This document shows, in pieces, positions 1 to 64,000 of a stretch of DNA of 64,000 bases. Below the pieces are notes generated by a model, which ran no database searches, was not told where the DNA came from, and saw nothing but the letters and a program-made list of their open reading frames with translations. Origin of the DNA: a virus; the IMG/VR virus record IMGVR_UViG_3300029984_000001, positions 1 to 64,000 of that record, one strand, 5' to 3'. The position numbers and the translations under genes are program-made. Numbering within the stretch: the stretch's first letter is position 1; the number at the start of each line of letters is the position of its first letter.

Positions 1-218
1 GTAATATCTTTTCCATCTGTTAAAATTTTAAAAGCTGAACTTTTTTCACTATAACCTGTAATCCCTTTATCATTAGTAACAGTATACCAATAATCATTTA
101 CAACTGTAACATCAACAGTTGTACCTGATGTACATACTCCTAAAAATTTAGTTCTATTATCTGAATTCATATTATTATATATATTTATATCACTTTGCAT
201 CATAGCTTGTACACTCAC
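1..218 (-). CDS. Partial SH3-like domain protein, C-terminus beyond window
   Basis: Minus-strand gene with its start inside the window and its end to the left of base 1. A GTG start at 218-216 is chosen because GGGAGG lies 8 nt upstream; the neighbouring ATG is followed at once by TGA. The 72 visible residues are polar at first, then read as short beta strands (LGVCTSGTTVDVTVVNDYWY, then TVTNDKGITGY), which is the look of a bacterial SH3-like wall-binding or tail module. It lies downstream of the tape-measure gene, so a tail role is plausible. Function is inferred from strand pattern only. Confidence 0.6.
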   Translation of the reverse strand, partial: MSVQAMMQSDINIYNNMNSDNRTKFLGVCTSGTTVDVTVVNDYWYTVTNDKGITGYSEKSSAFKILTDGKDI

Positions 219-235
219 ATTAATCGCCTCCCTTA

Positions 236-272
236 TATAATAAAATGTTCAGATGGTATAAACCACCTGAAC
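236..272 (-). terminator. Terminator after the tape-measure gene
   Basis: Imperfect inverted repeat GTTCAG-A-TGG / CCA-C-CTGAAC at 247-272, followed on the minus strand by a T-rich tract. It sits 9 nt past the stop of the tape-measure gene. Confidence 0.6.
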
Positions 273-281
273 CGTTTTATC

Positions 282-3200
282 TTAATTTCCTAATGCTAAG
301 TTTTCCATATCTTTCATTATTTCAGAAAGAGATATATCCTGATTGCTTTGAGTAGCCTTTTGAATTTTATTTAAAATGTTTTGTTTCTTCGATTGGATAT
401 CATTATTAGAACTAGTTTGTTTATTATCATTACCATTATCTGATAATAGTTTAACCATATCAGATATTGGTGTAGTATTTACACAAATATTAGTTAAAAT
501 AGTAATAACACTTTGTAAAAACTTCCCAATCTCAGGATTATCTTTAAGTGAAGATTGCGATTGGGTTTTAGTTATATTAGAATTATCTTCATTTTCTCCA
601 CCAATCCCATTATTATTTATTTCAAAAGTTCTTCTCATATAGGTATCTGGATTTACAGGAACTCCATTTTGTCTAGTTTCATAATGTAAATGTGGACCTG
701 TACTATTTCCTGTAGAACCAATATTTCCTATACCTTGACCTTCTTTTATACTATCTCCTGGTTTGAGATTGCTAGATTCATTCATGTGTCCAAAATAATG
801 TTCTCCACCAATAGCATCTTTCACAACTAATAAATTACCTAACCCGTTACTATCTTTAGTCGATTTATTTTGGACTACTGTTCCTGATATCGGAGATTTA
901 ATCGATGTGCCTTTAGCAGCTCCAATATCTATTCCAGTATGATTTTTAGGTATAGAACCAGTAGTATCTCTAAGACCAAATCCAGAAGTAACATTACCTT
1001 TTAGACTATTACTAAAGAAATTCTCTATAGCTCCTCCAACACCTTTGTAAACAGCTCCACCTACAGAAGATCCTGTTAATACTCTTCTAATATCATATAT
1101 ATCATTTCTACTTGATAAGTCTGATATTTTCACAACATCTCCTGTTTTGGGTGCATGAATATATTTATCATCTCCAATATAAATACCAACATGAGATGGT
1201 GGTGATGAACTCCCTTTGAATAATACTATATCTCCTGCTTGAATATCTTTTTGATCTACATGAAAACCAGCATTCTTTTGATCGTAAGTTGTTCTACCAA
1301 CATCTATTCCCATTTTATTAAATACATATTGAACAAATCCTGAACAATCAAAACCATTAGGAGTCGTTCCTCCCCATAAATATGGAGTGCCTAAGAAACT
1401 TTGAGCTATCTTTATAACTTCTCCTGGTTTACCTGAAACAGTTGTTCCTGAACTACTATTACCAATAGAAGAACTGTTTGCATCTTTATTAAATCCAAAT
1501 ATATTGTTCATAGAGTTACCGATAGCACCACTTAGATCACTAAAAAATCCTGCAATCCCATTAGAACTACTTGAACTACTATTAGTACTAGATGATATAC
1601 CTGTTGCAGCTGGATTATTTGGTGTAGTATCACCTGTAGCCTTTTTATATAATGAAGTTACTGTTGGAACCCAATCTTTATTTTGACCATTTGGATCATT
1701 GGCTGCTCCTATTGGTGCGTATTTTGAACCTATTTGATCAATAGTAGTTAAACCTTTCTTTATATAATTATCACCCAAATTCTTAATTGCAAAATCTAAT
1801 CCTTCATTTAATGAATCGAAATGTTTTATTGTTTTCCAATTATTATTCCAATCCATTATACCTGCTGGATTATTATCATTGTTTAAAGCAGGACTATTTC
1901 CACCAGTTTCATTTATCATGATAGATGCAGCTAATGATGGATCTACTCCATATTTTTTTCCTAAGTCTATATATGTTTGACCCATTCCTGATAACTTACC
2001 TCTTAATATAGCATTAACACCATCAGAAGTAGATTCTCCTCCAACACCATTAAATAACTTTTTAGATTCATTAGCACCACCTACATTTTGCCATGGTAAA
2101 TTTCCAGTATATTTAGCTGATACACTATTATTATTATTATTATTAGATGATTGTGAATCTGTTGCTATGACTTTATTTTTATTTATATTTTGATAATCAA
2201 TTACACCTGGAGATACAGTTTCAACCTTATTGAATGGATTTACATTTTGAGAAGTAGGTTGGTCTTGTTTATTAATATAATCTTGATATTTATCTATTTT
2301 TGTATCGGTCATAGAATTAACTATATATTTTCCTTTTCCTTTGTTTTTATTAATATAGTCTTCCATAGATATATCAACATTATTTTTCTTTTTATAATCT
2401 TCATATTCTTGTCTAGCTTTTTCACGTTGTTGTTGTAGATCAGTGTTATCTATTCCAAATATAGGTAATAATGTATCGAATATTAAATCTATCAAGAATG
2501 AATCAGGTAAAAATGATAGAATTATAGTCAATCCAGTTAAAGCTTTCATAAGACCACAACCAACTTTTTCTAAGAATGTTGGTTCTTCTGTGATACCCAA
2601 TATAGTTTGAGCATTAGAATAACCCATTACAAAGTCCACAATAGCAAGGGCTATATTTAATACTCCACCAGTAGATAAACCAGCTAATCTAGCAGATACC
2701 TTTGTTATATTCGCTGCTATTTTTTGAGTCAATCCGCTTAAGAATTTAGGAATAAATTTTTCTACAATCTTTACGGTTCTTTCTGTACCTACAAGAGCTT
2801 CGATTTCAGGATTACTAACTAAATTAAATAAGAATTTTTTTATACTTTCCATAGCTCCACTCAATGCTTTATCCATACCAATTCCTTTATATACAGAATT
2901 CATAATTCCACCAGATTTTGCTATGAAATTGGTACTTTTTTCTACTAATGAACCTGCCCCTCTTGTGATATTTCCTAATTTAGATGCAGTATTTGTCCCC
3001 ATTATAGTTTTTAAAGGATGAAGCATATTCTTTCCTAAATCAAAACCTTTACCAATAATTCTAGATGATTTATTAGCTAACCATCCAAATCCTTTTAATG
3101 CTTTGGTTCCTGTAGCTCCACCAGTTAATATATATCTACTAATAGCTTTAGTTCCATTACCAATCTCATTATATTTTTCCCCTGTTATAGAATCTGTATG

Positions 3201-6200
3201 AGATTCACCAAAAATAGAATTAGAAACAGTAGACCCAACATCACTACTATTAGATTTATATATTTTACTGTTATTCTTTAGACTATTATTATCAGAATCT
3301 TTTATAGGACTAAGTCCAGGTAAATGAGCTAATGTAGAATTATAAAATTGAGTTAAGAATCCTTTAAATCCATTTAGAATGAATCCACCTATACCAAGTA
3401 CACCTTCTTTAACAACTGCACCTATACCACTTACAACAGCAGGTATAATTGTTCCAGTAATGAATGGGACTACTTTATCTTTTAAATATGGTATTACTGT
3501 AGATTTAGCAAATCCAATTAATTGTGGAGCGAAGGCAAACCCTAACATTCCTTTCATTAATGTAGATGCTATACCAACGGTTTTTAAATCTGTAGAATTT
3601 GATATAAAATCAGCAGCTTTACCCCTAACTTTTTCAACATTTCTAGATAAAAATGTCATCATTTTATTTTTATAAACTTTATCTTGTTTATTATCTCTTT
3701 CAACTTCTTGAGTTTGTATATCACCTTTATTATAGATTTTATTATTATTACCATCTATATGATATTCCCTACCATCCTCATCTCTTTGATTCTTATTAAC
3801 ATTTCCTTTAAGATTATATTTAGAAGGCATTGATATCAGATTTGGTTTTTTATTAATTTCCTTTGTATCATATGATAATTCATTTGCATCTATCTCTTCT
3901 TTGGTTACATATTCCTTTTCACCTCTCGTATTCATATAATATAATCTATTATCAGAATCTTTCAATATTTTCTTTTTCTCTTTTGAATTATAAGAATCAA
4001 ATGCAGATAAAGCCCTATTTGAATTTGGAGATGGATGAGCTATATCATGTAATGTGGTAATAATTTCTTCCATTTTACTATTTATTTTTTCTCTAAATGT
4101 TTCACTTCTTTCTGATTCTTGTTCTTGTAATACTTCCATTCTTTCTTCTGGAGTTTTAGTTTCATTCTTTTTCTTATTTACATTAATTTCTTTATCTAAT
4201 AGATCTATATACTTCGATAATTTTTCAGGATTATTAAGTACACTATTAGGAATTTTAACACCAGATTTTTTTAATTTATCCATGAAATCCACATAAGATT
4301 CTGTTTGTTTATATCCTTTATCTACAGATGTATTATAATTATTAACTTTACTAGCAAGACTTCTTTTTAATGTTTCTTTTTCACCGTCAGACATATGTTT
4401 AGGATTAATATTATCAATCATTTTAAAGGCTATATCACTCTTGCCGTCCCTAATCAATTTCATAATCTTCTTAGATGTAAAGTATCCAACGTCTTTACTA
4501 ACATGCCCACCCATATCGTCTATCATAGATACTCTATCAGATTTATTCTTCTTATAATCTGTTCTCATATTAGAAAAACTATCTCTCATCATATTAAGTT
4601 TCTTAGAATCACCTTGAGTGAACCCGTCAATTAATTGATCAAATTCAGAGGTTTTATCTCCTAATCCCATTGCATGTTTTCTTCTAAAGTCTAATCTTTC
4701 AGAAGCAGTCATATAATCAGCAGTACCATTTTTTATTTGACGTTTTCTTAAACGATTACCAGCCATATTTATTAATCCTATAGGTGCTCCGATTAATCCC
4801 TTTAATGCCTTACTACTTATCCATGTTAATGCTTTACCTACAGGACCAGCGATTTGTGCTACTAACTTAGATAACGGTACACCTAAACTACTTTCAATTA
4901 TTTTATCAAATATTTTAAGAACACCTTTACCTAGACCTTTAGCCATTAATTCCATTTGTTTAGAGAATGGTTTTACAGATGTAGCTAATTTTTCGAACAC
5001 ATTCTTCTTAAACCACGTTACAGCTCCATCCCTTTTCTCTTTTAAAAAAGCAGACATAGGATCTACAATCTTTTCTCTAAAATGAGGTAATAGTCCACCG
5101 ATATATTTACCATGACCATCTGGTTTACCGAATATAAAGTTTTGGAATTTTTCTGATGTTGTAGCCATACCAATAGCAGAACCAAGAAAAGCATTTCCCA
5201 TAATACCAAATGGTAATGGACTTGCTATAGCAGCAACCAAAGCTCCTGCTCCAATTCTAGGCAACATTGATTTCATCTTTTCTTTCTTTTTACCTAACCA
5301 CGATTCATTATTTTTACCGAATAACCATTCTTTCATTCTACCAGTATCTTTAGCATAAGCAAAAGATGCACCTAACATAACTCCACCTATTGGACCAAAA
5401 GGCATAAATGGTAACAATCCTGCAACTCCACCCACAATTCCATAATTCTTTAAATCTGGCAATAACTTCTTCATTTTATTTACAAATTTACTACTTGTGG
5501 CTTTTGCGACGAATCCACCTTTACGTTGTTTATCCCCATTTTCATCAGTAAATTCCTCACCAAACAACCAGTTTTGCATTGTCTCAGAATGTTTAGTTAT
5601 AGATATTCCTGCTCCAATTGCAGCTCCTAATAATGGTCCACCTAACATTCCTGTGACTAAAGATACACCTGAACCTAGTAATGCTGAACCTATAGCTTCA
5701 GGAGCATAAGTTGTAATTCCTTTAGATGCTTCTGATATAAAATTAGATACTTTCTTCTTTTCTGCTAATATTTTCTCTGGAGTTAATTCTTCATTACCAT
5801 TAGTTAAACCAGAAAAGACTTTAGTAGCAGCATTCTTTAATTCACCTTTCATTTGGTCTAGATAATCTGTAAATATATTACCATCTTTAGAAGGGTTTTT
5901 TAATTCACCTAATACAGTTTTTAATATACCAGCATATTGATTATTTTTTTCTTGAGAAGAGAAAGATTCTTTTATCTTATCATGATTAATCATATTCAAC
6001 ATAGTAGACATTGTATCATTATAATCATCTGAATCTTGTTCTTTCCCTCGAAGCATATTCTTCATTTTTAAATGAGTTCTTTTTGCTATATCTTCATTAG
6101 ATACCTTATCACTATTTACATCATTAACAGAAGTCTTTATAAACTTTTTAAAGTTTCTCCATTGTTCTGCTTCTTTTACTGGAAGTACAGCCTCACCTCT

Positions 6201-9014
6201 ACTTATAACTGCTACAGTATCTTGATCTACATTATCTGTACCTGTTGCATAATGAGGAACTTCATTGTTCATATAATTATTTATAACTGTACCTATATCA
6301 CTAGAAAACGTTTCAGCAGCTCTATCTTCACCTCTATTTAATCCCGAAAATTTACCTTTTATTTTAGATGTAATTGGAGAAAATACTGTACCAAAAGCAT
6401 TTTTAGTAGAATCCCATGCTCCAGAGAATACAGATTTGATTCCTCTTCCTATTTCAGAAAATAAACCATCAACTCCATTTTCTTTACTACCAAATAAATA
6501 TTCTTTTACTTTTGCACCTAAATCTTTCAATCCAGTTCTTTCTAGAATATCATTTAGTTTATCTTTTATTCCAAGATCTTTTATTTTATCTGTTAGAGGA
6601 TCTATAACTCTTTCATCTAACCATGTAGAGAATTTATTGAAATTTTCTTTAAGTTTATCAATCATTACTGTTACAAAACTTCTATCATCAGCTTTTTCTC
6701 CAACACCGTAAATTAAACTATATAATTTATTATCTATTTTATCAAATACTCTAGACATTATTTGATTAGGTTTATCAACAATGGATTTAATTTTATCTGT
6801 CATAGTTTTAATTTTATCATAAGATGTACCCGTCTCATCTAGATCATTCATTATCTCATGTATAAAAGACGTCCTATTTTGTAATAATGAGTTTCTTCTA
6901 AACTCTTCTGTTTCCTTTACATTATAAATTTTACCAGCTACACCTCTTTGTAATTTATCAGAATCGTAATCAGTGGTATTAATAAGACCATGATTATCTT
7001 TAGCTTTTCTTTTAGTAACTTCATATGATGCTTCAGATCTTCTTCTAGTTTCTATTTCTCTTAAATCTTCAGTACTAGTTGAATTATTATCTGGAATATT
7101 ATATGTGTCTATATTTGGTGTTGTTAATGAAGTGCCTCTTCTTCTGCCAGTACTACTTGTATTATTACTTCTAATAAATCTTAACTCTCTTAATATTTGA
7201 TCCAAATACCAGAATCCACTATAACCTTTATCACTATTTACATTTAAAGGACTATTTTTATAGGTTAAAGTAGAATTTTTCTTCACATTTCCTTTTTCAT
7301 CTACTCTATAATCATCTTTACCAAATAGATTATTGTCAATAGTATTATAAACACTATTACCTTTATTCTCTATATCTGTAAGATGATTTTTCTGATCTGC
7401 TCTACTTCTCATTATATTTTGAGATAACATTTTCTTTGTATCTTGATTAGAACCTTCAAATAATCCTTTTATAATTTCATAATTATCCGAATCTTGTATA
7501 TTATAATAACTATGATCTAGATTTTTATTATTATATTCAAATAATATACCTTTATCATAAATAGTATTCAACATACTCTTCATATCTTTAAATAAAGATT
7601 CTTGTTCAGAGTAAGTTAGATTTATATACTTAGACATTTCTTTCATTTCATTTTCTATATCTCTTGTAGCTGAATCAGCATAACCTTGTTTTAGATTATC
7701 AAAATTCTTTTTGATTTGATGTTGTTCTACAAAAGTTCCTTTTTCATGATCAAATATCTGAGCAGGCATACCAGATAATAACGAAATTATTTTTGCTAAT
7801 TGTTGTGGTATTACATCATTTAAAGTTTTATCAGAAATTCCATTCCATTTCATTTCACCTCTATGGTATTTAGCAGGAGATAATGATTTTTTTAAACCAG
7901 TATCAGGAGAGAATATTTTTGTTAATTCTCTAATTTTATCAGTGAATGGATTATCTCCTCTATCTTCATCTGTAAACCCATTTAGTTTAGCTGTTAATGA
8001 TCCGAATAGAGATGACGCAGTTTTATCTATCTTCCCCATACTCTTCTTCAAACCGTTACCTATTATGAATTTACTAACAAAACCCTCCATAAGCATACCT
8101 AAAGGATTAGCTGCCAACATCTTTAATACATTTGTATCATCACCCATAGAGTTTAAAGTAGATGTAATTAGACCTAAATCTGGATTGTTCATAACGTTTT
8201 CTTTTACATGTGAAAAATATTCTTTTATATCTGGAATACCACCAATAGCAATATCAGAATAAGATTTCTTTTTCTTAGATTCTTTCTTTTCTGGACCAAT
8301 AATAGTATTCATTTTAGTAGATATTTCTCTTAATAAAGCCGTTTGATCTTGAAGTAACTTGGTAGACTCTTCATAATATTTCTTTTGATTTTCTGCCATA
8401 CTTTTTGTAATATCAACAACAGGCATCATAGAACCTATATTATCATTTATAACTCCAAGATGTTTAGAAAACATTTGATTCGATTTAGTATTTTGCACAT
8501 ATAATAAATTAGTATTTTCTTTTGATACTTGAGTAGAGTATTCTGTTGATCTAACTATTGCTGAACTTATTGCATTAGCATTTGCTTCTGATGATTGATG
8601 AATGTTACTGGATATCATATTATCATTAGAAGGACTAGGAGAATCATTAAAATCTTCATCATCAAAATTAAAATTATCTAACCCTTCAAATTCATCATCA
8701 AAATTCATTCCTGATTGTTCAGCAGATATTTGATCTATTCTTTTAGTATTATAAAAAGTACCATCTCTTAAATCTTCCATAAGAGATTTTTTTAATTGTT
8801 CACCAGCAGTATATACTTGTGATTTTTTAGTATAATCCATCATCCTTTTATATGTTTGTTTATAATTAATAATATCAGAATAGGCTGATCTGAATAAATC
8901 GGCATTAGTCTCTTTAAAATCTTTGACTGAAGACATATTTTCTGATACATGATTAACAGTAGCATATACTATAGATTTTGCAACATTAGTACTATACCCT
9001 AATAAATTAGCCAT
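282..9014 (-). CDS. Tail tape-measure protein with lysozyme-like, NlpC/P60 and M23 hydrolase domains
   Basis: 2910-residue protein starting at ATG 9014 behind AGGAGG. The N-terminal half is charged and helical. Around residues 925-960 there is the motif region ATGTDNVDQDTVAVISRGEA, seen in tape-measure proteins. Residues about 1110-1310 hold three glycine-rich hydrophobic segments, each followed by W/F-x-FG-K/E, probably membrane-active. The C-terminus carries three peptidoglycan hydrolase modules in order: a lysozyme/glucosaminidase-like domain (about 2325-2450, with NETGG and PAGIMDW), an NlpC/P60 papain-like domain (about 2520-2640, FDCSGF with Cys2557, then SHVGIYIG and YIHAP), and an M23 zinc endopeptidase (about 2660-2790, HTGIDIG and HLHYET). 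It should fix tail length, be delivered with the DNA and open the cell wall of a Gram-positive host. Length implies a long tail. Identification as tape measure is strong from size and domains. Confidence 0.9.
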   Translation of the reverse strand: MANLLGYSTNVAKSIVYATVNHVSENMSSVKDFKETNADLFRSAYSDIINYKQTYKRMMDYTKKSQVYTAGEQLKKSLMEDLRDGTFYNTKRIDQISAEQSGMNFDDEFEGLDNFNFDDEDFNDSPSPSNDNMISSNIHQSSEANANAISSAIVRSTEYSTQVSKENTNLLYVQNTKSNQMFSKHLGVINDNIGSMMPVVDITKSMAENQKKYYEESTKLLQDQTALLREISTKMNTIIGPEKKESKKKKSYSDIAIGGIPDIKEYFSHVKENVMNNPDLGLITSTLNSMGDDTNVLKMLAANPLGMLMEGFVSKFIIGNGLKKSMGKIDKTASSLFGSLTAKLNGFTDEDRGDNPFTDKIRELTKIFSPDTGLKKSLSPAKYHRGEMKWNGISDKTLNDVIPQQLAKIISLLSGMPAQIFDHEKGTFVEQHQIKKNFDNLKQGYADSATRDIENEMKEMSKYINLTYSEQESLFKDMKSMLNTIYDKGILFEYNNKNLDHSYYNIQDSDNYEIIKGLFEGSNQDTKKMLSQNIMRSRADQKNHLTDIENKGNSVYNTIDNNLFGKDDYRVDEKGNVKKNSTLTYKNSPLNVNSDKGYSGFWYLDQILRELRFIRSNNTSSTGRRRGTSLTTPNIDTYNIPDNNSTSTEDLREIETRRRSEASYEVTKRKAKDNHGLINTTDYDSDKLQRGVAGKIYNVKETEEFRRNSLLQNRTSFIHEIMNDLDETGTSYDKIKTMTDKIKSIVDKPNQIMSRVFDKIDNKLYSLIYGVGEKADDRSFVTVMIDKLKENFNKFSTWLDERVIDPLTDKIKDLGIKDKLNDILERTGLKDLGAKVKEYLFGSKENGVDGLFSEIGRGIKSVFSGAWDSTKNAFGTVFSPITSKIKGKFSGLNRGEDRAAETFSSDIGTVINNYMNNEVPHYATGTDNVDQDTVAVISRGEAVLPVKEAEQWRNFKKFIKTSVNDVNSDKVSNEDIAKRTHLKMKNMLRGKEQDSDDYNDTMSTMLNMINHDKIKESFSSQEKNNQYAGILKTVLGELKNPSKDGNIFTDYLDQMKGELKNAATKVFSGLTNGNEELTPEKILAEKKKVSNFISEASKGITTYAPEAIGSALLGSGVSLVTGMLGGPLLGAAIGAGISITKHSETMQNWLFGEEFTDENGDKQRKGGFVAKATSSKFVNKMKKLLPDLKNYGIVGGVAGLLPFMPFGPIGGVMLGASFAYAKDTGRMKEWLFGKNNESWLGKKKEKMKSMLPRIGAGALVAAIASPLPFGIMGNAFLGSAIGMATTSEKFQNFIFGKPDGHGKYIGGLLPHFREKIVDPMSAFLKEKRDGAVTWFKKNVFEKLATSVKPFSKQMELMAKGLGKGVLKIFDKIIESSLGVPLSKLVAQIAGPVGKALTWISSKALKGLIGAPIGLINMAGNRLRKRQIKNGTADYMTASERLDFRRKHAMGLGDKTSEFDQLIDGFTQGDSKKLNMMRDSFSNMRTDYKKNKSDRVSMIDDMGGHVSKDVGYFTSKKIMKLIRDGKSDIAFKMIDNINPKHMSDGEKETLKRSLASKVNNYNTSVDKGYKQTESYVDFMDKLKKSGVKIPNSVLNNPEKLSKYIDLLDKEINVNKKKNETKTPEERMEVLQEQESERSETFREKINSKMEEIITTLHDIAHPSPNSNRALSAFDSYNSKEKKKILKDSDNRLYYMNTRGEKEYVTKEEIDANELSYDTKEINKKPNLISMPSKYNLKGNVNKNQRDEDGREYHIDGNNNKIYNKGDIQTQEVERDNKQDKVYKNKMMTFLSRNVEKVRGKAADFISNSTDLKTVGIASTLMKGMLGFAFAPQLIGFAKSTVIPYLKDKVVPFITGTIIPAVVSGIGAVVKEGVLGIGGFILNGFKGFLTQFYNSTLAHLPGLSPIKDSDNNSLKNNSKIYKSNSSDVGSTVSNSIFGESHTDSITGEKYNEIGNGTKAISRYILTGGATGTKALKGFGWLANKSSRIIGKGFDLGKNMLHPLKTIMGTNTASKLGNITRGAGSLVEKSTNFIAKSGGIMNSVYKGIGMDKALSGAMESIKKFLFNLVSNPEIEALVGTERTVKIVEKFIPKFLSGLTQKIAANITKVSARLAGLSTGGVLNIALAIVDFVMGYSNAQTILGITEEPTFLEKVGCGLMKALTGLTIILSFLPDSFLIDLIFDTLLPIFGIDNTDLQQQREKARQEYEDYKKKNNVDISMEDYINKNKGKGKYIVNSMTDTKIDKYQDYINKQDQPTSQNVNPFNKVETVSPGVIDYQNINKNKVIATDSQSSNNNNNNSVSAKYTGNLPWQNVGGANESKKLFNGVGGESTSDGVNAILRGKLSGMGQTYIDLGKKYGVDPSLAASIMINETGGNSPALNNDNNPAGIMDWNNNWKTIKHFDSLNEGLDFAIKNLGDNYIKKGLTTIDQIGSKYAPIGAANDPNGQNKDWVPTVTSLYKKATGDTTPNNPAATGISSSTNSSSSSSNGIAGFFSDLSGAIGNSMNNIFGFNKDANSSSIGNSSSGTTVSGKPGEVIKIAQSFLGTPYLWGGTTPNGFDCSGFVQYVFNKMGIDVGRTTYDQKNAGFHVDQKDIQAGDIVLFKGSSSPPSHVGIYIGDDKYIHAPKTGDVVKISDLSSRNDIYDIRRVLTGSSVGGAVYKGVGGAIENFFSNSLKGNVTSGFGLRDTTGSIPKNHTGIDIGAAKGTSIKSPISGTVVQNKSTKDSNGLGNLLVVKDAIGGEHYFGHMNESSNLKPGDSIKEGQGIGNIGSTGNSTGPHLHYETRQNGVPVNPDTYMRRTFEINNNGIGGENEDNSNITKTQSQSSLKDNPEIGKFLQSVITILTNICVNTTPISDMVKLLSDNGNDNKQTSSNNDIQSKKQNILNKIQKATQSNQDISLSEIMKDMENLALGN

Positions 9015-9060
9015 CTTAGTACCTCCTTTACTATATAATTATTAGGATGTTAAATTGCGT

Positions 9061-9090
9061 AAAATATAGATACGGGAAACCCCGTATCTA
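9061..9090 (-). terminator. Terminator between the 9108 gene and the tape measure
   Basis: Perfect 10-bp stem TAGATACGGG / CCCGTATCTA with an AAAC loop at 67-90 of this line of sequence, i.e. 9067-9090. A TATATTTT tract follows on the minus strand. Confidence 0.65.
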
Positions 9091-9107
9091 CAATGTTTAG
9101 AATAATA

Positions 9108-9611
9108 TTATTTAGAAATAACTCTGATACTTTTATGTTCTTTTACATCTACATAGATTGTTTCTCTGATATCTTCACCTTTTTCATCTATTCCGATTTT
9201 CTTTGATACATGTCTCATTCTTGCAGGAACTTCTTTTTGGGCAATAGAGATATCAGAATCTTTTCTTTTTCCTAATGACATTTTTCTACCTGTATCCATA
9301 TAAGTATTGACAAATTCTTTACTTACATTAATCATATGACCTGCATCATTTTTCGTATATTCATATTCGATAGCTAATTTCTCTGCTTCTGGTTGACTTA
9401 TACCTGTAGTCTTAGATATAATTCCTCCTACCATAGAATCCATTTCTTCTGCTGGACATATATAATCTTCTACTCCATCTTTTCCATATACCGCAGCTTT
9501 AAAAGAACGGTCGTTTAATAATTCTTTCATAACCAAATTTTCTTCTTTTACGTTTACAGATCTTTGTGTTCTTCTTCCTTGAACCTCTTGTATAATTTGT
9601 TCTACTGACAT
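9108..9611 (-). CDS. Conserved-looking phage protein of unknown function, possible virion component
   Basis: 167 residues, ATG at 9611 behind GGAGG. Mixed charged protein with no transmembrane segment and no motif I recognise; the C-terminal third is basic. It lies directly upstream of the tape-measure gene on the same strand with a terminator between them. Position suggests a tail or assembly role, which is inference only. Confidence 0.8.
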   Translation of the reverse strand: MSVEQIIQEVQGRRTQRSVNVKEENLVMKELLNDRSFKAAVYGKDGVEDYICPAEEMDSMVGGIISKTTGISQPEAEKLAIEYEYTKNDAGHMINVSKEFVNTYMDTGRKMSLGKRKDSDISIAQKEVPARMRHVSKKIGIDEKGEDIRETIYVDVKEHKSIRVISK

Positions 9612-9658
9612 ATTTATTCCTCCTAATTTTTATTTAATATATAGTTTTTATTTTAGAA

Positions 9659-9781
9659 TTATACTCTAAACATAAATCTTTTAAATCTGGATTTCTTTCC
9701 ATTTAGAGATATGAATTTTGCTAGTTCTTCTGGTGTACTATTAGACACAAAATTCAAAAAGTTTTCTTTATAAGAGTTCAT
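9659..9781 (-). CDS. Small basic protein, 40 aa
   Basis: ATG at 9781 preceded by GAGGAGG, stop TAA at 9659. The product is 40 residues: a short amphipathic start (SYKENFLNFV) followed by a strongly basic end (GKKSRFKRFMFRV). First gene of the leftward group, divergent from the RNA polymerase gene at 9888. The ribosome-binding site and codon usage resemble its neighbours. No family recognised. Confidence 0.65.
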   Translation of the reverse strand: MNSYKENFLNFVSNSTPEELAKFISLNGKKSRFKRFMFRV

Positions 9782-9887
9782 TTGGATACACCTCCTCAAC
9801 ATTCTATACTGCAATGTTTAGGTTAAGTTAAAAAAATATTTATTGAAAATCGAAACATGAGAATAATAAGAAAGGAGTGAGTAGTTT

Positions 9888-12800
9888 ATGATATTTATAG
9901 ACGAAATAAAATCTCTTAAGTTGTATAATAAACCTTTTTATCTTCCTATTAATCTAAAAGATAAGAAGAGAGGAAGTTCTGTATTTCTTTTAGGTAGAAA
10001 TACCTATCCAGATGGTAGTGGTTATGCTGCTGCTGATATATTATCATCTAATCCATTACTTAATAAAAAATATTTCGAATCTTATTATATAGAAAAAGAT
10101 GTTACTTTCTATATAAATAATGAAGGTTATGTAATGGTTGATAAAATGTCGAAAGTGTTAAATGAAGATAGTTTAGATAAGTTATCAACTGTATTTGGTA
10201 CTGCATCATCATTAAGTATGAGACATTACAAGAATAATGGGACAGATGATGATCCTAATATCGACAAAGACGATAAAGGACAACCAAAATTAAAAGAAGG
10301 CGAAATAAATCCAGATGACACTAAAGACAACAAATTAAAAGCGGATGTATCTAAATCCGAGGACGCTGAACCAACAAATCCAAATAGTACAGATAGTAGT
10401 AATGATAATATAGATACAAATGAAGATGATAAATCTAAATTAAAACAAGATTCAAGAATAAATATATGGGATGAATTAGATAAGGTAGAAGAAAAAGGTG
10501 GAAATAAACATGAATTAATATTTGAATTAACATTCAAAGATTATGATAATAATTATGAATCTCCACGTTCTAGAAATAGTTTATCTAAATATTCTTCTAT
10601 TAAAATACATGATAGTTCCCAATTTAAACATGTTAGAATAGGTAAGAATTATAACGGAAAAGCTTTTTATGATGGAGATGCTTTAGTGGGATATGTAAAT
10701 GTAAATAAAGATAATAATACTATTCAGGCTATGGAAGTGTCTAAAGAGTATCAAGGAACTGGTTTAGGTTCTCAAATATTAAATTTTGCTATAAAAAACC
10801 TCAATGCGACGAATCTTACTGTAAATAAAAAGAATAAAGTTGCTATTAATATGTACAAAAAAAGTGGTTTTGAAAGTTATGATGAGACTGAATATATGTG
10901 GTTTATGAAATTAAATAATAGTAAAGTTGTAAAAGAACAAGTTATGAATGAGTTTTCTAGTTATGAAATGATAAGTGATTTTATGGGTATGATTAAACAA
11001 GCTAAAATAGATGCTTATAATAAAGAATGTCAAGAAAGAGCTTTACAAAATAGATTGATGTTAGAAAATGGAGTTATATCTGAAGGTAATTTTGAGCAAG
11101 AATTAGTTCCAGACGAATTTATAGGTAAAATAGAAGACTCTCTTACTGGTGGTTTCATAGAGTTTGTAAAAGAAGATTGTTCTGTTGTGTTGGGAATTAA
11201 GAGTGAGTTAGAATATATGAATGAAAATATAAATTCTAGTTATAAAAATAAAATTCATAATCTATTATATAATGATAGATTTAAAACTCCTAAAGAAGTT
11301 TTAAATCAGTATGATACTGTAAAAGAAAAAAATTCTGATATAAAATATACTTATTTAAATTATGATAAATATGTTGGAAAAAACTTGTTTATAGATTTAT
11401 CTTTTTATAATGACTCTTTCTATAAAAATAATTCACTTACAAATGACAAAGCTGTAGATTTCTATATTGATTTTATAAAAAGATTAATATTAGATAAAAG
11501 ATTAGATGGTATTTATAATAAGAGAACTATACTTATACCGTTAGACCATGTTATAGAAGATAAGAGAGATTTAATTTATACTCAAAGTATAAATATATTA
11601 TCTTGTATTATAAGAATGATTAATGATAAACATCCTGATGGTTTATGGGATTTTAAAGGTATAGAATTTTTATTATTATCCAATAATGGATATATGAAAT
11701 TTGAACCTGATAAATTGACTAAAGAAGATATTCCTAAATTTGAAAGTCTATTAATAAAATTTGTCAATAAAGAACCGATAGTTGATGATAGTAACATAAA
11801 AGATTCACCGCAAGCTATAGTCGCTAATATATCGGATAAAATTGAAACTTCACAAGGTATTAAGATACATAATCTTACAGGACAAAGTGGAGATAAGAAT
11901 ATAGATGATATAATTAATAAAGTATCAGATGTAGCATCTAAATCTATGTCAGAGGATGAAACTCTGGATAAATTAAATGATAATGATACAGATGATTTCA
12001 AGAATTTAGTTTTAAAAGCAGCTGTAACAAATGGTGAGGTAAAAATCAATGCAAGTAGACAAGCTAGATTAAATAAAGTACATGAAGAATTTATGAATGT
12101 AAAGATAAAGAATAAAACAGTAAAAGAATTATTATCTAAAGAAGATGAGAATAAGGAGTTACCCACTTTATCTTTAAATAATAAAATAGATACAGTAAAT
12201 GAGGAGTGGAATGATTTAAAATTTGTGAATTTCAATACTGTGTATGATATAAATAAAGATATAGTAGATATTCTAAATTCATTATCTACTAAGAAAAATC
12301 CTATTATGGTTAGGGATATACAAATAGAAGATACATCAACTTCTGAAGATATGGTGGAGACATGGACTGTTAAAATGGAAGATGCACATGGTCAAAGATT
12401 TAGTTTCGTATTTGAATTACCTAAATTTAAAGATAAAAGTTCATTATTTCTAAGAGGTAATAAGAAAAAGATCTCTGGACAATATGTATTAATCCCTATA
12501 TCTAAAACAGATGTTTATACAGCTCAAATTGTATCTAATTATAAAAAGATATTTATTAGAAGATTTGGATTGTCTGCTCCAGGAAAATCTTATCCAACTG
12601 CTGATTTGATTTATAAAACTTTATCTAAAAACGAATTTAAAGGATTAAAAATAACTCCAGGAGATAATACTAAAATATCTAATAAGTATGATCTTCCAAT
12701 GGATTATATAGATTTAGCTACTATATATTCTACAATAGAAACACCTAATACTATTATATATTTTAATCAAGATGAAATTAATAAAAAATATAAAGATAAA

Positions 12801-15116
12801 ATAGATAATAATAAAGGTTTACCATTTGCTGTAAATAAATCTAATAATAATATTATATATTGGAATGATAATGTTGTATTATCTGATATGATTTCTACTC
12901 AAATAAGTGTAGATATAAAAGATTATAAAGAATCTTTTGATTTACAAAAAACTAGTACTAAATACCATTATTCACAAGCAAGTATACTAGCATCAAAAAT
13001 TCCATTAATTGTTGTATTAGGTTACAATGAGGGTTTAACAAAAGTATTAGATAAATCAAAGATAGTATATAATATGCAAGAAAAAAGACCTTCTATAAAT
13101 AATACATTTGAAGATTACATAAAGTTTAAAGATGGATATATCGTCTATACCTTAACTTATGATTCTTCATTATTAATGAATGGGTTGAAAGAATGTAATA
13201 CAGAGGACTATTCTTTAACTGAAATAGATAATCCTACGATGTTTTTAGATTTCTTAGATATTTATGGAGGTAGAATATTAGCCGATGGTCTGGATAACTT
13301 TTATGAGTTAATGATAGATGGGATAACAGAAGATGTATTAGAAAGATATAATTTACCGACAGATTATGTTACACTTTGCTTACTAGCAAATAAATTGTTA
13401 GTGGATAATAAGTATATAGCTCATACTAATCCTGAAAGTAATCGTTATAGAAGTAATGAATTACTAGCTGGTTATGCGTATCAATGTATAGCTACGTCTT
13501 ATGGTGATTATAAGACATTTATTAAAAAGGGTAAGACTAAACCTATGACTATGAAGAGAACAGCTATTATAGATGCTATATTATTAGACTCAACTTGTGG
13601 GGATAAATCTGTATTAAATGAAATAATGGATTGGGAAGATGAATGTGCTTTATCTCATAAAGGTCTATCTGGTATGAACAATGATAGATCATATTCTTTA
13701 GATAAGAGAACTTATAATAAAAATATGATTAATCTTGTAGCTATGTCTACTGGATTTGCTGGTAATGTTGGAGTTAATCGTTCTTGTACAATAGATTCTA
13801 ATGTTCAAGGGAAAAGGGGATATCTTAAAATAGATCATAATGAGGATCAGTATTCTATTACCAAGACATTTTGTCCTACAGAAGCATTGACTCCTTATGG
13901 AACTACTTCTGATGATCCTTTTAGATCAGCTATGACATTTATACAAACAGGTTCTCATAGTATGAGAGTTAAAAAAGGTATGCCTAATTTAGTTACTAAT
14001 GGAGCAGACCAAGCGATGCCTTACTTTACATCAAACACATTCTCTTATAATTGTAAAGCTGATGGTGAGGTTGCAGAATTAACAGATTCATATATGGTGT
14101 TGAGATATAAAGATGGTACTCATGAATTTATAAGTTTAGAAGAAAAGGTAGAAAAGAACTCTAATGGTGGTATTTATATTACTATTAAATTAGACCCTTG
14201 TGTTAAACAAGGTCAAAAAATAAAAGCTAAAGATATAGTTGCTTATGATAAATTATCATACTCTAATAAAGTTGGGGATGGACGTAATCCTGCCTACTCT
14301 GGTTATGTAATATGTAAAATGGCTGTAATGAATACTGAGGAAGGTTATGAAGATAGTACAGTCATTTCTGATTGGTTATCAGATGCAATGGCTTCTGATG
14401 TTGTAATAAAGAAAGAAGTTATAATACCTAAAGATTCTAATATTCTTTCTATGGTAAAGAAAGGTCAACCTATTAAAGAAGGAGATTCTTTAATGGTATT
14501 CCAAAATGCATATGATCAAGAGGATGTAAATATATTATTAAAGAATTTATCCGATGATGAGGATGGTATTTCTGAATTAGGAAGAATTCCAATTAAATCT
14601 CATGTTGAAGGAATTGTACAAGATATAAAGATTTCTAGAACAGTAGAAATAGATCAATTATCTGAATCATTACAAAAAATAGTTAAAGCGTATGAAAAAC
14701 CAATTAGAGATAAAAAACAAATATTAAGTAAATATGATATTCCTAATAATGGTTTATTAGATGCCGATTATAAATTAGATAGTACTGGTAAATTGAAGAA
14801 TGTAGATGAAGGTTTATTAATAGAAATATTCTGTAAGTATGAAGATAAGCTATCTACAGGTGATAAGCAGGTGGCATACTCAGCATTAAAAGGAGTAGTT
14901 AAAGGAATGTATCCAAAAGGGATGGAACCTTTCAGTGAATTTAGACCTGATGAGAAAATACATACAATTACCGCTGTGGAAGGAATTTTAGCTCGTATGA
15001 TTGGCAGCCTTGAAAAAGTAGGTAGTATAAATAAAGGTTTAATAGAATTGGATAGATTGGTTAAAGACAAACTAGGAATTAAATGGAAATATCTAGAAGA
15101 GATGATGGAAAACTAA
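9888..15116 (+). CDS. Phage multisubunit RNA polymerase beta subunit, with N-terminal GNAT domain
   Basis: 1742 residues, ATG 9888 behind AAGGAG. Residues about 1-115 are an unrecognised domain, about 120-200 an acidic Asp/Asn/Lys linker, and about 245-345 a GNAT N-acetyltransferase-like domain (YQGTGLGSQIL as the acetyl-CoA loop, then MYKKSGFE near its end). From about 700 the protein is RNAP beta: DDPFRSAM near 1343 corresponds to the HDDANRALMG region; GYEDS with Glu1488-Asp1489 matches the NFEDA site; and GDKQVAYSALKG keeps both catalytic lysines of GDKMAGRHGNKG (Lys1660 and Lys1668) at the same spacing. It ends soon after the segment matching the LNPLGVPSRMNIGQ region, so the final beta clamp segment is missing or encoded elsewhere. 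In phiKZ/AR9-type phages beta is usually split, so a single chain is notable. It would pair with the beta' halves at 58365 and 63085. Whether it is virion-packaged cannot be read from sequence. Confidence 0.88.
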   Translation: MIFIDEIKSLKLYNKPFYLPINLKDKKRGSSVFLLGRNTYPDGSGYAAADILSSNPLLNKKYFESYYIEKDVTFYINNEGYVMVDKMSKVLNEDSLDKLSTVFGTASSLSMRHYKNNGTDDDPNIDKDDKGQPKLKEGEINPDDTKDNKLKADVSKSEDAEPTNPNSTDSSNDNIDTNEDDKSKLKQDSRINIWDELDKVEEKGGNKHELIFELTFKDYDNNYESPRSRNSLSKYSSIKIHDSSQFKHVRIGKNYNGKAFYDGDALVGYVNVNKDNNTIQAMEVSKEYQGTGLGSQILNFAIKNLNATNLTVNKKNKVAINMYKKSGFESYDETEYMWFMKLNNSKVVKEQVMNEFSSYEMISDFMGMIKQAKIDAYNKECQERALQNRLMLENGVISEGNFEQELVPDEFIGKIEDSLTGGFIEFVKEDCSVVLGIKSELEYMNENINSSYKNKIHNLLYNDRFKTPKEVLNQYDTVKEKNSDIKYTYLNYDKYVGKNLFIDLSFYNDSFYKNNSLTNDKAVDFYIDFIKRLILDKRLDGIYNKRTILIPLDHVIEDKRDLIYTQSINILSCIIRMINDKHPDGLWDFKGIEFLLLSNNGYMKFEPDKLTKEDIPKFESLLIKFVNKEPIVDDSNIKDSPQAIVANISDKIETSQGIKIHNLTGQSGDKNIDDIINKVSDVASKSMSEDETLDKLNDNDTDDFKNLVLKAAVTNGEVKINASRQARLNKVHEEFMNVKIKNKTVKELLSKEDENKELPTLSLNNKIDTVNEEWNDLKFVNFNTVYDINKDIVDILNSLSTKKNPIMVRDIQIEDTSTSEDMVETWTVKMEDAHGQRFSFVFELPKFKDKSSLFLRGNKKKISGQYVLIPISKTDVYTAQIVSNYKKIFIRRFGLSAPGKSYPTADLIYKTLSKNEFKGLKITPGDNTKISNKYDLPMDYIDLATIYSTIETPNTIIYFNQDEINKKYKDKIDNNKGLPFAVNKSNNNIIYWNDNVVLSDMISTQISVDIKDYKESFDLQKTSTKYHYSQASILASKIPLIVVLGYNEGLTKVLDKSKIVYNMQEKRPSINNTFEDYIKFKDGYIVYTLTYDSSLLMNGLKECNTEDYSLTEIDNPTMFLDFLDIYGGRILADGLDNFYELMIDGITEDVLERYNLPTDYVTLCLLANKLLVDNKYIAHTNPESNRYRSNELLAGYAYQCIATSYGDYKTFIKKGKTKPMTMKRTAIIDAILLDSTCGDKSVLNEIMDWEDECALSHKGLSGMNNDRSYSLDKRTYNKNMINLVAMSTGFAGNVGVNRSCTIDSNVQGKRGYLKIDHNEDQYSITKTFCPTEALTPYGTTSDDPFRSAMTFIQTGSHSMRVKKGMPNLVTNGADQAMPYFTSNTFSYNCKADGEVAELTDSYMVLRYKDGTHEFISLEEKVEKNSNGGIYITIKLDPCVKQGQKIKAKDIVAYDKLSYSNKVGDGRNPAYSGYVICKMAVMNTEEGYEDSTVISDWLSDAMASDVVIKKEVIIPKDSNILSMVKKGQPIKEGDSLMVFQNAYDQEDVNILLKNLSDDEDGISELGRIPIKSHVEGIVQDIKISRTVEIDQLSESLQKIVKAYEKPIRDKKQILSKYDIPNNGLLDADYKLDSTGKLKNVDEGLLIEIFCKYEDKLSTGDKQVAYSALKGVVKGMYPKGMEPFSEFRPDEKIHTITAVEGILARMIGSLEKVGSINKGLIELDRLVKDKLGIKWKYLEEMMEN

Positions 15117-15132
15117 TAATGCAATAACTTAA

Positions 15133-15164
15133 TATAGGAGGGAAAACCCTCCTATATATTTTAA
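15133..15164 (+). terminator. Terminator after RNAP beta
   Basis: Perfect 10-bp stem TATAGGAGGG / CCCTCCTATA with an AAAA loop, followed by TATTTT. Confidence 0.85.
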
Positions 15165-15174
15165 CTTTATCTAC

Positions 15175-15194
15175 AATTATATATTATTATATTG
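15175..15194 (+). promoter_or_regulatory. Candidate phage promoter (conserved motif)
   Basis: AATTATATATTATTATATTG, a member of the recurrent motif family. It lies 40 nt before the ATG at 15234 and directly after a terminator. Confidence 0.6.
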
Positions 15195-15233
15195 AATACA
15201 TATATTATATTTTAGAAGGAGGACTAATATATT

Positions 15234-15464
15234 ATGAACATATTTCAAGTAACAGCTCCATATGATCAATATACAATAATAATAACAGAAGATATGATAA
15301 AAGTTTTAGAACAAGAGGTATTAGATGAATTAGGTGAAACATCTATGATAACTGTTTGGTTAGATGGTAAGGTATTAGAAAAAATTAAAATAGAAAATGA
15401 TGTAGTTTCTTATGATGAAATTTATCTTAAAATAATAAAATATGAGAATAAGAAAGGAGAATGA
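15234..15464 (+). CDS. Small hypothetical protein, 76 aa
   Basis: ATG 15234 preceded by AGAAGGAGG. Acidic, beta-rich looking start (FQVTAPYDQYTIIITEDMIK) and no membrane segment. First gene of a two-gene unit downstream of a conserved promoter motif; the next gene starts 5 nt after its stop. Not recognised. Confidence 0.75.
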   Translation: MNIFQVTAPYDQYTIIITEDMIKVLEQEVLDELGETSMITVWLDGKVLEKIKIENDVVSYDEIYLKIIKYENKKGE

Positions 15465-15469
15465 TTAAT

Positions 15470-15889
15470 ATGATAAAAGAGGTATTTCCACACAAATTTG
15501 AAATTATAAAAGGTGAGGAGGGTAATTTAAAAATTAAAATTGAAGATAGACATGGTAAAAGAGGAGTATCTAAAATAAAAATGAAAGATGGTACAGATGC
15601 TAATATATTTATTATTAATGAAGATGTTGGAGTACTCAAAAATTTTATAATATGTAAATTAGAAGATGATAATAAAACATGTAATATTATATACAGAATA
15701 AATGTAGATGTAGATAAATTGGTTGAAGATAAAAAAGTTATATACGATTACATAAAAGAAATAAAAGATGATGGTCAAACTGAATTACTCACATTTATGT
15801 TTCATGTTTTAAAACAACATAGAAAATATGAAATGTTTCGTACTGATAGGATTAAAGGAGAATCAGATCACCCTAAATCAAATAAATAA
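15470..15889 (+). CDS. Hypothetical protein, member of a three-copy family in this window
   Basis: About 139 residues. The ATG at 15470 is preferred because AGGAG ends 10 nt upstream; the ATG at 15461 sits only 1 nt from it. The middle part (DANIFII, then FIICKLEDDNKTCNIIYRI) matches the proteins at 16893 (VNIFIIPEIG, then LICKLEEDNRCYILYKI) and 57920 (KVCQIIDNKAYILYEI), so these are paralogues. Likely a small beta-sheet domain followed by a helix. Function unknown. Confidence 0.75.
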   Translation: MIKEVFPHKFEIIKGEEGNLKIKIEDRHGKRGVSKIKMKDGTDANIFIINEDVGVLKNFIICKLEDDNKTCNIIYRINVDVDKLVEDKKVIYDYIKEIKDDGQTELLTFMFHVLKQHRKYEMFRTDRIKGESDHPKSNK

Positions 15890-15897
15890 TTTATAAT

Positions 15898-15929
15898 AGA
15901 GGGGAATAGATTCCCTTCTTTATTTTTTG
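15898..15929 (+). terminator. Rho-independent terminator
   Basis: GAGGGGAA / TTCCCTTC hairpin with a TAGA loop, then TTTATTTTTT, just past the stop at 15889. Confidence 0.8.
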
Positions 15930-15947
15930 TGTAAAAGCATTAATATA

Positions 15948-15968
15948 TGATTATATATTATATAGATG
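15948..15968 (+). promoter_or_regulatory. Candidate phage promoter (conserved motif)
   Basis: TGATTATATATTATATAGAT followed by G. The ATG inside this motif (15966) is in frame with the next gene but belongs to the promoter-like element, not to the protein start. Confidence 0.65.
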
Positions 15969-16007
15969 AGTAAATATATAATATTTAATTTGAAGGGGAG
16001 ATTTAAA

Positions 16008-16703
16008 ATGATAGAAAATAATTTTAAACAAAGTAGAGAAGAAATATTAAAAAGAATTTCAAAAGAACTTAGAGTTCCATTAATACCAATAAAAAGATTA
16101 AAAGTAATTGAAGATGATAATGTATTGGCTAGATTTAAATTAACTATATCTAAGGAATATGTATCTCAAGTAATAGGTGATTTATATAACCTTACATATA
16201 AAGGTTTAAATGATGATATTATAATTGCTTCAAAGAATATAGATAAAGCCTATATAATATTTATCATGAAATATAAACTGAAAGGTAAATTAAAAGAAAT
16301 ATTAAAATCAAAAGTAGGGAGTTATAATTTATCTAATAGTAAATTAGATAGATTAGCTAAAGATAATATTCCAACTAATACAATAGATAGAGTAAGTACT
16401 AAAGAAAAGTATTTAAACAAGATATCTTCTATGATACCAGTTGAGGGTTTAGAAAAAATTTCTAATTTAATAGATGAATTGGGTGAAGGTGAATATTTCC
16501 ATTATAAGGAGATGTTTAATAATTTTTGTAGAATGAAATTACCAGAATTAGAATATTCATGTTTAAGATGTAATGGTAGGGATGTAATTGGATGTAATTG
16601 GAATCGTGATTTTACGATACAAATGATAAGAATTATGATAGATTCATCTGATCTCAGAAAAGAGACTAAAACATTATATTTAAAATTTGTAAATTTATTA
16701 TAA
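16008..16703 (+). CDS. Hypothetical protein, 231 aa, with a possible zinc-binding C-terminus
   Basis: Start set at ATG 16008, 8 nt after GGGGAG; the in-frame ATG at 15966 lies inside the promoter-like motif. The protein is basic and largely helical. Near the C-terminus it has a CLRCNGRDVIGCNW segment that could bind zinc or form a small knuckle. It is the only gene between two motif/terminator units. No family recognised. Confidence 0.75.
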   Translation: MIENNFKQSREEILKRISKELRVPLIPIKRLKVIEDDNVLARFKLTISKEYVSQVIGDLYNLTYKGLNDDIIIASKNIDKAYIIFIMKYKLKGKLKEILKSKVGSYNLSNSKLDRLAKDNIPTNTIDRVSTKEKYLNKISSMIPVEGLEKISNLIDELGEGEYFHYKEMFNNFCRMKLPELEYSCLRCNGRDVIGCNWNRDFTIQMIRIMIDSSDLRKETKTLYLKFVNLL

Positions 16704-16713
16704 TATTATTACA

Positions 16714-16743
16714 TAGGAGGATTTTATTCTTCCTAATTTTTTT
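16714..16743 (+). terminator. Rho-independent terminator
   Basis: TAGGAGGA / TCTTCCTA imperfect stem followed by ATTTTTTT, 10 nt past the stop of the preceding gene. Confidence 0.7.
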
Positions 16744-16765
16744 ATGATTATATATTATATATATG
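16744..16765 (+). promoter_or_regulatory. Candidate phage promoter (conserved motif)
   Basis: ATGATTATATATTATATATA followed by TG, almost identical to the copy at 15948. It lies 38 nt before the ATG at 16804. Confidence 0.65.
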
Positions 16766-16803
16766 AGTAGTATATAGAAATTATTATAAAGGAGTGTTTA
16801 TAA

Positions 16804-16896
16804 ATGATTTGCGAGAGACTATTAAAAGATATAAAAAGACAAGATATAGGTATAGGTAAGGTAGTAAACCAGAAGGAGCGTTATTCCACTCTATGA
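16804..16896 (+). CDS. Small protein, 30 aa, coupled to the next gene
   Basis: ATG 16804 behind AAAGGAG; stop TGA overlaps the next start as ATGA at 16893-16896. Product is basic (KDIKRQDIGIGKVVNQKERY). Because the next protein seems shorter at its N-terminus than its paralogue at 15470, this could be the detached 5' part of one gene after a frameshift, or a true leader peptide with translational coupling. Confidence 0.5.
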   Translation: MICERLLKDIKRQDIGIGKVVNQKERYSTL

Positions 16897-17219
16897 TTTT
16901 AGTTGATGGTAAACGAACTGGATTGTTTACTGTTAATATGAATAATCAAACAGATAAAGTTAATATTTTTATAATACCAGAGATAGGAAATAAATTTGAT
17001 GGTAATATCTTGATATGCAAGTTAGAAGAAGACAACCGTTGTTACATATTATATAAAATACATATTTCAATTTTTGATTTATTAGAAAGTGATTACTATA
17101 GATTTTTATACTCTACAGAAATATTAAAAGATAATGAAAAAGGAATAGGAGTTGTATTTTTATCTACATTAAGAGTGAGAAAAAGAATACTTACTAGGTT
17201 TTATAAAGGAGAGATTTAA
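16893..17219 (+). CDS. Hypothetical protein, paralogue of 15470 and 57920 products
   Basis: 108 residues. No strong Shine-Dalgarno at the usual distance (AAGGAG is about 14 nt upstream), so translation is probably coupled through the ATGA overlap with 16804. Shares the NIFII ... ILICKLEEDNRCYILYKI core with the product of 15470 and, more distantly, with that of 57920. The next gene starts 1 nt after its stop. Function unknown. Confidence 0.75.
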   Translation: MILVDGKRTGLFTVNMNNQTDKVNIFIIPEIGNKFDGNILICKLEEDNRCYILYKIHISIFDLLESDYYRFLYSTEILKDNEKGIGVVFLSTLRVRKRILTRFYKGEI

Positions 17220-17220
17220 T

Positions 17221-17820
17221 ATGAAAAATAATAAAGAAATTATGACATCAATGACTTTAAGATTATCTTTAGAAACAAAGAATAAATTTTCTAAATGGTG
17301 TAGAGTTGGAAATATAACTCAGGGTGATGGTTTAACTAAGTTGTTTAATAATTATAAGGGAGATAATTCAATTGATGGTATTAATGAAGATACAAATAAT
17401 ATCACTTTATTATTAAGATATCAAGATTATATAAATGATAAACATTTAGAATCAAAAAGATATATATGTAATGATGGTGAGGTTTTATATAAATCTAAAA
17501 TAAATAAAATTTATATAAATAATATTGAGGATAAATGGAAGCATACGTTATCTGAATCTGGTTATGAATTTATGTCTTATGATTTTAAATTAATAAAAGA
17601 GAATGATAAGGATAGATATTTAATTCATCAAAATTTTTATATAGGAAATGAATATAAAGCGGTATTTAATATAATGAATATACATATAGTGAAAGATTAT
17701 ATTGATATTATAAAGATAATAGAAAAATATACTAGAGAAGAAGATAAAGATAAAATTGAAATGTTGCTTGCTAAAGAAATGACCGACGAAGAATTTGAAG
17801 ATTATCTTAATAAAAATTAA
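17221..17820 (+). CDS. Hypothetical protein with a ribbon-helix-helix-like N-terminus
   Basis: 199 residues, ATG 17221 behind AAAGGAG. The first 35 residues (MTSMTLRLSLETKNKFSKWC) resemble a ribbon-helix-helix or CopG-like DNA-binding start, a beta strand TLRL followed by helices. The rest is mixed alpha/beta and acidic at the end (EEDKDKIEMLLAKEMTDEEF). A DNA-binding regulator is possible but not established. Confidence 0.75.
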   Translation: MKNNKEIMTSMTLRLSLETKNKFSKWCRVGNITQGDGLTKLFNNYKGDNSIDGINEDTNNITLLLRYQDYINDKHLESKRYICNDGEVLYKSKINKIYINNIEDKWKHTLSESGYEFMSYDFKLIKENDKDRYLIHQNFYIGNEYKAVFNIMNIHIVKDYIDIIKIIEKYTREEDKDKIEMLLAKEMTDEEFEDYLNKN

Positions 17821-17841
17821 ATTTAAAGGAGAGATTTAAAC

Positions 17842-18063
17842 ATGACTTTATCAACAAACAGATTAAAACTAATCAGAAGTTTTAAACAATTAACACCAGA
17901 TGTTTGTAAAAATGAAACAGATAATATTATCAAAGAAAGAAGATTAAAATGTATAAAGTATTTAGAATCTTTAGATACTGAAAGGATATTGGAAAATGAA
18001 ATAGATAAAGCTTTTGATATAGATAATGGTAAAATCGAATATGAAATTGAGGAGGATGAATAA
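17842..18063 (+). CDS. Small hypothetical protein, 73 aa
   Basis: ATG 17842 after AAAGGAG, predicted helical. The N-terminal half is basic and the C-terminus very acidic (KIEYEIEEDE). It ends 1 nt before the next start and is part of the 16804-19487 operon. Not recognised. Confidence 0.75.
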   Translation: MTLSTNRLKLIRSFKQLTPDVCKNETDNIIKERRLKCIKYLESLDTERILENEIDKAFDIDNGKIEYEIEEDE

Positions 18064-18064
18064 A

Positions 18065-18379
18065 ATGGATAAAGATTTATCTATTAAATCTATTTTCGAT
18101 AAATTAAAAATAGTGAAATTACACTCACCATTTGAAGATTATTTGATTAAGAACAATTTACATTATACTAAATATCTTGATACTTATAGTATAAGTAATT
18201 CAAATTCTGATATTAATAAAATAATATTAAATAAATCTTGTGTTAGTATTAATATTATTTCAGATATAAATGATATGGCAGAGGAGATGAAAAGGTTAAA
18301 TGATATAGTGAAATTATTAGAGTATTATTTTAAAGTAGAAATGTATAAGAGTATTAGACCAGAATTTTGGAAAGGATAA
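18065..18379 (+). CDS. Hypothetical protein, 104 aa
   Basis: Start set at ATG 18065 because GAGGAGG lies just upstream inside the end of the previous gene; an in-frame ATG at 18026 has no such signal. Helical, mildly basic, with a methionine-rich helix (DINDMAEEMKRLNDIVKLLE). Same operon as its neighbours. Function unknown. Confidence 0.7.
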   Translation: MDKDLSIKSIFDKLKIVKLHSPFEDYLIKNNLHYTKYLDTYSISNSNSDINKIILNKSCVSINIISDINDMAEEMKRLNDIVKLLEYYFKVEMYKSIRPEFWKG

Positions 18380-18405
18380 AATAAATAAGGAGTTTGATTG
18401 GAGAG

Positions 18406-18927
18406 ATGAATAAGAAAAAGTTTATATCGTATCTTAAACATAATGGTTTTAAAGTAATAGATAAAGATAAAGAAATATTTATAGGAACAAATAATCCAGC
18501 TAATATTACTAATGTAGGAGTTACTTATAATTATATTACTCATAAAATATTTATAGAGGAATTTAGAGATATATCTATAGAGGATTTATTAAACATATGT
18601 ATTGTAATAGATGAATATAATCATGTAGAACAATTCTTTGATACTGAAGGAGTAACAGAAAAGTTTAAGAATCCTTTAAGTATATTTATGTGTAAGAAAA
18701 ATAAATATGAGGAGTATGAACAAGAGTTTCAAAAGTTTGTATTGGAATTGGAGTGTTGTAATAATAAATATAGAGAAAGTAATATAAAATTGATTGATGG
18801 GTTATTTATAGATACTAGAGGTTTATCTATAAAGAATAAAATAAAATTTCAAATAAAAAAGTCAGAAGAAATAGATGATAAGACTAAAGAAATTTATGTA
18901 ACTTTAGCAGAAAAGAAATGTAAATAA
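18406..18927 (+). CDS. Hypothetical protein, 173 aa
   Basis: ATG 18406 chosen; a TTG at 18394 in the same frame lies too close to the AAGGAG. The N-terminus (KFISYLKHNGFKVIDKDKEI) looks like an alpha/beta fold of the sort found in small phage-specific proteins. No catalytic motif is visible. Same operon as 16804-19487. Confidence 0.7.
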   Translation: MNKKKFISYLKHNGFKVIDKDKEIFIGTNNPANITNVGVTYNYITHKIFIEEFRDISIEDLLNICIVIDEYNHVEQFFDTEGVTEKFKNPLSIFMCKKNKYEEYEQEFQKFVLELECCNNKYRESNIKLIDGLFIDTRGLSIKNKIKFQIKKSEEIDDKTKEIYVTLAEKKCK

Positions 18928-18944
18928 GAGGGGATGAATTAAAT

Positions 18945-19487
18945 ATGAGTAAAAATTTATGTATATTCTGTGTAAATCAAAAAGAATGTAAATCTTGTAA
19001 AGATGAAGATAAACTTATTCCTAATGATAATATTATTAGTTATTTTAAAATGAGCCATGATTATGTAGATGGAACAGTAGTATATGAATATTATTACGAT
19101 TCTTTGAATAGTAATTTAAAATCCACTAAGTCTGTAATTATGAATGATACTGAGAGATGTCCATATTGTGGTAACATTAAACTTACTATTCAATCTAAAG
19201 AAGATATATACACAACAATAGGATCTTGTTGTTTATGTGAAGGAGCTATCAATGAAATAAAATATAATGAAGATTTGAAGAAGTTGAATGATGAATATAA
19301 TAATAATAAAAATGATTTATTAAATAAATACAAAGACTTATTAAAGTATGATTTACAAACGTTATTTGAGATTAAACAAAGAGTTGAATTAAAAAGATTT
19401 AATTTCTTCAATAAAGATTCAACTTATAATACTTTGAATACATTCGGAGGAAAAGATTCAATGAAAATAGAAGATATATTATTTTAA
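18945..19487 (+). CDS. Zinc-ribbon-containing hypothetical protein, 180 aa
   Basis: ATG 18945 behind GAGGGG. The N-terminus has C-x2-C-x5-C-x2-C (CIFCVNQKECKSC), followed by CPYCGN around residue 70 and CCLC around residue 95, consistent with one or two zinc-binding sites. The C-terminal part is a lysine/asparagine-rich coiled coil. Last gene of its operon. Possibly a nucleic-acid or transcription-associated protein, but no family is recognised. Confidence 0.75.
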   Translation: MSKNLCIFCVNQKECKSCKDEDKLIPNDNIISYFKMSHDYVDGTVVYEYYYDSLNSNLKSTKSVIMNDTERCPYCGNIKLTIQSKEDIYTTIGSCCLCEGAINEIKYNEDLKKLNDEYNNNKNDLLNKYKDLLKYDLQTLFEIKQRVELKRFNFFNKDSTYNTLNTFGGKDSMKIEDILF

Positions 19488-19490
19488 CTT

Positions 19491-19521
19491 AATAGGGGAG
19501 TTGTTCCCCTATTATTTTTTA
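19491..19521 (+). terminator. Rho-independent terminator
   Basis: AATAGGGGA / TCCCCTATT stem with a GTTGT loop followed by ATTTTTT. Confidence 0.85.
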
Positions 19522-19567
19522 TATTACATAGACATAAACTTTGTATTAGGGAGAGGAGGGATTTAAT

Positions 19568-20068
19568 ATGTTAATAAATAGAGTTTGGAATATGCCATCT
19601 AAAAATACTTTTGAAATTCTACCTATAAAACAATTAATTTCAAAATATATAATTGGTAAAGAGGTGGTTATAGATCCTTTTGCTAATAAAAATACTATAG
19701 CAAATATAACAAACGATCTAGATCCTCAATATGATACTATATTTAATAAAGATGCTGTAGATTTCTTAAAAATAATACCATCAGATTCAGTTGATATGGT
19801 ACTATACGATCCACCTTATTCATCTAGGCAAGTGTCTGAATCTTACAAGAAATTAGGAATGAGTGTAGATAAAACTACAACTCAATCTAGTTATTGGAGT
19901 GAGCAGAAAAAAGAGATAGCAAGAGTTACAACAAAAGGTGCTATAGTTATTTCTTTTGGTTGGAATAGTTGTGGTGTGGGAAAGGTCAGAGGTTTTGAAA
20001 TTATAGAAATATTAATGGTCAGTCATGGTGTCATGGTGGGAATCATTATGATACAATATGTACAGTAG
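19568..20068 (+). CDS. Adenine-specific DNA methyltransferase, C-terminus frameshifted by an 8-bp duplication
   Basis: Reads 166 residues from ATG 19568 (GAGGAGGG upstream). A DPPY catalytic motif is at residues 81-84 within [14 protein letters not shown], and an SAM-binding-like region [11 protein letters not shown] is near 37, typical of N6-adenine methylases. The last 20 or so residues are out of register: TCATGGTG occurs twice in tandem at 20023-20030 and 20031-20038. Removing one copy restores a reading ending [19 protein letters not shown] with stop at 20083-20085, matching the usual end of such enzymes. As written, the protein has an aberrant tail and may be inactive, or the duplication may be a switchable repeat or a sequencing artefact. 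Confidence 0.8.
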
Positions 20069-20102
20069 AACAAAAAATAATATAAGAAATGAGGAATTAA
20101 AA

Positions 20103-20894
20103 ATGAAATCATATGAAGAACAATATTTAGAACTATCAGAAAACATTTTAAAAGATGGATATTATGATAATAATAGAACTGGGGTCTCTACATATAAATT
20201 ACCACATCAAATTATACAAGTTAATTTAGAAAATGAATTTCCTATATTAACATCTAAATTCGTTGCATTTAAAACTGCTGTTAAAGAGCTTCTATGGATT
20301 TTTAAAGATCAATCTAATATAGTACAAGAACTAAAAGATCAAAATGTTAATATATGGAATGAGTGGGAAATGGAAGATGGTACTATAGGAGAAAGTTATG
20401 GATGGATTGTTAAGAAATATAATCAAATAGATACACTTATAGATGCTTTAAAAAATAATCCACAAGATAGAAGAATGATGATAAATTTATGGCAAATACC
20501 ACACTTAGATAAAGGTGCTCTATATCCATGCTGTTTCCAAACCTTATGGGATGTTACTGATGGAAGATTAAACTGTATGCTAATACAACGTAGTGCAGAT
20601 ACACCATTAGGTTTACCATTTAACACAACTCAATATGCTGTACTTGTACATATGTTAGCTCAAGTAACAGGTCTAAAAGTTGGATTGTTTACTCACGTAA
20701 TAAATAATGCTCACATTTATGAAAATCAAATAGATGGAATGAATGAGCAATTATCTAGAAAGAATGATTTATATAATAGTCCTACATTTTGGATAAATCC
20801 AGAAATAAAAGATTTTTATGATTTTACATCAGACGATGTAAAACTTATAGATTATAAACATCATAGTGCAATAAAAATGCCAGTATCAGTATAA
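20103..20894 (+). CDS. thyA: Thymidylate synthase, ThyA type
   Basis: 263 residues. ATG 20103 is preferred because GAGG lies 10 nt upstream; an in-frame upstream ATG at 20058 falls inside the preceding methylase gene. Makes dTMP from dUMP with methylene-tetrahydrofolate. Diagnostic features: [13 protein letters not shown] near the start, catalytic Cys143 in [11 protein letters not shown], the conserved [13 protein letters not shown] block and NNAHIYENQ. Length is normal for ThyA. It follows a methylase and precedes a macro-domain gene, giving a nucleotide/DNA-modification block. Confidence 0.95.
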
Positions 20895-20912
20895 AGAAAG
20901 AGGTGTAAAATT

Positions 20913-21368
20913 TTGATAAGAATTGTAGAGGATTCTATATTCAATGCAAAGGAAAATATAATTTGCCATCAAGTAAATACGCAAGCAAAAATGGGTAGTG
21001 GGTTGGCATTAGAAATGAAAGATAGGTATCCAGTGGTGTATAATGATTATATGAGACTATGTGAAAAGCATTATAAAGAGAATAAACCATTATTAGGTAT
21101 ATGTCAATTAGTATCTGTTAATAATACTAAATTTGTAGCTAATTTATTTGGTTAAGATTTTTATGGTAATGATAAAAAATATACTAATTATAATGCATTA
21201 ATAAGAGGTTTTACAAGATTATTTCTAAATGCTAATTGTGATATAGCAATACCTTATCTAATTGGATGTGATAATGGTGGAGGAGATTGGAAGAAGCTAT
21301 ATAATATAATTGAAATATTAGCAGAGGATTTTCCATATAATGTAGTAATATATAAATACCATCCATAA
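20913..21368 (+). pseudogene. Macro-domain (ADP-ribose binding) gene interrupted by an in-frame TAA
   Basis: TTG start at 20913 behind AAGAGGTG. The first 80 residues are a typical macro domain: IICHQVNTQAKMGSGLALEM, with the ADP-ribose-binding VNxxxxMGSG loop. A TAA at 21153-21155 interrupts it after VANLFG. The same frame continues without further stops for 71 codons (DFYGNDKKYTNYNAL, then the loop IPYLIGCDNGGGDW) to TAA at 21366-21368. Family members have glutamine (CAA) at the stop position, so one C-to-T change explains the break. The intact protein would be 151 residues and would act on ADP-ribose derivatives. Confidence 0.8.
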
Positions 21369-21375
21369 ATACAAT

Positions 21376-21399
21376 ATAAGGGATTAATCCCTTATATTT
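21376..21399 (+). terminator. Rho-independent terminator
   Basis: ATAAGGGAT / ATCCCTTAT hairpin followed by ATTTC, just past the macro gene; a weak T tract. Confidence 0.6.
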
Positions 21400-21567
21400 C
21401 ATAAACTGGTTAAATATAATAAAAAATAATTACGTAATTCACATTAATTTAAAAGAAATAAATCCATAATTAGATTCGTAATTATAAATAAGAACTAATA
21501 ATCGTAGATAACTGATAAGAACAGACAAGAAGGGAGTATCAATATAAAATGTAAATGGGGTATATAA

Positions 21568-21981
21568 ATGAATAAAAATGATTTATTAAAATCCATATCA
21601 GAACAAAACAGAATATTACATAAAGTATCAGAAAACAATACTCATGAAATAAAATCTACAAGTAGATTAAAAACATTATCACTTACATTAAAAGTAGAAG
21701 AAACAAGATTACCTAAACCTAATGGAGTAATGCCTATAATAAAAACATTACAAAATATATCAGAAGAACTATATATAAGTACTAAAGAATTAGTAAATAA
21801 GGATAGATATAATCTAAGAAGAGTAACTAAAGAAATACAAGATTACTCATTAGAGATGGTAGAATTAATACAATCTTATAATAATTACATAAGATTTATC
21901 ATGGATAATGATATGAAGATTGAAAAAACAATAGATGAATTTACAGAAGAAGATATAAAAGAATGGTCTAAACCCAAATAA
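21568..21981 (+). CDS. Hypothetical helical protein, 137 aa
   Basis: ATG 21568, 8 nt after GGGG. Predicted all-helical with heptad-like leucine/isoleucine spacing and even charge. The 200 nt before it hold a terminator and AT-rich sequence with no clear copy of the conserved promoter motif. Single-gene unit closed by a terminator. Function unknown. Confidence 0.75.
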   Translation: MNKNDLLKSISEQNRILHKVSENNTHEIKSTSRLKTLSLTLKVEETRLPKPNGVMPIIKTLQNISEELYISTKELVNKDRYNLRRVTKEIQDYSLEMVELIQSYNNYIRFIMDNDMKIEKTIDEFTEEDIKEWSKPK

Positions 21982-21983
21982 CT

Positions 21984-22016
21984 ATATAAAGGAGTATTTA
22001 ACTCCTTTATATTTTA
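21984..22016 (+). terminator. Rho-independent terminator
   Basis: ATATAAAGGAGT / ACTCCTTTATAT perfect stem with an ATTTA loop, followed by TTTTAT. Confidence 0.8.
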
Positions 22017-22030
22017 TATCAAATTTATTT

Positions 22031-22052
22031 ATAATTGTATATTATAGTATTG
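22031..22052 (+). promoter_or_regulatory. Candidate phage promoter (conserved motif)
   Basis: ATAATTGTATATTATAGTAT then TG, the G-variant of the conserved motif. It stands 52 nt before the Ntn-hydrolase gene. Confidence 0.65.
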
Positions 22053-22103
22053 TAAACAGTATATTGTATATAAATAAATTATAATGAAGAGGAGACGATT
22101 AAA

Positions 22104-22706
22104 ATGACAGTAATTTTAGGAGTAGTAGACAAGAGAAGCAAAACGGTACATATCATGGGTGATTCAATGGTTAGTAGAGGCGAAAGTATTGCATATGAAA
22201 TTAATAAAATTTGGACTTCTAATGATTTTGTAATTGGAAGTGCTGGTTCATTAACTATGATACAATCATTAAAAAGACAATTACATTTTCCATCACAAAA
22301 AGATATTGAAGATAATAATTTGACTATTGATATTGATTTTATGGTAAATCAATTATGTCCAGCAATCAAACAATTAGTCAAAAATAATAATTTATCTGAA
22401 AATGATTTAGCTGATATTCTAGTAGGATATAAAGAAGACTTATATTACATAACATCATATTTTAACGTAATAAAAATAAGAGAGTATCAATCTATAGGTT
22501 CTGGTTGTACAAGAGCAGAAGCAGCATTTCAAAATTCAAATATACAAGATATAGAAAAAGCATTATTCCATTCAATATTATATGCTACAAAAAATATAAG
22601 ATCTTGTAGTATGCCTGCTTATTGCATAAACACTAAAGATAAACAATTTAAGAAATACGATTCAAATGGACATTGGACATTAAGTAAGGTTGATGAACAA
22701 TGGTAG
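22104..22706 (+). CDS. Proteasome/HslV-like Ntn-hydrolase
   Basis: 200 residues, ATG 22104 behind GAGGAG. The start MTVILGVVDKRSKTVHIMGD parallels HslV, whose Met is removed to expose catalytic Thr1: here Thr2 would be the nucleophile, with Asp20 (MGDSM) and Lys35 (NKIW) at the positions of the Asp17/Lys33 pair. The AGSLTMIQ and YQSIGSGCTRAEAAF segments match the proteasome-fold GSG loop. A typical HslV is about 175 residues. No HslU-like unfoldase adjoins it, although AAA+ ATPases occur at 34594-38252. It probably assembles as an oligomeric peptidase or a non-proteolytic relative. Its stop overlaps the HAD gene, so both should be made together. Confidence 0.75.
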   Translation: MTVILGVVDKRSKTVHIMGDSMVSRGESIAYEINKIWTSNDFVIGSAGSLTMIQSLKRQLHFPSQKDIEDNNLTIDIDFMVNQLCPAIKQLVKNNNLSENDLADILVGYKEDLYYITSYFNVIKIREYQSIGSGCTRAEAAFQNSNIQDIEKALFHSILYATKNIRSCSMPAYCINTKDKQFKKYDSNGHWTLSKVDEQW

Positions 22707-23284
22707 GCAATTATATATTCTTAGACATAGATGGAGTACTTAGTACCTTTAGATTTATAGATTATCAAGTAAAAAATCATGAATGTGCTCATGAAGATGC
22801 AGACTTAAATTTTGATCCTATATGTATGAAAAACTTAAAACTATTAATGTCATATATGAATAATCCTAAGATATGTATATCTTCATCATGGAGAAATAGT
22901 AATACTGGTTTAAAAGATATAGAATTAAATTTAGAATTATATAATATCATATTTGATAAACTATATGAAACTCCAGACTTAAGTAAATCATCAAGAGCTG
23001 ATGAGATACATAAATTTATAACAGATAATTATATTGATATTAGATTATCTAATATAATTATACTAGATGACGAAGATATTATTGGACATGACTTAGAAAA
23101 GTTTCATATTAAATGTGATGATTATAATGGTTTTAATAAGGAATGTTTAAAAAAAGCTGCTGAATTAATAGATAAAAATAGAAGATTAATTAAATCAAAT
23201 ATAGAAAAATTAGCACCACCAAAACCTAAAGCACCAGAACCAAAAGCTATTAAAGAAAGTATATTTAAATTAAAATGGAGGTAG
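22700..23284 (+). CDS. HAD-superfamily phosphatase (Swiss-army-knife RNA-repair type)
   Basis: 194 residues, overlapping the previous stop by 7 nt and lacking its own strong Shine-Dalgarno, so translation is coupled. The motifs run in order: FLDIDGVL (motif I with Asp nucleophile near residue 9), ICISSSWR (motif II) and IIILDDEDI (motif IV acidic pair). This layout matches the HAD domain found in phage RNA-repair proteins and polynucleotide phosphatases. The C-terminal 35 residues are a proline/lysine-rich tail (APPKPKAPEPKA). Substrate not determined. Confidence 0.75.
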   Translation: MVGNYIFLDIDGVLSTFRFIDYQVKNHECAHEDADLNFDPICMKNLKLLMSYMNNPKICISSSWRNSNTGLKDIELNLELYNIIFDKLYETPDLSKSSRADEIHKFITDNYIDIRLSNIIILDDEDIIGHDLEKFHIKCDDYNGFNKECLKKAAELIDKNRRLIKSNIEKLAPPKPKAPEPKAIKESIFKLKWR

Positions 23285-23290
23285 ATTATA

Positions 23291-23605
23291 ATGACATTTT
23301 ATGAATTTGGAATTAAAGATTTAGTAAGTAAAGGTATGTTTGATATTCAAGCAACAGAAGTTATGAATAGAGTAGTTATAGATAGTAAAAATAAAGATAG
23401 TGCTAATAATGCAATGAATGGTAGATGGGATGATAAAGTCGAAGATTATCCACCTACAATGTCAGTGGTATTATCTATAGCAATAGAACCAATCGCATTA
23501 GAATGGATAAAAGATACATTACCTGAAGCTTGGTTCAGACCAATGTTTGATAAAGATCATCCTGTAAGAAAACAATTCGAAGAAAATAAGAAGGGGGACA
23601 AATAA
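23291..23605 (+). CDS. Hypothetical protein, 104 aa
   Basis: ATG 23291 behind TGGAGG. Mixed alpha/beta with conserved-looking tryptophan/proline spots (EDYPPTMSVVLS, EAWFRPMFDKDHP). Starts 7 nt after the HAD gene and ends 2 nt before the next gene, so it belongs to the 22104-24881 operon. No family recognised. Confidence 0.75.
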   Translation: MTFYEFGIKDLVSKGMFDIQATEVMNRVVIDSKNKDSANNAMNGRWDDKVEDYPPTMSVVLSIAIEPIALEWIKDTLPEAWFRPMFDKDHPVRKQFEENKKGDK

Positions 23606-23606
23606 T

Positions 23607-24692
23607 ATGTCAGAAGTAAAACAAGTTATGAATCCTGTAGTTAGATATCAATTAGAAGATAGAGAAAACTCAGAATTTTTAACAGATGTAGGTACACCTA
23701 AAGATATATATGAACAATTGTTTACCGAAGAAGAGATAAAAGATCTAAGTTTATCATATTTGTCAATGGACGATGCTATGAGTATTGCAGTTGAAAAGAA
23801 GAATGTAAAATTTATACCTATTCATGAAATAGAAACATGTATTCATGGAAGTACTAGTAATTTATATAATTTCACTTCAACTGAGGTTACTCTAAATAGT
23901 CCAACAAGTGTAAATACAACTAATATATCACCTTTACATATAAATGGTCAATTGATTACTCATATAGAATTCATTGGACCTGATTTAATTACAACACATA
24001 AATATTTCTACAATACTGGAGATGAGTATACACCTAGTGGGTTAGATATATCATTCATACCTAACTGGTATAATTTGGTTGTTAAAGAAAAATTTATCCC
24101 AGAAGACAAAGGTCATATTCAATATGATATTAATGATCGAATAATGAAAATAATATTGGATGGAAAAGAATACGTAGTTCAATATATTATGCATGGAATT
24201 AGAATATTAGATGAATGTAGAGAGATACTTTCTATATCTAAAAGAATATCTAATGAAGATATGTATATTCATTTAAAAGTATTTCTAAAGAATATACAAG
24301 AAAATAATATAGTTGAAGATGAACCTGATCCACAAATAACTAATATACCTTTAATATGTCTTGATGATATGAATGATATAGACTCATCTGTTATAAATTC
24401 AGCTATAAAATTATATTCAGAAAATCGTAATAAATTATGTACTTTTAATAGTAGATATATTTCTGATAACAGAGGCTTTGCTAGTCTAGAAAATAACAGA
24501 ATATTATGTGATATAAATTCATATCATTTTCATAAAGATCAATCTGATGAAGATAATATGATTACTATTACTTTAGAAGATGCTAATAAATTGAATTTTG
24601 ATATAACAGCTTATTCTGCTTATTTTAAATTGAAAAATACAAACGATTCAAAAAAATGGATTGAAGCTATATTCTTGTTAGAGAATAATTAA
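23607..24692 (+). CDS. Hypothetical phage protein, 361 aa
   Basis: ATG 23607 with GGGGG upstream. Acidic, alternating beta and helix; the N-terminal segment around residue 30 is strongly charged. A beta-rich middle with many Thr/Ser/Asn (TSTEVTLNSPTSVNTTN) resembles virion-exposed protein, but that is only an impression. Same operon as the proteasome-like gene. No motif recognised. Confidence 0.75.
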   Translation: MSEVKQVMNPVVRYQLEDRENSEFLTDVGTPKDIYEQLFTEEEIKDLSLSYLSMDDAMSIAVEKKNVKFIPIHEIETCIHGSTSNLYNFTSTEVTLNSPTSVNTTNISPLHINGQLITHIEFIGPDLITTHKYFYNTGDEYTPSGLDISFIPNWYNLVVKEKFIPEDKGHIQYDINDRIMKIILDGKEYVVQYIMHGIRILDECREILSISKRISNEDMYIHLKVFLKNIQENNIVEDEPDPQITNIPLICLDDMNDIDSSVINSAIKLYSENRNKLCTFNSRYISDNRGFASLENNRILCDINSYHFHKDQSDEDNMITITLEDANKLNFDITAYSAYFKLKNTNDSKKWIEAIFLLENN

Positions 24693-24707
24693 TTGGAGGA
24701 ATGAATT

Positions 24708-24881
24708 ATGAAAAATTTAAATAAAGACAACTTATCATTTTTAGCTGGAGGTATTTTATTAGGGCTAGCTATATCGAAAGGTATTGAAAAAGTCAAAGAG
24801 ATGATTGTTAAAGAGAAAATAGAAGAGGTTAAAGAAGATTTAGATAAATTAGAAAAGCATATAGAAGAAGTAACAAACTAA
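24708..24881 (+). CDS. Small membrane-anchored coiled-coil protein, 57 aa
   Basis: ATG 24708 behind TGGAGG. Residues 10-22 form a short hydrophobic, glycine-containing segment (LSFLAGGILLGLAI); the remaining 35 residues are a charged helix (EKVKEMIVKEKIEEVKEDL). The topology suggests a single membrane anchor with a coiled coil. Last gene of its operon. Confidence 0.7.
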   Translation: MKNLNKDNLSFLAGGILLGLAISKGIEKVKEMIVKEKIEEVKEDLDKLEKHIEEVTN

Positions 24882-24885
24882 ATAT

Positions 24886-24917
24886 AAAAGAGGACTCTTT
24901 TGTCCTCTTTATTTTTT
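24886..24917 (+). terminator. Rho-independent terminator
   Basis: AAAAGAGGAC / GTCCTCTTT stem and ATTTTTT tail. The next gene's ribosome-binding site follows immediately, leaving no room for a promoter. Confidence 0.85.
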
Positions 24918-24932
24918 GAGGAGGAATTTAAT

Positions 24933-25829
24933 ATGAATATTATAAATAAAATAAAAGGTATGTTTAAAAAGGAAAATAATAAGGAAGGTGAAGTTTATTC
25001 TGAAATTATATATATGAACGATCATATATATAATATATCTACAGCTTTAGGGATGGATATAAAATCTACATATGAAGACAGAGTCCAATATATGATCAAT
25101 AATATAAAAGATGAATCTTTATTTTATTTGTCCAATATCATAATGTATGTAAAAGCTTCTTATAATAATACTAATCTTTTAGAATTCATACCATTATGTA
25201 GTAATATGAAATATATATCAGCACAAGCTATAGATATAGAAAAAGGGGAAATTCACTTTTTAATGTGCGGAGATATTTCTCATTATAAAAATTTATTTAG
25301 AAATTCCGATAATGTGAATAATAAAATATTATTATCTGTAAAAGAACAATTATATCAAGTAGAATCAGTTTATTTTAATGACTTTATAAAAGATGGATTA
25401 ATGAAATATGATTCGTTCTTAAATTATAACCCTACAGAAAAAATAAACATGACATTTAGACAAAATGGGTTTACTATCTTAGATATAGACAACTATGATA
25501 AGATTCAATATATATTGAGACAAAAAGAAATATTTAAAGATATACAATTCAGATCAATATTAGACCTACTAACCATAACATTCAAAAGTCAATCTGAGGT
25601 TCTTAATATTCCTTATAAGGAGATATATAAAGAGTTTAATGAAGATCTACTTGATACTATTAAGGATAGTGTTTTAGATTATATTAATCATCCTGATAAT
25701 AGCACAAGGGAGACTATAGAAACAATATTACAACCATCATATAAAAAAATGATAGAATATGCTGATAAAAATGTAGAGCAAAAAGAATTTTATGAAGATG
25801 TAGATGAAGTAGTAAACTATATAGATTAA
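24933..25829 (+). CDS. Hypothetical protein, 298 aa
   Basis: ATG 24933 chosen because GAGGAGG lies 9 nt upstream; an in-frame upstream codon at 24900 falls inside the terminator. Helical, acidic-to-neutral protein without obvious motifs; the start is basic (KIKGMFKKENNK). It is separated from the preceding gene only by a terminator hairpin. Function unknown. Confidence 0.75.
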   Translation: MNIINKIKGMFKKENNKEGEVYSEIIYMNDHIYNISTALGMDIKSTYEDRVQYMINNIKDESLFYLSNIIMYVKASYNNTNLLEFIPLCSNMKYISAQAIDIEKGEIHFLMCGDISHYKNLFRNSDNVNNKILLSVKEQLYQVESVYFNDFIKDGLMKYDSFLNYNPTEKINMTFRQNGFTILDIDNYDKIQYILRQKEIFKDIQFRSILDLLTITFKSQSEVLNIPYKEIYKEFNEDLLDTIKDSVLDYINHPDNSTRETIETILQPSYKKMIEYADKNVEQKEFYEDVDEVVNYID

Positions 25830-25838
25830 AATATAAAT

Positions 25839-25860
25839 ATAATTGTATATTATAATAATG
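25839..25860 (+). promoter_or_regulatory. Candidate phage promoter (conserved motif)
   Basis: ATAATTGTATATTATAATAA then TG, 18 nt before the next ATG; only one ribosome-binding site separates them. Confidence 0.65.
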
Positions 25861-25877
25861 TAAAGGAGAACCATAAT

Positions 25878-26174
25878 ATGAAAAAGTTTATGAATAGAGA
25901 ACCAAATATAATAAAGGAGGATATATTAACAAATTTAGAATTAAGAAAAAACATAATAAGTTTAAATGAAATTAAACCTGTTGAAATACCATTAAATTCT
26001 ATTAATAGTGAATATATTGGGTCTGATTTTTATAATATAATGTCACTACTAGGTCCATATATTAAACTCATGATAAATACTAACAATATAACAAAAGAAA
26101 CTTTATTGGAATTAAAAGATACTGGAAAATTAACTCAATATGATTATGATAAATTAATTTATTATGTAAAATAA
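25878..26174 (+). CDS. Hypothetical protein with the N-terminal KxFMxR motif, 98 aa
   Basis: ATG 25878 behind AAGGAG. Begins MKKFMNREPNI, one of five proteins in the window sharing this short start motif (others at 39778, 40699, 44550 and 59673). The rest is a small helical domain (NIMSLLGPYIKLM; KETLLELKDTGKLTQYDYD) that could bind a partner. No family recognised. Confidence 0.75.
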   Translation: MKKFMNREPNIIKEDILTNLELRKNIISLNEIKPVEIPLNSINSEYIGSDFYNIMSLLGPYIKLMINTNNITKETLLELKDTGKLTQYDYDKLIYYVK

Positions 26175-26191
26175 ATTTATGGGGGATTTAT

Positions 26192-26437
26192 ATGAATAAA
26201 CGGTTAAATAATTTAAAGGTTTTTAGGTCCTGTATAGGAGTTTGGTTTATAGCAGGATGTATCGCATTGATTATGGTTATTATAATATCAATAATAAGTA
26301 AACCTACCATAAACAGAGGTTTAATTAAATTTTACAGTCTATACATAGCAAATATAATATTTGCATCTCTATCACTTATACTTATAAATAAAAAGATACA
26401 TAATTTTTATAAAAATTTATTTAAGGAGGTAAGTTAA
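26192..26437 (+). CDS. Two-transmembrane small protein, 81 aa
   Basis: ATG 26192 behind GGGGG. Two hydrophobic helices (VWFIAGCIALIMVIIISII and FYSLYIANIIFASLSLILI) joined by a short polar loop, with basic ends. This is a hairpin membrane topology, so holin-like or other inner-membrane roles are possible. A better holin candidate is at 53228. Confidence 0.75.
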   Translation: MNKRLNNLKVFRSCIGVWFIAGCIALIMVIIISIISKPTINRGLIKFYSLYIANIIFASLSLILINKKIHNFYKNLFKEVS

Positions 26438-26439
26438 GG

Positions 26440-27216
26440 TTGGATTATATTTACTTATATCACAACTTTATACAAGAAGTTTTTACATATCTGAAGAAAA
26501 CCATATTAGTAGACTTTCCATCAATGAAATTGGATATTAATTATGATACGGTGTTTGAAAGTAAATATGCTGGTAATATATTTAATAAAATAACAGTTTA
26601 TATGGGAGTAAGAATGAAAGACCAAAACTTTTATAATGTAATATATATGAAGAATCAAATATTATATAGTCTATTTCATGAATCCATACATCAATTAGAA
26701 TTTACAGATCCTCAAAGATATGTAAGTGATAGAAAATATAAAATGAATGTGGAACGAAATGTTGACTATACCACGATGCATTATATAAATGATAACAATC
26801 TAGAATTACAAAGAATATTTAATATAATAGTGTATGAATATAATATTGATACTTTATCTAATCATTATGATAAAGGTGGAGTGATTATCAATAGAAACAA
26901 TATTGATATGAAGTATTTTAATAAGCTTATTAACAAATTTATAGATATATCTAATATTCAAATATATAACATGTTTATGAAATACGGTAGGATAAGGATA
27001 CATTTTGTATTAAATAATGAATCTCTAGTAGATCAATATACAATTAGAGATGACTTTGTATTGGATTTTGAAAAAATGAATACTATTATGGTCAAATATA
27101 TGTATCAGGGTTATGTGCAAAGAATATACAGAGGCACATTATTAGAAAAGAAAGATGAAGTTATATTTAGTATATTCATGAATAATGATAATATAAAATT
27201 TATGGAAAGAGGTTGA
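26440..27216 (+). CDS. Zincin-like metallopeptidase-type protein (HESIH)
   Basis: 258 residues from a TTG start at 26440, set by AAGGAGG 10 nt upstream. Contains SLFHESIHQLEF with His80-Glu81-x2-His84, the HExxH zinc motif on a helix preceded by hydrophobic residues, as in zincin metallopeptidases. A third ligand is not obvious; an acidic DNNLELQR lies about 40 residues on. Two further HExxH proteins occur in the window at 27624 and 40699. Substrate unknown. Confidence 0.65.
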   Translation: MDYIYLYHNFIQEVFTYLKKTILVDFPSMKLDINYDTVFESKYAGNIFNKITVYMGVRMKDQNFYNVIYMKNQILYSLFHESIHQLEFTDPQRYVSDRKYKMNVERNVDYTTMHYINDNNLELQRIFNIIVYEYNIDTLSNHYDKGGVIINRNNIDMKYFNKLINKFIDISNIQIYNMFMKYGRIRIHFVLNNESLVDQYTIRDDFVLDFEKMNTIMVKYMYQGYVQRIYRGTLLEKKDEVIFSIFMNNDNIKFMERG

Positions 27217-27221
27217 TTAAA

Positions 27222-27575
27222 ATGAAATTTTTAGAATGGAGTGAAAAGGTAAAAATTGATATTAAAAAAGAAATAAGATTAATGTTTATAAGTAATAATA
27301 TGGGATATTATTTAGAGAATGAATTAGATATGATAATGACGTCTAATATATATTCTATACATTCTAGTTGTTTATTTGGAATAAAAGAAAGTGATATTGG
27401 TGTACAAATATCCATCCCAGAGATAAAGAATATAAGAATAATAAAAGATTATGTTCAAAATTATATAATATCAGAATTGATACTTATAGATATTCCTATA
27501 ACTACTATTGAGCTTAGAGAATTAACTAAAAATATAAGAGTAATAATAGAAAAAACAAATTTAGAATTAATTTAA
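27222..27575 (+). CDS. Hypothetical protein, 117 aa
   Basis: ATG 27222 selected 9 nt after AAAGAGG; a TTG at 27213 in frame is too close. Alpha/beta protein with repeated Ile/Leu strands and no recognisable motif. Lies between two HExxH genes and ends at a terminator. Function unknown. Confidence 0.7.
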   Translation: MKFLEWSEKVKIDIKKEIRLMFISNNMGYYLENELDMIMTSNIYSIHSSCLFGIKESDIGVQISIPEIKNIRIIKDYVQNYIISELILIDIPITTIELRELTKNIRVIIEKTNLELI

Positions 27576-27579
27576 TAGT

Positions 27580-27610
27580 AAAGAGAGGATTAGTTTCCTC
27601 TCTTTATTTT
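27580..27610 (+). terminator. Rho-independent terminator
   Basis: AAAGAGAGGA / TCCTCTCTTT stem and ATTTT tail; the next gene's AAAGGAG begins right behind the tail. Confidence 0.8.
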
Positions 27611-27623
27611 AAAGGAGATTATT

Positions 27624-27992
27624 ATGATAAAAATTGATGAAAAACACACTAGTTTAGATTATATGAAATTTATATATAATATTATAACTACATTTAAAAT
27701 GAATGATAAATCTATAAAACATTTTAGAATAAATGTTCAGTTAGGTGAAGATGTAGATATGAGAGTATCTTATGTATATGGAGATTATATGTTATTTGAT
27801 GTGATAGATATAATAATAGATAAGGATATAAATAAACTTGTAGAAAATATAGAAAAATCATCTCCTGATTTTATAAAATTTATAAGTTCTTTAATTAAAG
27901 AACCTACAGTTTTTGATTTATTGATTATTACTATTTTACATGAAATCGGACATTTAAAATTATCATTAAAATTATCTAATAACGACAAATGA
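27624..27992 (+). CDS. Zincin-like protein (HEIGH), apparently truncated
   Basis: 122 residues, ATG 27624 behind AAAGGAG. ITILHEIGHLKLSLK at residues 102-116 holds His106-Glu107-x2-His110. The frame stops at 27990-27992, only 13 residues past the motif, which is too short for a normal zincin. Coding-like sequence continues in the other two frames (MRLYEQD, then YRLLPKEVYSDMYAYSNF) up to the frame used at 28111. The gene is probably broken by several small indels, with its 3' half at 28111-28620. Confidence 0.6.
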   Translation: MIKIDEKHTSLDYMKFIYNIITTFKMNDKSIKHFRINVQLGEDVDMRVSYVYGDYMLFDVIDIIIDKDINKLVENIEKSSPDFIKFISSLIKEPTVFDLLIITILHEIGHLKLSLKLSNNDK

Positions 27993-28110
27993 GATTATAT
28001 GAACAAGATTAACCATACCTTAGAAGTTTCTATAGAAAATATATTCAATTCATCAGAAAAAAAATATAGATTATTGGTACAGACTATTACCAAAAGAGGT
28101 ATACAGTGAT

Positions 28111-28620
28111 ATGTATGCTTATTCTAATTTTATAAAAGTACATAAGATGTTAAATAAAGAAAAAATAGTAGATAGTATAATAGAATTACCACACTTATTA
28201 GAAGACAGATCTGATGTTAATATAGTAAATAAAATAATATCACAAAAATTAAATTTTAATAAATATATTATTACATATGGTAAAGAAAATATAATAAACA
28301 CAAAAGAAAAATCTATTAAGATAAATTTGAAAGGAAATTTAAAATATAAAAAAGAATTAGATAATTTTATAAATAGTTTTGGTAATCAAAAAAGAGTAAT
28401 TCAAAGTCTTATATATAAATTATCAATATTACAAGAATATATATTCCTTGAAAGTGATTTATATTATATTTATAGAAATTTATTAAACAATATTGGAACA
28501 TGTTTTGATTTGGAAGTAATTGATATGAATAGATATGCTGAATTGATGGCAGTAATAAATTTATTTGAGTATATTGATAAAATAAACAAAGTAGATATAT
28601 CTGATTTAAGAGAGGATTAG
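28111..28620 (+). CDS. Probable 3' fragment of the broken zincin gene, 169 aa
   Basis: ATG 28111 has only a weak, distant GAGG upstream. Upstream codons in the same frame read DYWYRLLPKEVYSDMYAYSN with no stop for about 18 codons, suggesting that translation originally entered from the 5' side. The helical protein ends with a second acidic run. It may be an independent small gene, but the lack of a good start and of any promoter favours a remnant fused in the past to 27624. Confidence 0.5.
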   Translation: MYAYSNFIKVHKMLNKEKIVDSIIELPHLLEDRSDVNIVNKIISQKLNFNKYIITYGKENIINTKEKSIKINLKGNLKYKKELDNFINSFGNQKRVIQSLIYKLSILQEYIFLESDLYYIYRNLLNNIGTCFDLEVIDMNRYAELMAVINLFEYIDKINKVDISDLRED

Positions 28621-28639
28621 TTTCCTCTCTTTATTTTTT
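28609..28639 (+). terminator. Rho-independent terminator
   Basis: AGAGAGGA / TCCTCTCT stem with ATTTTTT. The stop codon of the 28111 frame lies in its loop. Confidence 0.8.
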
Positions 28640-29042
28640 ACATTTAATATAAAATAATTATAGTTATCTGTTTAGAAAATAACAATATAGGTATATACAT
28701 ATCATTTGGTATATGGTTTATATGTTTTCACAGCTATCCCAAATAGGTACTAAAAAGTAGTTGTAACTTTCTATTGTTAGATTCACATAAATGTAAAAGA
28801 TAAAACACAAATAGAAAAGTAAATAGATTAATAAATAAATCATTAGAAAAATATATTATTAGATAATAAAATTCATTATTATAGATACAAATAAATAAGA
28901 AAATCATAAACCACATTTATTAATCAGAATGATTAATAAATAAAATTGAACTTGAATATAGCATAATACAACAGTTCAACTGAAATACAAGCAAAGATAC
29001 TGACTTGGTCTTCAGACCAAGTAAAATGAAGAACGATACTGA

Positions 29043-29213
29043 TATTCCATAGAAAGTTTTAGTATAGATAATAAGAATGAGAAAACAATAACTTATCATA
29101 TTGTATTGGCTTATGACGATTTCAATATAGAAGAATATTTAAATAAAAAGATGAAAACTGAAGGAATAACATCATTTGAGATATCTAGAATAGTATCTAA
29201 CAAAGAACAATAA
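29043..29213 (+). pseudogene. Coding remnant without a start codon
   Basis: 56 sense codons open to TAA 29211-29213, reading SIESFSIDNKNEKTITYHIV and LAYDDFNIEEYLNKKMKTEG among others. A stop precedes it and there is no ATG or ribosome-binding site until far inside. Composition and Asn/Glu/Lys content are typical of genes here, and a terminator follows at the usual distance. It looks like the 3' end of a lost gene. Confidence 0.45.
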
Positions 29214-29233
29214 TTATACTATTACGAATAATT

Positions 29234-29267
29234 GATAAGGGTTTACACTCTTATCTTTTATTTTTTA
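29234..29267 (+). terminator. Rho-independent terminator
   Basis: GATAAG / CTTATC hairpin with a GGTTTACACT loop, then TTTTATTTTTT. It supports the view that a gene once ended just upstream. Confidence 0.7.
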
Positions 29268-29379
29268 TATATTTAGTATATTATCTATACTTATCAAATA
29301 GATAAGCTGAATAATATATTTATATACATAAGGACAAACATTAGATTACAATATATAGAAGAAAAGGGAGATGTGTATT

Positions 29380-30012
29380 ATGAATATTATAAAAAGAGAT
29401 GGAAGAAAAGAAGTAGCAGTATCGCATAAAATAATAAATGCAATGATAATGTCTACTAATGGTCAAAAAGGATATGATCATTATAAATTAACATGTTTGG
29501 GAATGAGTTGTTTAGATGAAATAATAGAAAAGTATGGAAATGATTCTACAATAGAAGTAGACACAATTCATGATGAAGTAATAGATTTTTTAAAGAAAAA
29601 TCATTTATATGAATTAGCAATAAACTATTCTGAATATAGAGATGATAGATCTAAATGTAGGATGAAGAATAGTGAATTAATGAAAATGGTATCAGGTTTA
29701 TCAAAAGAAACTAATCGTGGAAATGCAAATGTGGGTAATAATTTTAGTTCGAAATTATTAATGATTGCATCTGGTGCAAATAAATGTAGTGTACTAGGAG
29801 AAATGCCAAAAGAAATAGCAAGACTTCATGAAGTAGGAGATCTATATTATCACGATTTAGATAGTTTTAACCTTACCACAAATTGTTTACATATACCAGC
29901 AGCTAAGACACTTAGTAAAGGCTTTAACACTGGTTATGGATACATTAAACCTCCCCAAAGGATAGAATCAGCATCAGATTTAATCTGTATACTAATACAA
30001 TCCGTACAGAAT
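29380..30012 (+). CDS. nrdD: Anaerobic ribonucleoside-triphosphate reductase NrdD, exon 1
   Basis: ATG 29380 is preferred: AAGGGAG ends 9 nt upstream, whereas the in-frame ATG 29371 touches it. The first residues (IIKRDGRKEVAVSHKIINAM) are an ATP-cone regulatory domain. The exon ends at VQN, codon AAT at 30010-30012. Joining it to exon 2 at 30509 gives VQNDQYGGVSIPD, which matches the conserved QNEQxGGxSIP region of class III reductases. Unspliced, the frame would stop at 30016-30018. Spliced, exons 1-3 encode about 703 residues, a normal NrdD length. The enzyme makes dNTPs under anaerobic conditions; the activase NrdG was not found in this window. Confidence 0.9.
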
Positions 30013-30508
30013 AATTGAATTGTTCCCTCATATGGTAACATATGTTGAATAACCCTGTGAACCTAGATATCTAGGGTGTGTATATAAGTCTAGAGATATA
30101 TGCTAACGGTAGAAGTGAAATAAGATTGATTGCACGACAATTGTAATCCTTTGAGAAATAAGCGAATAAGCTTCGTAAGAGAGCCTGAAGATCCTTTGAT
30201 AACTTCTAAGGATAGCTGGTAATAGCCGTGCTAAATTACATAATTAATATTATGTATAAATGTGAAACGAGTATCTGAAATCTATACACTAAGAGTTGTC
30301 TTAGTTGAAAATAAGGTATTAGAAATAATACACGAAGAAAGTAAGAGTAGGGATAAGTTTAGAGACTTATATGGTATATAATAATTGGTTTTATTATATG
30401 TCACCGAAGTGCAGGGTATCCTATAACAAATACTTATAGGATAATGATATAGTCTAGTCCGATAATTTTAAATTATGTTAAAGTATCACGAAAGTGACGG
30501 TATAATAG
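30013..30508 (+). ncRNA. Group I self-splicing intron 1 in nrdD, 496 nt, without endonuclease
   Basis: Boundaries follow group I rules: the exon ends with T and the intron ends with G, and they restore the NrdD frame exactly. Core elements: P-like GCTAACGGT (30102-30110) pairs with Q-like AGCCGTGCT (around 30223-30232) through ACGG/CCGT for P4; R-like TTTAGAGACTTATATGG (about 30358-30374) pairs through AGACT with the S-like GATATAGTCT (30446-30455) for P7. No open reading frame of useful length lies inside. Long stretches match intron 2. Confidence 0.85.
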
Positions 30509-31018
30509 GATCAATACGGTGGAGTAAGTATTCCTGATCTAGATAATACGTTAGGATTCTTTGTAAATCTAACAAAAGCAGAAATTCTAGAAGAAATGAA
30601 TGAAGATGAAACAGAAGTAACAAAAGACAAATTAGATAGAAAAGTAAGAAAGAAAACTAGACAAGCTATGCAAGGTATTTGTTATAATCTTAATACAATG
30701 CATTCAAGAGCTGGTTCACAAGTTCCTTTCTCTTCAGTTAATTTAGGATTACCTTTAGATGATGACGCTGCATTAGTGTGTGAGTTATTTTTAGAAGAAT
30801 TTGATAAAGGAATGGGAAAAGGAAGTCCTCTAATTTTTCCTAATGTTGTCTTTACTGTTAAAGATGGTGTAAATAGGAAAGAAGGAGACCCTTATTATTA
30901 TCTATATAAATTAGCATGTAAAGTTGCATCTAAGAAGATGAATCCAACTTTCTTAAATATAGATGCTGATTTTAATTTAGAATATTATAATAAAGGTATT
31001 GTTGCACAAACTATGGGT
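30509..31018 (+). CDS. nrdD: NrdD, exon 2
   Basis: Frame begins DQYGGVSIPD and ends VAQTMG at GGT 31016-31018. It carries the central barrel segment, including QGICYNLNTMHSRAGSQVPF. Joined to exon 3 it makes MGCRTQVLSNINGS; MGCR is the conserved motif that, as I recall, carries the thiyl-radical cysteine of class III enzymes, so intron 2 separates the glycine from that cysteine. The intron's first codon is TAG, so unspliced message would stop here. Confidence 0.9.
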
Positions 31019-31464
31019 TAGGTTACGAGCAGCCCATATAAAACCTCATGAACCTAGAAATCTAGGGTGTATATACGAGTCTAGAAGTATATGCTAACGG
31101 TAGAAGTTGAATAAGATTGGTTATAGAAAAGTGATTATAACCCTACTAGAAATAGTAGTCCATAAACGAAGTAGCTTCGTAAGAGAGCCTAAGGTCCTTT
31201 TTTAATAAGGATAGCTAGGGAATACCGTGTCTGTTAATATAATTTTTATTATAAAAATGAGATGTAACGACTAGTTGAAATCTATATATCAGAGAGAAAT
31301 ACTTTGATTGAAAATAAGGTATAATTAACATTATACACGAAGAAAGTAGACGTAGCAAGAAACTCGGTGAAAGTCCGTAATGCGAAGTATGAGGCTTATT
31401 ATATATGGTAACAGTATATAATAATGAAGAGATAGTCTGTTTAATATTAAAATATTATTAAGCG
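31019..31464 (+). ncRNA. Group I self-splicing intron 2 in nrdD, 446 nt, without endonuclease
   Basis: The exon ends in T (GGT) and the intron ends in G (GCG) before TGT CGT ACT (CRT). Core elements parallel intron 1: GCTAACGGT near 31093-31101 with TACCGTGT near 31223-31230 for P4, and GAGGCTTA near 31391 with GATAGTCT 31431-31438 for P7 (one G-U pair). Segments such as ATCTAGGGTGT and CTTCGTAAGAGAGCCT are shared with intron 1, so the two arose from a common ancestor. Confidence 0.8.
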
Positions 31465-32433
31465 TGTCGTACTCAAGTATTGTCGAATATAAACGGGTCT
31501 GCTGGACCTACAGGTAGGGGGAATATTGGAAATACAACGATGAATCTACCAAGATTAGGAATCTTATCTAATAATGATATAGATAAATTCTTTGAATTAT
31601 TAACAAATTTATTAGAAGAATGTAAGAATTCCTTACTATATAGAAAAGATGTATTATCAAATCTAAAAGTAAAAGATCTACCATTTATAGCAGGGCAAGA
31701 ATTATTCTTAGGATCTGAAGGATTAAAAGAAACAGATTCTATATTACCTATATTAGAACAAGGAACTTATGGTATGGGATTTGTAGGGTTAGCAGAAACT
31801 CTAGTAGCTTTATTAGGAGTGCATCATGGACAAACATTAGAAGCTAGAGAATTAGGTGAAAAAATAAATGGTTTTATAAGAGAGAAAGCAGATTATTATA
31901 CTACTAAATACTCCTTAAATTTCAGTGCATATGCTTCTCCAGCTGAGGAAGTATCTGGGAAACTTTGTAAAAGTGATATAAAGAAATTTGGTATTATAGA
32001 GGGTGTAAATGATAAAGAATTCTATACAAATGGATTTCATATACCTGTAGATTTCCCTATATCAATTATGAATAAAATACAAATAGAAGCACCTTATCAT
32101 AAAATGTGTAATGGTGGTCATATATCATATATAGAGGTAGATGATTATCCAACTCCAAAATTAGTTGAAAAGGTTGTAACAAAATCATTCACTGAAACTA
32201 ATATAGCTTATATAGGAATCAACTTTCATATAAGATATTGTAAAGAATGTGGAACTCTTTTACATGGAGAATCAAAATGTGATTGTGGGTCTACTAGTAT
32301 TCAAGGTATTTCTAGACTTACAGGATATTTAGGTCTTGATGAAAGATTTGGAGAGACAAAATCAAAAGAAAGATCTTTAAGAATTAATCATAATTCAGAT
32401 CATGCAAAAGTATATAATAATGTAAAGAAATAA
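31465..32433 (+). CDS. nrdD: NrdD, exon 3 with glycyl-radical and zinc site
   Basis: Starts in frame at TGT 31465 (CRTQVLSNINGSAGPTGRGN), runs through TINLPRLGI-type sequence (TTMNLPRLGI) and ends at TAA 32431-32433. Near the C-terminus are the four zinc cysteines (CKECGTLLHGESKCDC) followed by SRLTGYLGLDERFG, the RxxGYL-type glycyl-radical loop. All features expected of an active class III reductase are present across the three exons. Confidence 0.92.
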   Translation, partial: CRTQVLSNINGSAGPTGRGNIGNTTMNLPRLGILSNNDIDKFFELLTNLLEECKNSLLYRKDVLSNLKVKDLPFIAGQELFLGSEGLKETDSILPILEQGTYGMGFVGLAETLVALLGVHHGQTLEARELGEKINGFIREKADYYTTKYSLNFSAYASPAEEVSGKLCKSDIKKFGIIEGVNDKEFYTNGFHIPVDFPISIMNKIQIEAPYHKMCNGGHISYIEVDDYPTPKLVEKVVTKSFTETNIAYIGINFHIRYCKECGTLLHGESKCDCGSTSIQGISRLTGYLGLDERFGETKSKERSLRINHNSDHAKVYNNVKK

Positions 32434-32440
32434 TCTAATA

Positions 32441-32470
32441 GAAACAGGAGAAATCCTGTTTCCTTTTTTG
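32441..32470 (+). terminator. Terminator after nrdD
   Basis: GAAACAGGA / TCCTGTTTC stem with a GAAA-type loop and CTTTTTT tail. Confidence 0.85.
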
Positions 32471-32484
32471 TAAATAAAAAATAT

Positions 32485-32507
32485 TATAGTTATATATTAT
32501 ATCTATG
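32485..32507 (+). promoter_or_regulatory. Candidate phage promoter (conserved motif)
   Basis: TATAGTTATATATTATAT then CTATG, a full consensus match, 26 nt before the next ATG. Confidence 0.7.
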
Positions 32508-32532
32508 AAGAAAGGGGATTAAAAGAAATAAA

Positions 32533-32835
32533 ATGATAGAAGAAATTATAAACGGAGATTCAGACCCCAGAGATTTATCATTAAATAATTTAAAGGAGGA
32601 TTTAGTATTAGAAATAAATTATGAATTTTATAGTGAAAAATTAAATAAACTTAAACTTATAATTGGATATGAAAAATTATTTATTAATAAAAATCTATCT
32701 AATACTAATAACGATTTGTTATCTATTAGAAGAAAACAAAATATGATAAACGGGTTGAATTTTGTTATAGACAAAATCGACAGTAGATTACGACGTCTTA
32801 AATACATACAATACGAATATGTAGAAGAAAATTAA
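32533..32835 (+). CDS. Hypothetical helical protein, paralogue of the next gene
   Basis: 100 residues. GGGG lies about 12-15 nt upstream of ATG 32533, a rather long spacing. Shared pattern with the product of 32917: DLSxxxxKxLVxxI, then RRKQ or KRKQ, xxLNxxIxKIDxxLxxLxYI. Both are exactly 100 residues, so this is a recent tandem duplication. Helical; function unknown. Confidence 0.75.
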   Translation: MIEEIINGDSDPRDLSLNNLKEDLVLEINYEFYSEKLNKLKLIIGYEKLFINKNLSNTNNDLLSIRRKQNMINGLNFVIDKIDSRLRRLKYIQYEYVEEN

Positions 32836-32838
32836 AAT

Positions 32839-32868
32839 AAAAGGGCAATTATTGCCCTTTTATTTTTA
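32839..32868 (+). terminator. Rho-independent terminator
   Basis: AAAAGGGCAA / TTGCCCTTTT stem and TATTTTT tail. Confidence 0.85.
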
Positions 32869-32916
32869 ATGAGATAAACAAAGGAGGGTAATAAAATTAT
32901 AAAAGAGGTGTGAAGA

Positions 32917-33219
32917 ATGCTTGAAAAATTATTAAAAAACAAAATTGATATTCATGATTTATCAGATAAGCAAATGAAAATACTTGTAGAGGATATATGT
33001 AAAGTAGATTGCATATTAACTCTAATACATATCAAATGTATATTTACTTTTGAGAAAAATAATATTAAGAAAAGGTTAGATTATTTATCTAATTATATTG
33101 GATATGATGGTTTTTTAGAAGAGAAGAGAAAACAAAAAAGATTTATATTATTAAATCAAATCATACATAAAATTGATTTAAGTTTAGATAACTTAGAATA
33201 CATAGAAGAATTAAATTAA
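32917..33219 (+). CDS. Hypothetical helical protein, second copy of the tandem pair
   Basis: 100 residues, ATG 32917 behind AAGAGGTG. Aligns end to end with the product of 32533 at the positions listed there, although overall identity is low, so the duplication is not brand new. Three cysteines lie in the centre and are absent from its partner. The DHH gene follows 21 nt later. Confidence 0.75.
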   Translation: MLEKLLKNKIDIHDLSDKQMKILVEDICKVDCILTLIHIKCIFTFEKNNIKKRLDYLSNYIGYDGFLEEKRKQKRFILLNQIIHKIDLSLDNLEYIEELN

Positions 33220-33240
33220 AAAATGAGGGAGAGATTTATT

Positions 33241-34518
33241 ATGTGTAAACAAAAAGACTTAGTACAACAATCAATTGAGGATAAAACATATTCAAATTTT
33301 CATGAGGCTATTAGAAAAATATTTACAAAAGAATACTTCTATAAAGATTATGTTGATAATTTTACTGAACATGAAAAAACTTTTTTAATTAATCTTAAAG
33401 ATTTAAGAGTAAGACTTAGAGAATTCAATTATCCAGTACATAATATAAGTAGGCTTGGTGAATATAATGATTATAAAGATATTTTTGTAGTATATCATGA
33501 AGCTGATATAGATGGTCATAGTGTAAAAATAATCAACGGTCTATTAAATAATGGTGATATGTCTAATACTTTTGGTTGTGATGTAAGAGCTGATGAAGCT
33601 TTTGATATTATAAAAGAAAAATTAGATGAAGGTATGTTTGTAATAGTTGCAGATTTAAACTTTACAGAAGAATATGCTGAAAGAGTAGAAAATGAATTAG
33701 ATACTTCAAGATTTATATTATTAGATCATCATGGACATGCTATGTATTTAAATCAATATGATTGGGCTTTTGTGTTATCTCATGATGAAGAAAGTTTATA
33801 TTTATCTTCTGGTACTTTATTGTATTCTATGTTTTGTGTTGCTAACTTTAATTGCAATTTAATATTAGATACAATAATAGATTTAGCAATGAATACTGCT
33901 TTGTATGATACTTGGTTCTGGTCTTCTAATTTTGATTATACTAGAGAATTATCTGAAAAGTATTTTGGTAATAGACCAGAAGATATATGTATGTTATTTA
34001 AATCTATGAGTAAAGATAAATATGCTCAACATGTTTTAAATAATATTAATAATTTTCATGATATATTTGATAATGATGATAAATTAAAAATAAAATTTAT
34101 GAGAGATATGACTAGAAAAACTATTTATAGATATTACCATAATATGAGAATAGTAAACATTGATGATAAAAAGATTGGAATAGTATTTGGAGATAATGAA
34201 GTTTCTGCTGTTGGTAATTTTATTTTAAGAGCTAATAGAGAATTATCTTATTTTGCTATGGTAAATTTAAATAGTAATCAAATATATCTTAGATGTAGAA
34301 ATGATTATGATGTAAAAGAAATTGCTATTAGGAATGGTGGAGGAGGTCATACTCAAGCTGCTGGATTCCCTATGATTGATATATTATTTAATGATAAATT
34401 CTTAATAGATTTATTATCAAAAACACATCAAGTAGAAGAAGATTGTTTAGCATCTATTAAAATGATAAAAGATTGTGCAGAATTTGATGAAGATACTAAA
34501 GTATATAGATTAAGATAA
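33241..34518 (+). CDS. DHH/DHHA1 phosphoesterase (NrnA/RecJ-like)
   Basis: 425 residues, ATG 33241 behind GAGGGAGAG. Motifs of the DHH family in order: YHEADIDGHS with the metal-binding acids near residues 86-90, IVADLNFTE, LLDHHGHA with Asp162-His163-His164, and the C-terminal DHHA1 substrate-binding motif GGGGHTQAAGF near 365-375. Such enzymes hydrolyse short oligoribonucleotides, pAp or cyclic-dinucleotide products, or degrade single-stranded DNA (RecJ). The length fits a NrnA/GdpP-like soluble form better than RecJ. Which substrate it uses cannot be told. Ends at a terminator. Confidence 0.85.
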   Translation: MCKQKDLVQQSIEDKTYSNFHEAIRKIFTKEYFYKDYVDNFTEHEKTFLINLKDLRVRLREFNYPVHNISRLGEYNDYKDIFVVYHEADIDGHSVKIINGLLNNGDMSNTFGCDVRADEAFDIIKEKLDEGMFVIVADLNFTEEYAERVENELDTSRFILLDHHGHAMYLNQYDWAFVLSHDEESLYLSSGTLLYSMFCVANFNCNLILDTIIDLAMNTALYDTWFWSSNFDYTRELSEKYFGNRPEDICMLFKSMSKDKYAQHVLNNINNFHDIFDNDDKLKIKFMRDMTRKTIYRYYHNMRIVNIDDKKIGIVFGDNEVSAVGNFILRANRELSYFAMVNLNSNQIYLRCRNDYDVKEIAIRNGGGGHTQAAGFPMIDILFNDKFLIDLLSKTHQVEEDCLASIKMIKDCAEFDEDTKVYRLR

Positions 34519-34530
34519 TTAGTTATTTAT

Positions 34531-34560
34531 TCTAGGAGGATTTCTATCTTCCTAGATTTT
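34531..34560 (+). terminator. Rho-independent terminator
   Basis: TCTAGGA / TCCTAGA stem with a long GGATTTCTATCT loop, then TTTTAT. Confidence 0.6.
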
Positions 34561-34593
34561 ATATGAATAAATTTTTAAGAAGAGGTGTATTAA

Positions 34594-34740
34594 ATGAAAA
34601 AATTATTAAAAAATATTAACAAACAAGAAATTAAAAAGAAAGCTATTATGGGTGCAAAAGCAATGATTGTTAGAACAGTAGTAAGAGCTGTTACTAATAA
34701 ACAAAATAGAAAGAGATTATATGAACTATGTATTAGATAA
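34594..34740 (+). CDS. Small basic protein, possible detached N-terminus of the first AAA+ ATPase
   Basis: 48 residues, ATG 34594 behind AAGAGGTG, stop TAA 34738-34740. The sequence is very basic and helical (NINKQEIKKKAIMGAKAMIV). It overlaps the next gene by 20 nt in the +1 frame. In the third AAA+ gene (37092) a similar basic helical segment is joined to the ATPase in one frame, so this may be the N-terminal piece of a split gene, or a separate partner protein. Confidence 0.6.
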   Translation: MKKLLKNINKQEIKKKAIMGAKAMIVRTVVRAVTNKQNRKRLYELCIR

Positions 34741-35692
34741 TACAGCCGAAGGTCTATATATAAATCAATATAATCATAGAGAAGATTATAATAATATCAT
34801 TGTATGGTTATATAGTTTAAATAATAAAAATCTAAATAATAATATAAATACAACTGTAACTTCATATGGAAATAATAGTACTATTAAAGATGGTACTTAT
34901 AAAATAATACATAATAAATGTTTGATAATAGTAGAGGCAGGTCATCTTGGTCTTGATCAAGAGACTTCTATATATAAAGAAATTAAAATAAATATATTAG
35001 GTTCTAATAATAAAACCATTATAAAAGATGCTTATAAAACTATTAAAATAGATAGTGAATCTTGTATCCAATTAGAAAGAAGAAATGGACAACCTGTATC
35101 CATTGCTAAAAGAAAATTAGATACTATATTTAGTGATCAATTTGATGAAATAAATAATCTAATAATAAAATGGAAGGATCAACAAGATGTATTTAGAGAA
35201 CATGGTATGGCATTTAAAACAGGTATATTGTTACATGGGGTTCCAGGAACAGGAAAGACTTCTATAGTTAGAGCTATAGCTACAGAATTTAATATGAATA
35301 TAATGTATGTTAATGTAGCTACAATAAAAGCTCAAGATATAGACTATATCAATATTAGAAATAACAGTATTTTACTATTAGAAGAAATAGATTTAATGAA
35401 AGATGACGAAGATTATAAAAAGAAAGTAAGTTCTTTATTATCTTTATTAGATGGAATTACAAGTCCTAATAATTGTATCATAATAGCAACAAGTAATTAC
35501 ATAGATGCAATTGATGAAAGACTAGTGAGAAAAGGTAGATTTGATAATATAATAGAGGTTACTAATATTTGTAGACATACCGCTATTAGAATGTGTGAAA
35601 GTTTCAATATAGATCCTGTACTTGTATTAGAAGAGGGTAAAAAATCTTTTAATCCTAGTGAATTACAAGATAAAATATTAAAAATAATATAA
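34721..35692 (+). CDS. BCS1-like AAA+ ATPase, first of three
   Basis: 323 residues. ATG 34721 has only AGAAAGAG upstream, so coupling to 34594 is likely. Residues 1-120 are a divergent BCS1-type N-terminal domain. The AAA+ core follows: GILLHGVPGTGKTS (Walker A, about 173-180), SILLLEEIDLM (Walker B), IIATSNYID (sensor 1) and DERLVRKGRFDNIIEVT (arginine-finger region). No transmembrane segment. BCS1-like ATPases remodel or translocate folded proteins; the phage role is unknown. Confidence 0.8.
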   Translation: MNYVLDNTAEGLYINQYNHREDYNNIIVWLYSLNNKNLNNNINTTVTSYGNNSTIKDGTYKIIHNKCLIIVEAGHLGLDQETSIYKEIKINILGSNNKTIIKDAYKTIKIDSESCIQLERRNGQPVSIAKRKLDTIFSDQFDEINNLIIKWKDQQDVFREHGMAFKTGILLHGVPGTGKTSIVRAIATEFNMNIMYVNVATIKAQDIDYINIRNNSILLLEEIDLMKDDEDYKKKVSSLLSLLDGITSPNNCIIIATSNYIDAIDERLVRKGRFDNIIEVTNICRHTAIRMCESFNIDPVLVLEEGKKSFNPSELQDKILKII

Positions 35693-35710
35693 TCATAATG
35701 GGGTGTTAAA

Positions 35711-36058
35711 ATGAATAAAACTGTAATAAAAGAATTTTTAATTAAAGAAGCGAAGAAAGAAATCAAAAAACAATTAGTGAATACTATATTTAGTAATAAT
35801 AATAAAAAGAAAGTAAAAGATTTAATATTCTCGAAAATATCATCATCTTATAAAGTATCTACAGTTAAAAATACTATATCATTAGAATATAAATTCTTAA
35901 TACACTGGATTAGAGATATAAAAAATAAAGAACTTTATAAAAATTTAAAACAATTCGAAAATAATGATGTCATGTTATTAGAAAATGGGGAATATAAAAT
36001 ATTATATGAAAATAATTTAATATTAATAAAATCATATACAGATGATATGTACATATAA
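35711..36058 (+). CDS. N-terminal domain of the second AAA+ ATPase, encoded as a separate frame
   Basis: 115 residues, ATG 35711 behind TGGGG. Matches the N-terminal part of the 37092 product: basic helices at the start and WIRDI near residue 75 against WLIKT there. It ends with YTDDMYI in a 17-nt overlap with the next gene, which lies in the +1 frame and continues at NIIIDVIGK. Deleting one T after ATGTACATA would fuse them into a protein like that of 37092, so a frameshift split is likely. Confidence 0.65.
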   Translation: MNKTVIKEFLIKEAKKEIKKQLVNTIFSNNNKKKVKDLIFSKISSSYKVSTVKNTISLEYKFLIHWIRDIKNKELYKNLKQFENNDVMLLENGEYKILYENNLILIKSYTDDMYI

Positions 36059-37064
36059 TATAATAATAGATGTTATTGGTAAAACAGGTAAAGAAATTGT
36101 TGAAGACATCATAGAATACATAGTTTCTAGTATTAAGAATGTTAGAAACACTAAAAAAGATCCAGACAGTATATACATAGATTATAAAAGATTTCCTACA
36201 GACGATTATTATATTTCAATATTAGGAAGAAAATTAGAAACTATATATTCTGAACAAATTGATGATATAATAAATATTATATGCAATTGGTCTAATGATA
36301 GTGATATATATCATAAACATGGACTAGCATTTAAAACTGGTATTATATTACATGGTGTTCCAGGAACAGGAAAAACCTCGATAGTTAAAGCCTTATCAAC
36401 ATATTTCGCCATGAATATGATTACATTAAATATAGCTTCTATATCTGCTAAAGATTTAATAAAATTTTCTCAACAAATAAGAACAGATGAAAATAAGATA
36501 GTATTATTAGAAGAAATAGATTTAAGAGATTCTGATGAAAAAGATAAAAAAATGCAAGAACTACTAACTCTATTAGATGGGGTTGATGGAGTAAATAATA
36601 TAATATTTATAGCTACTACTAATGATATTGATGGGGTTGATGTACGATTAAAAAGACCAGGAAGGTTTGATAATATAATCGAGATTACAAATATAAATAT
36701 AGATTTAGCTACTAAAATGTGTGAAAGTTTTAAAGTTGATTCTAATATAGTATTAGAAAATTATAATATTAAATTTCCTAATTCAGAAAAATACAATCCA
36801 GCTACATTGCAAGCAGAAATATTAAATGAATATCATAAACAAAAATCAAATATAAATAATATTGTAAATATAGACAATATTAACCTTAAAAATAAATCTA
36901 ATAATAAAACTTCATGTAAAGCTGAATATACACCATCATCTTATATAGGGGAGGTAAATTCGTTTAATATAAATAAGGGAGTAGATAATAAGTGGAATTC
37001 AAACGGACACCGTATTTATGGTTCTGAACCAATATATGATGAAAAGATAATAGCAACTAATTAA
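36042..37064 (+). CDS. BCS1-like AAA+ ATPase, second of three, with asparagine-rich tail
   Basis: 340 residues. ATG 36042 lacks a Shine-Dalgarno and lies within the end of 35711. AAA+ motifs: GIILHGVPGTGKTS (about 101-113), KIVLLEEIDL (Walker B), FIATTNDID (sensor 1) and DVRLKRPGRFDN (arginine finger). After the core there is a 70-residue asparagine/lysine-rich tail absent from the other two copies. It is very close to the 34721 copy in the core, so the trio arose by duplication. Confidence 0.75.
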   Translation: MICTYNIIIDVIGKTGKEIVEDIIEYIVSSIKNVRNTKKDPDSIYIDYKRFPTDDYYISILGRKLETIYSEQIDDIINIICNWSNDSDIYHKHGLAFKTGIILHGVPGTGKTSIVKALSTYFAMNMITLNIASISAKDLIKFSQQIRTDENKIVLLEEIDLRDSDEKDKKMQELLTLLDGVDGVNNIIFIATTNDIDGVDVRLKRPGRFDNIIEITNINIDLATKMCESFKVDSNIVLENYNIKFPNSEKYNPATLQAEILNEYHKQKSNINNIVNIDNINLKNKSNNKTSCKAEYTPSSYIGEVNSFNINKGVDNKWNSNGHRIYGSEPIYDEKIIATN

Positions 37065-37091
37065 TTTTAATTTATAGGAGTGTGTATTAAA

Positions 37092-38252
37092 ATGAATAAT
37101 AAAATATTAAATGTTTTGGTAAAAGAATCTAAACAAATGGCTATCCGTATAATAAGAGATAAAACATCAAAATTAATATCAGATAATAAATACAGAAATT
37201 GTGTGAAAAATGATATACTTTCTAAATTTAGTAGAAATTTAAAATTGATGGGTCATGAAGACAAATTTAAAATTAAATATGTTAGGATTATAAGATGGTT
37301 AATAAAAACTTTTAATATAGAGGATGTGTATATGCTGGATAGATTCAAATCCATTCCATACAAATGTTACACTTTCAAATATAATGGCTCTGTGTTGTAT
37401 ATAGATCATAGCAAAGAAGGGGATAATATATTATTAGATATAAAAATAATAACTATCAAAAAAGAAATAGGTGATAATATATATAAAGAATTAGTAGATA
37501 TATCAGCAGGGTCTCTAGAATGTATTTCGGATTCATCAAATAATTTTATAGCTATGTATAAATGTGATGGTGAAGATATATGTGATAGAATGTTGGTACC
37601 AAAAAGATCATTGGATACTATATTCTCTAATGAATTACCATTAATAATTTCCGATTTAGAAAACTTTATGAGTAAAAAATCTATATTCAAAAAACATCAA
37701 CTTCCATTTAAAACTGGTATATTTTTATATGGGGAACCAGGAACAGGTAAGTCTTCTATCGTAAAAGCCATTGCATCTAATTTTAATATGGATATATTTT
37801 ATATCAATTTAACTGAATTGAATTATGGTCAATTAAAGAATACTGTTAATGATATTAACGGTAGAACTCGCAGAATAAGAACTTCAATAATATTATTAGA
37901 AGAAATTGATCTATCAGAAAATGAAGATAACTCATTCAATGAAAAGAATAAAAAATTAAGTTTATTATTGAATTGGTTAGACGGACAAGAATCACCATCA
38001 GATATAATATTTATAGCTACTACCAATTATATAGATAAAGTTGATGAAAGAATAAAAAGATCTGGTAGATTTGATTATAAATATGAAATAAGTCAATTAG
38101 ACGAAGATCAAGCTTCTAAGATGTGTATGAGTTTTGACATAAATCCTAAAGAGATATTAGAATTAGATGAGTTTAAAGATTGTGTTACATATAGTCCCGC
38201 AAAAGTTCAAGAATATATTTTAAAGAAAATAGTGGTGGGTATAAATGAGTAG
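37092..38252 (+). CDS. BCS1-like AAA+ ATPase, third of three, full-length
   Basis: 386 residues, ATG 37092 with GGAG upstream; the in-frame GTG 37080 is too close. This copy keeps the N-terminal domain and ATPase in one chain: basic helices 1-60, a WLIKT segment, a beta-rich region, then FLYGEPGTGKSS (about 213-220), SIILLEEIDL, FIATTNYID and DERIKRSGRFD. It differs from the other two by a Glu after the first Gly in Walker A (GEPGTGKS). It overlaps the next gene by 8 nt. Confidence 0.8.
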   Translation: MNNKILNVLVKESKQMAIRIIRDKTSKLISDNKYRNCVKNDILSKFSRNLKLMGHEDKFKIKYVRIIRWLIKTFNIEDVYMLDRFKSIPYKCYTFKYNGSVLYIDHSKEGDNILLDIKIITIKKEIGDNIYKELVDISAGSLECISDSSNNFIAMYKCDGEDICDRMLVPKRSLDTIFSNELPLIISDLENFMSKKSIFKKHQLPFKTGIFLYGEPGTGKSSIVKAIASNFNMDIFYINLTELNYGQLKNTVNDINGRTRRIRTSIILLEEIDLSENEDNSFNEKNKKLSLLLNWLDGQESPSDIIFIATTNYIDKVDERIKRSGRFDYKYEISQLDEDQASKMCMSFDINPKEILELDEFKDCVTYSPAKVQEYILKKIVVGINE

Positions 38253-38565
38253 ATTTGAATCACAAGGAATACATACTAGATTATATTACATAATAGAAAG
38301 AAGTGGAGATGTAGATTATAAACTTAGAATAGAATATCTTATGAAAGAATATAATCTAACTCAAGAACAATCGGAGTTTGTTTCTCCAATAAAATATAAC
38401 TTTGAGAAACTTATCAAATCAAATTCAATAGAAGAAATAATGAATCTTTTAGAAAATGAAATAATAGATGAACTCAAAGCAAAAGAAGCATCTCGTATTA
38501 GGGTGCATAATCTTATGTATAATTTAAGAACTATGAATAGAAATAGTAGATTAGGGATGTTTTAA
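38245..38565 (+). CDS. Hypothetical protein, 106 aa, co-transcribed with AAA+ gene
   Basis: ATG 38245 overlaps the end of the third AAA+ gene. Helical with balanced charge (YLMKEYNLTQEQSEF; IEEIMNLLENEIIDELKAKE), ending with a basic segment. Position suggests a partner or substrate adaptor of the AAA+ proteins, which is inference from context only. Confidence 0.7.
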   Translation: MSRFESQGIHTRLYYIIERSGDVDYKLRIEYLMKEYNLTQEQSEFVSPIKYNFEKLIKSNSIEEIMNLLENEIIDELKAKEASRIRVHNLMYNLRTMNRNSRLGMF

Positions 38566-38568
38566 TTA

Positions 38569-38597
38569 GAGAGGGACTTAGTTCCCTCTTTTTATTT
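38569..38597 (+). terminator. Rho-independent terminator
   Basis: GAGAGGGA / TTCCCTCTTT hairpin with a CTTAG loop, then TTATTTTAT; closes the AAA+ operon. Confidence 0.8.
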
Positions 38598-38623
38598 TAT
38601 ATTTTTAATAAGGGGAGATTAAA

Positions 38624-38887
38624 ATGAATATATTAAAATATAAAAGATTATTAAATCTTAGGAAAAGTGAAGAAACAATGTTATTTTACATGATATTAAC
38701 ACGTGGAGATAAAAGTGTAAGAGAAATAATAAAAATATCTGGAATTAATTATAAAAGAGCATGGTATATATTAGAAAAATGGATTGGTAGAGGGATATAT
38801 AATTGTGGTGTATCCTTGGATATGGGATGGTTAGAATTAGAAAAATTGCCTGCTGATTTTAATATAATAAAGGAGAAAATGATATGA
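38624..38887 (+). CDS. Possible winged-helix DNA-binding protein, 87 aa
   Basis: ATG 38624 behind AAGGGGAG. Residues about 22-62 (LTRGDKSVREIIKISGINYK followed by RAWYILEKWIGRG) look like a helix-turn-helix of winged-helix type: SVREIIKISGI as the first helices and KRAWYILEKW as the recognition helix. Its stop overlaps the next start (ATGA). A transcription or regulatory role is likely but unproven. Confidence 0.65.
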   Translation: MNILKYKRLLNLRKSEETMLFYMILTRGDKSVREIIKISGINYKRAWYILEKWIGRGIYNCGVSLDMGWLELEKLPADFNIIKEKMI

Positions 38888-39753
38888 AATTTAATTTAAA
38901 TTTTGATAATATAATAAAGATTGAAAACTTAAGAGGAGAATTTGAAATTAAACATACTAAATATTTAAGGGATGACAGAAAATTTGAGTATAATGAAGAC
39001 AATGGTGAAGAATCAATATTATTAAATTATGAGGAATATAAAGAAATAACAAAAGATAATAATAAGATTAAAAATATTAAGAAATATAAGACAATAATAG
39101 ATAAATTTGAATTAATTGGCTTTAATAATAATTATATAATAAATATACCAGTTACAAAAGATAAAGAATTATTAATCATTACCATATGGAAATATCCTTT
39201 AAAAAATAATAAAGATGAAATATTTTGTGATAGTCTTATAGTTAAATATTATAATTATAATGGAAAATTTATAATATATATTAAGGATAAATATTTTATG
39301 GATGATAAATCTGAATTTATTATAAAAGATTCTTTAGGGAGAATATATGAATTAAAAATATCTAAAGAAATGGAATATAATAAGAACTCTATATGTAAAA
39401 CAGTAAATGATAATTATGATCCTATATATCTAATATCATCTAACGGTGAACTAGAAGTAGTATCAGTTGATGTATTACATAAAGAAAATAATTTTGTTGA
39501 ATTATATATGATAAATCCAGATCTACCAATGTTTTTATCCCTTATATATACAAATAATGATAAATTATTCTCTAGTTTAATATCATTGAAAATTAAAGAT
39601 ATAACCATAAATTTACCAGATGAATATGAATTAGAAAATGGAGTTAAATATTATTATATAGAATCAGATATCATGTTTGATGATATCTATGTAAATAATT
39701 TACTGAATGAAGAGTTTGTAATATTTAATAAAAATAAACCTAGATTAATATAA
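38884..39753 (+). CDS. Hypothetical beta-rich protein, 289 aa
   Basis: ATG 38884 within the ATGA overlap with the preceding gene; AAGGAG just upstream serves it. Predicted mostly beta strands separated by Asn/Lys/Asp-rich turns (YNEDNGEESILLNYEEYKEI). No membrane segment, no catalytic motif. Possibly a virion or binding protein; not recognised. Confidence 0.75.
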   Translation: MKFNLNFDNIIKIENLRGEFEIKHTKYLRDDRKFEYNEDNGEESILLNYEEYKEITKDNNKIKNIKKYKTIIDKFELIGFNNNYIINIPVTKDKELLIITIWKYPLKNNKDEIFCDSLIVKYYNYNGKFIIYIKDKYFMDDKSEFIIKDSLGRIYELKISKEMEYNKNSICKTVNDNYDPIYLISSNGELEVVSVDVLHKENNFVELYMINPDLPMFLSLIYTNNDKLFSSLISLKIKDITINLPDEYELENGVKYYYIESDIMFDDIYVNNLLNEEFVIFNKNKPRLI

Positions 39754-39777
39754 CAAAATTAAAAGGAGAATGATAAT

Positions 39778-40587
39778 ATGAAAAACTTTATGAAAAGAGA
39801 TAAAGAAATAAATATTGAAATATCAAATCAATTAGAAAGCAATTCTAACCAATATTTTAACACTCAACCAGTTCAATTTCCAATAACAAATAATCCTTAT
39901 GAATTATGTATGAGTAATATTATATCAACTGAAGATGATATATTAACTGATGTATCTACCAGAAATAGAATGTTAAATAATGATTTTGTAATGACAAAAG
40001 TTAAAAATATTATGACGCTATCACATTTAAATTATTGTAATGTAAAAATGGTTGCAGAATACTTTGAAGTCCCAGAGGATACTATAAATACTGTTATAAA
40101 AAGAAATAGAGATGAACTTCTACAAAATGGAATGAAAATATTATCTGGTTCTGATATTAAAAATATGATTAATTCTGTGTATGAAGATATGGAACCTTTA
40201 GTAGAGTTCGAAATGAACTCTACTAAAATAATTAATATGAAAGGATATTTCATATACAATAATCAAAGATTTGCAAATAATAGCAACATACTTTTAAACA
40301 AAAGATCTATATTAAATATAGCGATGTTGTTAAGAGACTCTATAATAGCTCAACGAATTAGAAAAGAATTATTAGATATAGAAGAAAATCAAAATGATAG
40401 AAGAATAGAACAGGAACAACATGATTATAATAATTATAACAATAAGAGATTATATGATGAGCTTATAGAAAATAGAAAACAAATAAAAGAAATTAGCCTA
40501 GCTCAATCTTATTTAGATTATTTATTTTCTATAAATAAATTAGATATTTCAGATTATGAAAAATATAAAAATAATTATAACAAATAA
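39778..40587 (+). CDS. Antirepressor-like DNA-binding protein with the KxFMxR start
   Basis: 269 residues, ATG 39778 behind AAAAGGAG. Begins MKNFMKRDKEI, the short motif shared with four other proteins. Residues about 85-120 (YCNVKMVAEYFEVPEDTINT then VIKRNRDEL) form a helix-turn-helix as in phage antirepressor-type regulators. LLNKRSILNIAMLLRDSIIA near 165-185 resembles the conserved AILxxAMLLxDS segment of such proteins. The C-terminal part is a coiled coil. It probably regulates phage or host transcription. Confidence 0.6.
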   Translation: MKNFMKRDKEINIEISNQLESNSNQYFNTQPVQFPITNNPYELCMSNIISTEDDILTDVSTRNRMLNNDFVMTKVKNIMTLSHLNYCNVKMVAEYFEVPEDTINTVIKRNRDELLQNGMKILSGSDIKNMINSVYEDMEPLVEFEMNSTKIINMKGYFIYNNQRFANNSNILLNKRSILNIAMLLRDSIIAQRIRKELLDIEENQNDRRIEQEQHDYNNYNNKRLYDELIENRKQIKEISLAQSYLDYLFSINKLDISDYEKYKNNYNK

Positions 40588-40589
40588 TC

Positions 40590-40622
40590 AAAGAGAGGGG
40601 ATAATTCTCCTCTTTCTTTTTT
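40590..40622 (+). terminator. Rho-independent terminator
   Basis: AAAGAGAGGGGA / TCTCCTCTTT hairpin (one bulge) followed by CTTTTTT. Confidence 0.75.
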
Positions 40623-40637
40623 GTAAAAATACTTTAT

Positions 40638-40660
40638 TATAATTGTATATTATATTTATG
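40638..40660 (+). promoter_or_regulatory. Candidate phage promoter (conserved motif)
   Basis: TATAATTGTATATTATATTT then ATG, a full match of the G-variant, 39 nt before the ATG at 40699. Confidence 0.7.
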
Positions 40661-40698
40661 AATAAACAATATAAATTATTTTAAAGGAGCGTATTAAT

Positions 40699-41208
40699 AT
40701 GGTATTTATAAAAACATTAAAACATTATATGAGTAAAAAACCAATAGTAGTAGATGAGAAAGTTACAGAAGATTGTATAGAATTTATAGGTCTTGTACTA
40801 CCAAAGATTAAAGAATATTTAAATATAGAATCAGCCCCATTTATCCAATTATGTACATCATTTGACTTACCTACTGTTTATGGGTTATATAAATTCGATA
40901 CAAAAGAATTGTTTATATGTCCTTATGAATTAGCTAAACTTTTTAAACTCAAAAACTATGGTGAATTATTCCTTAATATTACTGCTGCGATAGTGCATGA
41001 ATTAACCCATTATAAACAAGATATAGAAGGTAGATATTCACAAGAGAAATTCTTAAATGAATATACAACTATAACCAATTTAGAAGGTTACATGGACCAA
41101 GATATAGAGAAAGAAGCCTATAGTAATCAATTTGATTTTACTAAAATTAATAGGATGTATATCTATACATTAGCTGGTATAGTTCTTAATAGAAGATTAA
41201 AAAAGTAA
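40699..41208 (+). CDS. Zincin-like metallopeptidase-type protein (HELTH)
   Basis: 169 residues, ATG 40699 behind AAAGGAG. TAAIVHELTHYKQDIEG holds His100-Glu101-x2-His104. A downstream acidic candidate for the third ligand is in DQDIEKEAYSNQFDF, about 40 residues later, a classic gluzincin-like spacing. The N-terminus contains KTLKHYMSKKPIV, a looser version of the KxFMxR start motif. The most complete of the three HExxH proteins here. Substrate unknown. Confidence 0.65.
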   Translation: MVFIKTLKHYMSKKPIVVDEKVTEDCIEFIGLVLPKIKEYLNIESAPFIQLCTSFDLPTVYGLYKFDTKELFICPYELAKLFKLKNYGELFLNITAAIVHELTHYKQDIEGRYSQEKFLNEYTTITNLEGYMDQDIEKEAYSNQFDFTKINRMYIYTLAGIVLNRRLKK

Positions 41209-41221
41209 GGAGTGAAAATAA

Positions 41222-41776
41222 ATGAAAAAATATAAATCAAAAAAGGAATTTAAATCTGATTTATTAAATCTTTCTGCTATAGAAATATATAAAAATGTAT
41301 TAGCAGGTAAATATATAAAAAGATTTCCAACAGATTTTTGGAAAAAACCAGAAGCTTTAGATAACGCTAATAAAATTATTATATATTTAATAGAAGAAAA
41401 ATTAAAACTTACAGATGATGAATTGAAAAAAGAATTATCAGCTGAAATGTTTAAAGATACAAGATTATATAGCATGTTGCATGATAAATTTAATAATTCT
41501 CCATATGATGCTATAAATTCAGCTTATCCAAATAAATTTAAACGATGGGAATTTAATAGAGTAGCTAATAACTATTGGGACAAAGAAACTTCTAAAGAAG
41601 CTGTGATATGGTTAATAGAAGAAAAATTAAAACTTAATATTAAGGATATAAAAAATATTAGCAATTTAGCTAATTTATTTATAGACAATGGTTTAATAGG
41701 AATGGTTTCTTCGGTTTTCAATGGATCTACATATGATGCAATTAATAATGCATATCCAAATACATTTAAAAAATAG
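41222..41776 (+). CDS. Two-repeat helical protein (DUF4046-like modules)
   Basis: 184 residues, ATG 41222 behind AAGGAG. Two similar modules: each has WLIEEKLKL (YLIEEKLKL in the first), then an Asn/Asp linker, then F/L-x-G/S-M followed by S-x-YDAIN-x-AYPN-x-FK. The pattern resembles the repeat called DUF4046 in Bacillus and its phages (recollection). Such repeats are usually accessory modules; no catalytic motif is present. Confidence 0.7.
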   Translation: MKKYKSKKEFKSDLLNLSAIEIYKNVLAGKYIKRFPTDFWKKPEALDNANKIIIYLIEEKLKLTDDELKKELSAEMFKDTRLYSMLHDKFNNSPYDAINSAYPNKFKRWEFNRVANNYWDKETSKEAVIWLIEEKLKLNIKDIKNISNLANLFIDNGLIGMVSSVFNGSTYDAINNAYPNTFKK

Positions 41777-41803
41777 AGGGCTTTAATTAGCCTTTTATTT
41801 TTT
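41776..41803 (+). terminator. Rho-independent terminator
   Basis: AGAGGGCT / AGCCTTTT hairpin with a TTAATT loop and ATTTTTT tail. Confidence 0.75.
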
Positions 41804-41808
41804 ATCAA

Positions 41809-41837
41809 AACATATCAATAAAAGGAGTTGATATGTT
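41809..41837 (+). promoter_or_regulatory. Hairpin that presents the ribosome-binding site of the next gene
   Basis: Perfect 10-bp inverted repeat AACATATCAA (41809-41818) / TTGATATGTT (41828-41837). The 9-nt loop TAAAAGGAG contains the Shine-Dalgarno and the ATG at 41838 abuts the stem. It cannot be a terminator (no T tail). It could control initiation at the next gene by folding or by binding a protein. Confidence 0.65.
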
Positions 41838-42662
41838 ATGCGAGACCCGTATGAAATTAAGGAGATTTTATTTGACAATGATCCTAATCCTTCACATGTT
41901 CATAAAATACCATCTGTACCTAAATTTGACGTAGATGATTATGATTTAATGAATGAAAAAGAATTCTCAAAATACATGGGTAACATAGAAAAAATATGCC
42001 GTGGTTCATTTGAGTATAGACAACTAACTAATTATCTAAGAGATAATATGGATATGAATAAATGTGCTTTCATGCAAAATGTTTCCAATGAGAATAATTA
42101 TAAGATCAAAATCCATATTCATCATGAACCTTTTACTTTATATGATATTACTAGAACAATCTATAATAAACGTGTTAGAATGAGACATTCTATAAATGAG
42201 AATTTAGTAGCAGAAGAAGTAATGTATCTACATTATTCTTTATTAGTGGGATTAGTCCCATTATCAGAAACTGTTCATGAATTGGTACATGGTAATTATT
42301 TATTTGTGCCTATGGATAAAGTATTTGGGAATATAGAAAGATTTATAGGAATGTATGAACCTTATTTTGAACCAGAAACCAGACTACTATTAGATAAAAT
42401 AAGAAAATATACTTCTGTATATAATTCAGACTTAGCAAAGAATATAAGATTAATTGAAAGAAATTATTTATATTTAGATATGACAGATGTGTACCAATTA
42501 CCAACTTATGATTCTATTGTAGAAAAAATGAATCAAAGAATTGATACTTTGAGACAACAAGAATCATCTCCTGTTATAGAATTAAAATTAGGAGATAGAG
42601 ATTTATATGATAGAAAAGTATTTATGGTAAGAGATAAACCAAAGAACTTACAAGTAATTTAA
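41838..42662 (+). CDS. HNH-like paralogue pair member, 274 aa
   Basis: ATG 41838 immediately follows the hairpin described above. MNKCAFMQNVSNENNYKIKI leads to HIHHEPFTLYDITRTI, and LVGLVPLSETVHELVHGNYL follows some 50 residues later. The HH ... LVPLSxxxHxLxH layout resembles an HNH nuclease core (xxHHxxxLxxxxxH ... NLVPLCxxCHxxIH). The minus-strand protein at 52460 shares the same segments. Nuclease activity is inferred; without metal-site checks it could equally be a structural fold. Confidence 0.65.
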   Translation: MRDPYEIKEILFDNDPNPSHVHKIPSVPKFDVDDYDLMNEKEFSKYMGNIEKICRGSFEYRQLTNYLRDNMDMNKCAFMQNVSNENNYKIKIHIHHEPFTLYDITRTIYNKRVRMRHSINENLVAEEVMYLHYSLLVGLVPLSETVHELVHGNYLFVPMDKVFGNIERFIGMYEPYFEPETRLLLDKIRKYTSVYNSDLAKNIRLIERNYLYLDMTDVYQLPTYDSIVEKMNQRIDTLRQQESSPVIELKLGDRDLYDRKVFMVRDKPKNLQVI

Positions 42663-42681
42663 AATATAAGGAGGACTAAGA

Positions 42682-43191
42682 ATGTTAAATGATAAGACTT
42701 TAAGTATTATGCAAGAATGTGCTAGTATTGATACAAATAACTATAAACATATGTCAGAACAAAGTATTGATTCTGATATAGAACAATTCTTTTCTGAATG
42801 TACAGAAATGCCAGAGGAATTTATATATAGAGTAGAGGATATTCCTGTACAAGAGAGAGTAACTTCAATTGGTACAGAAAATTATGTAGATTATAATGAT
42901 ATATATAATCTATCAGAATATTGTGATTGTACTATTAAAGAAGCTCTAGATAAAGTTTGTCAACTTGAGGAAAATGTATCAGTAGGAATGAATTTGTCTA
43001 ATACTTATCTGGTATTTGATGAAAAAGCTTCTATACTTAAATCTTTAAAGAAAAAAGGTAAAGAAGAAAAAGAGAAGATAAAGAAAACTATTGATGATAT
43101 AAAAGAAAAAGGTATTAAAGTAACAACAAAGAATTCTACATCAAAAACTAAGTGTAAGAAATGTGGTAAGAAGAAATGTGAATGTAAATAA
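42682..43191 (+). CDS. Hypothetical protein with a zinc-knuckle tail, 169 aa
   Basis: ATG 42682 behind AGGAGG. Acidic N-terminal half, then a lysine-rich helix (LKKKGKEEKEKIKKTIDDIK) and a C-terminal C-x2-C-x4-C-x-C (CKKCGKKKCEC). The basic tail with cysteines suggests nucleic-acid binding. It shares its operon with 41838 and ends at a terminator. Not recognised. Confidence 0.7.
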   Translation: MLNDKTLSIMQECASIDTNNYKHMSEQSIDSDIEQFFSECTEMPEEFIYRVEDIPVQERVTSIGTENYVDYNDIYNLSEYCDCTIKEALDKVCQLEENVSVGMNLSNTYLVFDEKASILKSLKKKGKEEKEKIKKTIDDIKEKGIKVTTKNSTSKTKCKKCGKKKCECK

Positions 43192-43251
43192 ATACAACAA
43201 ATATAACTATAAATTGATAAAAAACATCTTAATTTAATACACACTCAATTT

Positions 43252-43280
43252 GAGATAGCTTAGGCTATCTCTATTTTTTA
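43252..43280 (+). terminator. Rho-independent terminator
   Basis: GAGATAGC / GCTATCTC perfect stem with a TTAG loop and TATTTTTT tail. Confidence 0.8.
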
Positions 43281-43310
43281 ATGAGAAAGGGATAGGTATA
43301 TAATTATATT

Positions 43311-43333
43311 TATAGTTATATATTATATAGATG
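43311..43333 (+). promoter_or_regulatory. Candidate phage promoter (conserved motif)
   Basis: TATAGTTATATATTATAT then AGATG. The ATG here (43331) is in frame with the next gene but belongs to the motif. Confidence 0.7.
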
Positions 43334-43354
43334 TACAAAGGGGGAATGTATTAT

Positions 43355-44071
43355 ATGAAGGATTTAATTGTAGATGAAATTTTTAATCCTTATACTTTAA
43401 ATGTGTTTACAGATGCTTCTGTAAAAATGGTAGGAAACTATTTTATAGCATGCCCAGGTGCAGTCGCAGTCACCACGTTCAATGGTTTGCCTTATATTTG
43501 TAATCAACAAGCATATTTATCTTATGATTCTACTAATAACTCTGGAGAAATACAAGCAGTAAGATTAGGAATTTTTCTTGCTAATATGTATAAATATAGA
43601 TTTAGAGTTATAAATCTATTTGCCGATTCTAATATATGTATATCAGGATTAAATGTATGGTTAGATTCATGGATAAAGAATGCTAAAAATGGATCATTTG
43701 TAAATAGTTCTAGAAAACCTGTAGAAAATCAAGATACATTTAAAAACATAATCGATGACATAATTACCAATCAACTCTACATAAATTTCTATCATCAAAA
43801 AGGACATGTTGATGTAAAGAATAAAGATTCAGTAGACAACGCTATTAATGTATTTAGAACAATAAACAATATAAACCCTTCTACTAATTTAATAGAAAAT
43901 CTATCTAAGTATAACAATGAAGTAGATATAATGACAAAAGTTTATTTAGATAATGTAGAGAAAAGTTTAATAGGTATGAAAACTGAAAAAATGGTTTATA
44001 GAGACTTCTATAATAATAAACAAGGTTTAGAACAATTTAGAAATATAACAAATCAATTTAAGAAAGGATGA
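43355..44071 (+). CDS. Type I ribonuclease H
   Basis: 238 residues; ATG 43355 is preferred to the in-frame ATG at 43331, which lies in the promoter-like motif, and has GGGGG 15 nt upstream. Catalytic residues of RNase HI are visible: Asp20 in VFTDAS, Glu65 in NNSGEIQAV, Asp91 in LFADSN, a later HQKGHVD histidine and NNEVD aspartate. An insertion before the last two motifs and a C-terminal extension of about 55 residues make it longer than bacterial RNase HI. It would remove RNA from RNA-DNA hybrids in phage replication. Confidence 0.85.
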   Translation: MKDLIVDEIFNPYTLNVFTDASVKMVGNYFIACPGAVAVTTFNGLPYICNQQAYLSYDSTNNSGEIQAVRLGIFLANMYKYRFRVINLFADSNICISGLNVWLDSWIKNAKNGSFVNSSRKPVENQDTFKNIIDDIITNQLYINFYHQKGHVDVKNKDSVDNAINVFRTINNINPSTNLIENLSKYNNEVDIMTKVYLDNVEKSLIGMKTEKMVYRDFYNNKQGLEQFRNITNQFKKG

Positions 44072-44078
44072 ATAAACA

Positions 44079-44522
44079 ATGTATAATGATAATAATTATC
44101 TACCATCACAATATGACATTGGAATACAACAACCAAATCTAATAAGATTACCATGGCAAGAGGAACAAAACTTACAAGGATTATCTCCAAAATATAATAA
44201 TCATCTAGATGATAATGATTATGTTCCTAGTAAACAAAGATCTGTTAATGTTACAAATTATTCTAATACATATCTAAAGAGATTAAACTTTAGAAAAGAA
44301 CTTACAGATTTTATATCAGCTTTAAATAATTTACCTTCGATTCAATCTAATAATATAATAGAAATAACTGATAAGGTTTTAACTAATATTTACTTTGAAG
44401 AGCAGTTAGACAAATCTAATTCAGATATTTTATCAGAATCAATAAAAATAGAATTGAATAGGTTGAATATAATTGTAGATATTAATTCTATAAAAAACTT
44501 AGTTACTAAATATTTTCAATAA
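44079..44522 (+). CDS. Hypothetical protein, 147 aa
   Basis: ATG 44079 behind GAAAGGATG. N-terminal 65 residues are low-complexity (Asn, Gln, Tyr, Pro: SQYDIGIQQPNLIRLPWQEE); the C-terminal half is helical. This layout is shared by several proteins in the block 44079-47355 and suggests a structural or scaffold-associated role (inference). Starts 7 nt after RNase H. Confidence 0.75.
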   Translation: MYNDNNYLPSQYDIGIQQPNLIRLPWQEEQNLQGLSPKYNNHLDDNDYVPSKQRSVNVTNYSNTYLKRLNFRKELTDFISALNNLPSIQSNNIIEITDKVLTNIYFEEQLDKSNSDILSESIKIELNRLNIIVDINSIKNLVTKYFQ

Positions 44523-44549
44523 AAATTTTATAATAGAGGAGAATGAAAA

Positions 44550-45272
44550 ATGGAAAAAATGATAACATCAGAATTAAAAACATTTATGAGAAGAGACGAC
44601 ATGTTCCCAGGAGCACCAAATGTGAGGACTATATATCAAACTATGAATGATAATTTATGTAGGCAACAGTTCATAGCTGATAGAGTAAACTCACGTAATA
44701 TCGCTGATTTATTTAGAAATAGAACAGAATATTTATTAACAACAACCACAAGACAATTATGTAATTATATCAATTCTGATATTACTAATATTGATAAAAG
44801 AGAAGTTTTAGGTGAAATGTTATTTAATTCACTCTTAAGATCAAATTCAGATGATAGTTCATGTCGCTATAATTGCGAGAAATTATTCCGTATAACCTCA
44901 ATACATATATATAATACATTCTTTGGTGATTTTATAATAGATGGAAAGTTAAAAGATATTAATATAATTTATCAAAATTTCTTTTTAGAAGGAATGACAA
45001 AAGCTGAAACTTTATTTAATATTTACATGCTAGGTGAAGTTAACAACGACCCAATAGATTCTAATCGAATGATACATGTGGTAGGAAGAATAGCTGATGT
45101 GTACACATATACTTTAATGAAACTATTTGTAGAATTAATATGTTTTTATCTTGGACATGTTAAACCAGAGATAGAAATAACTGGTGAATATTTCTTAAGA
45201 ATGATGAAAATATATAATGAAAAATGTGCAACTGTAGAAAAACTTTATGATGAATACGAATTTAAATTATAG
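44550..45272 (+). CDS. Hypothetical protein with the KxFMxR motif near its start, 240 aa
   Basis: ATG 44550 behind AGAGGAG. LKTFMRRDDMF at residues 9-19 carries the short motif found also at 25878, 39778, 40699 and 59673. The remainder is helical with several Cys and Arg residues (YQTMNDNLCRQQFIADRVNS). No family recognised. The next promoter motif overlaps its last codons. Confidence 0.75.
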   Translation: MEKMITSELKTFMRRDDMFPGAPNVRTIYQTMNDNLCRQQFIADRVNSRNIADLFRNRTEYLLTTTTRQLCNYINSDITNIDKREVLGEMLFNSLLRSNSDDSSCRYNCEKLFRITSIHIYNTFFGDFIIDGKLKDINIIYQNFFLEGMTKAETLFNIYMLGEVNNDPIDSNRMIHVVGRIADVYTYTLMKLFVELICFYLGHVKPEIEITGEYFLRMMKIYNEKCATVEKLYDEYEFKL

Positions 45273-45290
45273 TTATATATTATAGAACTG
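45268..45290 (+). promoter_or_regulatory. Candidate phage promoter (conserved motif)
   Basis: TATAGTTATATATTATAG then AACTG, overlapping the stop of the previous gene (TAG at 45270-45272), so it serves the 45317-48927 unit without a terminator before it. Confidence 0.65.
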
Positions 45291-45316
45291 ATAGATCTTA
45301 GAAGGGAGATAACATT

Positions 45317-46108
45317 ATGCAGTTTTTTAATAACAATAACTATATCCCTCCCAATCCAATTGGTGGTCCATCTTCCGAACCTGCTGGATATAATCATTTA
45401 GGTGAACCAATATCTTCTGCTGGATATAATAATATGGGAGGATATTATACTAACAATTATAATTATTACAATCCATATCTAGAAGAAGAAAAGAAAAAAC
45501 AAGAACAAATACATATGAAAGAACAAATGAGACAACAAGGTGACGTTATGAAAGCTATCAGTATGTCTGCTAGTAAATGTAGTAATGAGACAGTAAACGA
45601 ATCTTTAATGGGAGAATTATATGATCCAGTGTTTGAAGAAGATGTATCTAAAGAAGTAAAAAATCAGATGATGTTATTAAATACATTCTATAACATACCA
45701 GAAAATCAAACATCATCTGCTATATTTGAGGCACAGTCTAAAGTGTATGATTATAGACAAACATTAGTTCCTAAAGATTGTACTTTCAACGAATTCATGG
45801 ATAAGTCTGCCAATCTGGTAGATGATATAATAAGAGATGAAGAGAAACAAAGAAACACAGAGAACTTGGCTAGATTATATAATAAAGATAGTTATAAAAG
45901 TTTAGTAGGAGTACACAAAGGTGATTCATCTGATTATTTCAACAGTATGTATGACAACAATGGACCTATGAATGTATCTATAGATGATTTAGAATCTAAT
46001 CTTCCTCACTATGAAGAAAAATCTGAAAATGTTGCTGCAAGAAAGGATTTTATGAATAGAATCTTGATCGAAATAGAAAAAAGAAATGCAGGAGGATATG
46101 GGGTGTGA
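45317..46108 (+). CDS. Hypothetical protein with Gly/Asn/Tyr/Pro-rich N-terminus, 263 aa
   Basis: ATG 45317 behind GAAGGGAG. Residues 1-55 are a low-complexity, probably disordered segment (NNNNYIPPNPIGGPSSEPAG). The remainder is acidic and helical, with a lysine/glutamine coiled coil near 60-75. Its end overlaps the next start. Likely a phage-specific structural or assembly protein; no family recognised. Confidence 0.75.
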   Translation: MQFFNNNNYIPPNPIGGPSSEPAGYNHLGEPISSAGYNNMGGYYTNNYNYYNPYLEEEKKKQEQIHMKEQMRQQGDVMKAISMSASKCSNETVNESLMGELYDPVFEEDVSKEVKNQMMLLNTFYNIPENQTSSAIFEAQSKVYDYRQTLVPKDCTFNEFMDKSANLVDDIIRDEEKQRNTENLARLYNKDSYKSLVGVHKGDSSDYFNSMYDNNGPMNVSIDDLESNLPHYEEKSENVAARKDFMNRILIEIEKRNAGGYGV

Positions 46109-47355
46109 GTAAAGTTAATGTGCTAGATATTCTTTATAATGAAGAACGAAGCCCATTAGAATTCCATTTTGATGCTTTAATGGGTCCAAATGTTTCTAAT
46201 TTCTTTATAGAATCTGAAATATATGAATTATATAATATCGCAAAATCAAATAAGTTAGCAGGAAATGTTAAGGAAAAGAAAAGGTTAATTAATGAAATAG
46301 TATACTCTAAGGGATTTAGAAGATGGTTTTCTGGGACAAATAGGGTCATATATAGATATTTAGAAGACAATTCATTTTGTCTTAAGATAGCATTTGATTC
46401 TGTAGGATTATCTGATTCTTTAAGAGAATATGAAAATCAATTCTATCTAAAACCATTCTGTACAAAAATATTCGATGTACATTCATGTGGTGTAGTATCC
46501 ACTACAGAGGTAGTACAACCAATTAGATTATTTGAAGAATTTGCACAAGTAGCAGAAGATGTTTTTGATTTAATAGTAAATAGAATAATAGGTAAATATG
46601 TTCTAGATGATATTGGTTGTATAGAATTCTTTCAAAATTATGGTGTAAGGAAAGGTTTTGGTCCTGTACTATTAGACTTTCCTTACATGTATAAATTAGA
46701 TGGTAATAAGTTATATTGCACATTAAAGGACAAAGCATCTGGGGTTAATTGTTCTGGTCTTATAGATTATGATAAGACTTTTGATAATATAATATGTACT
46801 AAATGTGGAAAAAGATACTTCGCAAAAGATTTACAATCAAGTATTGATAATAATATAATATATGTAAAAGGAGTGAATGACGTTATGTCAAAAGTATATT
46901 TATATCAAGGAGAAAATTTAGAATCAATTATAGGTGGTAATGAAAGTGATTTTATAGATAGATCATCTAATAGAATAACTCCATCTACTAAGGATCAACA
47001 AATCTATGATGATTTTGTTCCTAATGGAAGAAGAAATAGAATTAAAGAGCAATCTAAATCTGAAACTAATATTCCTAATATCATAGAACAAAAAGTAAGA
47101 GTTAGATCTACTACAGAAATACATAAAGATAAATTAGAAATTCCTTCTAATCTTGGAGAGATAATAAATCAAAATATATTAGACGAAGAAGATGATGAAG
47201 AAAATATACTTAATAAATTTAATTTAAAAGATTCGGATTTTGAAGAAAATAGTCAAATCAATACAGAATACAATCAAGAAGATGATGTAGAATATGTAGA
47301 GAAGATCAGAAAGATGAAACAAAAAGTAGATCAAGATAACGATCATTTATATTAA
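46105..47355 (+). CDS. Phage protein with possible protein-kinase-like fold and zinc ribbon, 416 aa
   Basis: GTG start 46105 (overlaps the previous TGA; GGAGG upstream). RVIYRYLEDNSFCLKIAFDS near residue 80 resembles a kinase beta-3 strand with its Lys, followed by REYENQFYL (helix C Glu), a hinge-like VVSTTEVVQPI and FGPVLLDFPYMY near 190, which could stand in for DFG. Then a zinc ribbon (CSGLIDYDKTFDNIICTKCG) and an acidic disordered tail (EEDDEENIL). A kinase-like fold is a hypothesis; the HRD motif is not evident. Confidence 0.6.
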   Translation: MSKVNVLDILYNEERSPLEFHFDALMGPNVSNFFIESEIYELYNIAKSNKLAGNVKEKKRLINEIVYSKGFRRWFSGTNRVIYRYLEDNSFCLKIAFDSVGLSDSLREYENQFYLKPFCTKIFDVHSCGVVSTTEVVQPIRLFEEFAQVAEDVFDLIVNRIIGKYVLDDIGCIEFFQNYGVRKGFGPVLLDFPYMYKLDGNKLYCTLKDKASGVNCSGLIDYDKTFDNIICTKCGKRYFAKDLQSSIDNNIIYVKGVNDVMSKVYLYQGENLESIIGGNESDFIDRSSNRITPSTKDQQIYDDFVPNGRRNRIKEQSKSETNIPNIIEQKVRVRSTTEIHKDKLEIPSNLGEIINQNILDEEDDEENILNKFNLKDSDFEENSQINTEYNQEDDVEYVEKIRKMKQKVDQDNDHLY

Positions 47356-47368
47356 GAAAGGAGAATAT

Positions 47369-47710
47369 ATGAGTACTAATTTAATATTATGTAAAGGGAA
47401 TAAAAAAATAGATAATAAATATTGTGATGAATTTGTATCAAGACAATCAAATATATGGTTTAGTGATATTATAGCTTACTTTTTAGACAAAGTACAAGAT
47501 TCTTGTATTTCATTAGAATTATATGATGATGAAAAAGATAAAGAGATAATCAATTATCAAATATTAAATAAAGAAAAGTATGAACAATTAAAACAAATGA
47601 TAGCTTCATATGATCTAAAATCATTATCTAAAGAATATAGACAAAGTTTATTCGATTTTGTAAATATATTAAATGATCCATTTCATGATTTCATATTATT
47701 GGATTATTAA
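47369..47710 (+). CDS. Hypothetical protein, 113 aa
   Basis: ATG 47369 behind AAAGGAG. Acidic, mostly helical (FVSRQSNIWFSDIIAYFLDK). Short intergenic gaps of 13 and 18 nt place it in the 45317-48927 operon. No motif recognised. Confidence 0.75.
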   Translation: MSTNLILCKGNKKIDNKYCDEFVSRQSNIWFSDIIAYFLDKVQDSCISLELYDDEKDKEIINYQILNKEKYEQLKQMIASYDLKSLSKEYRQSLFDFVNILNDPFHDFILLDY

Positions 47711-47728
47711 GAAAGGGGAATATATTAT

Positions 47729-48412
47729 ATGATTACTGGTGATATATATTTAACGACTGATCCTAATATTGTTGTACATCAATGCATAGCACCTAATACA
47801 ATTGTTATGTTTTTACAAGATGGTCAAGATATAGATCAGAATCTATTTAGAACAATCAGAGCACAACAAGGGAATATTGCCAGTTCCCTACTTCCAGATT
47901 ATCAATCATTTATGTCTCAAATAGAAGAAGGTAACGAAGCTTTTGAAACTAATTATTTTAGGTATCTTCAAAGTCAAGAACCATTGACTACTTTTATGCT
48001 TATAATAGCATCTCTATGTAAAGGAAACAATATCATATTGTATACCTCAAAAGATCATGCAGATACTTTTGTACCACAATTGATGAAGTTTGCAGGGATC
48101 ACGTTTGGATTGATTATAGGAATTATAGGAACTAATATGGATAGACCTTGTAGTTTTGATTTGAATTATACTAAGAATATAATAGAATTATTATATCTAT
48201 TTAATTTCTATACAATAGAAGATTTATTTATGGATTTCCCTAAATCAGAATGGTTTTCTGATAATGTTATAATTAAATTAAGTATGGATATGAAACCATA
48301 TTTAAAGAATCCTAATCCAACATTAGAAGATTATGCACTATACTTCTATAATTATAAAGAACAAGTGAAAACTATAGGTAAATTTTTAAAACCTATGGTT
48401 CACAGAGGTTAG
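47729..48412 (+). CDS. Hypothetical protein, 227 aa
   Basis: ATG 47729 behind AAAGGGG. Mixed alpha/beta: FMLIIASLCKGNNIILYTSK and FAGITFGLIIGIIGTNMDRP include strongly hydrophobic strands that could form the core of a Rossmann-like fold or a membrane-proximal helix. It is followed at 5 nt by 48418. Conserved-looking phage protein; function unknown. Confidence 0.75.
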   Translation: MITGDIYLTTDPNIVVHQCIAPNTIVMFLQDGQDIDQNLFRTIRAQQGNIASSLLPDYQSFMSQIEEGNEAFETNYFRYLQSQEPLTTFMLIIASLCKGNNIILYTSKDHADTFVPQLMKFAGITFGLIIGIIGTNMDRPCSFDLNYTKNIIELLYLFNFYTIEDLFMDFPKSEWFSDNVIIKLSMDMKPYLKNPNPTLEDYALYFYNYKEQVKTIGKFLKPMVHRG

Positions 48413-48417
48413 TTAAT

Positions 48418-48927
48418 ATGGTTACATTTATGACATCAGATACATTGAGTAAATTGTATATAACAAAAGATACATATTTTCTAAATTTAAGTTCTTTTAA
48501 AATGGGATTCCAAAGAGTAAACTTAGCACCTCCATATGAGTGTACATCATTAGAACCAAAGTTATTTGATATGATGTATGCCAAATTTATTCTAGAGAAT
48601 AATATAGTGTTTATGGAATTGATGAATATAATAGTTCCAGTATTTGAAGGTAAAAGTATAGTCATATTAATTACTATGGGAGATGGTTGGGATGTAATTA
48701 CAGAATCATTACAAAAATTTTTACAACAAAGATATAATATTATCTCCACTATTTGTTATAATCCTGAAGACTATGAATATGGTCAAGAAGTTATAATGAA
48801 TAAAAGTTCATTATATAATTTTGAACAAGATAGAAAGAGATTCTTAAATCTATTTGTAATGGAAAATGGTGAGGATATTGTCAAAAAATCAATAATCACA
48901 AATGATAATATTTCAAAATATTTCTAA
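48418..48927 (+). CDS. Hypothetical protein, 169 aa
   Basis: ATG 48418 with AGAGG upstream. Alpha/beta, with KSIVILITMGDGWDVITESL looking like a strand-loop-helix of a nucleotide- or metabolite-binding fold, paralleling the hydrophobic strand of its upstream neighbour. The two may form a complex (inference from adjacency). Last gene of the operon. Confidence 0.75.
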   Translation: MVTFMTSDTLSKLYITKDTYFLNLSSFKMGFQRVNLAPPYECTSLEPKLFDMMYAKFILENNIVFMELMNIIVPVFEGKSIVILITMGDGWDVITESLQKFLQQRYNIISTICYNPEDYEYGQEVIMNKSSLYNFEQDRKRFLNLFVMENGEDIVKKSIITNDNISKYF

Positions 48928-48966
48928 CATATTACTGATGTTATCATTACCCCTAATTATAAAATT

Positions 48967-48995
48967 ATAGAGTAGGGTTTCCTACTCTATTTTTT
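48967..48995 (+). terminator. Rho-independent terminator
   Basis: ATAGAGTAGG / CCTACTCTAT perfect stem, GTTT loop, TTTTT tail. Confidence 0.85.
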
Positions 48996-49024
48996 AACAA
49001 AAAATATTAAGGAAGTGTTAATTT

Positions 49025-49828
49025 ATGAGCAGTAAATTATACAAACATATAAGATACAAAGCTGAAATACCATTTATAATTTCTCAATTAATAAGAGAGT
49101 ATGATATATCTAAAGCTAATATTAATATATTATTTAAATATGGAATTTTATCAGAGAGTCAATATCAATACTTTTTAAAATGTCCTAGAATGGAAAGACA
49201 AATTACTATAGGTAAAATGGAAAAGAACAATCCTAAGATAATAAAAATAAAACAACAAGGTATTGAGGAATCTAGAAAGTTATTTTTTGAAGCTAATGAT
49301 ATATCAGATACAGATGTATTGTCAATAAGAAATGATGCTATATTCTTGATAAATAAAACAGCCAAAATTACTAAGTTTGAGAATATAGAATTTCTCAATA
49401 ATAACACTTTTTCTTCATTTTATAGTCTAGATCATAAAGATTTAGAAGCATATTATATGTACGATTCATTCTCTCAAAAAGAGAAGATAACAATAAAAGG
49501 AATGAAACCTGAAGAGTTAGTTAAACATGAGAATTTCTTCTTAGATTTTTTATTAGCTGTATTTCAGTCTGCTGAATTGGAAGGTGTAGAAGAGACCATT
49601 AAATTAATAGCATCATTTAATCAACTATACGTAGGATTAGAGTTAGATGTTGAATATTATCGTAATTTCGATAATATGTCTAGATATATTATAAATACCA
49701 AGAATCATTCAAACTATTTACCATATATAGAAAGGGATGATTTAAAACATATAAATACTATATGTAATCTAAATATAATAAGAGAATTGTGGGGATACAT
49801 AGGATCAATAAAATTTAGATATAAATAA
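49025..49828 (+). CDS. Hypothetical protein, 267 aa
   Basis: ATG 49025 behind AAGGAAG. Helical, with a basic N-terminal region (KLYKHIRYKAEIPFIISQLI) containing a possible helix-turn-helix (ISKANINILFKYGILSESQY). Acidic centre and no catalytic motif. Preceded by a terminator without a recognisable promoter motif. Function unknown. Confidence 0.75.
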   Translation: MSSKLYKHIRYKAEIPFIISQLIREYDISKANINILFKYGILSESQYQYFLKCPRMERQITIGKMEKNNPKIIKIKQQGIEESRKLFFEANDISDTDVLSIRNDAIFLINKTAKITKFENIEFLNNNTFSSFYSLDHKDLEAYYMYDSFSQKEKITIKGMKPEELVKHENFFLDFLLAVFQSAELEGVEETIKLIASFNQLYVGLELDVEYYRNFDNMSRYIINTKNHSNYLPYIERDDLKHINTICNLNIIRELWGYIGSIKFRYK

Positions 49829-49829
49829 A

Positions 49830-49860
49830 GGATATGGGGTTGACCCATATCCATATTTTA
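49830..49860. terminator. Bidirectional terminator between convergent genes
   Basis: GGATATGGG / CCCATATCC stem at 49830-49852, with ATATTTTA on the plus side and TTTATTTAT on the minus side. It serves both the 49025 gene and the minus-strand 49858 gene. Confidence 0.75.
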
Positions 49861-50337
49861 TCTATCTTCGTCTGCTTCAAAACTAAAATTAAACTCTTTA
49901 GCTTCATCATCTGATTTATATTTTTGTCCATTTATTTCTCTAGCCCATTCTAATACTTTTAAATAACATCTTTCAGCCAATACATCCGTCATACAATTCT
50001 TATTATATACTGTTGACAATCTATTGATTAAAGATGGTGAAATTCTTTCTGATACTGTATTAGATACTAGATTAAGTATTTCTATTTGATTATCTCTGGA
50101 TACAGATTGTAATTTAGCATAATCTATATTTTTAGATATTACATTTATCATACAGTCCTCTACAAATATATCCAACATTGGGATTACATCCATATTATTT
50201 ACAAATTGTCTATCTAATGCGACAACTTCAGCATTAGTCATAATGACATCACATTTATTTTTTACCTGTATACGTCTAGCTAGTAGACTTAATATAATAA
50301 CCGTAACTATAATTATATATCCGTAATAAAATTCCAT
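49858..50337 (-). CDS. Membrane-anchored protein next to the endolysin, 159 aa
   Basis: Minus-strand ATG at 50337, 8 nt after AAGGAG; the TTG nine nt further upstream is too close to it. Residues 1-22 are a hydrophobic membrane anchor (FYYGYIIIVTVIILSLLARR) followed by basic residues; the rest is a soluble acidic helical domain. Adjacent to the endolysin and on the same strand, so a lysis accessory role is possible, but no holin/spanin family is recognised. Confidence 0.7.
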   Translation of the reverse strand: MEFYYGYIIIVTVIILSLLARRIQVKNKCDVIMTNAEVVALDRQFVNNMDVIPMLDIFVEDCMINVISKNIDYAKLQSVSRDNQIEILNLVSNTVSERISPSLINRLSTVYNKNCMTDVLAERCYLKVLEWAREINGQKYKSDDEAKEFNFSFEADEDR

Positions 50338-50379
50338 AATCAACACTCCTTAATATTTTTTATTATTTAAAAGTTTAAG

Positions 50380-50413
50380 ATATAAAAAATAAGAGTGGAA
50401 TAACCACTCTTAT
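50380..50413 (-). terminator. Terminator after the endolysin (minus strand)
   Basis: ATAAGAGTGG / CCACTCTTAT perfect stem followed, on the minus strand, by TTTTTTATA. Confidence 0.85.
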
Positions 50414-50417
50414 AATT

Positions 50418-51437
50418 TTAATGATCGGAATTATAAACTCCATTTAAACACATTTCAACCCTAGATTCACATCTCTTAGTTAACCCTGAACTTACTACAC
50501 CATTAGCCTTATTCCAACTCATCAATTTAGTTGTTATTAAATCTGAATCACCTGATATAATAGCTTTCCAAGTATTACCTCCTATTACAGCTCCAGTACC
50601 AGCATTATATCCAATATCACATAAACAATCAAATGCTTGTTGTGAGATAGAATTATAATTATCACCTAAAGCAGATTTAATAGTATTTGCTACTAAATTT
50701 ATTTCTTGTTTTAACCAACCTAAGGCTTGGTCTTGTGTACATGTAGAACTCAATCCGTTAGGGAAAGCTTCAGGGATTGCACAATAACATGTACCATAAC
50801 CAATAGTCCAATATCTTTGATCTCCTGGATAATATGGATCTTCATATGCATTCTCTGATTCTGAACTCCATTCTCCCGATTCCCAACCAGCTACATAAGA
50901 AACTAATGAATCGGATACTAACGAATCGCTTGATCTTGAATAATCCAATTGCCACACACCATTCTTATCAAAAGAATAATTTTGACCATTAATTTCTAAT
51001 ATAGTGTTACATACACATGAACCTTTAGAATAAGTCATTCCATTATAATATGTATCTTTCTCTAAAAGATAATACCATTTTTGTTTATCTCCAAGTTTCA
51101 CCCAATTAGTAGCCATAGCTCCTTCTTGATATTTAATTCCATAATTGCCAGTTTCTTGAGGATATAAATAATACCAACTTCCTTTATATTCAATCCATCC
51201 TGTAGACATTTCACCAACATAATGAGTATCTCCATCTTTTTCAGTTTTTTCCGAATAAGAAAAAAACCAATGGTCTTGATTAGTTGCTGTTTGGAAAAAT
51301 CCAGTATCCAATGAACCATCTTTATCATTTAAATGATACCATTTTTCATTATCTTTTTTCCATCCTAGAATATTTACATTATCTTCCGAAGCAAACCATT
51401 TTTTACTATTATCATCCTGTATCCAATTTAATGACAT
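50418..51437 (-). CDS. Endolysin: cell-wall-binding repeats plus GH24-type lysozyme
   Basis: 339 residues from minus-strand ATG 51437 (AAAGGATG upstream). Residues 1-165 hold aromatic/glycine cell-wall-binding repeats of the choline-binding type (for example KWYHLNDKDGSLDTGFFQTA and TGWIEYKGSWYYLYP). Residues about 175-335 are a T4/phage-lambda-type lysozyme: catalytic Glu about 185 in GWESGEW, then TIGYGTCY near 213, with the usual FDCLCDIGYNAGTGAV and RCESRVEMC near the end. The order, binding repeats first, is the reverse of many pneumococcal enzymes. No signal peptide, so release needs a holin. It degrades host peptidoglycan at the end of infection. Confidence 0.9.
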   Translation of the reverse strand: MSLNWIQDDNSKKWFASEDNVNILGWKKDNEKWYHLNDKDGSLDTGFFQTATNQDHWFFSYSEKTEKDGDTHYVGEMSTGWIEYKGSWYYLYPQETGNYGIKYQEGAMATNWVKLGDKQKWYYLLEKDTYYNGMTYSKGSCVCNTILEINGQNYSFDKNGVWQLDYSRSSDSLVSDSLVSYVAGWESGEWSSESENAYEDPYYPGDQRYWTIGYGTCYCAIPEAFPNGLSSTCTQDQALGWLKQEINLVANTIKSALGDNYNSISQQAFDCLCDIGYNAGTGAVIGGNTWKAIISGDSDLITTKLMSWNKANGVVSSGLTKRCESRVEMCLNGVYNSDH

Positions 51438-51496
51438 AAAAACACATCCTTTCTTTATTTTAATTACTTATATGTTTTTTAGTAAAAGTTCAATAT

Positions 51497-51519
51497 TATA
51501 ACTGTATATTATAATAGTG
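51497..51519. promoter_or_regulatory. Candidate phage promoter, possibly bidirectional
   Basis: On the plus strand, TATAACTGTATATTATAATA then GTG, 35 nt before the ATG at 51554. The opposite strand reads GTTATAATATTGAAC, matching the right half of other copies, and faces the endolysin gene at 51437. A divergent promoter pair is likely. Confidence 0.6.
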
Positions 51520-51553
51520 AAATATAATATTATTATTTAGGAGAGTGTTGAAT

Positions 51554-51919
51554 ATGATGAAAGAAATTATTAATGTAATACAAAGATTAAATAGAGGGAG
51601 TGTTGAATTATTAAAAGAACATGATGTAGTATATGTATTTACTAAAGTAGATAATGAAATGATAAAACATCTATATTCAAATAGAAACCAATTAATAGAA
51701 ACATTAATAAATGACATAAATGAATTAGAAGTATTTACTCAAGAAATAAAAGATATAAATACTTACATATTACAAATGGACAAAATTTATGAAATATATA
51801 ATCTAGAAAAAGGTACAAGTGTGGGCGAAATAAAATGTTTCATTTACACATTAAATGCTTATTATAGATTCTTAAAAAGAATAGATATAAGATTCAAAGA
51901 AAAATTAGGAATAGCTTGA
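51554..51919 (+). CDS. Hypothetical helical protein, 121 aa
   Basis: ATG 51554, 8 nt after AGGAGAG; the in-frame GTG 51545 overlaps that site. Entirely helical with regular hydrophobic spacing (EMIKHLYSNRNQLIETLIND), suggesting a coiled-coil oligomer. First gene of a plus-strand unit with 51945. Function unknown. Confidence 0.75.
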   Translation: MMKEIINVIQRLNRGSVELLKEHDVVYVFTKVDNEMIKHLYSNRNQLIETLINDINELEVFTQEIKDINTYILQMDKIYEIYNLEKGTSVGEIKCFIYTLNAYYRFLKRIDIRFKEKLGIA

Positions 51920-51944
51920 TACATAAAATAGAGGAGAGATTTAA

Positions 51945-52424
51945 ATGAATAAAGAATTAATTAAAGAAAAAGTTTTAACAGCATTAAAAATTAGAAAAGA
52001 TATTCAAGAAATATATGAGAAGCACAAAGTACTGACAGTGTTGTGTAATGAAAGTCCAAATCAATATTATAATCAGGTAGATGAAAATTCAGAAGGAATA
52101 ATGGTTGAATATTATTATAACACTCCATCAAAAATATATACCCCATTAGGATACATCTCAATTACATCTGGGTATTTATCTCTTGATGAGAATTATTTAG
52201 AAGCTGAAAAAGAAATAAAAGAAAAATTCGGTTTTCAATTAGGCAAAGATTCGTATCAAAATTCTATGGGATGTTTTGGTCCATGGTATTATATAACCAA
52301 ATTACCATGGGGTGATAAAATAGAATTAAAACCATATGTTACAAATAGAGATAAATATATAGAATATAATGAAGCTGGAAAACTTTATGATGAAATATTG
52401 ACTGAATTTAATTTAAAACAATAA
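51945..52424 (+). CDS. Hypothetical protein, 159 aa
   Basis: ATG 51945 behind GAGGAGAG. Contains an aromatic-rich middle with NTPSKIYTPLGYISITSGYL and a GCFGPWYYITKLPWGD segment, typical of a beta-sheet domain. No catalytic motif seen. Last gene before a shared terminator. Not recognised. Confidence 0.75.
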   Translation: MNKELIKEKVLTALKIRKDIQEIYEKHKVLTVLCNESPNQYYNQVDENSEGIMVEYYYNTPSKIYTPLGYISITSGYLSLDENYLEAEKEIKEKFGFQLGKDSYQNSMGCFGPWYYITKLPWGDKIELKPYVTNRDKYIEYNEAGKLYDEILTEFNLKQ

Positions 52425-52428
52425 AAAC

Positions 52429-52460
52429 AAGGTGGACAATTGTCCACCTTTTATTTTTTC
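52429..52460. terminator. Bidirectional terminator between convergent genes
   Basis: Perfect palindrome AAGGTGGACAATTGTCCACCTT (11-bp arms, written in two halves AAGGTGGACAA / TTGTCCACCTT) with TTATTTTTT to the right and TTGTTTTTATTG on the minus side. Confidence 0.8.
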
Positions 52461-53170
52461 TAAAAATTAACTACTGCACCACAATTAGACCAATCCATTA
52501 TTTTATTTCTTAAATCTAACAGTTTATTATCATTAGACAATCCATCTTCATCCATACATCTTTTAAGATAGAATATAATCTTAAATGCAATATCTTGACT
52601 TATTCCCATATAATATTTATTTATAAAATCATACCAATTACCAAATACCATTTTAGGTGATATATAAAAATTATCATCATTATGATATAATTGGTGAGGA
52701 GTTAATGATAAGAAACATAAGGGAACATTATGAAGTATATGTTCTTGTCTAATTAATTCTGATAGTTTAAATGAATTGATTTTACCTTGAGTCTTTAGAG
52801 TATGCTCACAGATCATATAACCTATATCATATATAGTTAATATAGAATGATGCATCTCTAATGTTATAGCATCTCGCTTTGATTTTGAATCAGCATTCAA
52901 ATCTGTTGTTATATTACTCATAAATTGACACCTATTCAAACCCATTTCCATTAAGAATCCTTTGTAATGTTTGTATGTTACTGAGTGTCTGAATCTTTGT
53001 ATAGAATTTTTAAGAAATTGTTTATAGACCTCCGTATCCATAAGAGATTCTTGAGTTTGATAGAAAGCTATCTGATAACAACTATTAGGGCTAGATATTG
53101 TGGGGTTTCCTTCCATATCCAAGAAAAAATCAACCTCTGGGAAAGCATTAAAATCATTCAATTCAATCAC
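52460..53170 (-). CDS. HNH-like paralogue pair member, minus strand, 236 aa
   Basis: Start is a GTG at 53170 or the in-frame TTG at 53161, which has better spacing from AAAGGA. LNRCQFMSNITTDLNADSKS, then ITLEMHHSILTIYDIGYMIC, and LCFLSLTPHQLYHNDDNFYI followed by SPKMVFGNWYDFI match the 41838 protein segment by segment. Both retain the HH pair and the H-x3-H of an HNH-like core. The two copies are 10 kb apart in opposite orientation. Function is not proven. Confidence 0.65.
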   Translation of the reverse strand: MIELNDFNAFPEVDFFLDMEGNPTISSPNSCYQIAFYQTQESLMDTEVYKQFLKNSIQRFRHSVTYKHYKGFLMEMGLNRCQFMSNITTDLNADSKSKRDAITLEMHHSILTIYDIGYMICEHTLKTQGKINSFKLSELIRQEHILHNVPLCFLSLTPHQLYHNDDNFYISPKMVFGNWYDFINKYYMGISQDIAFKIIFYLKRCMDEDGLSNDNKLLDLRNKIMDWSNCGAVVNF

Positions 53171-53189
53171 ATCCTTTCATTAAAATGTT

Positions 53190-53213
53190 TCAACTGTATA
53201 ATAACTATAGATG
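53190..53213. promoter_or_regulatory. Candidate divergent promoter, near-palindromic motif
   Basis: Plus strand: CAACTGTATAATAACTATAG then ATG, 15 nt before the holin start. Minus strand: CTATAGTTATTATACAGTTG followed by AAAC, which faces the 52460 gene. Both strands read as variants of the same motif. Confidence 0.5.
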
Positions 53214-53227
53214 AAAGGAGAAATATT

Positions 53228-53479
53228 ATGGATTTAATGAATTATATAAATGATAAAACAATTATACTAATACCTGTATTATATTATATAGGTACATTAT
53301 TTAAATCTACTGAAAAGATAGATGATAAATTTATTCCTATTTTATTATTACCTATAGGAATTATAATGTCTATGCTTTTAATGAAAGACTTATCTATCAA
53401 TTCTTTTATACAAGGAATATTAACTGTAGCTTGTTCTACTTATGCCAATCAAATTTATAAACAATTTAAAAATAAATAA
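53228..53479 (+). CDS. Phage holin, 83 aa
   Basis: ATG 53228 behind GAAAGGAG, first ATG after the divergent promoter. Topology: TIILIPVLYYIGTLFKSTEK (membrane helix 1), KFIPILLLPIGIIMSMLLM (helix 2), then SFIQGILTVACSTYANQIYK (helix 3 or amphipathic helix), ending basic. This pattern matches the small clostridial holins called Phage_holin_5_2 in my recollection. It would permeabilise the membrane so that the endolysin can reach the wall. Confidence 0.8.
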   Translation: MDLMNYINDKTIILIPVLYYIGTLFKSTEKIDDKFIPILLLPIGIIMSMLLMKDLSINSFIQGILTVACSTYANQIYKQFKNK

Positions 53480-53517
53480 TTGGACAAACATAATTATAAT
53501 CTCTTGTCATGAATATG

Positions 53518-53551
53518 TATAGAGATGGCTAAGGTCATCTCTATATTTTAA
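53518..53551 (+). terminator. Terminator after the holin
   Basis: TATAGAGATG / CATCTCTATA perfect stem with a GCTAAGGT loop, then TTTTAAC. Confidence 0.8.
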
Positions 53552-53561
53552 CAAAAAAGAT

Positions 53562-53584
53562 TATAGTTATATATTATATTATTG
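53562..53584 (+). promoter_or_regulatory. Candidate phage promoter (conserved motif)
   Basis: TATAGTTATATATTATATTA then TTG, a full consensus match, 30 nt before the ATG at 53614. Confidence 0.7.
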
Positions 53585-53613
53585 AATAAATTTAAATGGG
53601 GGGAATGTTTAAA

Positions 53614-54435
53614 ATGTTACCAATATCAGAAAGTGATAAAAGAAAAATACAAGCATTAAAAAATAGAACTATATCTAATGGAAATACTTTGGAAGAAGTA
53701 AAAGAAGCTCAATTTAAAATTAAAAAGATTATGTTTAAATATGAAGAACCACCAAATCAATCTTCACAATACTCTAATCCAGTAAAAAATAATCCTTATA
53801 CAAATTACAATCCATATACACAACAAACTTCACCTCCACCAGTACAACCACAACGACCACCACAAACTCCACCTTTTAATTCAGCAAATAGTGATATTGT
53901 TGATGAATTTATAAAATATAGAGAAACTAATGATTCTTTTGATATATTTATGAATATTAAAAGAAATGAAAAAAGACATGAAGAAGAAAAGCAAAAGGAA
54001 AAAAGACATGAAGAAGAAAAGCAAAAGGAAAAAAGACATGAAGAAGAAAAGCAAAAGGAAAAAAGACATGAAGAAGAAAAGCAAAAAAGTTATATAACTT
54101 GTCCTAATTGTGGAGGTACTAAATTTTATACTAATAAATATGCTACTAAAATTAATGAAACTCCATTATGTACTGGATGTCTTAAGATTGTAGATGTAGA
54201 TTGTTCAAGCTATATATTCGACAATGGAATTTATGAGTACCGATATTTTACAAGAAATACTACTGTGAAAGAAATAATGGATAATTATGATGTAAATTTT
54301 TGGTTATTACATGCAGTAAATAAGAGTTTAGTAAAAGTTGTATTAAAGAATGAACCTATAAAATCAAGGATAAAATTTTACATAAGACTTACATTACATA
54401 GATTAAATGGTATACTAATAGCTTTAGGTATATAA
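53614..54435 (+). CDS. Hypothetical protein with tandem charged repeats and zinc ribbon, 273 aa
   Basis: ATG 53614 set by GGGGGG; an ATG at 53596 in frame lies on the motif side of that site. Order: basic helical start; Pro/Gln/Asn/Tyr-rich segment (TSPPPVQPQRPPQTPPF); four copies of EKRHEEEKQK; then a CPNCGG ... CTGC zinc ribbon and a beta-rich C-terminal domain. The repeat is a single charged coiled-coil-like rod. Function unknown; zinc ribbon suggests nucleic acid or transcription association. Confidence 0.7.
   Translation: MLPISESDKRKIQALKNRTISNGNTLEEVKEAQFKIKKIMFKYEEPPNQSSQYSNPVKNNPYTNYNPYTQQTSPPPVQPQRPPQTPPFNSANSDIVDEFIKYRETNDSFDIFMNIKRNEKRHEEEKQKEKRHEEEKQKEKRHEEEKQKEKRHEEEKQKSYITCPNCGGTKFYTNKYATKINETPLCTGCLKIVDVDCSSYIFDNGIYEYRYFTRNTTVKEIMDNYDVNFWLLHAVNKSLVKVVLKNEPIKSRIKFYIRLTLHRLNGILIALGI
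53968..54087 (+). repeat. Four 30-bp perfect in-frame tandem repeats
   Basis: Unit AAAAGACATG AAGAAGAAAA GCAAAAGGAA repeated from 53971 (copies at 53971, 54001, 54031 and 54061), the last copy 4 nt short. Copies are identical at the nucleotide level, which implies recent expansion. They encode the EKRHEEEKQK units of the 53614 protein. Confidence 0.9.
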
Positions 54436-54438
54436 AAT

Positions 54439-54467
54439 AGAGAGTTTTAATACTCTCTTTATTTTTT
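54439..54467 (+). terminator. Rho-independent terminator
   Basis: AGAGAGT / ACTCTCTTT stem, TTTAAT loop, then ATTTTTT; the next operon's ribosome-binding site begins 25 nt later. Confidence 0.8.
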
Positions 54468-54507
54468 ATCTTTTCACATATAAATAAGATAGAGGAGGTA
54501 TTATATA

Positions 54508-56973
54508 ATGAGTGATATAAAGAAAATTACAAACAGTAATACAATACCATTAGTAGATGAATTGGTTTATTATTCAAAAATTATATGTAGAGATATAGAG
54601 ATAAAAGATCAAACAAGTGCTAATAAATACGAATCATTAGACTCAATCAAAAATTCAGATTTATATATAAAATGTCTAGATTCCAAAGCCAACATATCTA
54701 ATTTTTCATATAGTCGTGATGAATTATTATCATATGGATTAGATTCAATATATATAGATGGTTATTTAGAAAGCCCATTGACTATACCATCGACTATACA
54801 AAAAACAATAATAAACAATAGAACTAATATATATTTAAAATCATATAATGAATTAAATAATTATTATCGAATGCTTAATGGTCTTCCAGATATAGGAGAT
54901 ATAGGTATAACATTGAATGAAAGTTATATAGATACTACTTTATATACTATAAATCTAAATAATAAAATACATGAAATGAGTAAAGATGAACAAGATATTT
55001 TACAAGTATTAGGTATTATTGATATATTAATATTGGAATACCCTAATTCTAAATACCTGAAACATATTGGTTCTAATAAGGTTTCTATATATAAAGCTAG
55101 AAAAGCTTTAGAATTTCAATTGTTATATTTACCTACAGATATCCCAGTAGAAATATCTAAGAGATTTGAATCTAGTTATGAAATAAATAGACAATATACT
55201 ATGAAAAGAGTTTATTCTGATGCATATAAATATAAATCAGATAATTATGATGCCTTTATATCTATATTTATTATTATAACTACTTTATCTGATATATTTG
55301 CTAAAATTCCTGACTTCTTTATAAAAGGAGATATATTTGATTTAAAAACTATAGAATTGATATTTGAATCTAATGGTATAGATTATTTTCCTGATATTCC
55401 AAAGAAGTATCAACTAGCAATGGTACGAAATCTAAATAGATTAAAAAAGTATAGAGCTAGTCATCAGAGTATAGTTGATATTAGTTCTTTATTTGGATTT
55501 GACAATATAGAAGTATTTAAATATTATATATTAAAAGAAAGATTACAAGATTCAGATGGAAATTATACTTTTAATGAAGATGACTCTACGAATTACGATT
55601 TAAAATTTATCAAAGTTCCTATTGATAAAATACCTGATAATTATATAAATCAACCTATTAATCAATTTTCTTATGACGAAATTGTTTCTCAGGATAAATA
55701 TTGGGATGGAGATCAAGACCATGAATATATAAGAAAAAAAATAATCGATTATGAATTTAACATTCTTAGATCTCAGTATATGTCAATAGATAGTGTATAT
55801 TCAATGACTCAATTATCATTTCAAACTACATATTTTTATAATATGCTTTTTGATGATGTATTTATAGAAGATCAATTATTATTAAAAATACCTACAATAA
55901 GTACAATAACATCTTTTAAATTTACCGATATATTAGTATACTTATTTGCTTTAGGTTATATGTATATAGGAGTCACTGATAATATATTATATAAACCAAC
56001 AGAAGTTCTTACTATAAATGGTTTTAATTTTAAAGCTAATTTAGAATTATTGGGAAACTATGTAGCTAATAAAGGTTATACTTTAGAAGAATTAGGAGTA
56101 GCAGATTTTCAAATACCAGATTCATCTATATTGACATATAATCAATTGATGTATATATTCACACAAAATACTAAAGTATATGATCACATATGTAAAGAAA
56201 TGAGAACGGCTGATAATAAAGATATATACGATATTTATAAATCATTATACGATGCATTATTAACAACTGAAGTTAATATGGAATTCTTTAAAAAATCGGA
56301 TGGTACTACTGCAACAGGATATACTGATTTTATAAAAGATAAAAATCCTATTTTATATAAATCTATTCAGGATATAAGAGATATAAAAGATAAAGATGAA
56401 AGGACTTCTAAAATTAGTAATACTATTAATGATATTGTATATATAATAGAATCTTATATGGACTCTGACGATTTTAAATTCTTATGGTATAGAATTCCTA
56501 CAGTATCTTCAGAATCTATAAAAATGTATATGTATGAAGTTATAAATTTCTTTAAATCATATAAGAGTACAATACTTAATATTAATACTATATATAAATT
56601 TGATGATAAATTAGATAACGCTGTTGGTATCATAGATAGAATTAGAATTAATTATGAATTGCATAAAAGTGATATGATTGGAATATTAGATAATATAATT
56701 TTGAATATTTATTTAAATAAAAAAGATAGTATAGATATTAGAGAACAAATATATATTCATGGTTATAATAATAAACCTAGAAATTGTTCAGACCTAATAG
56801 ATATAGTAGATAAAATATCATCAACATATGTTTATCTAAATAAAAAATCAGAAGTTGGTATAAAAGATGTAATAAGAATATATGGTACTTTGACTAAGAG
56901 AACCAATATAGGAATTACTGAAAGATTATTTATAAATGATACTAAGATAGATTTAGAAGAGGAAAACATATAA
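54508..56973 (+). CDS. Large phage protein, likely virion/baseplate component, 821 aa
   Basis: ATG 54508 behind GAGGAGG. Long, neutral-to-acidic, aromatic-rich protein with many Tyr/Ile/Asp; no enzyme motif and no transmembrane segment. Size, composition and the adjacent gene at 57000 fit a baseplate or head-completion component of a jumbo phage, but no sequence motif proves this. The last 80 residues look like repeated short beta units (KSDMIGILDNIILNIYLNKK and EVGIKDVIRIYGT). Confidence 0.7.
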   Translation: MSDIKKITNSNTIPLVDELVYYSKIICRDIEIKDQTSANKYESLDSIKNSDLYIKCLDSKANISNFSYSRDELLSYGLDSIYIDGYLESPLTIPSTIQKTIINNRTNIYLKSYNELNNYYRMLNGLPDIGDIGITLNESYIDTTLYTINLNNKIHEMSKDEQDILQVLGIIDILILEYPNSKYLKHIGSNKVSIYKARKALEFQLLYLPTDIPVEISKRFESSYEINRQYTMKRVYSDAYKYKSDNYDAFISIFIIITTLSDIFAKIPDFFIKGDIFDLKTIELIFESNGIDYFPDIPKKYQLAMVRNLNRLKKYRASHQSIVDISSLFGFDNIEVFKYYILKERLQDSDGNYTFNEDDSTNYDLKFIKVPIDKIPDNYINQPINQFSYDEIVSQDKYWDGDQDHEYIRKKIIDYEFNILRSQYMSIDSVYSMTQLSFQTTYFYNMLFDDVFIEDQLLLKIPTISTITSFKFTDILVYLFALGYMYIGVTDNILYKPTEVLTINGFNFKANLELLGNYVANKGYTLEELGVADFQIPDSSILTYNQLMYIFTQNTKVYDHICKEMRTADNKDIYDIYKSLYDALLTTEVNMEFFKKSDGTTATGYTDFIKDKNPILYKSIQDIRDIKDKDERTSKISNTINDIVYIIESYMDSDDFKFLWYRIPTVSSESIKMYMYEVINFFKSYKSTILNINTIYKFDDKLDNAVGIIDRIRINYELHKSDMIGILDNIILNIYLNKKDSIDIREQIYIHGYNNKPRNCSDLIDIVDKISSTYVYLNKKSEVGIKDVIRIYGTLTKRTNIGITERLFINDTKIDLEEENI

Positions 56974-56999
56974 ATAAAGAAAAAGAGGAGGAATAAATA

Positions 57000-57848
57000 A
57001 TGATTATACTTAAAAATGAAATAGTAAAAGTAAGTGATAGGATAAATATAACAGACAAAAATCAAATTGATGAGTTTAGTAGAAAGAATCGTATATTTAT
57101 CAAAGATCATGCAACTGGTAAAGATATTTTTGGTTCAGATCCATTACATAATAAAGTTGTACTCGCAGGTTCTACTTATAATGCTCAAAGAATATGTCCT
57201 GTAATAAAACCTAAGATTTGGACTCCTACATATAATACTGATTTAGTATTAGATAATAGTGTTAATGAACCATATACAGGAGAAGGTGGTAGACCTGGTG
57301 AATACGTATTCTTAATTGCTGTTGGTAAGAATGGTAGTGGTCCAGATTTATCTCAAAAGAAGTTAGTTAAATATGCTTCAAGAATTGAACCTGAAGATCT
57401 AGTGCCATTTAAATATGTACCAGTTGCTAATGATATTACAGTAGCACAAAGAGCTAAATATTTTGGTAGAAAAAAAGGTGATGCTAGAATAGCTTATAAT
57501 TTCAAAACATGGGAAGGTACTCCTGAATATAAACAACAATTCTTAGATGGAACTCCTATAGATGAAAATATATATAGTTCTGAAAGAGCAAAGAAAGAAG
57601 AAGTAGAATCATTTATTCAATACTACTTTAAAATAACAACAGATGATTGTAGAGATTGGTTTAGATATACAACATCTATGGCTGATGCTAGAATATCCCA
57701 AATATCATTATTAACTGCATGGAAGAAGACAATAAATGGTTTTGATTATTTCCAAGATATAAGACCATATACAGTATTAAATCTTACTACAGAATTATTA
57801 ATAGATGAAGATAAAGCATTTGATATAATATATCAAGTACTTCCATAA
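57000..57848 (+). CDS. Probable virion structural protein, 282 aa
   Basis: ATG 57000 behind AAGAGGAGG. Beta-rich with a glycine-rich loop (EPYTGEGGRPGEYVFLIAVG) and a C-terminal alpha/beta part ending in RPYTVLNLTTELLIDEDKAF. It follows the 821-residue protein in the same operon. Composition is closer to a tail/baseplate component than to an enzyme. Not assigned to a family. Confidence 0.7.
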   Translation: MIILKNEIVKVSDRINITDKNQIDEFSRKNRIFIKDHATGKDIFGSDPLHNKVVLAGSTYNAQRICPVIKPKIWTPTYNTDLVLDNSVNEPYTGEGGRPGEYVFLIAVGKNGSGPDLSQKKLVKYASRIEPEDLVPFKYVPVANDITVAQRAKYFGRKKGDARIAYNFKTWEGTPEYKQQFLDGTPIDENIYSSERAKKEEVESFIQYYFKITTDDCRDWFRYTTSMADARISQISLLTAWKKTINGFDYFQDIRPYTVLNLTTELLIDEDKAFDIIYQVLP

Positions 57849-57865
57849 TATTATCTAATACAAAT

Positions 57866-57883
57866 TATGATTATATATTAATG
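57866..57883 (+). promoter_or_regulatory. Shortened copy of the promoter motif
   Basis: TATGATTATATATTA then ATG, with the usual 4-6 nt spacer shortened; 37 nt before the ATG at 57920. Weaker candidate than the others. Confidence 0.45.
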
Positions 57884-57919
57884 AATACATAATTAATAAT
57901 TTGAAAGAAGGTAATATAA

Positions 57920-58303
57920 ATGGAAAAGAAATTATATGAAGGTGATTTAAAAGTATTAGTATATAATAATATAAATAATGTTGATATACCTTATATATTA
58001 GTAAAATTAAATAATAATTTTTTAAGAAAACCTATATGGACTTTAGAAAAAGATAATTTAAATGGAATATGTATTATATTTGATCATATAAATATAATGA
58101 ATGAAAAACATTTACATAAAGTATGTCAGATTATAGATAATAAAGCATATATATTATATGAGATAGAGATTAATGTAAATTTAGCTTTAAAAGACAAATC
58201 ATATGTATATGGAAAAATGCTTGATATACAAGAAGATGGTTATGAAGAATTATATAGTTTAGTTTCTAATTATATAATGAAATATGCTGAAATATGTAGG
58301 TGA
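57920..58303 (+). CDS. Hypothetical protein, third copy of the 15470/16893 family
   Basis: 127 residues, ATG 57920 behind GAAGGTA. HLHKVCQIIDNKAYILYEIE aligns with the NxCKLEDDNKTCNIIYRI core of the other two, and GKMLDIQEDGYEELYSLVSN matches KEIKDDGQTELLTFMFHVLK of 15470. The three copies are 40 kb apart at most. Function unknown; possibly a small binding domain used several times. Confidence 0.7.
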   Translation: MEKKLYEGDLKVLVYNNINNVDIPYILVKLNNNFLRKPIWTLEKDNLNGICIIFDHINIMNEKHLHKVCQIIDNKAYILYEIEINVNLALKDKSYVYGKMLDIQEDGYEELYSLVSNYIMKYAEICR

Positions 58304-58312
58304 TTTTAAACA

Positions 58313-58345
58313 TAAAGAGTTATTTAGGTAGCTCTTTATTTTTTT
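58313..58345 (+). terminator. Rho-independent terminator
   Basis: AAAGAG-T-TA / TA-G-CTCTTT hairpin followed by ATTTTTTT; the next gene's ribosome-binding site starts 5 nt later. Confidence 0.7.
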
Positions 58346-58364
58346 CTGAAAGGAGGTATTATAA

Positions 58365-59588
58365 TTGAGATATCCTAAAATGATTGATAAAGAAGAAGAT
58401 GTAAAATATATATTAAATCTTAAACCTTCTGATGTTACTAAATCAACAGTAATAAAAATGTTTGGAGAGTTTAATGGTAAAGCAAGATTTAATCCTTATG
58501 ATGAAATAATGATTCCTAAGGATGCTTATGGTGAATCTCCTTGGAAGAATAAAAAACCTTTCTTAACAACTGTTGGATTATGGATGTTTAATATCCATTT
58601 TATATCAGAGAAATTTACACATGTATTCGATGGTTATATAAATAAAACTATAAATGGTAAAGAGTTTGGTAAAATGAATTCCAGATTATCTTATGCTTTA
58701 ATGGAAGATGATATTACTACAGATGACATGGATTATTTTTTTATGAGATGTGAAAAGTTCATGCCATTTGTTTCTATAATTTCTCCAACCATGAGTGAAA
58801 AAATGTTAACCTGTGGTACAGTAGCAGCTAAGAAATTAAATGAATTATATAAGAAGAAATATAAAGAGAGAATAGATGCTAAAGATCCTTTTGCTGCTGA
58901 TCAAATGGAACAAGAAGTATTAGATTACATGAGAGTGTATTTAGATGGTGATGAGTCTATGGATTTATTTGATTCTGGTGCAAGAGGAAGCTTTGGTAAT
59001 AACTTTAAAAACATGTTTGTTAGTAAAGGTGCTACAAGAGACCCAGACACTGGTGAATATAATATAATTATGAGTAATTATATGAATGGTATATCTAAAA
59101 AAGACTATGCTCCTATGTCTAATTCATTGGCTAGTGGACCTTATGGTAGAAGCCGTTTAACGGCACTTGGAGGTTACAAAGAGAAGCAAATATCGTCCGC
59201 GTATCAACATGTCGTACTCATGGACGGAGGATCTGATTGTTTAACTAAAAGATATATTGAGGTTTTCTTAACGGATAAAAATGTAGAAGAATATATGTAT
59301 AATTATATAATTGATGGTCCAGATTTAATTGAAATGACAAGTAAAAATATGAAAAAATATATAAATAAAGTTGTTAAAATGAGATTCTCTAATATGTGTG
59401 AATCGAAAAATGGATATTGTAATAAATGTGCTGGAAACATGTTCTTTAGATTAGGATTTAAGAATATAGGTCTAGCCTTATCTATTATAGCAGCAACTCA
59501 AAAACAAAAAACGATGAAGGGTTTCCACGATTCTACAATTAAATTTACTGAGATGAATCCACTTAAAGCTTTTACAGGACATTTTTAA
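58365..59588 (+). CDS. RNA polymerase beta' subunit, C-terminal half
   Basis: 407 residues from a TTG start at 58365 (AGGAGG, 8-nt spacing). DSGARGSFGNNFKNM near residue 202 matches the bridge-helix SGARGS of beta'. RSRLTALGGYKEKQISSAYQ near 265 parallels the trigger-loop/ANSGYLTRRLVDVAQ segment, followed by a GSDC for the DCGT cysteine, then CESKNGYCNKC near 344-356, the C-terminal zinc cysteines, and LSIIAATQKQKTMKGFHDST, equivalent to [21 protein letters not shown]. The catalytic DFDGD motif belongs to the N-terminal half, which is encoded downstream at 63085. Split RNAP subunits are typical of phiKZ/AR9-like jumbo phages. Confidence 0.88.
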   Translation: MRYPKMIDKEEDVKYILNLKPSDVTKSTVIKMFGEFNGKARFNPYDEIMIPKDAYGESPWKNKKPFLTTVGLWMFNIHFISEKFTHVFDGYINKTINGKEFGKMNSRLSYALMEDDITTDDMDYFFMRCEKFMPFVSIISPTMSEKMLTCGTVAAKKLNELYKKKYKERIDAKDPFAADQMEQEVLDYMRVYLDGDESMDLFDSGARGSFGNNFKNMFVSKGATRDPDTGEYNIIMSNYMNGISKKDYAPMSNSLASGPYGRSRLTALGGYKEKQISSAYQHVVLMDGGSDCLTKRYIEVFLTDKNVEEYMYNYIIDGPDLIEMTSKNMKKYINKVVKMRFSNMCESKNGYCNKCAGNMFFRLGFKNIGLALSIIAATQKQKTMKGFHDSTIKFTEMNPLKAFTGHF

Positions 59589-59597
59589 TTATTCATT

Positions 59598-59635
59598 ATA
59601 GAGAGGATAATTCCTCTCTATATTTTATTTTTTTA
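59598..59635 (+). terminator. Terminator after beta' C-terminal gene
   Basis: ATAGAGAGGA / TCCTCTCTAT hairpin with a TAAT loop, then TATTTTATTTTTTT. Confidence 0.85.
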
Positions 59636-59672
59636 CTATAGGTCGTACATACTGTTAGAGGTGATGATTTAA

Positions 59673-60464
59673 ATGAAAACGTTTATGACTAGAATACCAA
59701 TAATACCCGAATCAACGGAAAGAATAGCTGATTATTTTCCAGAAATTCAAGATATATACACAATAACTAATAAAGGGAAAATATATAGTGAAGTTGCAAA
59801 TAGAAATCTAAAACCAAAAATAAGTAAGAAAGGTTATGAAGAGTTAAAATTAAGATTAAAACCAGAATTTCATGTTGGTAATAGAGAAGAAAAACATTTC
59901 TCTGTTCATAGGGGAGTAAAGTTATGTTTTGACCCAATACCAAACCCAGAAAAATATCAAGTAAATCATGTATTGGGTATTAAAACAATAAATGAAATAG
60001 AAGTATTAGAATATTGTACTAATAGAGAAAATATGGATCACGCAATGAGAATGAATTTGGTCTCTAAATGTGAAACTAAATATAATGCTACTCTGACAAA
60101 TGAACAAGTCCATCAAATATGCAAATACTTACAAATAGGGATGCCGTATAAAGATATATCTAGAATTATGTTGAATAGAGATGTAGATAAAAGTATAAGC
60201 GATATTCTTAGTTCAATTAAACATAATCGTAGTTGGTCTGATATATCCTTACAATATAATTTTGATATCAGTAAACCTCATTATCAAATTTTTAATGATA
60301 ATCAAATAGAAATTATATTAAATCATATCTCTGACGGATTGGATAATAATAACATTTTAAAATCTATGAATTATGATTTAGAAAACATACCATCAGAAGT
60401 TATAAATAAATTAAATAATGATATGAATGCTATTAGAAATGGTGCTAAATCTTCAAGAGGATGA
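59673..60464 (+). CDS. HNH homing-type endonuclease with the KxFMxR start
   Basis: 263 residues, ATG 59673 behind AGAGGTG. Begins MKTFMTRIPII, the shared start motif. IYTITNKGKIYS resembles the NUMOD4 segment preceding HNH domains; SVHRGVKLCFDPIPNPEKYQ then VNHVLGIKTINEIEVLEYCT and NRENMDHA follow the VHRLVxxxFIPNP ... VNHxxGxKxxNxxxxLExxTxxENxxHA pattern of phage HNH endonucleases. The C-terminal half is helical, with a possible DNA-binding repeat. It lies between the two beta' pieces. Independent of the introns at 30013 and 31019. Confidence 0.8.
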   Translation: MKTFMTRIPIIPESTERIADYFPEIQDIYTITNKGKIYSEVANRNLKPKISKKGYEELKLRLKPEFHVGNREEKHFSVHRGVKLCFDPIPNPEKYQVNHVLGIKTINEIEVLEYCTNRENMDHAMRMNLVSKCETKYNATLTNEQVHQICKYLQIGMPYKDISRIMLNRDVDKSISDILSSIKHNRSWSDISLQYNFDISKPHYQIFNDNQIEIILNHISDGLDNNNILKSMNYDLENIPSEVINKLNNDMNAIRNGAKSSRG

Positions 60465-60493
60465 TAGAGAGGGATTATCCCTCTCTATATTTT
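60464..60493 (+). terminator. Rho-independent terminator
   Basis: ATAGAGAGGG / CCCTCTCTAT perfect stem, ATTAT loop, ATTTTAAC; overlaps the preceding stop. Confidence 0.85.
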
Positions 60494-60510
60494 AACGAAT
60501 AACATCTCCT

Positions 60511-60532
60511 ACAACTATATATTATATAAGTG
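60511..60532 (+). promoter_or_regulatory. Candidate phage promoter (conserved motif)
   Basis: ACAACTATATATTATATAAG then TG, 34 nt before the ATG at 60566. Confidence 0.6.
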
Positions 60533-60565
60533 TATATAAATCAAATTTTAAGGAGATGTTTATAA

Positions 60566-61954
60566 ATGGAAGAGAAAATCAAAGAAAACCAAGTACATAT
60601 TGTAGTATTTGATCAGAATGGATTACCTACGGTAAGAGTTTTTACAGACCTAGACAAATGTTCTGATTATGTTAAATTTATATCATTAAAGACTAATATA
60701 TTCACAAAAGGTATGTTTACAGAAACTCTTGATAGAGGATCGAACGAAATAAAATACACCGATAATAATTTTATAAAAGTATGGAAAGATTCACATCCAG
60801 AACCTACTGAAGAAAACCAATTACATGTAGTATTATTTTCATTGGATGGAAAACCTTTAGTACGAGTTTTTACTGATTTAAGTAAAGGTGCTGAATATCA
60901 AAACTATATATCATTAAATCGTCATATTACGGTTTATATGTTTACAGAAACTATTGATATAGGATTAGAAGAGATGAAATCTATGACTCCTCTTATGTTT
61001 CCTGAAGTATGGGGAAATGCATATCTGGATTCTGATCAAAATTATAAACAAATGAAAGAACTCGATATAGATCAAGAATGTAACAAAATGAATTTAAAAG
61101 ACGATATTAAAGCTAGGGGATTTATTCAAACTAAGAATGAATCTGACATTTCTGAAGAAAAAGAAGAAAGTTCTTTTATAACAATGAAAGTCCCAGAATT
61201 CTTAGGGATAGGTTCGGCATTTAATACAGACTTAGGTAATACTTCTTGTTATTTTATAGAGCTAGATACATTAATATTAATTGATTGTGGTAGTGATGTA
61301 TTTCCTAAAGTAAAGAAAATATTGAATAAATATGATTATATAAAACACGTTAATATATTAATAACACACATGCATTCAGATCATACAGGTTCATTACCTA
61401 CCCTAATAGAATATTGTTATCATACTAAAAAGATAATACCTGAAATAATATATCCTGAACAATCAAAAATGAGAGATATGCTAAATGATCATTTAATTGG
61501 AGAAGAATTATATAGTACGGATTTTCATTCTTCACCAATAAGAGGTGAAAAAGGATATTGTGTAACGTCTACTAATAGTGCTGTTAAATTCAAAATAAAT
61601 ACTATAAAATTAGTACATAATATATATAATGATTGGTATTCGTATGGATATATAATAAATCGTTCTGATAAAACTTTTATATTTGTATGGGATACTTGTG
61701 ATGTACATCCAGAAATACATAGTATCTTTAGATCTGAATGTAATAGATTAGGAAGTGAAAATGTATATTTATTTCATGATGTTTATTTTGAAGATTTTGC
61801 GGGATGTCCACATACCAATTTTAATAAAATTAAAAGTGTTATAACCAAAAATAAAGATAGAGTTTTCTTTGTACATTTAGATAATAAAGAAGAGTTAGAT
61901 AAGATTGCTAAAGAAAGTGGATTTGGTGATATAAATTTATTCTATAAAAAATAA
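60566..61954 (+). CDS. Metallo-beta-lactamase-fold hydrolase with duplicated N-terminal module
   Basis: 462 residues, ATG 60566 behind AAGGAG. Residues about 5-70 and 78-146 are two copies of one module (HIVVFDQNGLPTVRVFTDLD and HVVLFSLDGKPLVRVFTDLS, each ending in an ETxDxGxxE, KVW/EVW segment). A linker follows, then from about 210 a metallo-beta-lactamase fold: ITHMHSDHTGS near 265 with the HxHxDH zinc motif, a later WDTCDVHPE acid, HDVYFEDF and VFFVHLDN histidines. The substrate may be a nucleotide, RNA or lactone; unknown. Duplicated modules are of unknown function and could be binding domains. Confidence 0.8.
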   Translation: MEEKIKENQVHIVVFDQNGLPTVRVFTDLDKCSDYVKFISLKTNIFTKGMFTETLDRGSNEIKYTDNNFIKVWKDSHPEPTEENQLHVVLFSLDGKPLVRVFTDLSKGAEYQNYISLNRHITVYMFTETIDIGLEEMKSMTPLMFPEVWGNAYLDSDQNYKQMKELDIDQECNKMNLKDDIKARGFIQTKNESDISEEKEESSFITMKVPEFLGIGSAFNTDLGNTSCYFIELDTLILIDCGSDVFPKVKKILNKYDYIKHVNILITHMHSDHTGSLPTLIEYCYHTKKIIPEIIYPEQSKMRDMLNDHLIGEELYSTDFHSSPIRGEKGYCVTSTNSAVKFKINTIKLVHNIYNDWYSYGYIINRSDKTFIFVWDTCDVHPEIHSIFRSECNRLGSENVYLFHDVYFEDFAGCPHTNFNKIKSVITKNKDRVFFVHLDNKEELDKIAKESGFGDINLFYKK

Positions 61955-61966
61955 GGAGGAAATAAT

Positions 61967-62269
61967 GTGACTAATAAAAAAGCTATCCCTAGAGCAGCCA
62001 GATCCTTAAGAGTAGTTCTTGGATTTAAAAATTCTATTAAAGTAGTTAAAAAGTTAATTAATCATGATAGTGAAGAAGAAATATTAAAATTCATTTCAAA
62101 TTGTGATGTATTTATTGAAACTAAAATAACGGGAATATGTGACAGAGATGGAGGTTTAGAAGGATATCATACTCTTAATAAAAATAATAAATCTTGCCGT
62201 ATTTCTTTTTGTTGCACTGGTATGTATATACCAAATTCTGATAATACTAAGGCTGACCCCTTGGTATGA
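61967..62269 (+). CDS. Hypothetical protein, 100 aa
   Basis: GTG start 61967 (AAGGAGGA upstream; the ATG two bases earlier reads into TGA). Basic N-terminus (NKKAIPRAARSLRVVLGFKN), then an acidic helix and a cysteine-containing C-terminus (CRISFCCTGMYIPNSDN). Same operon as the metallo-beta-lactamase fusion. Not recognised. Confidence 0.7.
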   Translation: MTNKKAIPRAARSLRVVLGFKNSIKVVKKLINHDSEEEILKFISNCDVFIETKITGICDRDGGLEGYHTLNKNNKSCRISFCCTGMYIPNSDNTKADPLV

Positions 62270-62294
62270 ATCAATAAATTAGGAGGAATTATAA

Positions 62295-62897
62295 ATGGAT
62301 AAAAAAGGACATATTTGGTATATAAATGAAGAGGGAAAATATTGTAGATTATTTGAGTTTATGGTTTATATAATTAAACCCGTGACAATATCTGATATAA
62401 TTAAATTTGAATTAGATTTTGATAATGGTCAAAAATTAATAAGAGAAGTGAATGAATGTAAAATAGAAGGACCTTATATTTTAGATCAACATTGTTTTGG
62501 TGACAATGAATCTATTGTAATGAAACATCATAAATTAGGTAATTTGCAAGAGATAAATAAAGAAGAAATAATATCTGGTATAAAAGAAAAAATAAATGAA
62601 ATAGAAAGATTAAAAGAACTTATAACATTATCAGAAGAAATCAATATGGGTAATATTTGTACTAATAATATAATTGTTGATTTTGGAATAACTAAATGTG
62701 TATTCACAGATAGCGAAATTTATTATTTACACTCAATTAATAAAATAGGAATTTCTACAGATATAGATTGTACTGGTACAAGTTTTGAATTTGATGATAT
62801 TAAAGAAGGTTATAAAATCATAGTATCATATAAAGATTCAGGTAATGAATCAATATATGATGAACCTCATTTATTAGTAGAATTTATAGAAAAATAA
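62295..62897 (+). CDS. Hypothetical protein, 200 aa
   Basis: ATG 62295 behind AGGAGG. The N-terminal WYINEEGKYCRLFEFMVYII and the central acid/basic coil (SGIKEKINEIERLKELITLS) suggest an alpha/beta start, a coiled coil and a beta-rich end (IVDFGITKCVFTDSEIYYLH). No catalytic motif. Last gene before a terminator and the beta' N-terminal unit. Confidence 0.75.
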   Translation: MDKKGHIWYINEEGKYCRLFEFMVYIIKPVTISDIIKFELDFDNGQKLIREVNECKIEGPYILDQHCFGDNESIVMKHHKLGNLQEINKEEIISGIKEKINEIERLKELITLSEEINMGNICTNNIIVDFGITKCVFTDSEIYYLHSINKIGISTDIDCTGTSFEFDDIKEGYKIIVSYKDSGNESIYDEPHLLVEFIEK

Positions 62898-62950
62898 ATA
62901 TACACAAACTATATAATGTTGAGAGGTTTTCTATATATAATTTATTATTT

Positions 62951-62982
62951 ATAAAGAGGTGTAAAAACCTCTTTATTTTTTA
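62951..62982 (+). terminator. Terminator before the beta' N-terminal unit
   Basis: ATAAAGAGGT / ACCTCTTTAT perfect stem with a GTAAAA loop and TTTTTAAT tail. Confidence 0.85.
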
Positions 62983-62990
62983 ATATCCGT

Positions 62991-63013
62991 TATAATTATA
63001 TATTATAATATTG
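62991..63013 (+). promoter_or_regulatory. Candidate phage promoter (conserved motif) for beta' N-terminal gene
   Basis: TATAATTATATATTATAATA then TTG, close to the full consensus, 72 nt before the ATG at 63085; a short GTG-started frame overlaps in between, but it has no convincing ribosome-binding site. Confidence 0.7.
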
Positions 63014-63084
63014 AGAGGGGATGATTGTATTGTGATAGTTTTATTAAATAAAATATACTTTATACTGGAGGGAGAAAAATATAA

Positions 63085-64000
63085 ATGGGAAATTTTGAGG
63101 TAAAATGCTCGTATCCTAATAATCCGAATTTTACATATGAACCCACACTAGAAGTTATTAATATGGATGAGGACAAGAAATATAATATATTATATGAGGA
63201 TGGTTTTGTTCTTAGTGGAATTCAAAGTTCATTCAAGAAAGATCTGAAGAATCCATCAGGTATTTTCTCTACTAAATTTGGACAAGGTCTAGGAGATATA
63301 AATGCGTTTGATAATAGATACAAATGTACATGTGGTAATGTTAATCAAAGAATTCATAACGGAGCTATATGTCCAGATTGTGGGACTAAAGTAAAATATG
63401 TAGATGATAATTTAAATATATTTGGTTGGATGACTGTTCAAAATTATTGGATTATACATCCTAATCTATTTAAAGCAATAGCATCATATATTTCTCCTAA
63501 GAAATTTGAAAAGATTATAGGATATGAAGAGAAGAAAGATCAAAATGGGCATAAAATAATTGTAGAATATCAACCAGATAAGGAAAAGAAAGAAGAAAGA
63601 TATTTTGGTTTAGGGTTAATAGATTTTAAAGAGAAATTTGACGAGATCATGCAGTTCTATTATACTCCTAAGAAGAAAGAAAAATATGACCACATCATGA
63701 AGAATAGAGATAAAGTATTTACACAATCTATTGCCGTGTTCTCTAGTCTCCTCAGACCTACCGAAACGACGTCTGACAAATTTATATTCGAAAGTTCTAA
63801 TGCTCAGTATCATATGATGACTAAATTAGTTACTTTATTAAACGACAAGTACATAAGGAGTTCTTACGGTAAGAAAACAAAAAATCAATTACTATATGAT
63901 TTGTGTTTAAAATATCAAGAATTATATGGAGAGATTGAAAACATATTATCTTCTAAGAAAGGACAACTAAGACAATGCTTTGGTGGTAGATCTTCTTTTT
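63085..64000 (+). CDS. RNA polymerase beta' subunit, N-terminal half (runs off the window end)
   Basis: ATG 63085 behind GGAGGGAG; open to base 64000. The start region holds SGIFSTKFGQGLGDINAFDN, then the zinc-binding CTCGNVNQRIHNGAICPDCG that matches the N-terminal zinc site of beta'. At the end of the window KKGQLRQCFGGRSSF begins to match the [21 protein letters not shown] region, so the catalytic DFDGD motif should lie just beyond base 64000. It pairs with the C-terminal half at 58365-59588, encoded 3.5 kb upstream. Confidence 0.88.
   Translation, partial: MGNFEVKCSYPNNPNFTYEPTLEVINMDEDKKYNILYEDGFVLSGIQSSFKKDLKNPSGIFSTKFGQGLGDINAFDNRYKCTCGNVNQRIHNGAICPDCGTKVKYVDDNLNIFGWMTVQNYWIIHPNLFKAIASYISPKKFEKIIGYEEKKDQNGHKIIVEYQPDKEKKEERYFGLGLIDFKEKFDEIMQFYYTPKKKEKYDHIMKNRDKVFTQSIAVFSSLLRPTETTSDKFIFESSNAQYHMMTKLVTLLNDKYIRSSYGKKTKNQLLYDLCLKYQELYGEIENILSSKKGQLRQCFGGRSSF

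Follow-up and report, generated by a model that had tools for sequence, protein, structure and literature searches.

A repeated AT-rich motif in an uncultivated giant phage is very probably an early promoter read by the virion RNA polymerase

In the first 64,000 bases of an uncultivated virus record (IMGVR_UViG_3300029984_000001), a conserved AT-rich motif recurs upstream of genes. This raises the question of whether the motif is a promoter and, if so, which RNA polymerase (RNAP) reads it. The initial annotation proposed a single motif, placed before most operons and read by the phage's own enzyme. We present here the motif, its positions, enrichment, gene context, and conservation. Very probably it is a promoter of the early class, in a giant phage of the phiKZ/AR9 type, read by the RNAP packaged in the virion.

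Early promoters of Bacillus phage AR9, identified by differential RNA-seq, have the form AAATATATATTAT-(6N)-G+1, and since AR9 early transcription does not depend on protein synthesis, it was ascribed to the virion RNAP (PMC5312081). The phiKZ early promoter element is TATATTAC (PMC7058600). The non-virion RNAP reads the late promoters, which are TATG in phiKZ and AACA-6N-TA/G in AR9.

Sequence data and analysis

The window is the stretch analyzed here, bases 1 to 64,000 of the 263,571-bp record; the remainder of the record was also scanned. A total of 309 genes were called in the record with a simple dicodon/RBS caller, so start codons are partly approximate. The weight matrix for the early motif has 38 columns, was trained on sites elsewhere in the record, with the window excluded, and was used with a cutoff of at least 17 bits. 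One early site (238308) was scored as intergenic after its sequence was inspected. De novo motif search was performed over the 162 upstream gaps without an early motif. The late motif was defined by a strict pattern, and its EM refinement was discarded because it drifted into the ribosome-binding site. Rfam searches gave no match in the window or in two further stretches of the record.

RNA polymerase genes

The phage encodes homologues of both AR9 multisubunit RNAPs, which upholds the earlier statement that it carries its own polymerase. Identity of the RNAP proteins to their best matches in an annotated phage collection is only ~25 to 32%. The virion RNAP genes are g005, g072, and g268, homologous to AR9 gp188, gp263, and gp144, respectively. 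The five non-virion RNAP genes are g077, g139, g145, g233, and the sigma-like g253. The last had no match by phmmer against PDB and PHROGs and was identified via phiR1-37 g245, profile iteration to AR9, and synteny with GroEL and primase. The window contains three of these genes:

9888..15116, + strand: virion RNAP beta subunit gene g005 (AR9 gp188; phrog_3148, 4.6e-132)
58365..59588, + strand: virion RNAP subunit gene g072 (AR9 gp263 homologue, 1e-59; phrog_2962)
63085..64000, continuing to 64275 in the record, + strand: non-virion RNAP beta' N-terminal subunit gene g077 (AR9 gp269, 1e-37; phrog_2987)

The early motif

The full consensus is TTATAATT(A/G)TATATTATA-NNNN-T-G-A-A, with the G as predicted +1. 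The matrix yields 41 early sites in the whole record, 13 of them inside the window. These include every one of the 13 main sites listed in the initial annotation, each present to within a few nucleotides and recovered by a matrix trained elsewhere. They are listed with their predicted +1 G, followed by one degenerate site:

15172..15194, + strand: early promoter, +1 G 15194 (21.1 bits; g006 start 40 nt downstream)
15946..15968, + strand: early promoter, +1 G 15968 (28.6 bits)
16743..16765, + strand: early promoter, +1 G 16765 (23.8 bits)
22030..22052, + strand: early promoter, TTG variant, +1 G 22052 (25.4 bits)
25838..25860, + strand: early promoter, TTG variant, +1 G 25860 (25.6 bits)
32485..32507, + strand: early promoter, +1 G 32507 (31.2 bits)
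40638..40660, + strand: early promoter, TTG variant, +1 G 40660 (32.5 bits)
43311..43333, + strand: early promoter, RNase H gene downstream, +1 G 43333 (22.4 bits; PF00075 in the downstream protein)
45268..45290, + strand: early promoter, +1 G 45290 (21.4 bits)
51497..51519, + strand: early promoter in the g063(-)/g064(+) gap, +1 G 51519 (29.4 bits; late site on the opposite strand)
53562..53584, + strand: early promoter, +1 G 53584 (28.0 bits)
60510..60532, + strand: early promoter, metallo-hydrolase gene (AR9 gp022 homologue) downstream, +1 G 60532 (20.0 bits)
62991..63013, + strand: early promoter of g077, +1 G 63013 (25.2 bits; 72 nt upstream of g077)
57866..57886, + strand: degenerate early-like motif TTATATATTAATGAATACA without the spacer

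The last of these had been listed, together with a site at 53190, as a weaker copy of the same motif. Neither assignment held: the site at 57866, which lacks the spacer, is probably nonfunctional, and the one at 53190 is the late-type AACTGTATAATA.

In DNA this rich in A and T, the 12-mer by itself says little, with 35 matches against 21.5 expected. The longer pattern TTATATATTATA-4N-TG occurs 21 times on the forward and 3 times on the reverse strand of the record, and the same pattern read backwards occurs on neither. The spacer is specific, as TATATTAT-5N-TG has 45 matches, compared with 17, 7, and 15 for spacers of 4, 6, and 7 nt. T-1 and G+1 are almost fixed, position -3 is A (0.48) or T (0.32), position -2 is A (0.45) or G (0.25), and conservation reaches well upstream of -10. 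The motif thus has the marks of an early promoter, namely a conserved AT-rich element of ~10 nt near -10 and a predicted G start at fixed spacing. An origin from chance AT-richness was ruled out by third-order Markov simulations (0.0 early sites per genome) and by the reversed matrix (0 sites).

Intergenic DNA makes up 7% of the record and holds 40 of the 41 early sites (binomial p = 4e-45), consistent with the expectation that a promoter motif be enriched upstream of genes and not equally frequent in coding sequence. The sole exception, 212332(-), falls within g251; its core is imperfect, and it may be a chance match. Start codons lie a median of 41 nt downstream of +1. A hairpin resembling an intrinsic terminator lies within ~100 nt upstream of 15/41 early sites, versus 9/209 genes without either motif; the reported association with terminators is therefore an enrichment and no general rule. 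That such a long and highly conserved motif is an operator or another DNA-binding site (for an activator, partition, or packaging) instead of a promoter is scarcely credible, given the strand polarity of the intergenic sites (37 sense versus 2 antisense), the fixed distance to the G and to downstream genes, and a core and spacing identical to those of promoters mapped in AR9.

Gene context and the reading enzyme

The early motif stands immediately upstream of g077, g139, g233, and g253 and, for g145, heads the operon g143-g145. Each of the five non-virion RNAP subunits thus has the motif before its gene or operon, and none of the virion RNAP genes has it directly upstream. Of 21 virion and virion RNAP genes, 16 have a late and 2 an early promoter as the nearest one upstream, and an early promoter directly precedes none. 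One exception is the virion RNAP gene g072, whose nearest upstream promoter is the early one at g068, four genes upstream. An early promoter is the nearest upstream in 11 of 19 replication and non-virion RNAP genes. Because the early motif drives the non-virion RNAP genes, its reader must exist before the non-virion RNAP is made. We infer that this reader is the virion RNAP or, less likely, the host enzyme. The likely reader has a beta gene (9888..15116) that is itself late-type.

Homology and context strongly support reading by a phage RNAP, as first proposed; the accompanying comparison with the phiKZ late TATG class did not stand, since the motif matches the AR9 early promoters of the virion RNAP. 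T-1 and G+1 do coincide with the final two letters of TATG. All four letters are required, however, and positions -3 and -2 show no conserved T and A; TATG shows no enrichment upstream of genes; the position of the motif at the head of the genes for the non-virion RNAP itself creates a bootstrap problem; and the late genes bear a different motif that matches the AR9 non-virion RNAP promoter. A non-virion RNAP promoter of the phiKZ-like late class is therefore highly improbable.

It is also very unlikely, if a little less so, that host sigma-A RNAP reads TATTAT as a -10 element without a -35 box and that phage polymerases act only later. The geometry fits a bacterial -10 box, with TATTAT at -12 to -7 and the start 6 nt downstream. 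Against this, no TTGACA-type -35 box was found, as noted at the outset: TTGACA-15/19-TATAAT has 0 matches among the upstream gaps at 15- to 19-nt spacing. Conservation far upstream of -10, together with the almost fixed T-1 G+1, also speaks against a host promoter, and in AR9 the same motif needs no phage protein synthesis to be used and is assigned to the virion RNAP, an enzyme encoded here.

The assignment to the virion RNAP is consistent with conservation. An early-type motif lies upstream of the sigma-like gene in this phage, AR9, phiR1-37, S6, and the related genome G002. The early motif is kept at 6/6 orthologues in G002 (73% amino acid identity in one RNAP subunit; Fisher p = 1e-7). Gene by gene, early-promoter placement shows no significant agreement with AR9 (1/6, p = 0.4), and the two agree only when the operons of the non-virion RNAP genes are compared.

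A second, late-type motif

De novo motif discovery upstream of genes, as the initial annotation had suggested, revealed a second class of similar number, AAC(A/T)-6N-TA, about 25 nt from start codons; the motif is thus not a single one before most operons. Terminators aside, the strongest signal in the 162 gaps was AAC-7N-TAA, equivalent to AACA-6N-TA, in 40 sequences versus 11 expected. Within 60 nt of start codons, AAC(A/T)-6N-TA has 67 sense and 5 antisense matches, mostly at a distance of 20 to 30 nt, and neighboring spacings show no enrichment. Three of the 67 sense matches (g064, g074, and g118) are the ATAACT variant of the early motif itself. The late motif lies upstream of the virion RNAP beta, 2910-aa tail/peptidase, endolysin, terminase, and major head genes, as well as further virion genes and a DNA polymerase gene. 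Sites in the window are as follows:

238..249, - strand: late-type promoter AACATTTTATTA, upstream of g001 (strict pattern)
9040..9051, - strand: late-type promoter AACATCCTAATA, upstream of the 2910-aa tail/peptidase gene (strict pattern)
9635..9646, - strand: late-type promoter AACTATATATTA, upstream of g003 (strict pattern)
9807..9818, - strand: late-type promoter AACATTGCAGTA, upstream of g004 (strict pattern)
9854..9865, + strand: late-type promoter AACATGAGAATA, upstream of the virion RNAP beta gene (strict pattern)
19537..19548, + strand: late-type promoter AACTTTGTATTA, upstream of g015, then g016 (thymidylate synthase) (strict pattern)
29337..29348, + strand: late-type promoter AACATTAGATTA, upstream of g033 (strict pattern)
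41809..41820, + strand: late-type promoter AACATATCAATA, upstream of g051 (late motif also at the AR9 orthologue)
50364..50375, - strand: late-type promoter AACTTTTAAATA, upstream of g062 (strict pattern)
51465..51476, - strand: late-type promoter AACATATAAGTA, upstream of endolysin gene g063 (strict pattern)
53192..53203, + strand: late-type promoter AACTGTATAATA, upstream of g067 (strict pattern)

Presence of the late motif is shared at 15 orthologues with AR9 (Fisher p = 1e-4) and at 18 with G002 (p = 1e-8). AACA-6N-TA/G upstream of late genes, which characterizes AR9-type late promoters, was found here, and by analogy AAC(A/T)-6N-TA appears to be such a promoter, read by the non-virion RNAP. 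A late element was also recovered de novo in phiR1-37 (AACA-6N-TAG), in LPJP1 and S6 (AACA-6N-TAT), and in G006 (ACA-6N-TAA, often preceded by G); no AAC-type element was found by de novo search in phiKZ. A 2020 review considered late promoters not predictable by bioinformatics, and according to the AR9 paper (PMC5312081), no late consensus emerged from the phiR1-37 transcriptome. De novo search can detect AR9-type late promoters in members of a divergent clade, phiR1-37 included; such promoters may have been described before beyond the open literature.

The reading enzyme, exact +1, and timing are taken from AR9 and phiKZ. On that analogy, the virion-packaged RNAP would enter with the injected DNA and recognize TTATAATT(A/G)TATATTATA, centered near -13, without a -35 element or host sigma factor, starting at the conserved G, 6 nt past TATATTAT. 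Some 40 early promoters would start transcription of the early operons, among them the operons that encode all five subunits of the non-virion RNAP. The non-virion RNAP would then read AAC(A/T)-6N-TA(+1) before virion RNAP, virion, lysis, and some replication genes. The predicted early and late promoter sets form a complete predicted transcription map of an uncultivated giant phage.

Uracil or thymine at the late promoters

AR9 late promoters need uracil at template positions -11 and -10; V206 of AR9 gp226 blocks thymine at -10, and the V206G variant takes both bases (PMC9209446). At the equivalent position, the sigma-like subunit carries Ala225 in this phage and Ser in G002, each adjoining a one-residue deletion where the alignment has a gap. 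The residue is Pro in G007 and Val in AR9, phiR1-37, S6, SA1, LPJP1, G008, and G006. This phage encodes ThyA (g016, 20058-20894, E = 9e-91), which is absent from AR9, phiR1-37, S6, and LPJP1. No convincing homologues were found here of dCMP deaminase, 5′-nucleotidase, or guanylate kinase, which are common to those four phages. These gene and residue differences suggest thymine-containing phage DNA with a natural thymine-tolerant non-virion enzyme. Only tentatively, we propose that the AR9-type late promoter (AAC-6N-TA) functions in thymine DNA in this phage and G002, through a sigma-like subunit that naturally accepts thymine. The correlation between Val206 and thymine is not clean: a simple rule is contradicted by G006, which has ThyX yet keeps Val, and G007 combines Pro with a dUTPase. 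Should the thymine reading hold, uracil dependence would not be inherent in the template-strand promoter system, and natural variants could be compared to dissect it.

Comparison with known promoter systems

The phiKZ late promoter TATG resembles the early motif in its TG end at the start site and differs in that the present motif lacks a conserved TA at -3/-2, has a long upstream element, and belongs to another enzyme. The AR9 late promoter shares its AAC, gap, and TA(+1) with the second motif; here, -8 is A or T and the start is A, whereas AR9 starts with A/G, and the uracil that AR9 requires is probably thymine in this phage. The early promoters of phiKZ, 201phi2-1, OBP, and N1M2 (TATATTAC or KATATTAT) share an AT-rich core near -10 followed by 5N and TG; the phiKZ counterpart is TATATTAC-5N-TG, which differs by a C at -7. 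Comparable, sense-enriched early motifs occur in AR9, phiR1-37, S6, LPJP1, G002, and G006, the last also with TATACTAT. AR9/PBS1 early promoters share the TATATATTAT core, the 6N to G+1, and the location before early and non-virion RNAP operons, and core and spacing also match the AR9 RefSeq promoter features. Upstream of the core, AR9 has AAA and this phage TTATAATT(A/G); A at -6 and T at -1 are additionally conserved here. The 41 early sites found here compare with 34 annotated and 41 mapped in AR9.

Across the whole record, a second promoter class with the consensus AAC(A/T)-6N-TA is found ~25 nt upstream of late genes. The sites of this late type in the window, together with three of the genes discussed here, are as follows.

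238, 9040, 9635, 9807, 9854, 19537, 29337, 41809, 50364, 51465 and 53192: late-type AAC(A/T)-6N-TA sites
282-9014, - strand: 2,910-aa protein whose NlpC/P60 and M23 peptidase domains lie close to its C terminus
20058-20894, + strand: thymidylate synthase gene (PF00303)
63085-64275 and 64518-65303 (the second beyond the window), + strand: non-virion RNA polymerase (RNAP) beta' N gene, in two stretches

A late-type promoter lies upstream of the gene for the 2,910-aa peptidase-domain protein. The virion RNAP beta homologue (9888-15116, + strand) carries a GNAT acetyltransferase domain (residues ~250 to 335; PF13673, 1e-11) within a long N-terminal extension. An HNH-type endonuclease gene seems to split the non-virion RNAP beta' N gene, with the orthologue in Bacillus phage AR9 showing the same arrangement; no Rfam intron match was obtained at the gathering threshold.

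Outside the window, two perfect early promoters form a divergent, back-to-back pair at 161484 (-) and 161519 (+), with 35 nt between the predicted starts. The early promoter at 222184 (-) drives no annotated gene; 3′ of it come two very short open reading frames, whose ribosome-binding sites are good, as well as a terminator-like hairpin, and its transcript is possibly a small RNA or a micropeptide transcript.

In AR9 (NC_031039.1), RefSeq places the early promoter at 227688-227700 on the + strand, whereas the consensus reads on the - strand, toward the non-virion RNAP beta' N gene. G006, a relative with 37% identity, has mixed early motifs, TATA(T/C)TATA, and late motifs of the form (A/G)ACA-6N-TAA, showing that both promoter classes have drifted.

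The AAC(A/T)-6N-TA class matches the promoter of the AR9 non-virion RNAP. Unlike its uracil-DNA relatives, this phage has a thymidylate synthase gene, which bears on the question of whether its late promoter is recognized in DNA containing thymine.

Follow-up and report, generated by a model that had tools for sequence, protein, structure and literature searches.

The window analysed here, which makes up the first 64,000 bases of a 263,571-base virus record, carries at 22104-22706 on the plus strand a gene for a proteasome/HslV-type Ntn hydrolase of 200 amino acids. Judged by its alignments, the protein is a divergent, so far undescribed member of the known phage proteasome homologues; it probably falls on the HslV/BPH side of that family (the "group I" of PMC8665760) and works as a ring peptidase by the mechanism described below. 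A Shine-Dalgarno-like AGGAGA at 22090-22095 (plus strand), 8 nt 5' of the first ATG, reads as a good ribosome-binding site for the gene. The initial annotation of this DNA had proposed an HslV-like Ntn hydrolase at this place, and the identification holds at several levels: PHROG 1040 ("peptidase HslV family") matches with an E-value of 3.4e-13 over residues 1-153 (profile positions 14-136 of 277, the C-terminal part of the profile lying outside the match), the profile of our alignment A5 matches PDB sequences with an E-value of 2.6e-10, and the confidently predicted structure resembles BPH, HslV and proteasome beta subunits. As a single sequence, the protein misses the gathering cut-off of the Pfam Proteasome model (PF00227; 16.5 versus 22.4 bits). 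No NCBIfam family matches it up to an E-value of 10, and it was accordingly not classed as HslV proper by a curated model.

Thr2, the putative nucleophile, Asp20 and Lys35 are kept together in 126 of the 127 unique sequences (the window protein counted among them), a figure that for Thr2 is partly a product of selection, because an MTCI pattern was among those of the IMG/VR scan that yielded 321 stretches; the patterns of the 38-locus IMG/VR scan did not contain Thr2, and Asp20 was in no pattern of the three scans. The sole exception to the triad is L091, a clipped ORF call with a late start. Gly45, assigned to the oxyanion hole, is likewise found in 126 of the 127. When profiles were aligned to HslV (1m4y) and to BPH (5ovu and 5ovs), Thr, Asp and Lys came to lie on known catalytic positions, which in proteasome numbering are Thr1/Asp17/Lys33 (PMC8665760). 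The residue layout claimed in the initial annotation, including the G132-S133-G134 loop, is borne out position by position. Met1 lies immediately before Thr2, so that the peptidase has no propeptide. Removal of the N-terminal methionine is usual for Met-Thr, and here it would expose the nucleophile directly.

The AlphaFold2 model of the peptidase, built with 87 sequences, reached a pLDDT of 91.4 and a pTM of 0.88, and it has the alpha-beta-beta-alpha Ntn fold of a proteasome/HslV subunit. By Foldseek E-value, the closest solved fold is that of Thiobacillus BPH (E-value 9.8e-11, probability 1.00, 18% identity); trypanosomal HslV and archaeal proteasome beta subunits are also near the top. VIA-align gave a Z-score of 19.9 against a proteasome beta subunit (rmsd 3.3 over 172 residues, with many rows tied), and most of its alignments begin with model residue 2 on chain residue 1. 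Helices are predicted between strands at residues 50-59 and 76-94, the H1 and H2 places of the family; since both are present, the protein is not of the short PPH type, which is without H2. Two outcomes that the initial annotation itself had named as counting against its reading, a predicted structure without the Ntn fold and homologues with the three catalytic residues replaced, did not occur.

The analysis shows the gene itself, a fold (by prediction), conservation of the triad and the lack of any propeptide; the mode of action we infer from the family. The host would remove Met1 and leave Thr2 as the N-terminal nucleophile, which Asp20 and Lys35 would activate. Subunits would then assemble into a single or double ring that encloses the active sites, and there the enzyme would cut proteins, presumably small or unfolded ones. 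It may need no dedicated phage unfoldase, or it may borrow one from the host. The putative peptidase activity and the rings are not certain, because a monomeric ligase, connectase, has the same fold (PMC8665760).

The window encodes RNA polymerase beta-type subunits with kin in Staphylococcus, Bacillus and Yersinia jumbo phages, along with a structural protein that has relatives in Fusobacterium phages and Bacillus phage PBS1. With the new member, the phage proteasome homologues now include one from a jumbo phage that encodes a multi-subunit RNA polymerase of its own. A 143,890-base contig in IMG/VR matches the window at 100% identity across the 16.6 kb compared, and we take it as a second assembly of the same phage; because of this identity, the loci on it (L001, L097, L156 and L160) are not independent evidence. 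Elsewhere in the window, a 2910-amino-acid protein is encoded at 282-9014 on the minus strand, with tail and metallo-endopeptidase matches within its last 700 residues.

Relatives of the peptidase are common in phages. A tblastn search found matches in 9 of 50,697 phage records, including Geobacillus virus E3, Psychrobacter phage D'Alembert and Vibrio phages, and one alignment of the peptidase matched 321 confirmed viral stretches in IMG/VR, 80 of which were kept; two further alignment-based scans gave 25 and 38 loci. Identity between the window protein and its 86 relatives in alignment A5 ranges from 19 to 30%. Cellular relatives of the A3 type (25 loci, from Rhizobium, Paenibacillus, Plantactinospora, Lutibacter and others) span alpha-proteobacteria, actinobacteria, Bacillota and Bacteroidota.

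Some relatives depart from the single-gene arrangement. Two adjacent peptidase genes, all with an intact triad, are present in each of L104 (5001-6158), L106 (4427-5558) and L113 (3333-4948), two of which sit on contigs of more than 340 kb; a two-subunit ring is conceivable for these pairs. In L193 and L194, which are Clostridia genome contigs, the family profile is matched by as many as four ORFs at a locus, and those shown start with MSVVVA, placing Ser at the nucleophile position. In Geobacillus virus E3 (L002, 1-3736), the topoisomerase II gene is annotated in the record as having an in-frame stop, and peptide evidence for a fused product is given there; this interrupted gene lies a few kb from the peptidase gene of that phage.

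Interrupted genes are found in the window as well. The anaerobic ribonucleotide reductase gene nrdD (29371-32433, plus strand) is in three pieces, 29371-30018, 30596-31021 and 31480-32433, which jointly span almost all of the NRDD profile. The two stretches between them share 74% identity over 308 nt and match the Rfam group I intron weakly (E-values of 0.0032 and 0.16, both short of the gathering score); on these grounds, the gene is likely to contain two related introns. At 20913-21367 on the plus strand, a gene with a match to PHROG 335 ("phosphatase"), which we take to encode a macro domain, has one in-frame TAA at 21153-21155, past which the frame stays open for about 70 codons with plausible sequence. 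The same stop is present in the second assembly.

What the family does in phages is a separate matter, and here gene neighbourhoods bring in an alternative, namely that the peptidase serves virion assembly, as a late enzyme for trimming or clearing proteins of the head, portal or scaffold, and is encoded near packaging genes in many phages. In a PHROG scan of 80 neighbour proteins from 26 diverse relatives (three without usable neighbours), the commonest families included portal, terminase, head morphogenesis, head maturation protease and major head proteins. The order terminase-portal-peptidase, or direct contact, is seen in L021, L065, L068, L072, L151 and L155, and in the first three the portal ORF overlaps the peptidase start by 4 nt. 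An HK97-type portal (PF04860) was found in 32 of the 49 relatives searched, and the counts that follow are for these 32. The peptidase lies less than 3 kb from the portal in 15 of them versus 5.0 expected from random placement (none of 5000 placements reached 15), and at most 5 kb away in 19 versus 7.5 expected; as such placement takes no account of the modules in which phage genomes are built, the excess may in truth be smaller. For distances up to 1 kb, the excess is a weak one (5 of 32 versus 2.35 expected, p 0.085), and in 6 of 32 the two genes are more than 30 kb apart. In a listing of 143 loci, 40 (L008, L009 and L118-L155) represent one lineage with a portal in all; 45 of the other 103 have an anchor head gene within 3 kb, a count based on few anchor genes, on some assignments from wrong-frame ORFs (L108) and on many records that are fragments. 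Where stated, L159 (a duplicate of L158) and L103, L105, L114 and L116 (contigs already present) were left out.

However, an ordinary head maturation protease is present as well in several of these portal-linked phages, and neither of the portal and terminase models used, PF04860 and PF03237, matches the window phage (G000), whose peptidase gene lies near genes for thymidylate synthase and a methyltransferase. In annotated large phages, too, the peptidase gene is found away from head genes, with thymidylate synthase, PhoH, DNA ligase or unknown genes beside it. The portal lead therefore concerns the family and not the window locus. Among the papers brought up by searches on phage HslV or proteasome, and by searches that added portal, prohead or head maturation, no title or abstract opening pointed to a head role. 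All told, we regard a function in virion assembly as unlikely. Its most specific form is doubtful to the same degree: the phage proteasome homologues would act in packaging or head assembly, the peptidase ring processing or clearing some substrate related to portal, scaffold or terminase; their genes would stay near those for terminase and portal across unrelated phages, and jumbo phages such as the window phage would carry the same enzyme away from recognised head genes. The portal excess in other phages offers a first clue to function, one open to testing in culturable phages.

The gene that follows the peptidase gene, at 22700-23284 on the plus strand, overlaps it by 7 nt and encodes a 194-residue HAD_SAK_2 family phosphohydrolase (PF18143, 62.5 bits versus a cut-off of 27.5), whose motifs DIDGVL, SSSW and DD are kept in two relatives. 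The initial annotation had correctly noted a HAD phosphatase gene in this overlap and had read the overlap as co-production. Co-expression of the two genes is indeed probable; a partnership between the products is another matter, and the HAD probably acts independently. A two-gene unit, in which phosphatase and peptidase act on one target or pathway, could draw on the overlap and on L157, an 85-kb contig without a match to the window's 1742-amino-acid RNA polymerase protein and otherwise dissimilar, where a peptidase gene is preceded, 464 nt upstream, by the gene for a HAD of 54% identity. But gene overlaps are ordinary here (6 of 45 adjacent pairs in the window region), and we rejected this one as a sign of joint function. 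Moreover, among 23 HAD loci scanned (L159 not counted), the examined flanks contained a peptidase only in the window's own contig and in L157, every other sampled peptidase locus lacks the HAD, and the two records of the next-closest HAD (G002 and G003) have no peptidase anywhere. HAD_SAK_2 is present in 2 of 11 peptidase-selected records, elsewhere in the record and not adjoining the peptidase. With L157 as the one further case, the HAD was set aside as a functional partner, and we consider a two-gene unit very improbable. PADLOC had no match for either protein, and a role as a defence-system component was rejected on that basis.

Least probable of all, if by a small step, is a protease driven by AAA+ proteins of the phage itself, at least one of which would unfold substrates into the peptidase ring. 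The three AAA+ genes that the initial annotation had placed about 12 kb away are real: they lie at 34721-35692, 36042-37064 and 37080-38252 on the plus strand, 12.0 kb downstream of the peptidase gene, and encode genuine AAA domains (PF00004). Their BCS1-like label was not borne out, as the best PHROG is 7485 (unknown function), the best PADLOC match is IetA, with TRIP13 and others weaker, and none of these labels is BCS1. The suggested link to the peptidase fared no better. Among 15 records, strong phrog_7485 matches (E-value < 1e-20) occur in the second assembly of the window phage and otherwise only in G009 and G011, tens of kb from the peptidase; four more of the 15 have weaker matches. 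All three AAA+ proteins lack a hydrophobic-Tyr-X motif at the C terminus. The remark that no HslU accompanies the peptidase extends to the whole 263,571-base record, in which PF07724 (HslU/ClpX type) has no match, although this record may be a fragment and HslU of the host could serve. PMC8665760 likewise reports no co-occurring AAA+ interactors for phage proteasome homologues. With the two kinds of gene apart in other records and no PF07724 match, an AAA+ partner was dismissed as unsupported. The further idea in the initial annotation, that such a peptidase could act on host defence or RNA polymerase factors, gained no support from the analysis.

Phage proteasome homologues are in print (PMC8665760 and PMC7823757), and so is the finding of an HslV-like gene in a phage that lacks HslU. 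The preferred reading, a phage proteasome homologue on the HslV/BPH side, can be compared with several such systems. The group I phage homologues AAH and PPH, for which PMC8665760 gives neither a function nor a telling genomic context, are likewise phage-encoded, with the proteasome triad, no propeptide and no AAA+ partner found. Whereas PPH has about 140 residues and no helix H2, the window peptidase has 200 residues and both helices in its model, and it was not assigned to PPH. The bacterial phyla of its cellular relatives fit the distribution described for AAH, a likeness of occurrence and not of compared alignments. BPH (5ovs, 5ovt and 5ovu; PMC5777263), which offers the closest solved fold, forms a double ring, binds epoxomicin and has no known unfoldase partner; it is bacterial, a tetradecamer with a long acidic pore loop, whereas the window protein is known here from its gene and model. 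A BPH has also been described in phage RXM (PMC8953757). Finally, the Salmonella jumbo phage pSal-SNUABM-04, as described in PMC7823757, has HslV genes and no HslU, much as the window phage has an HslV-like gene and no HslU-type match in its record; it carries two HslV copies, whereas the window phage has one peptidase match, and the two phages are likened here by description and not by sequence.
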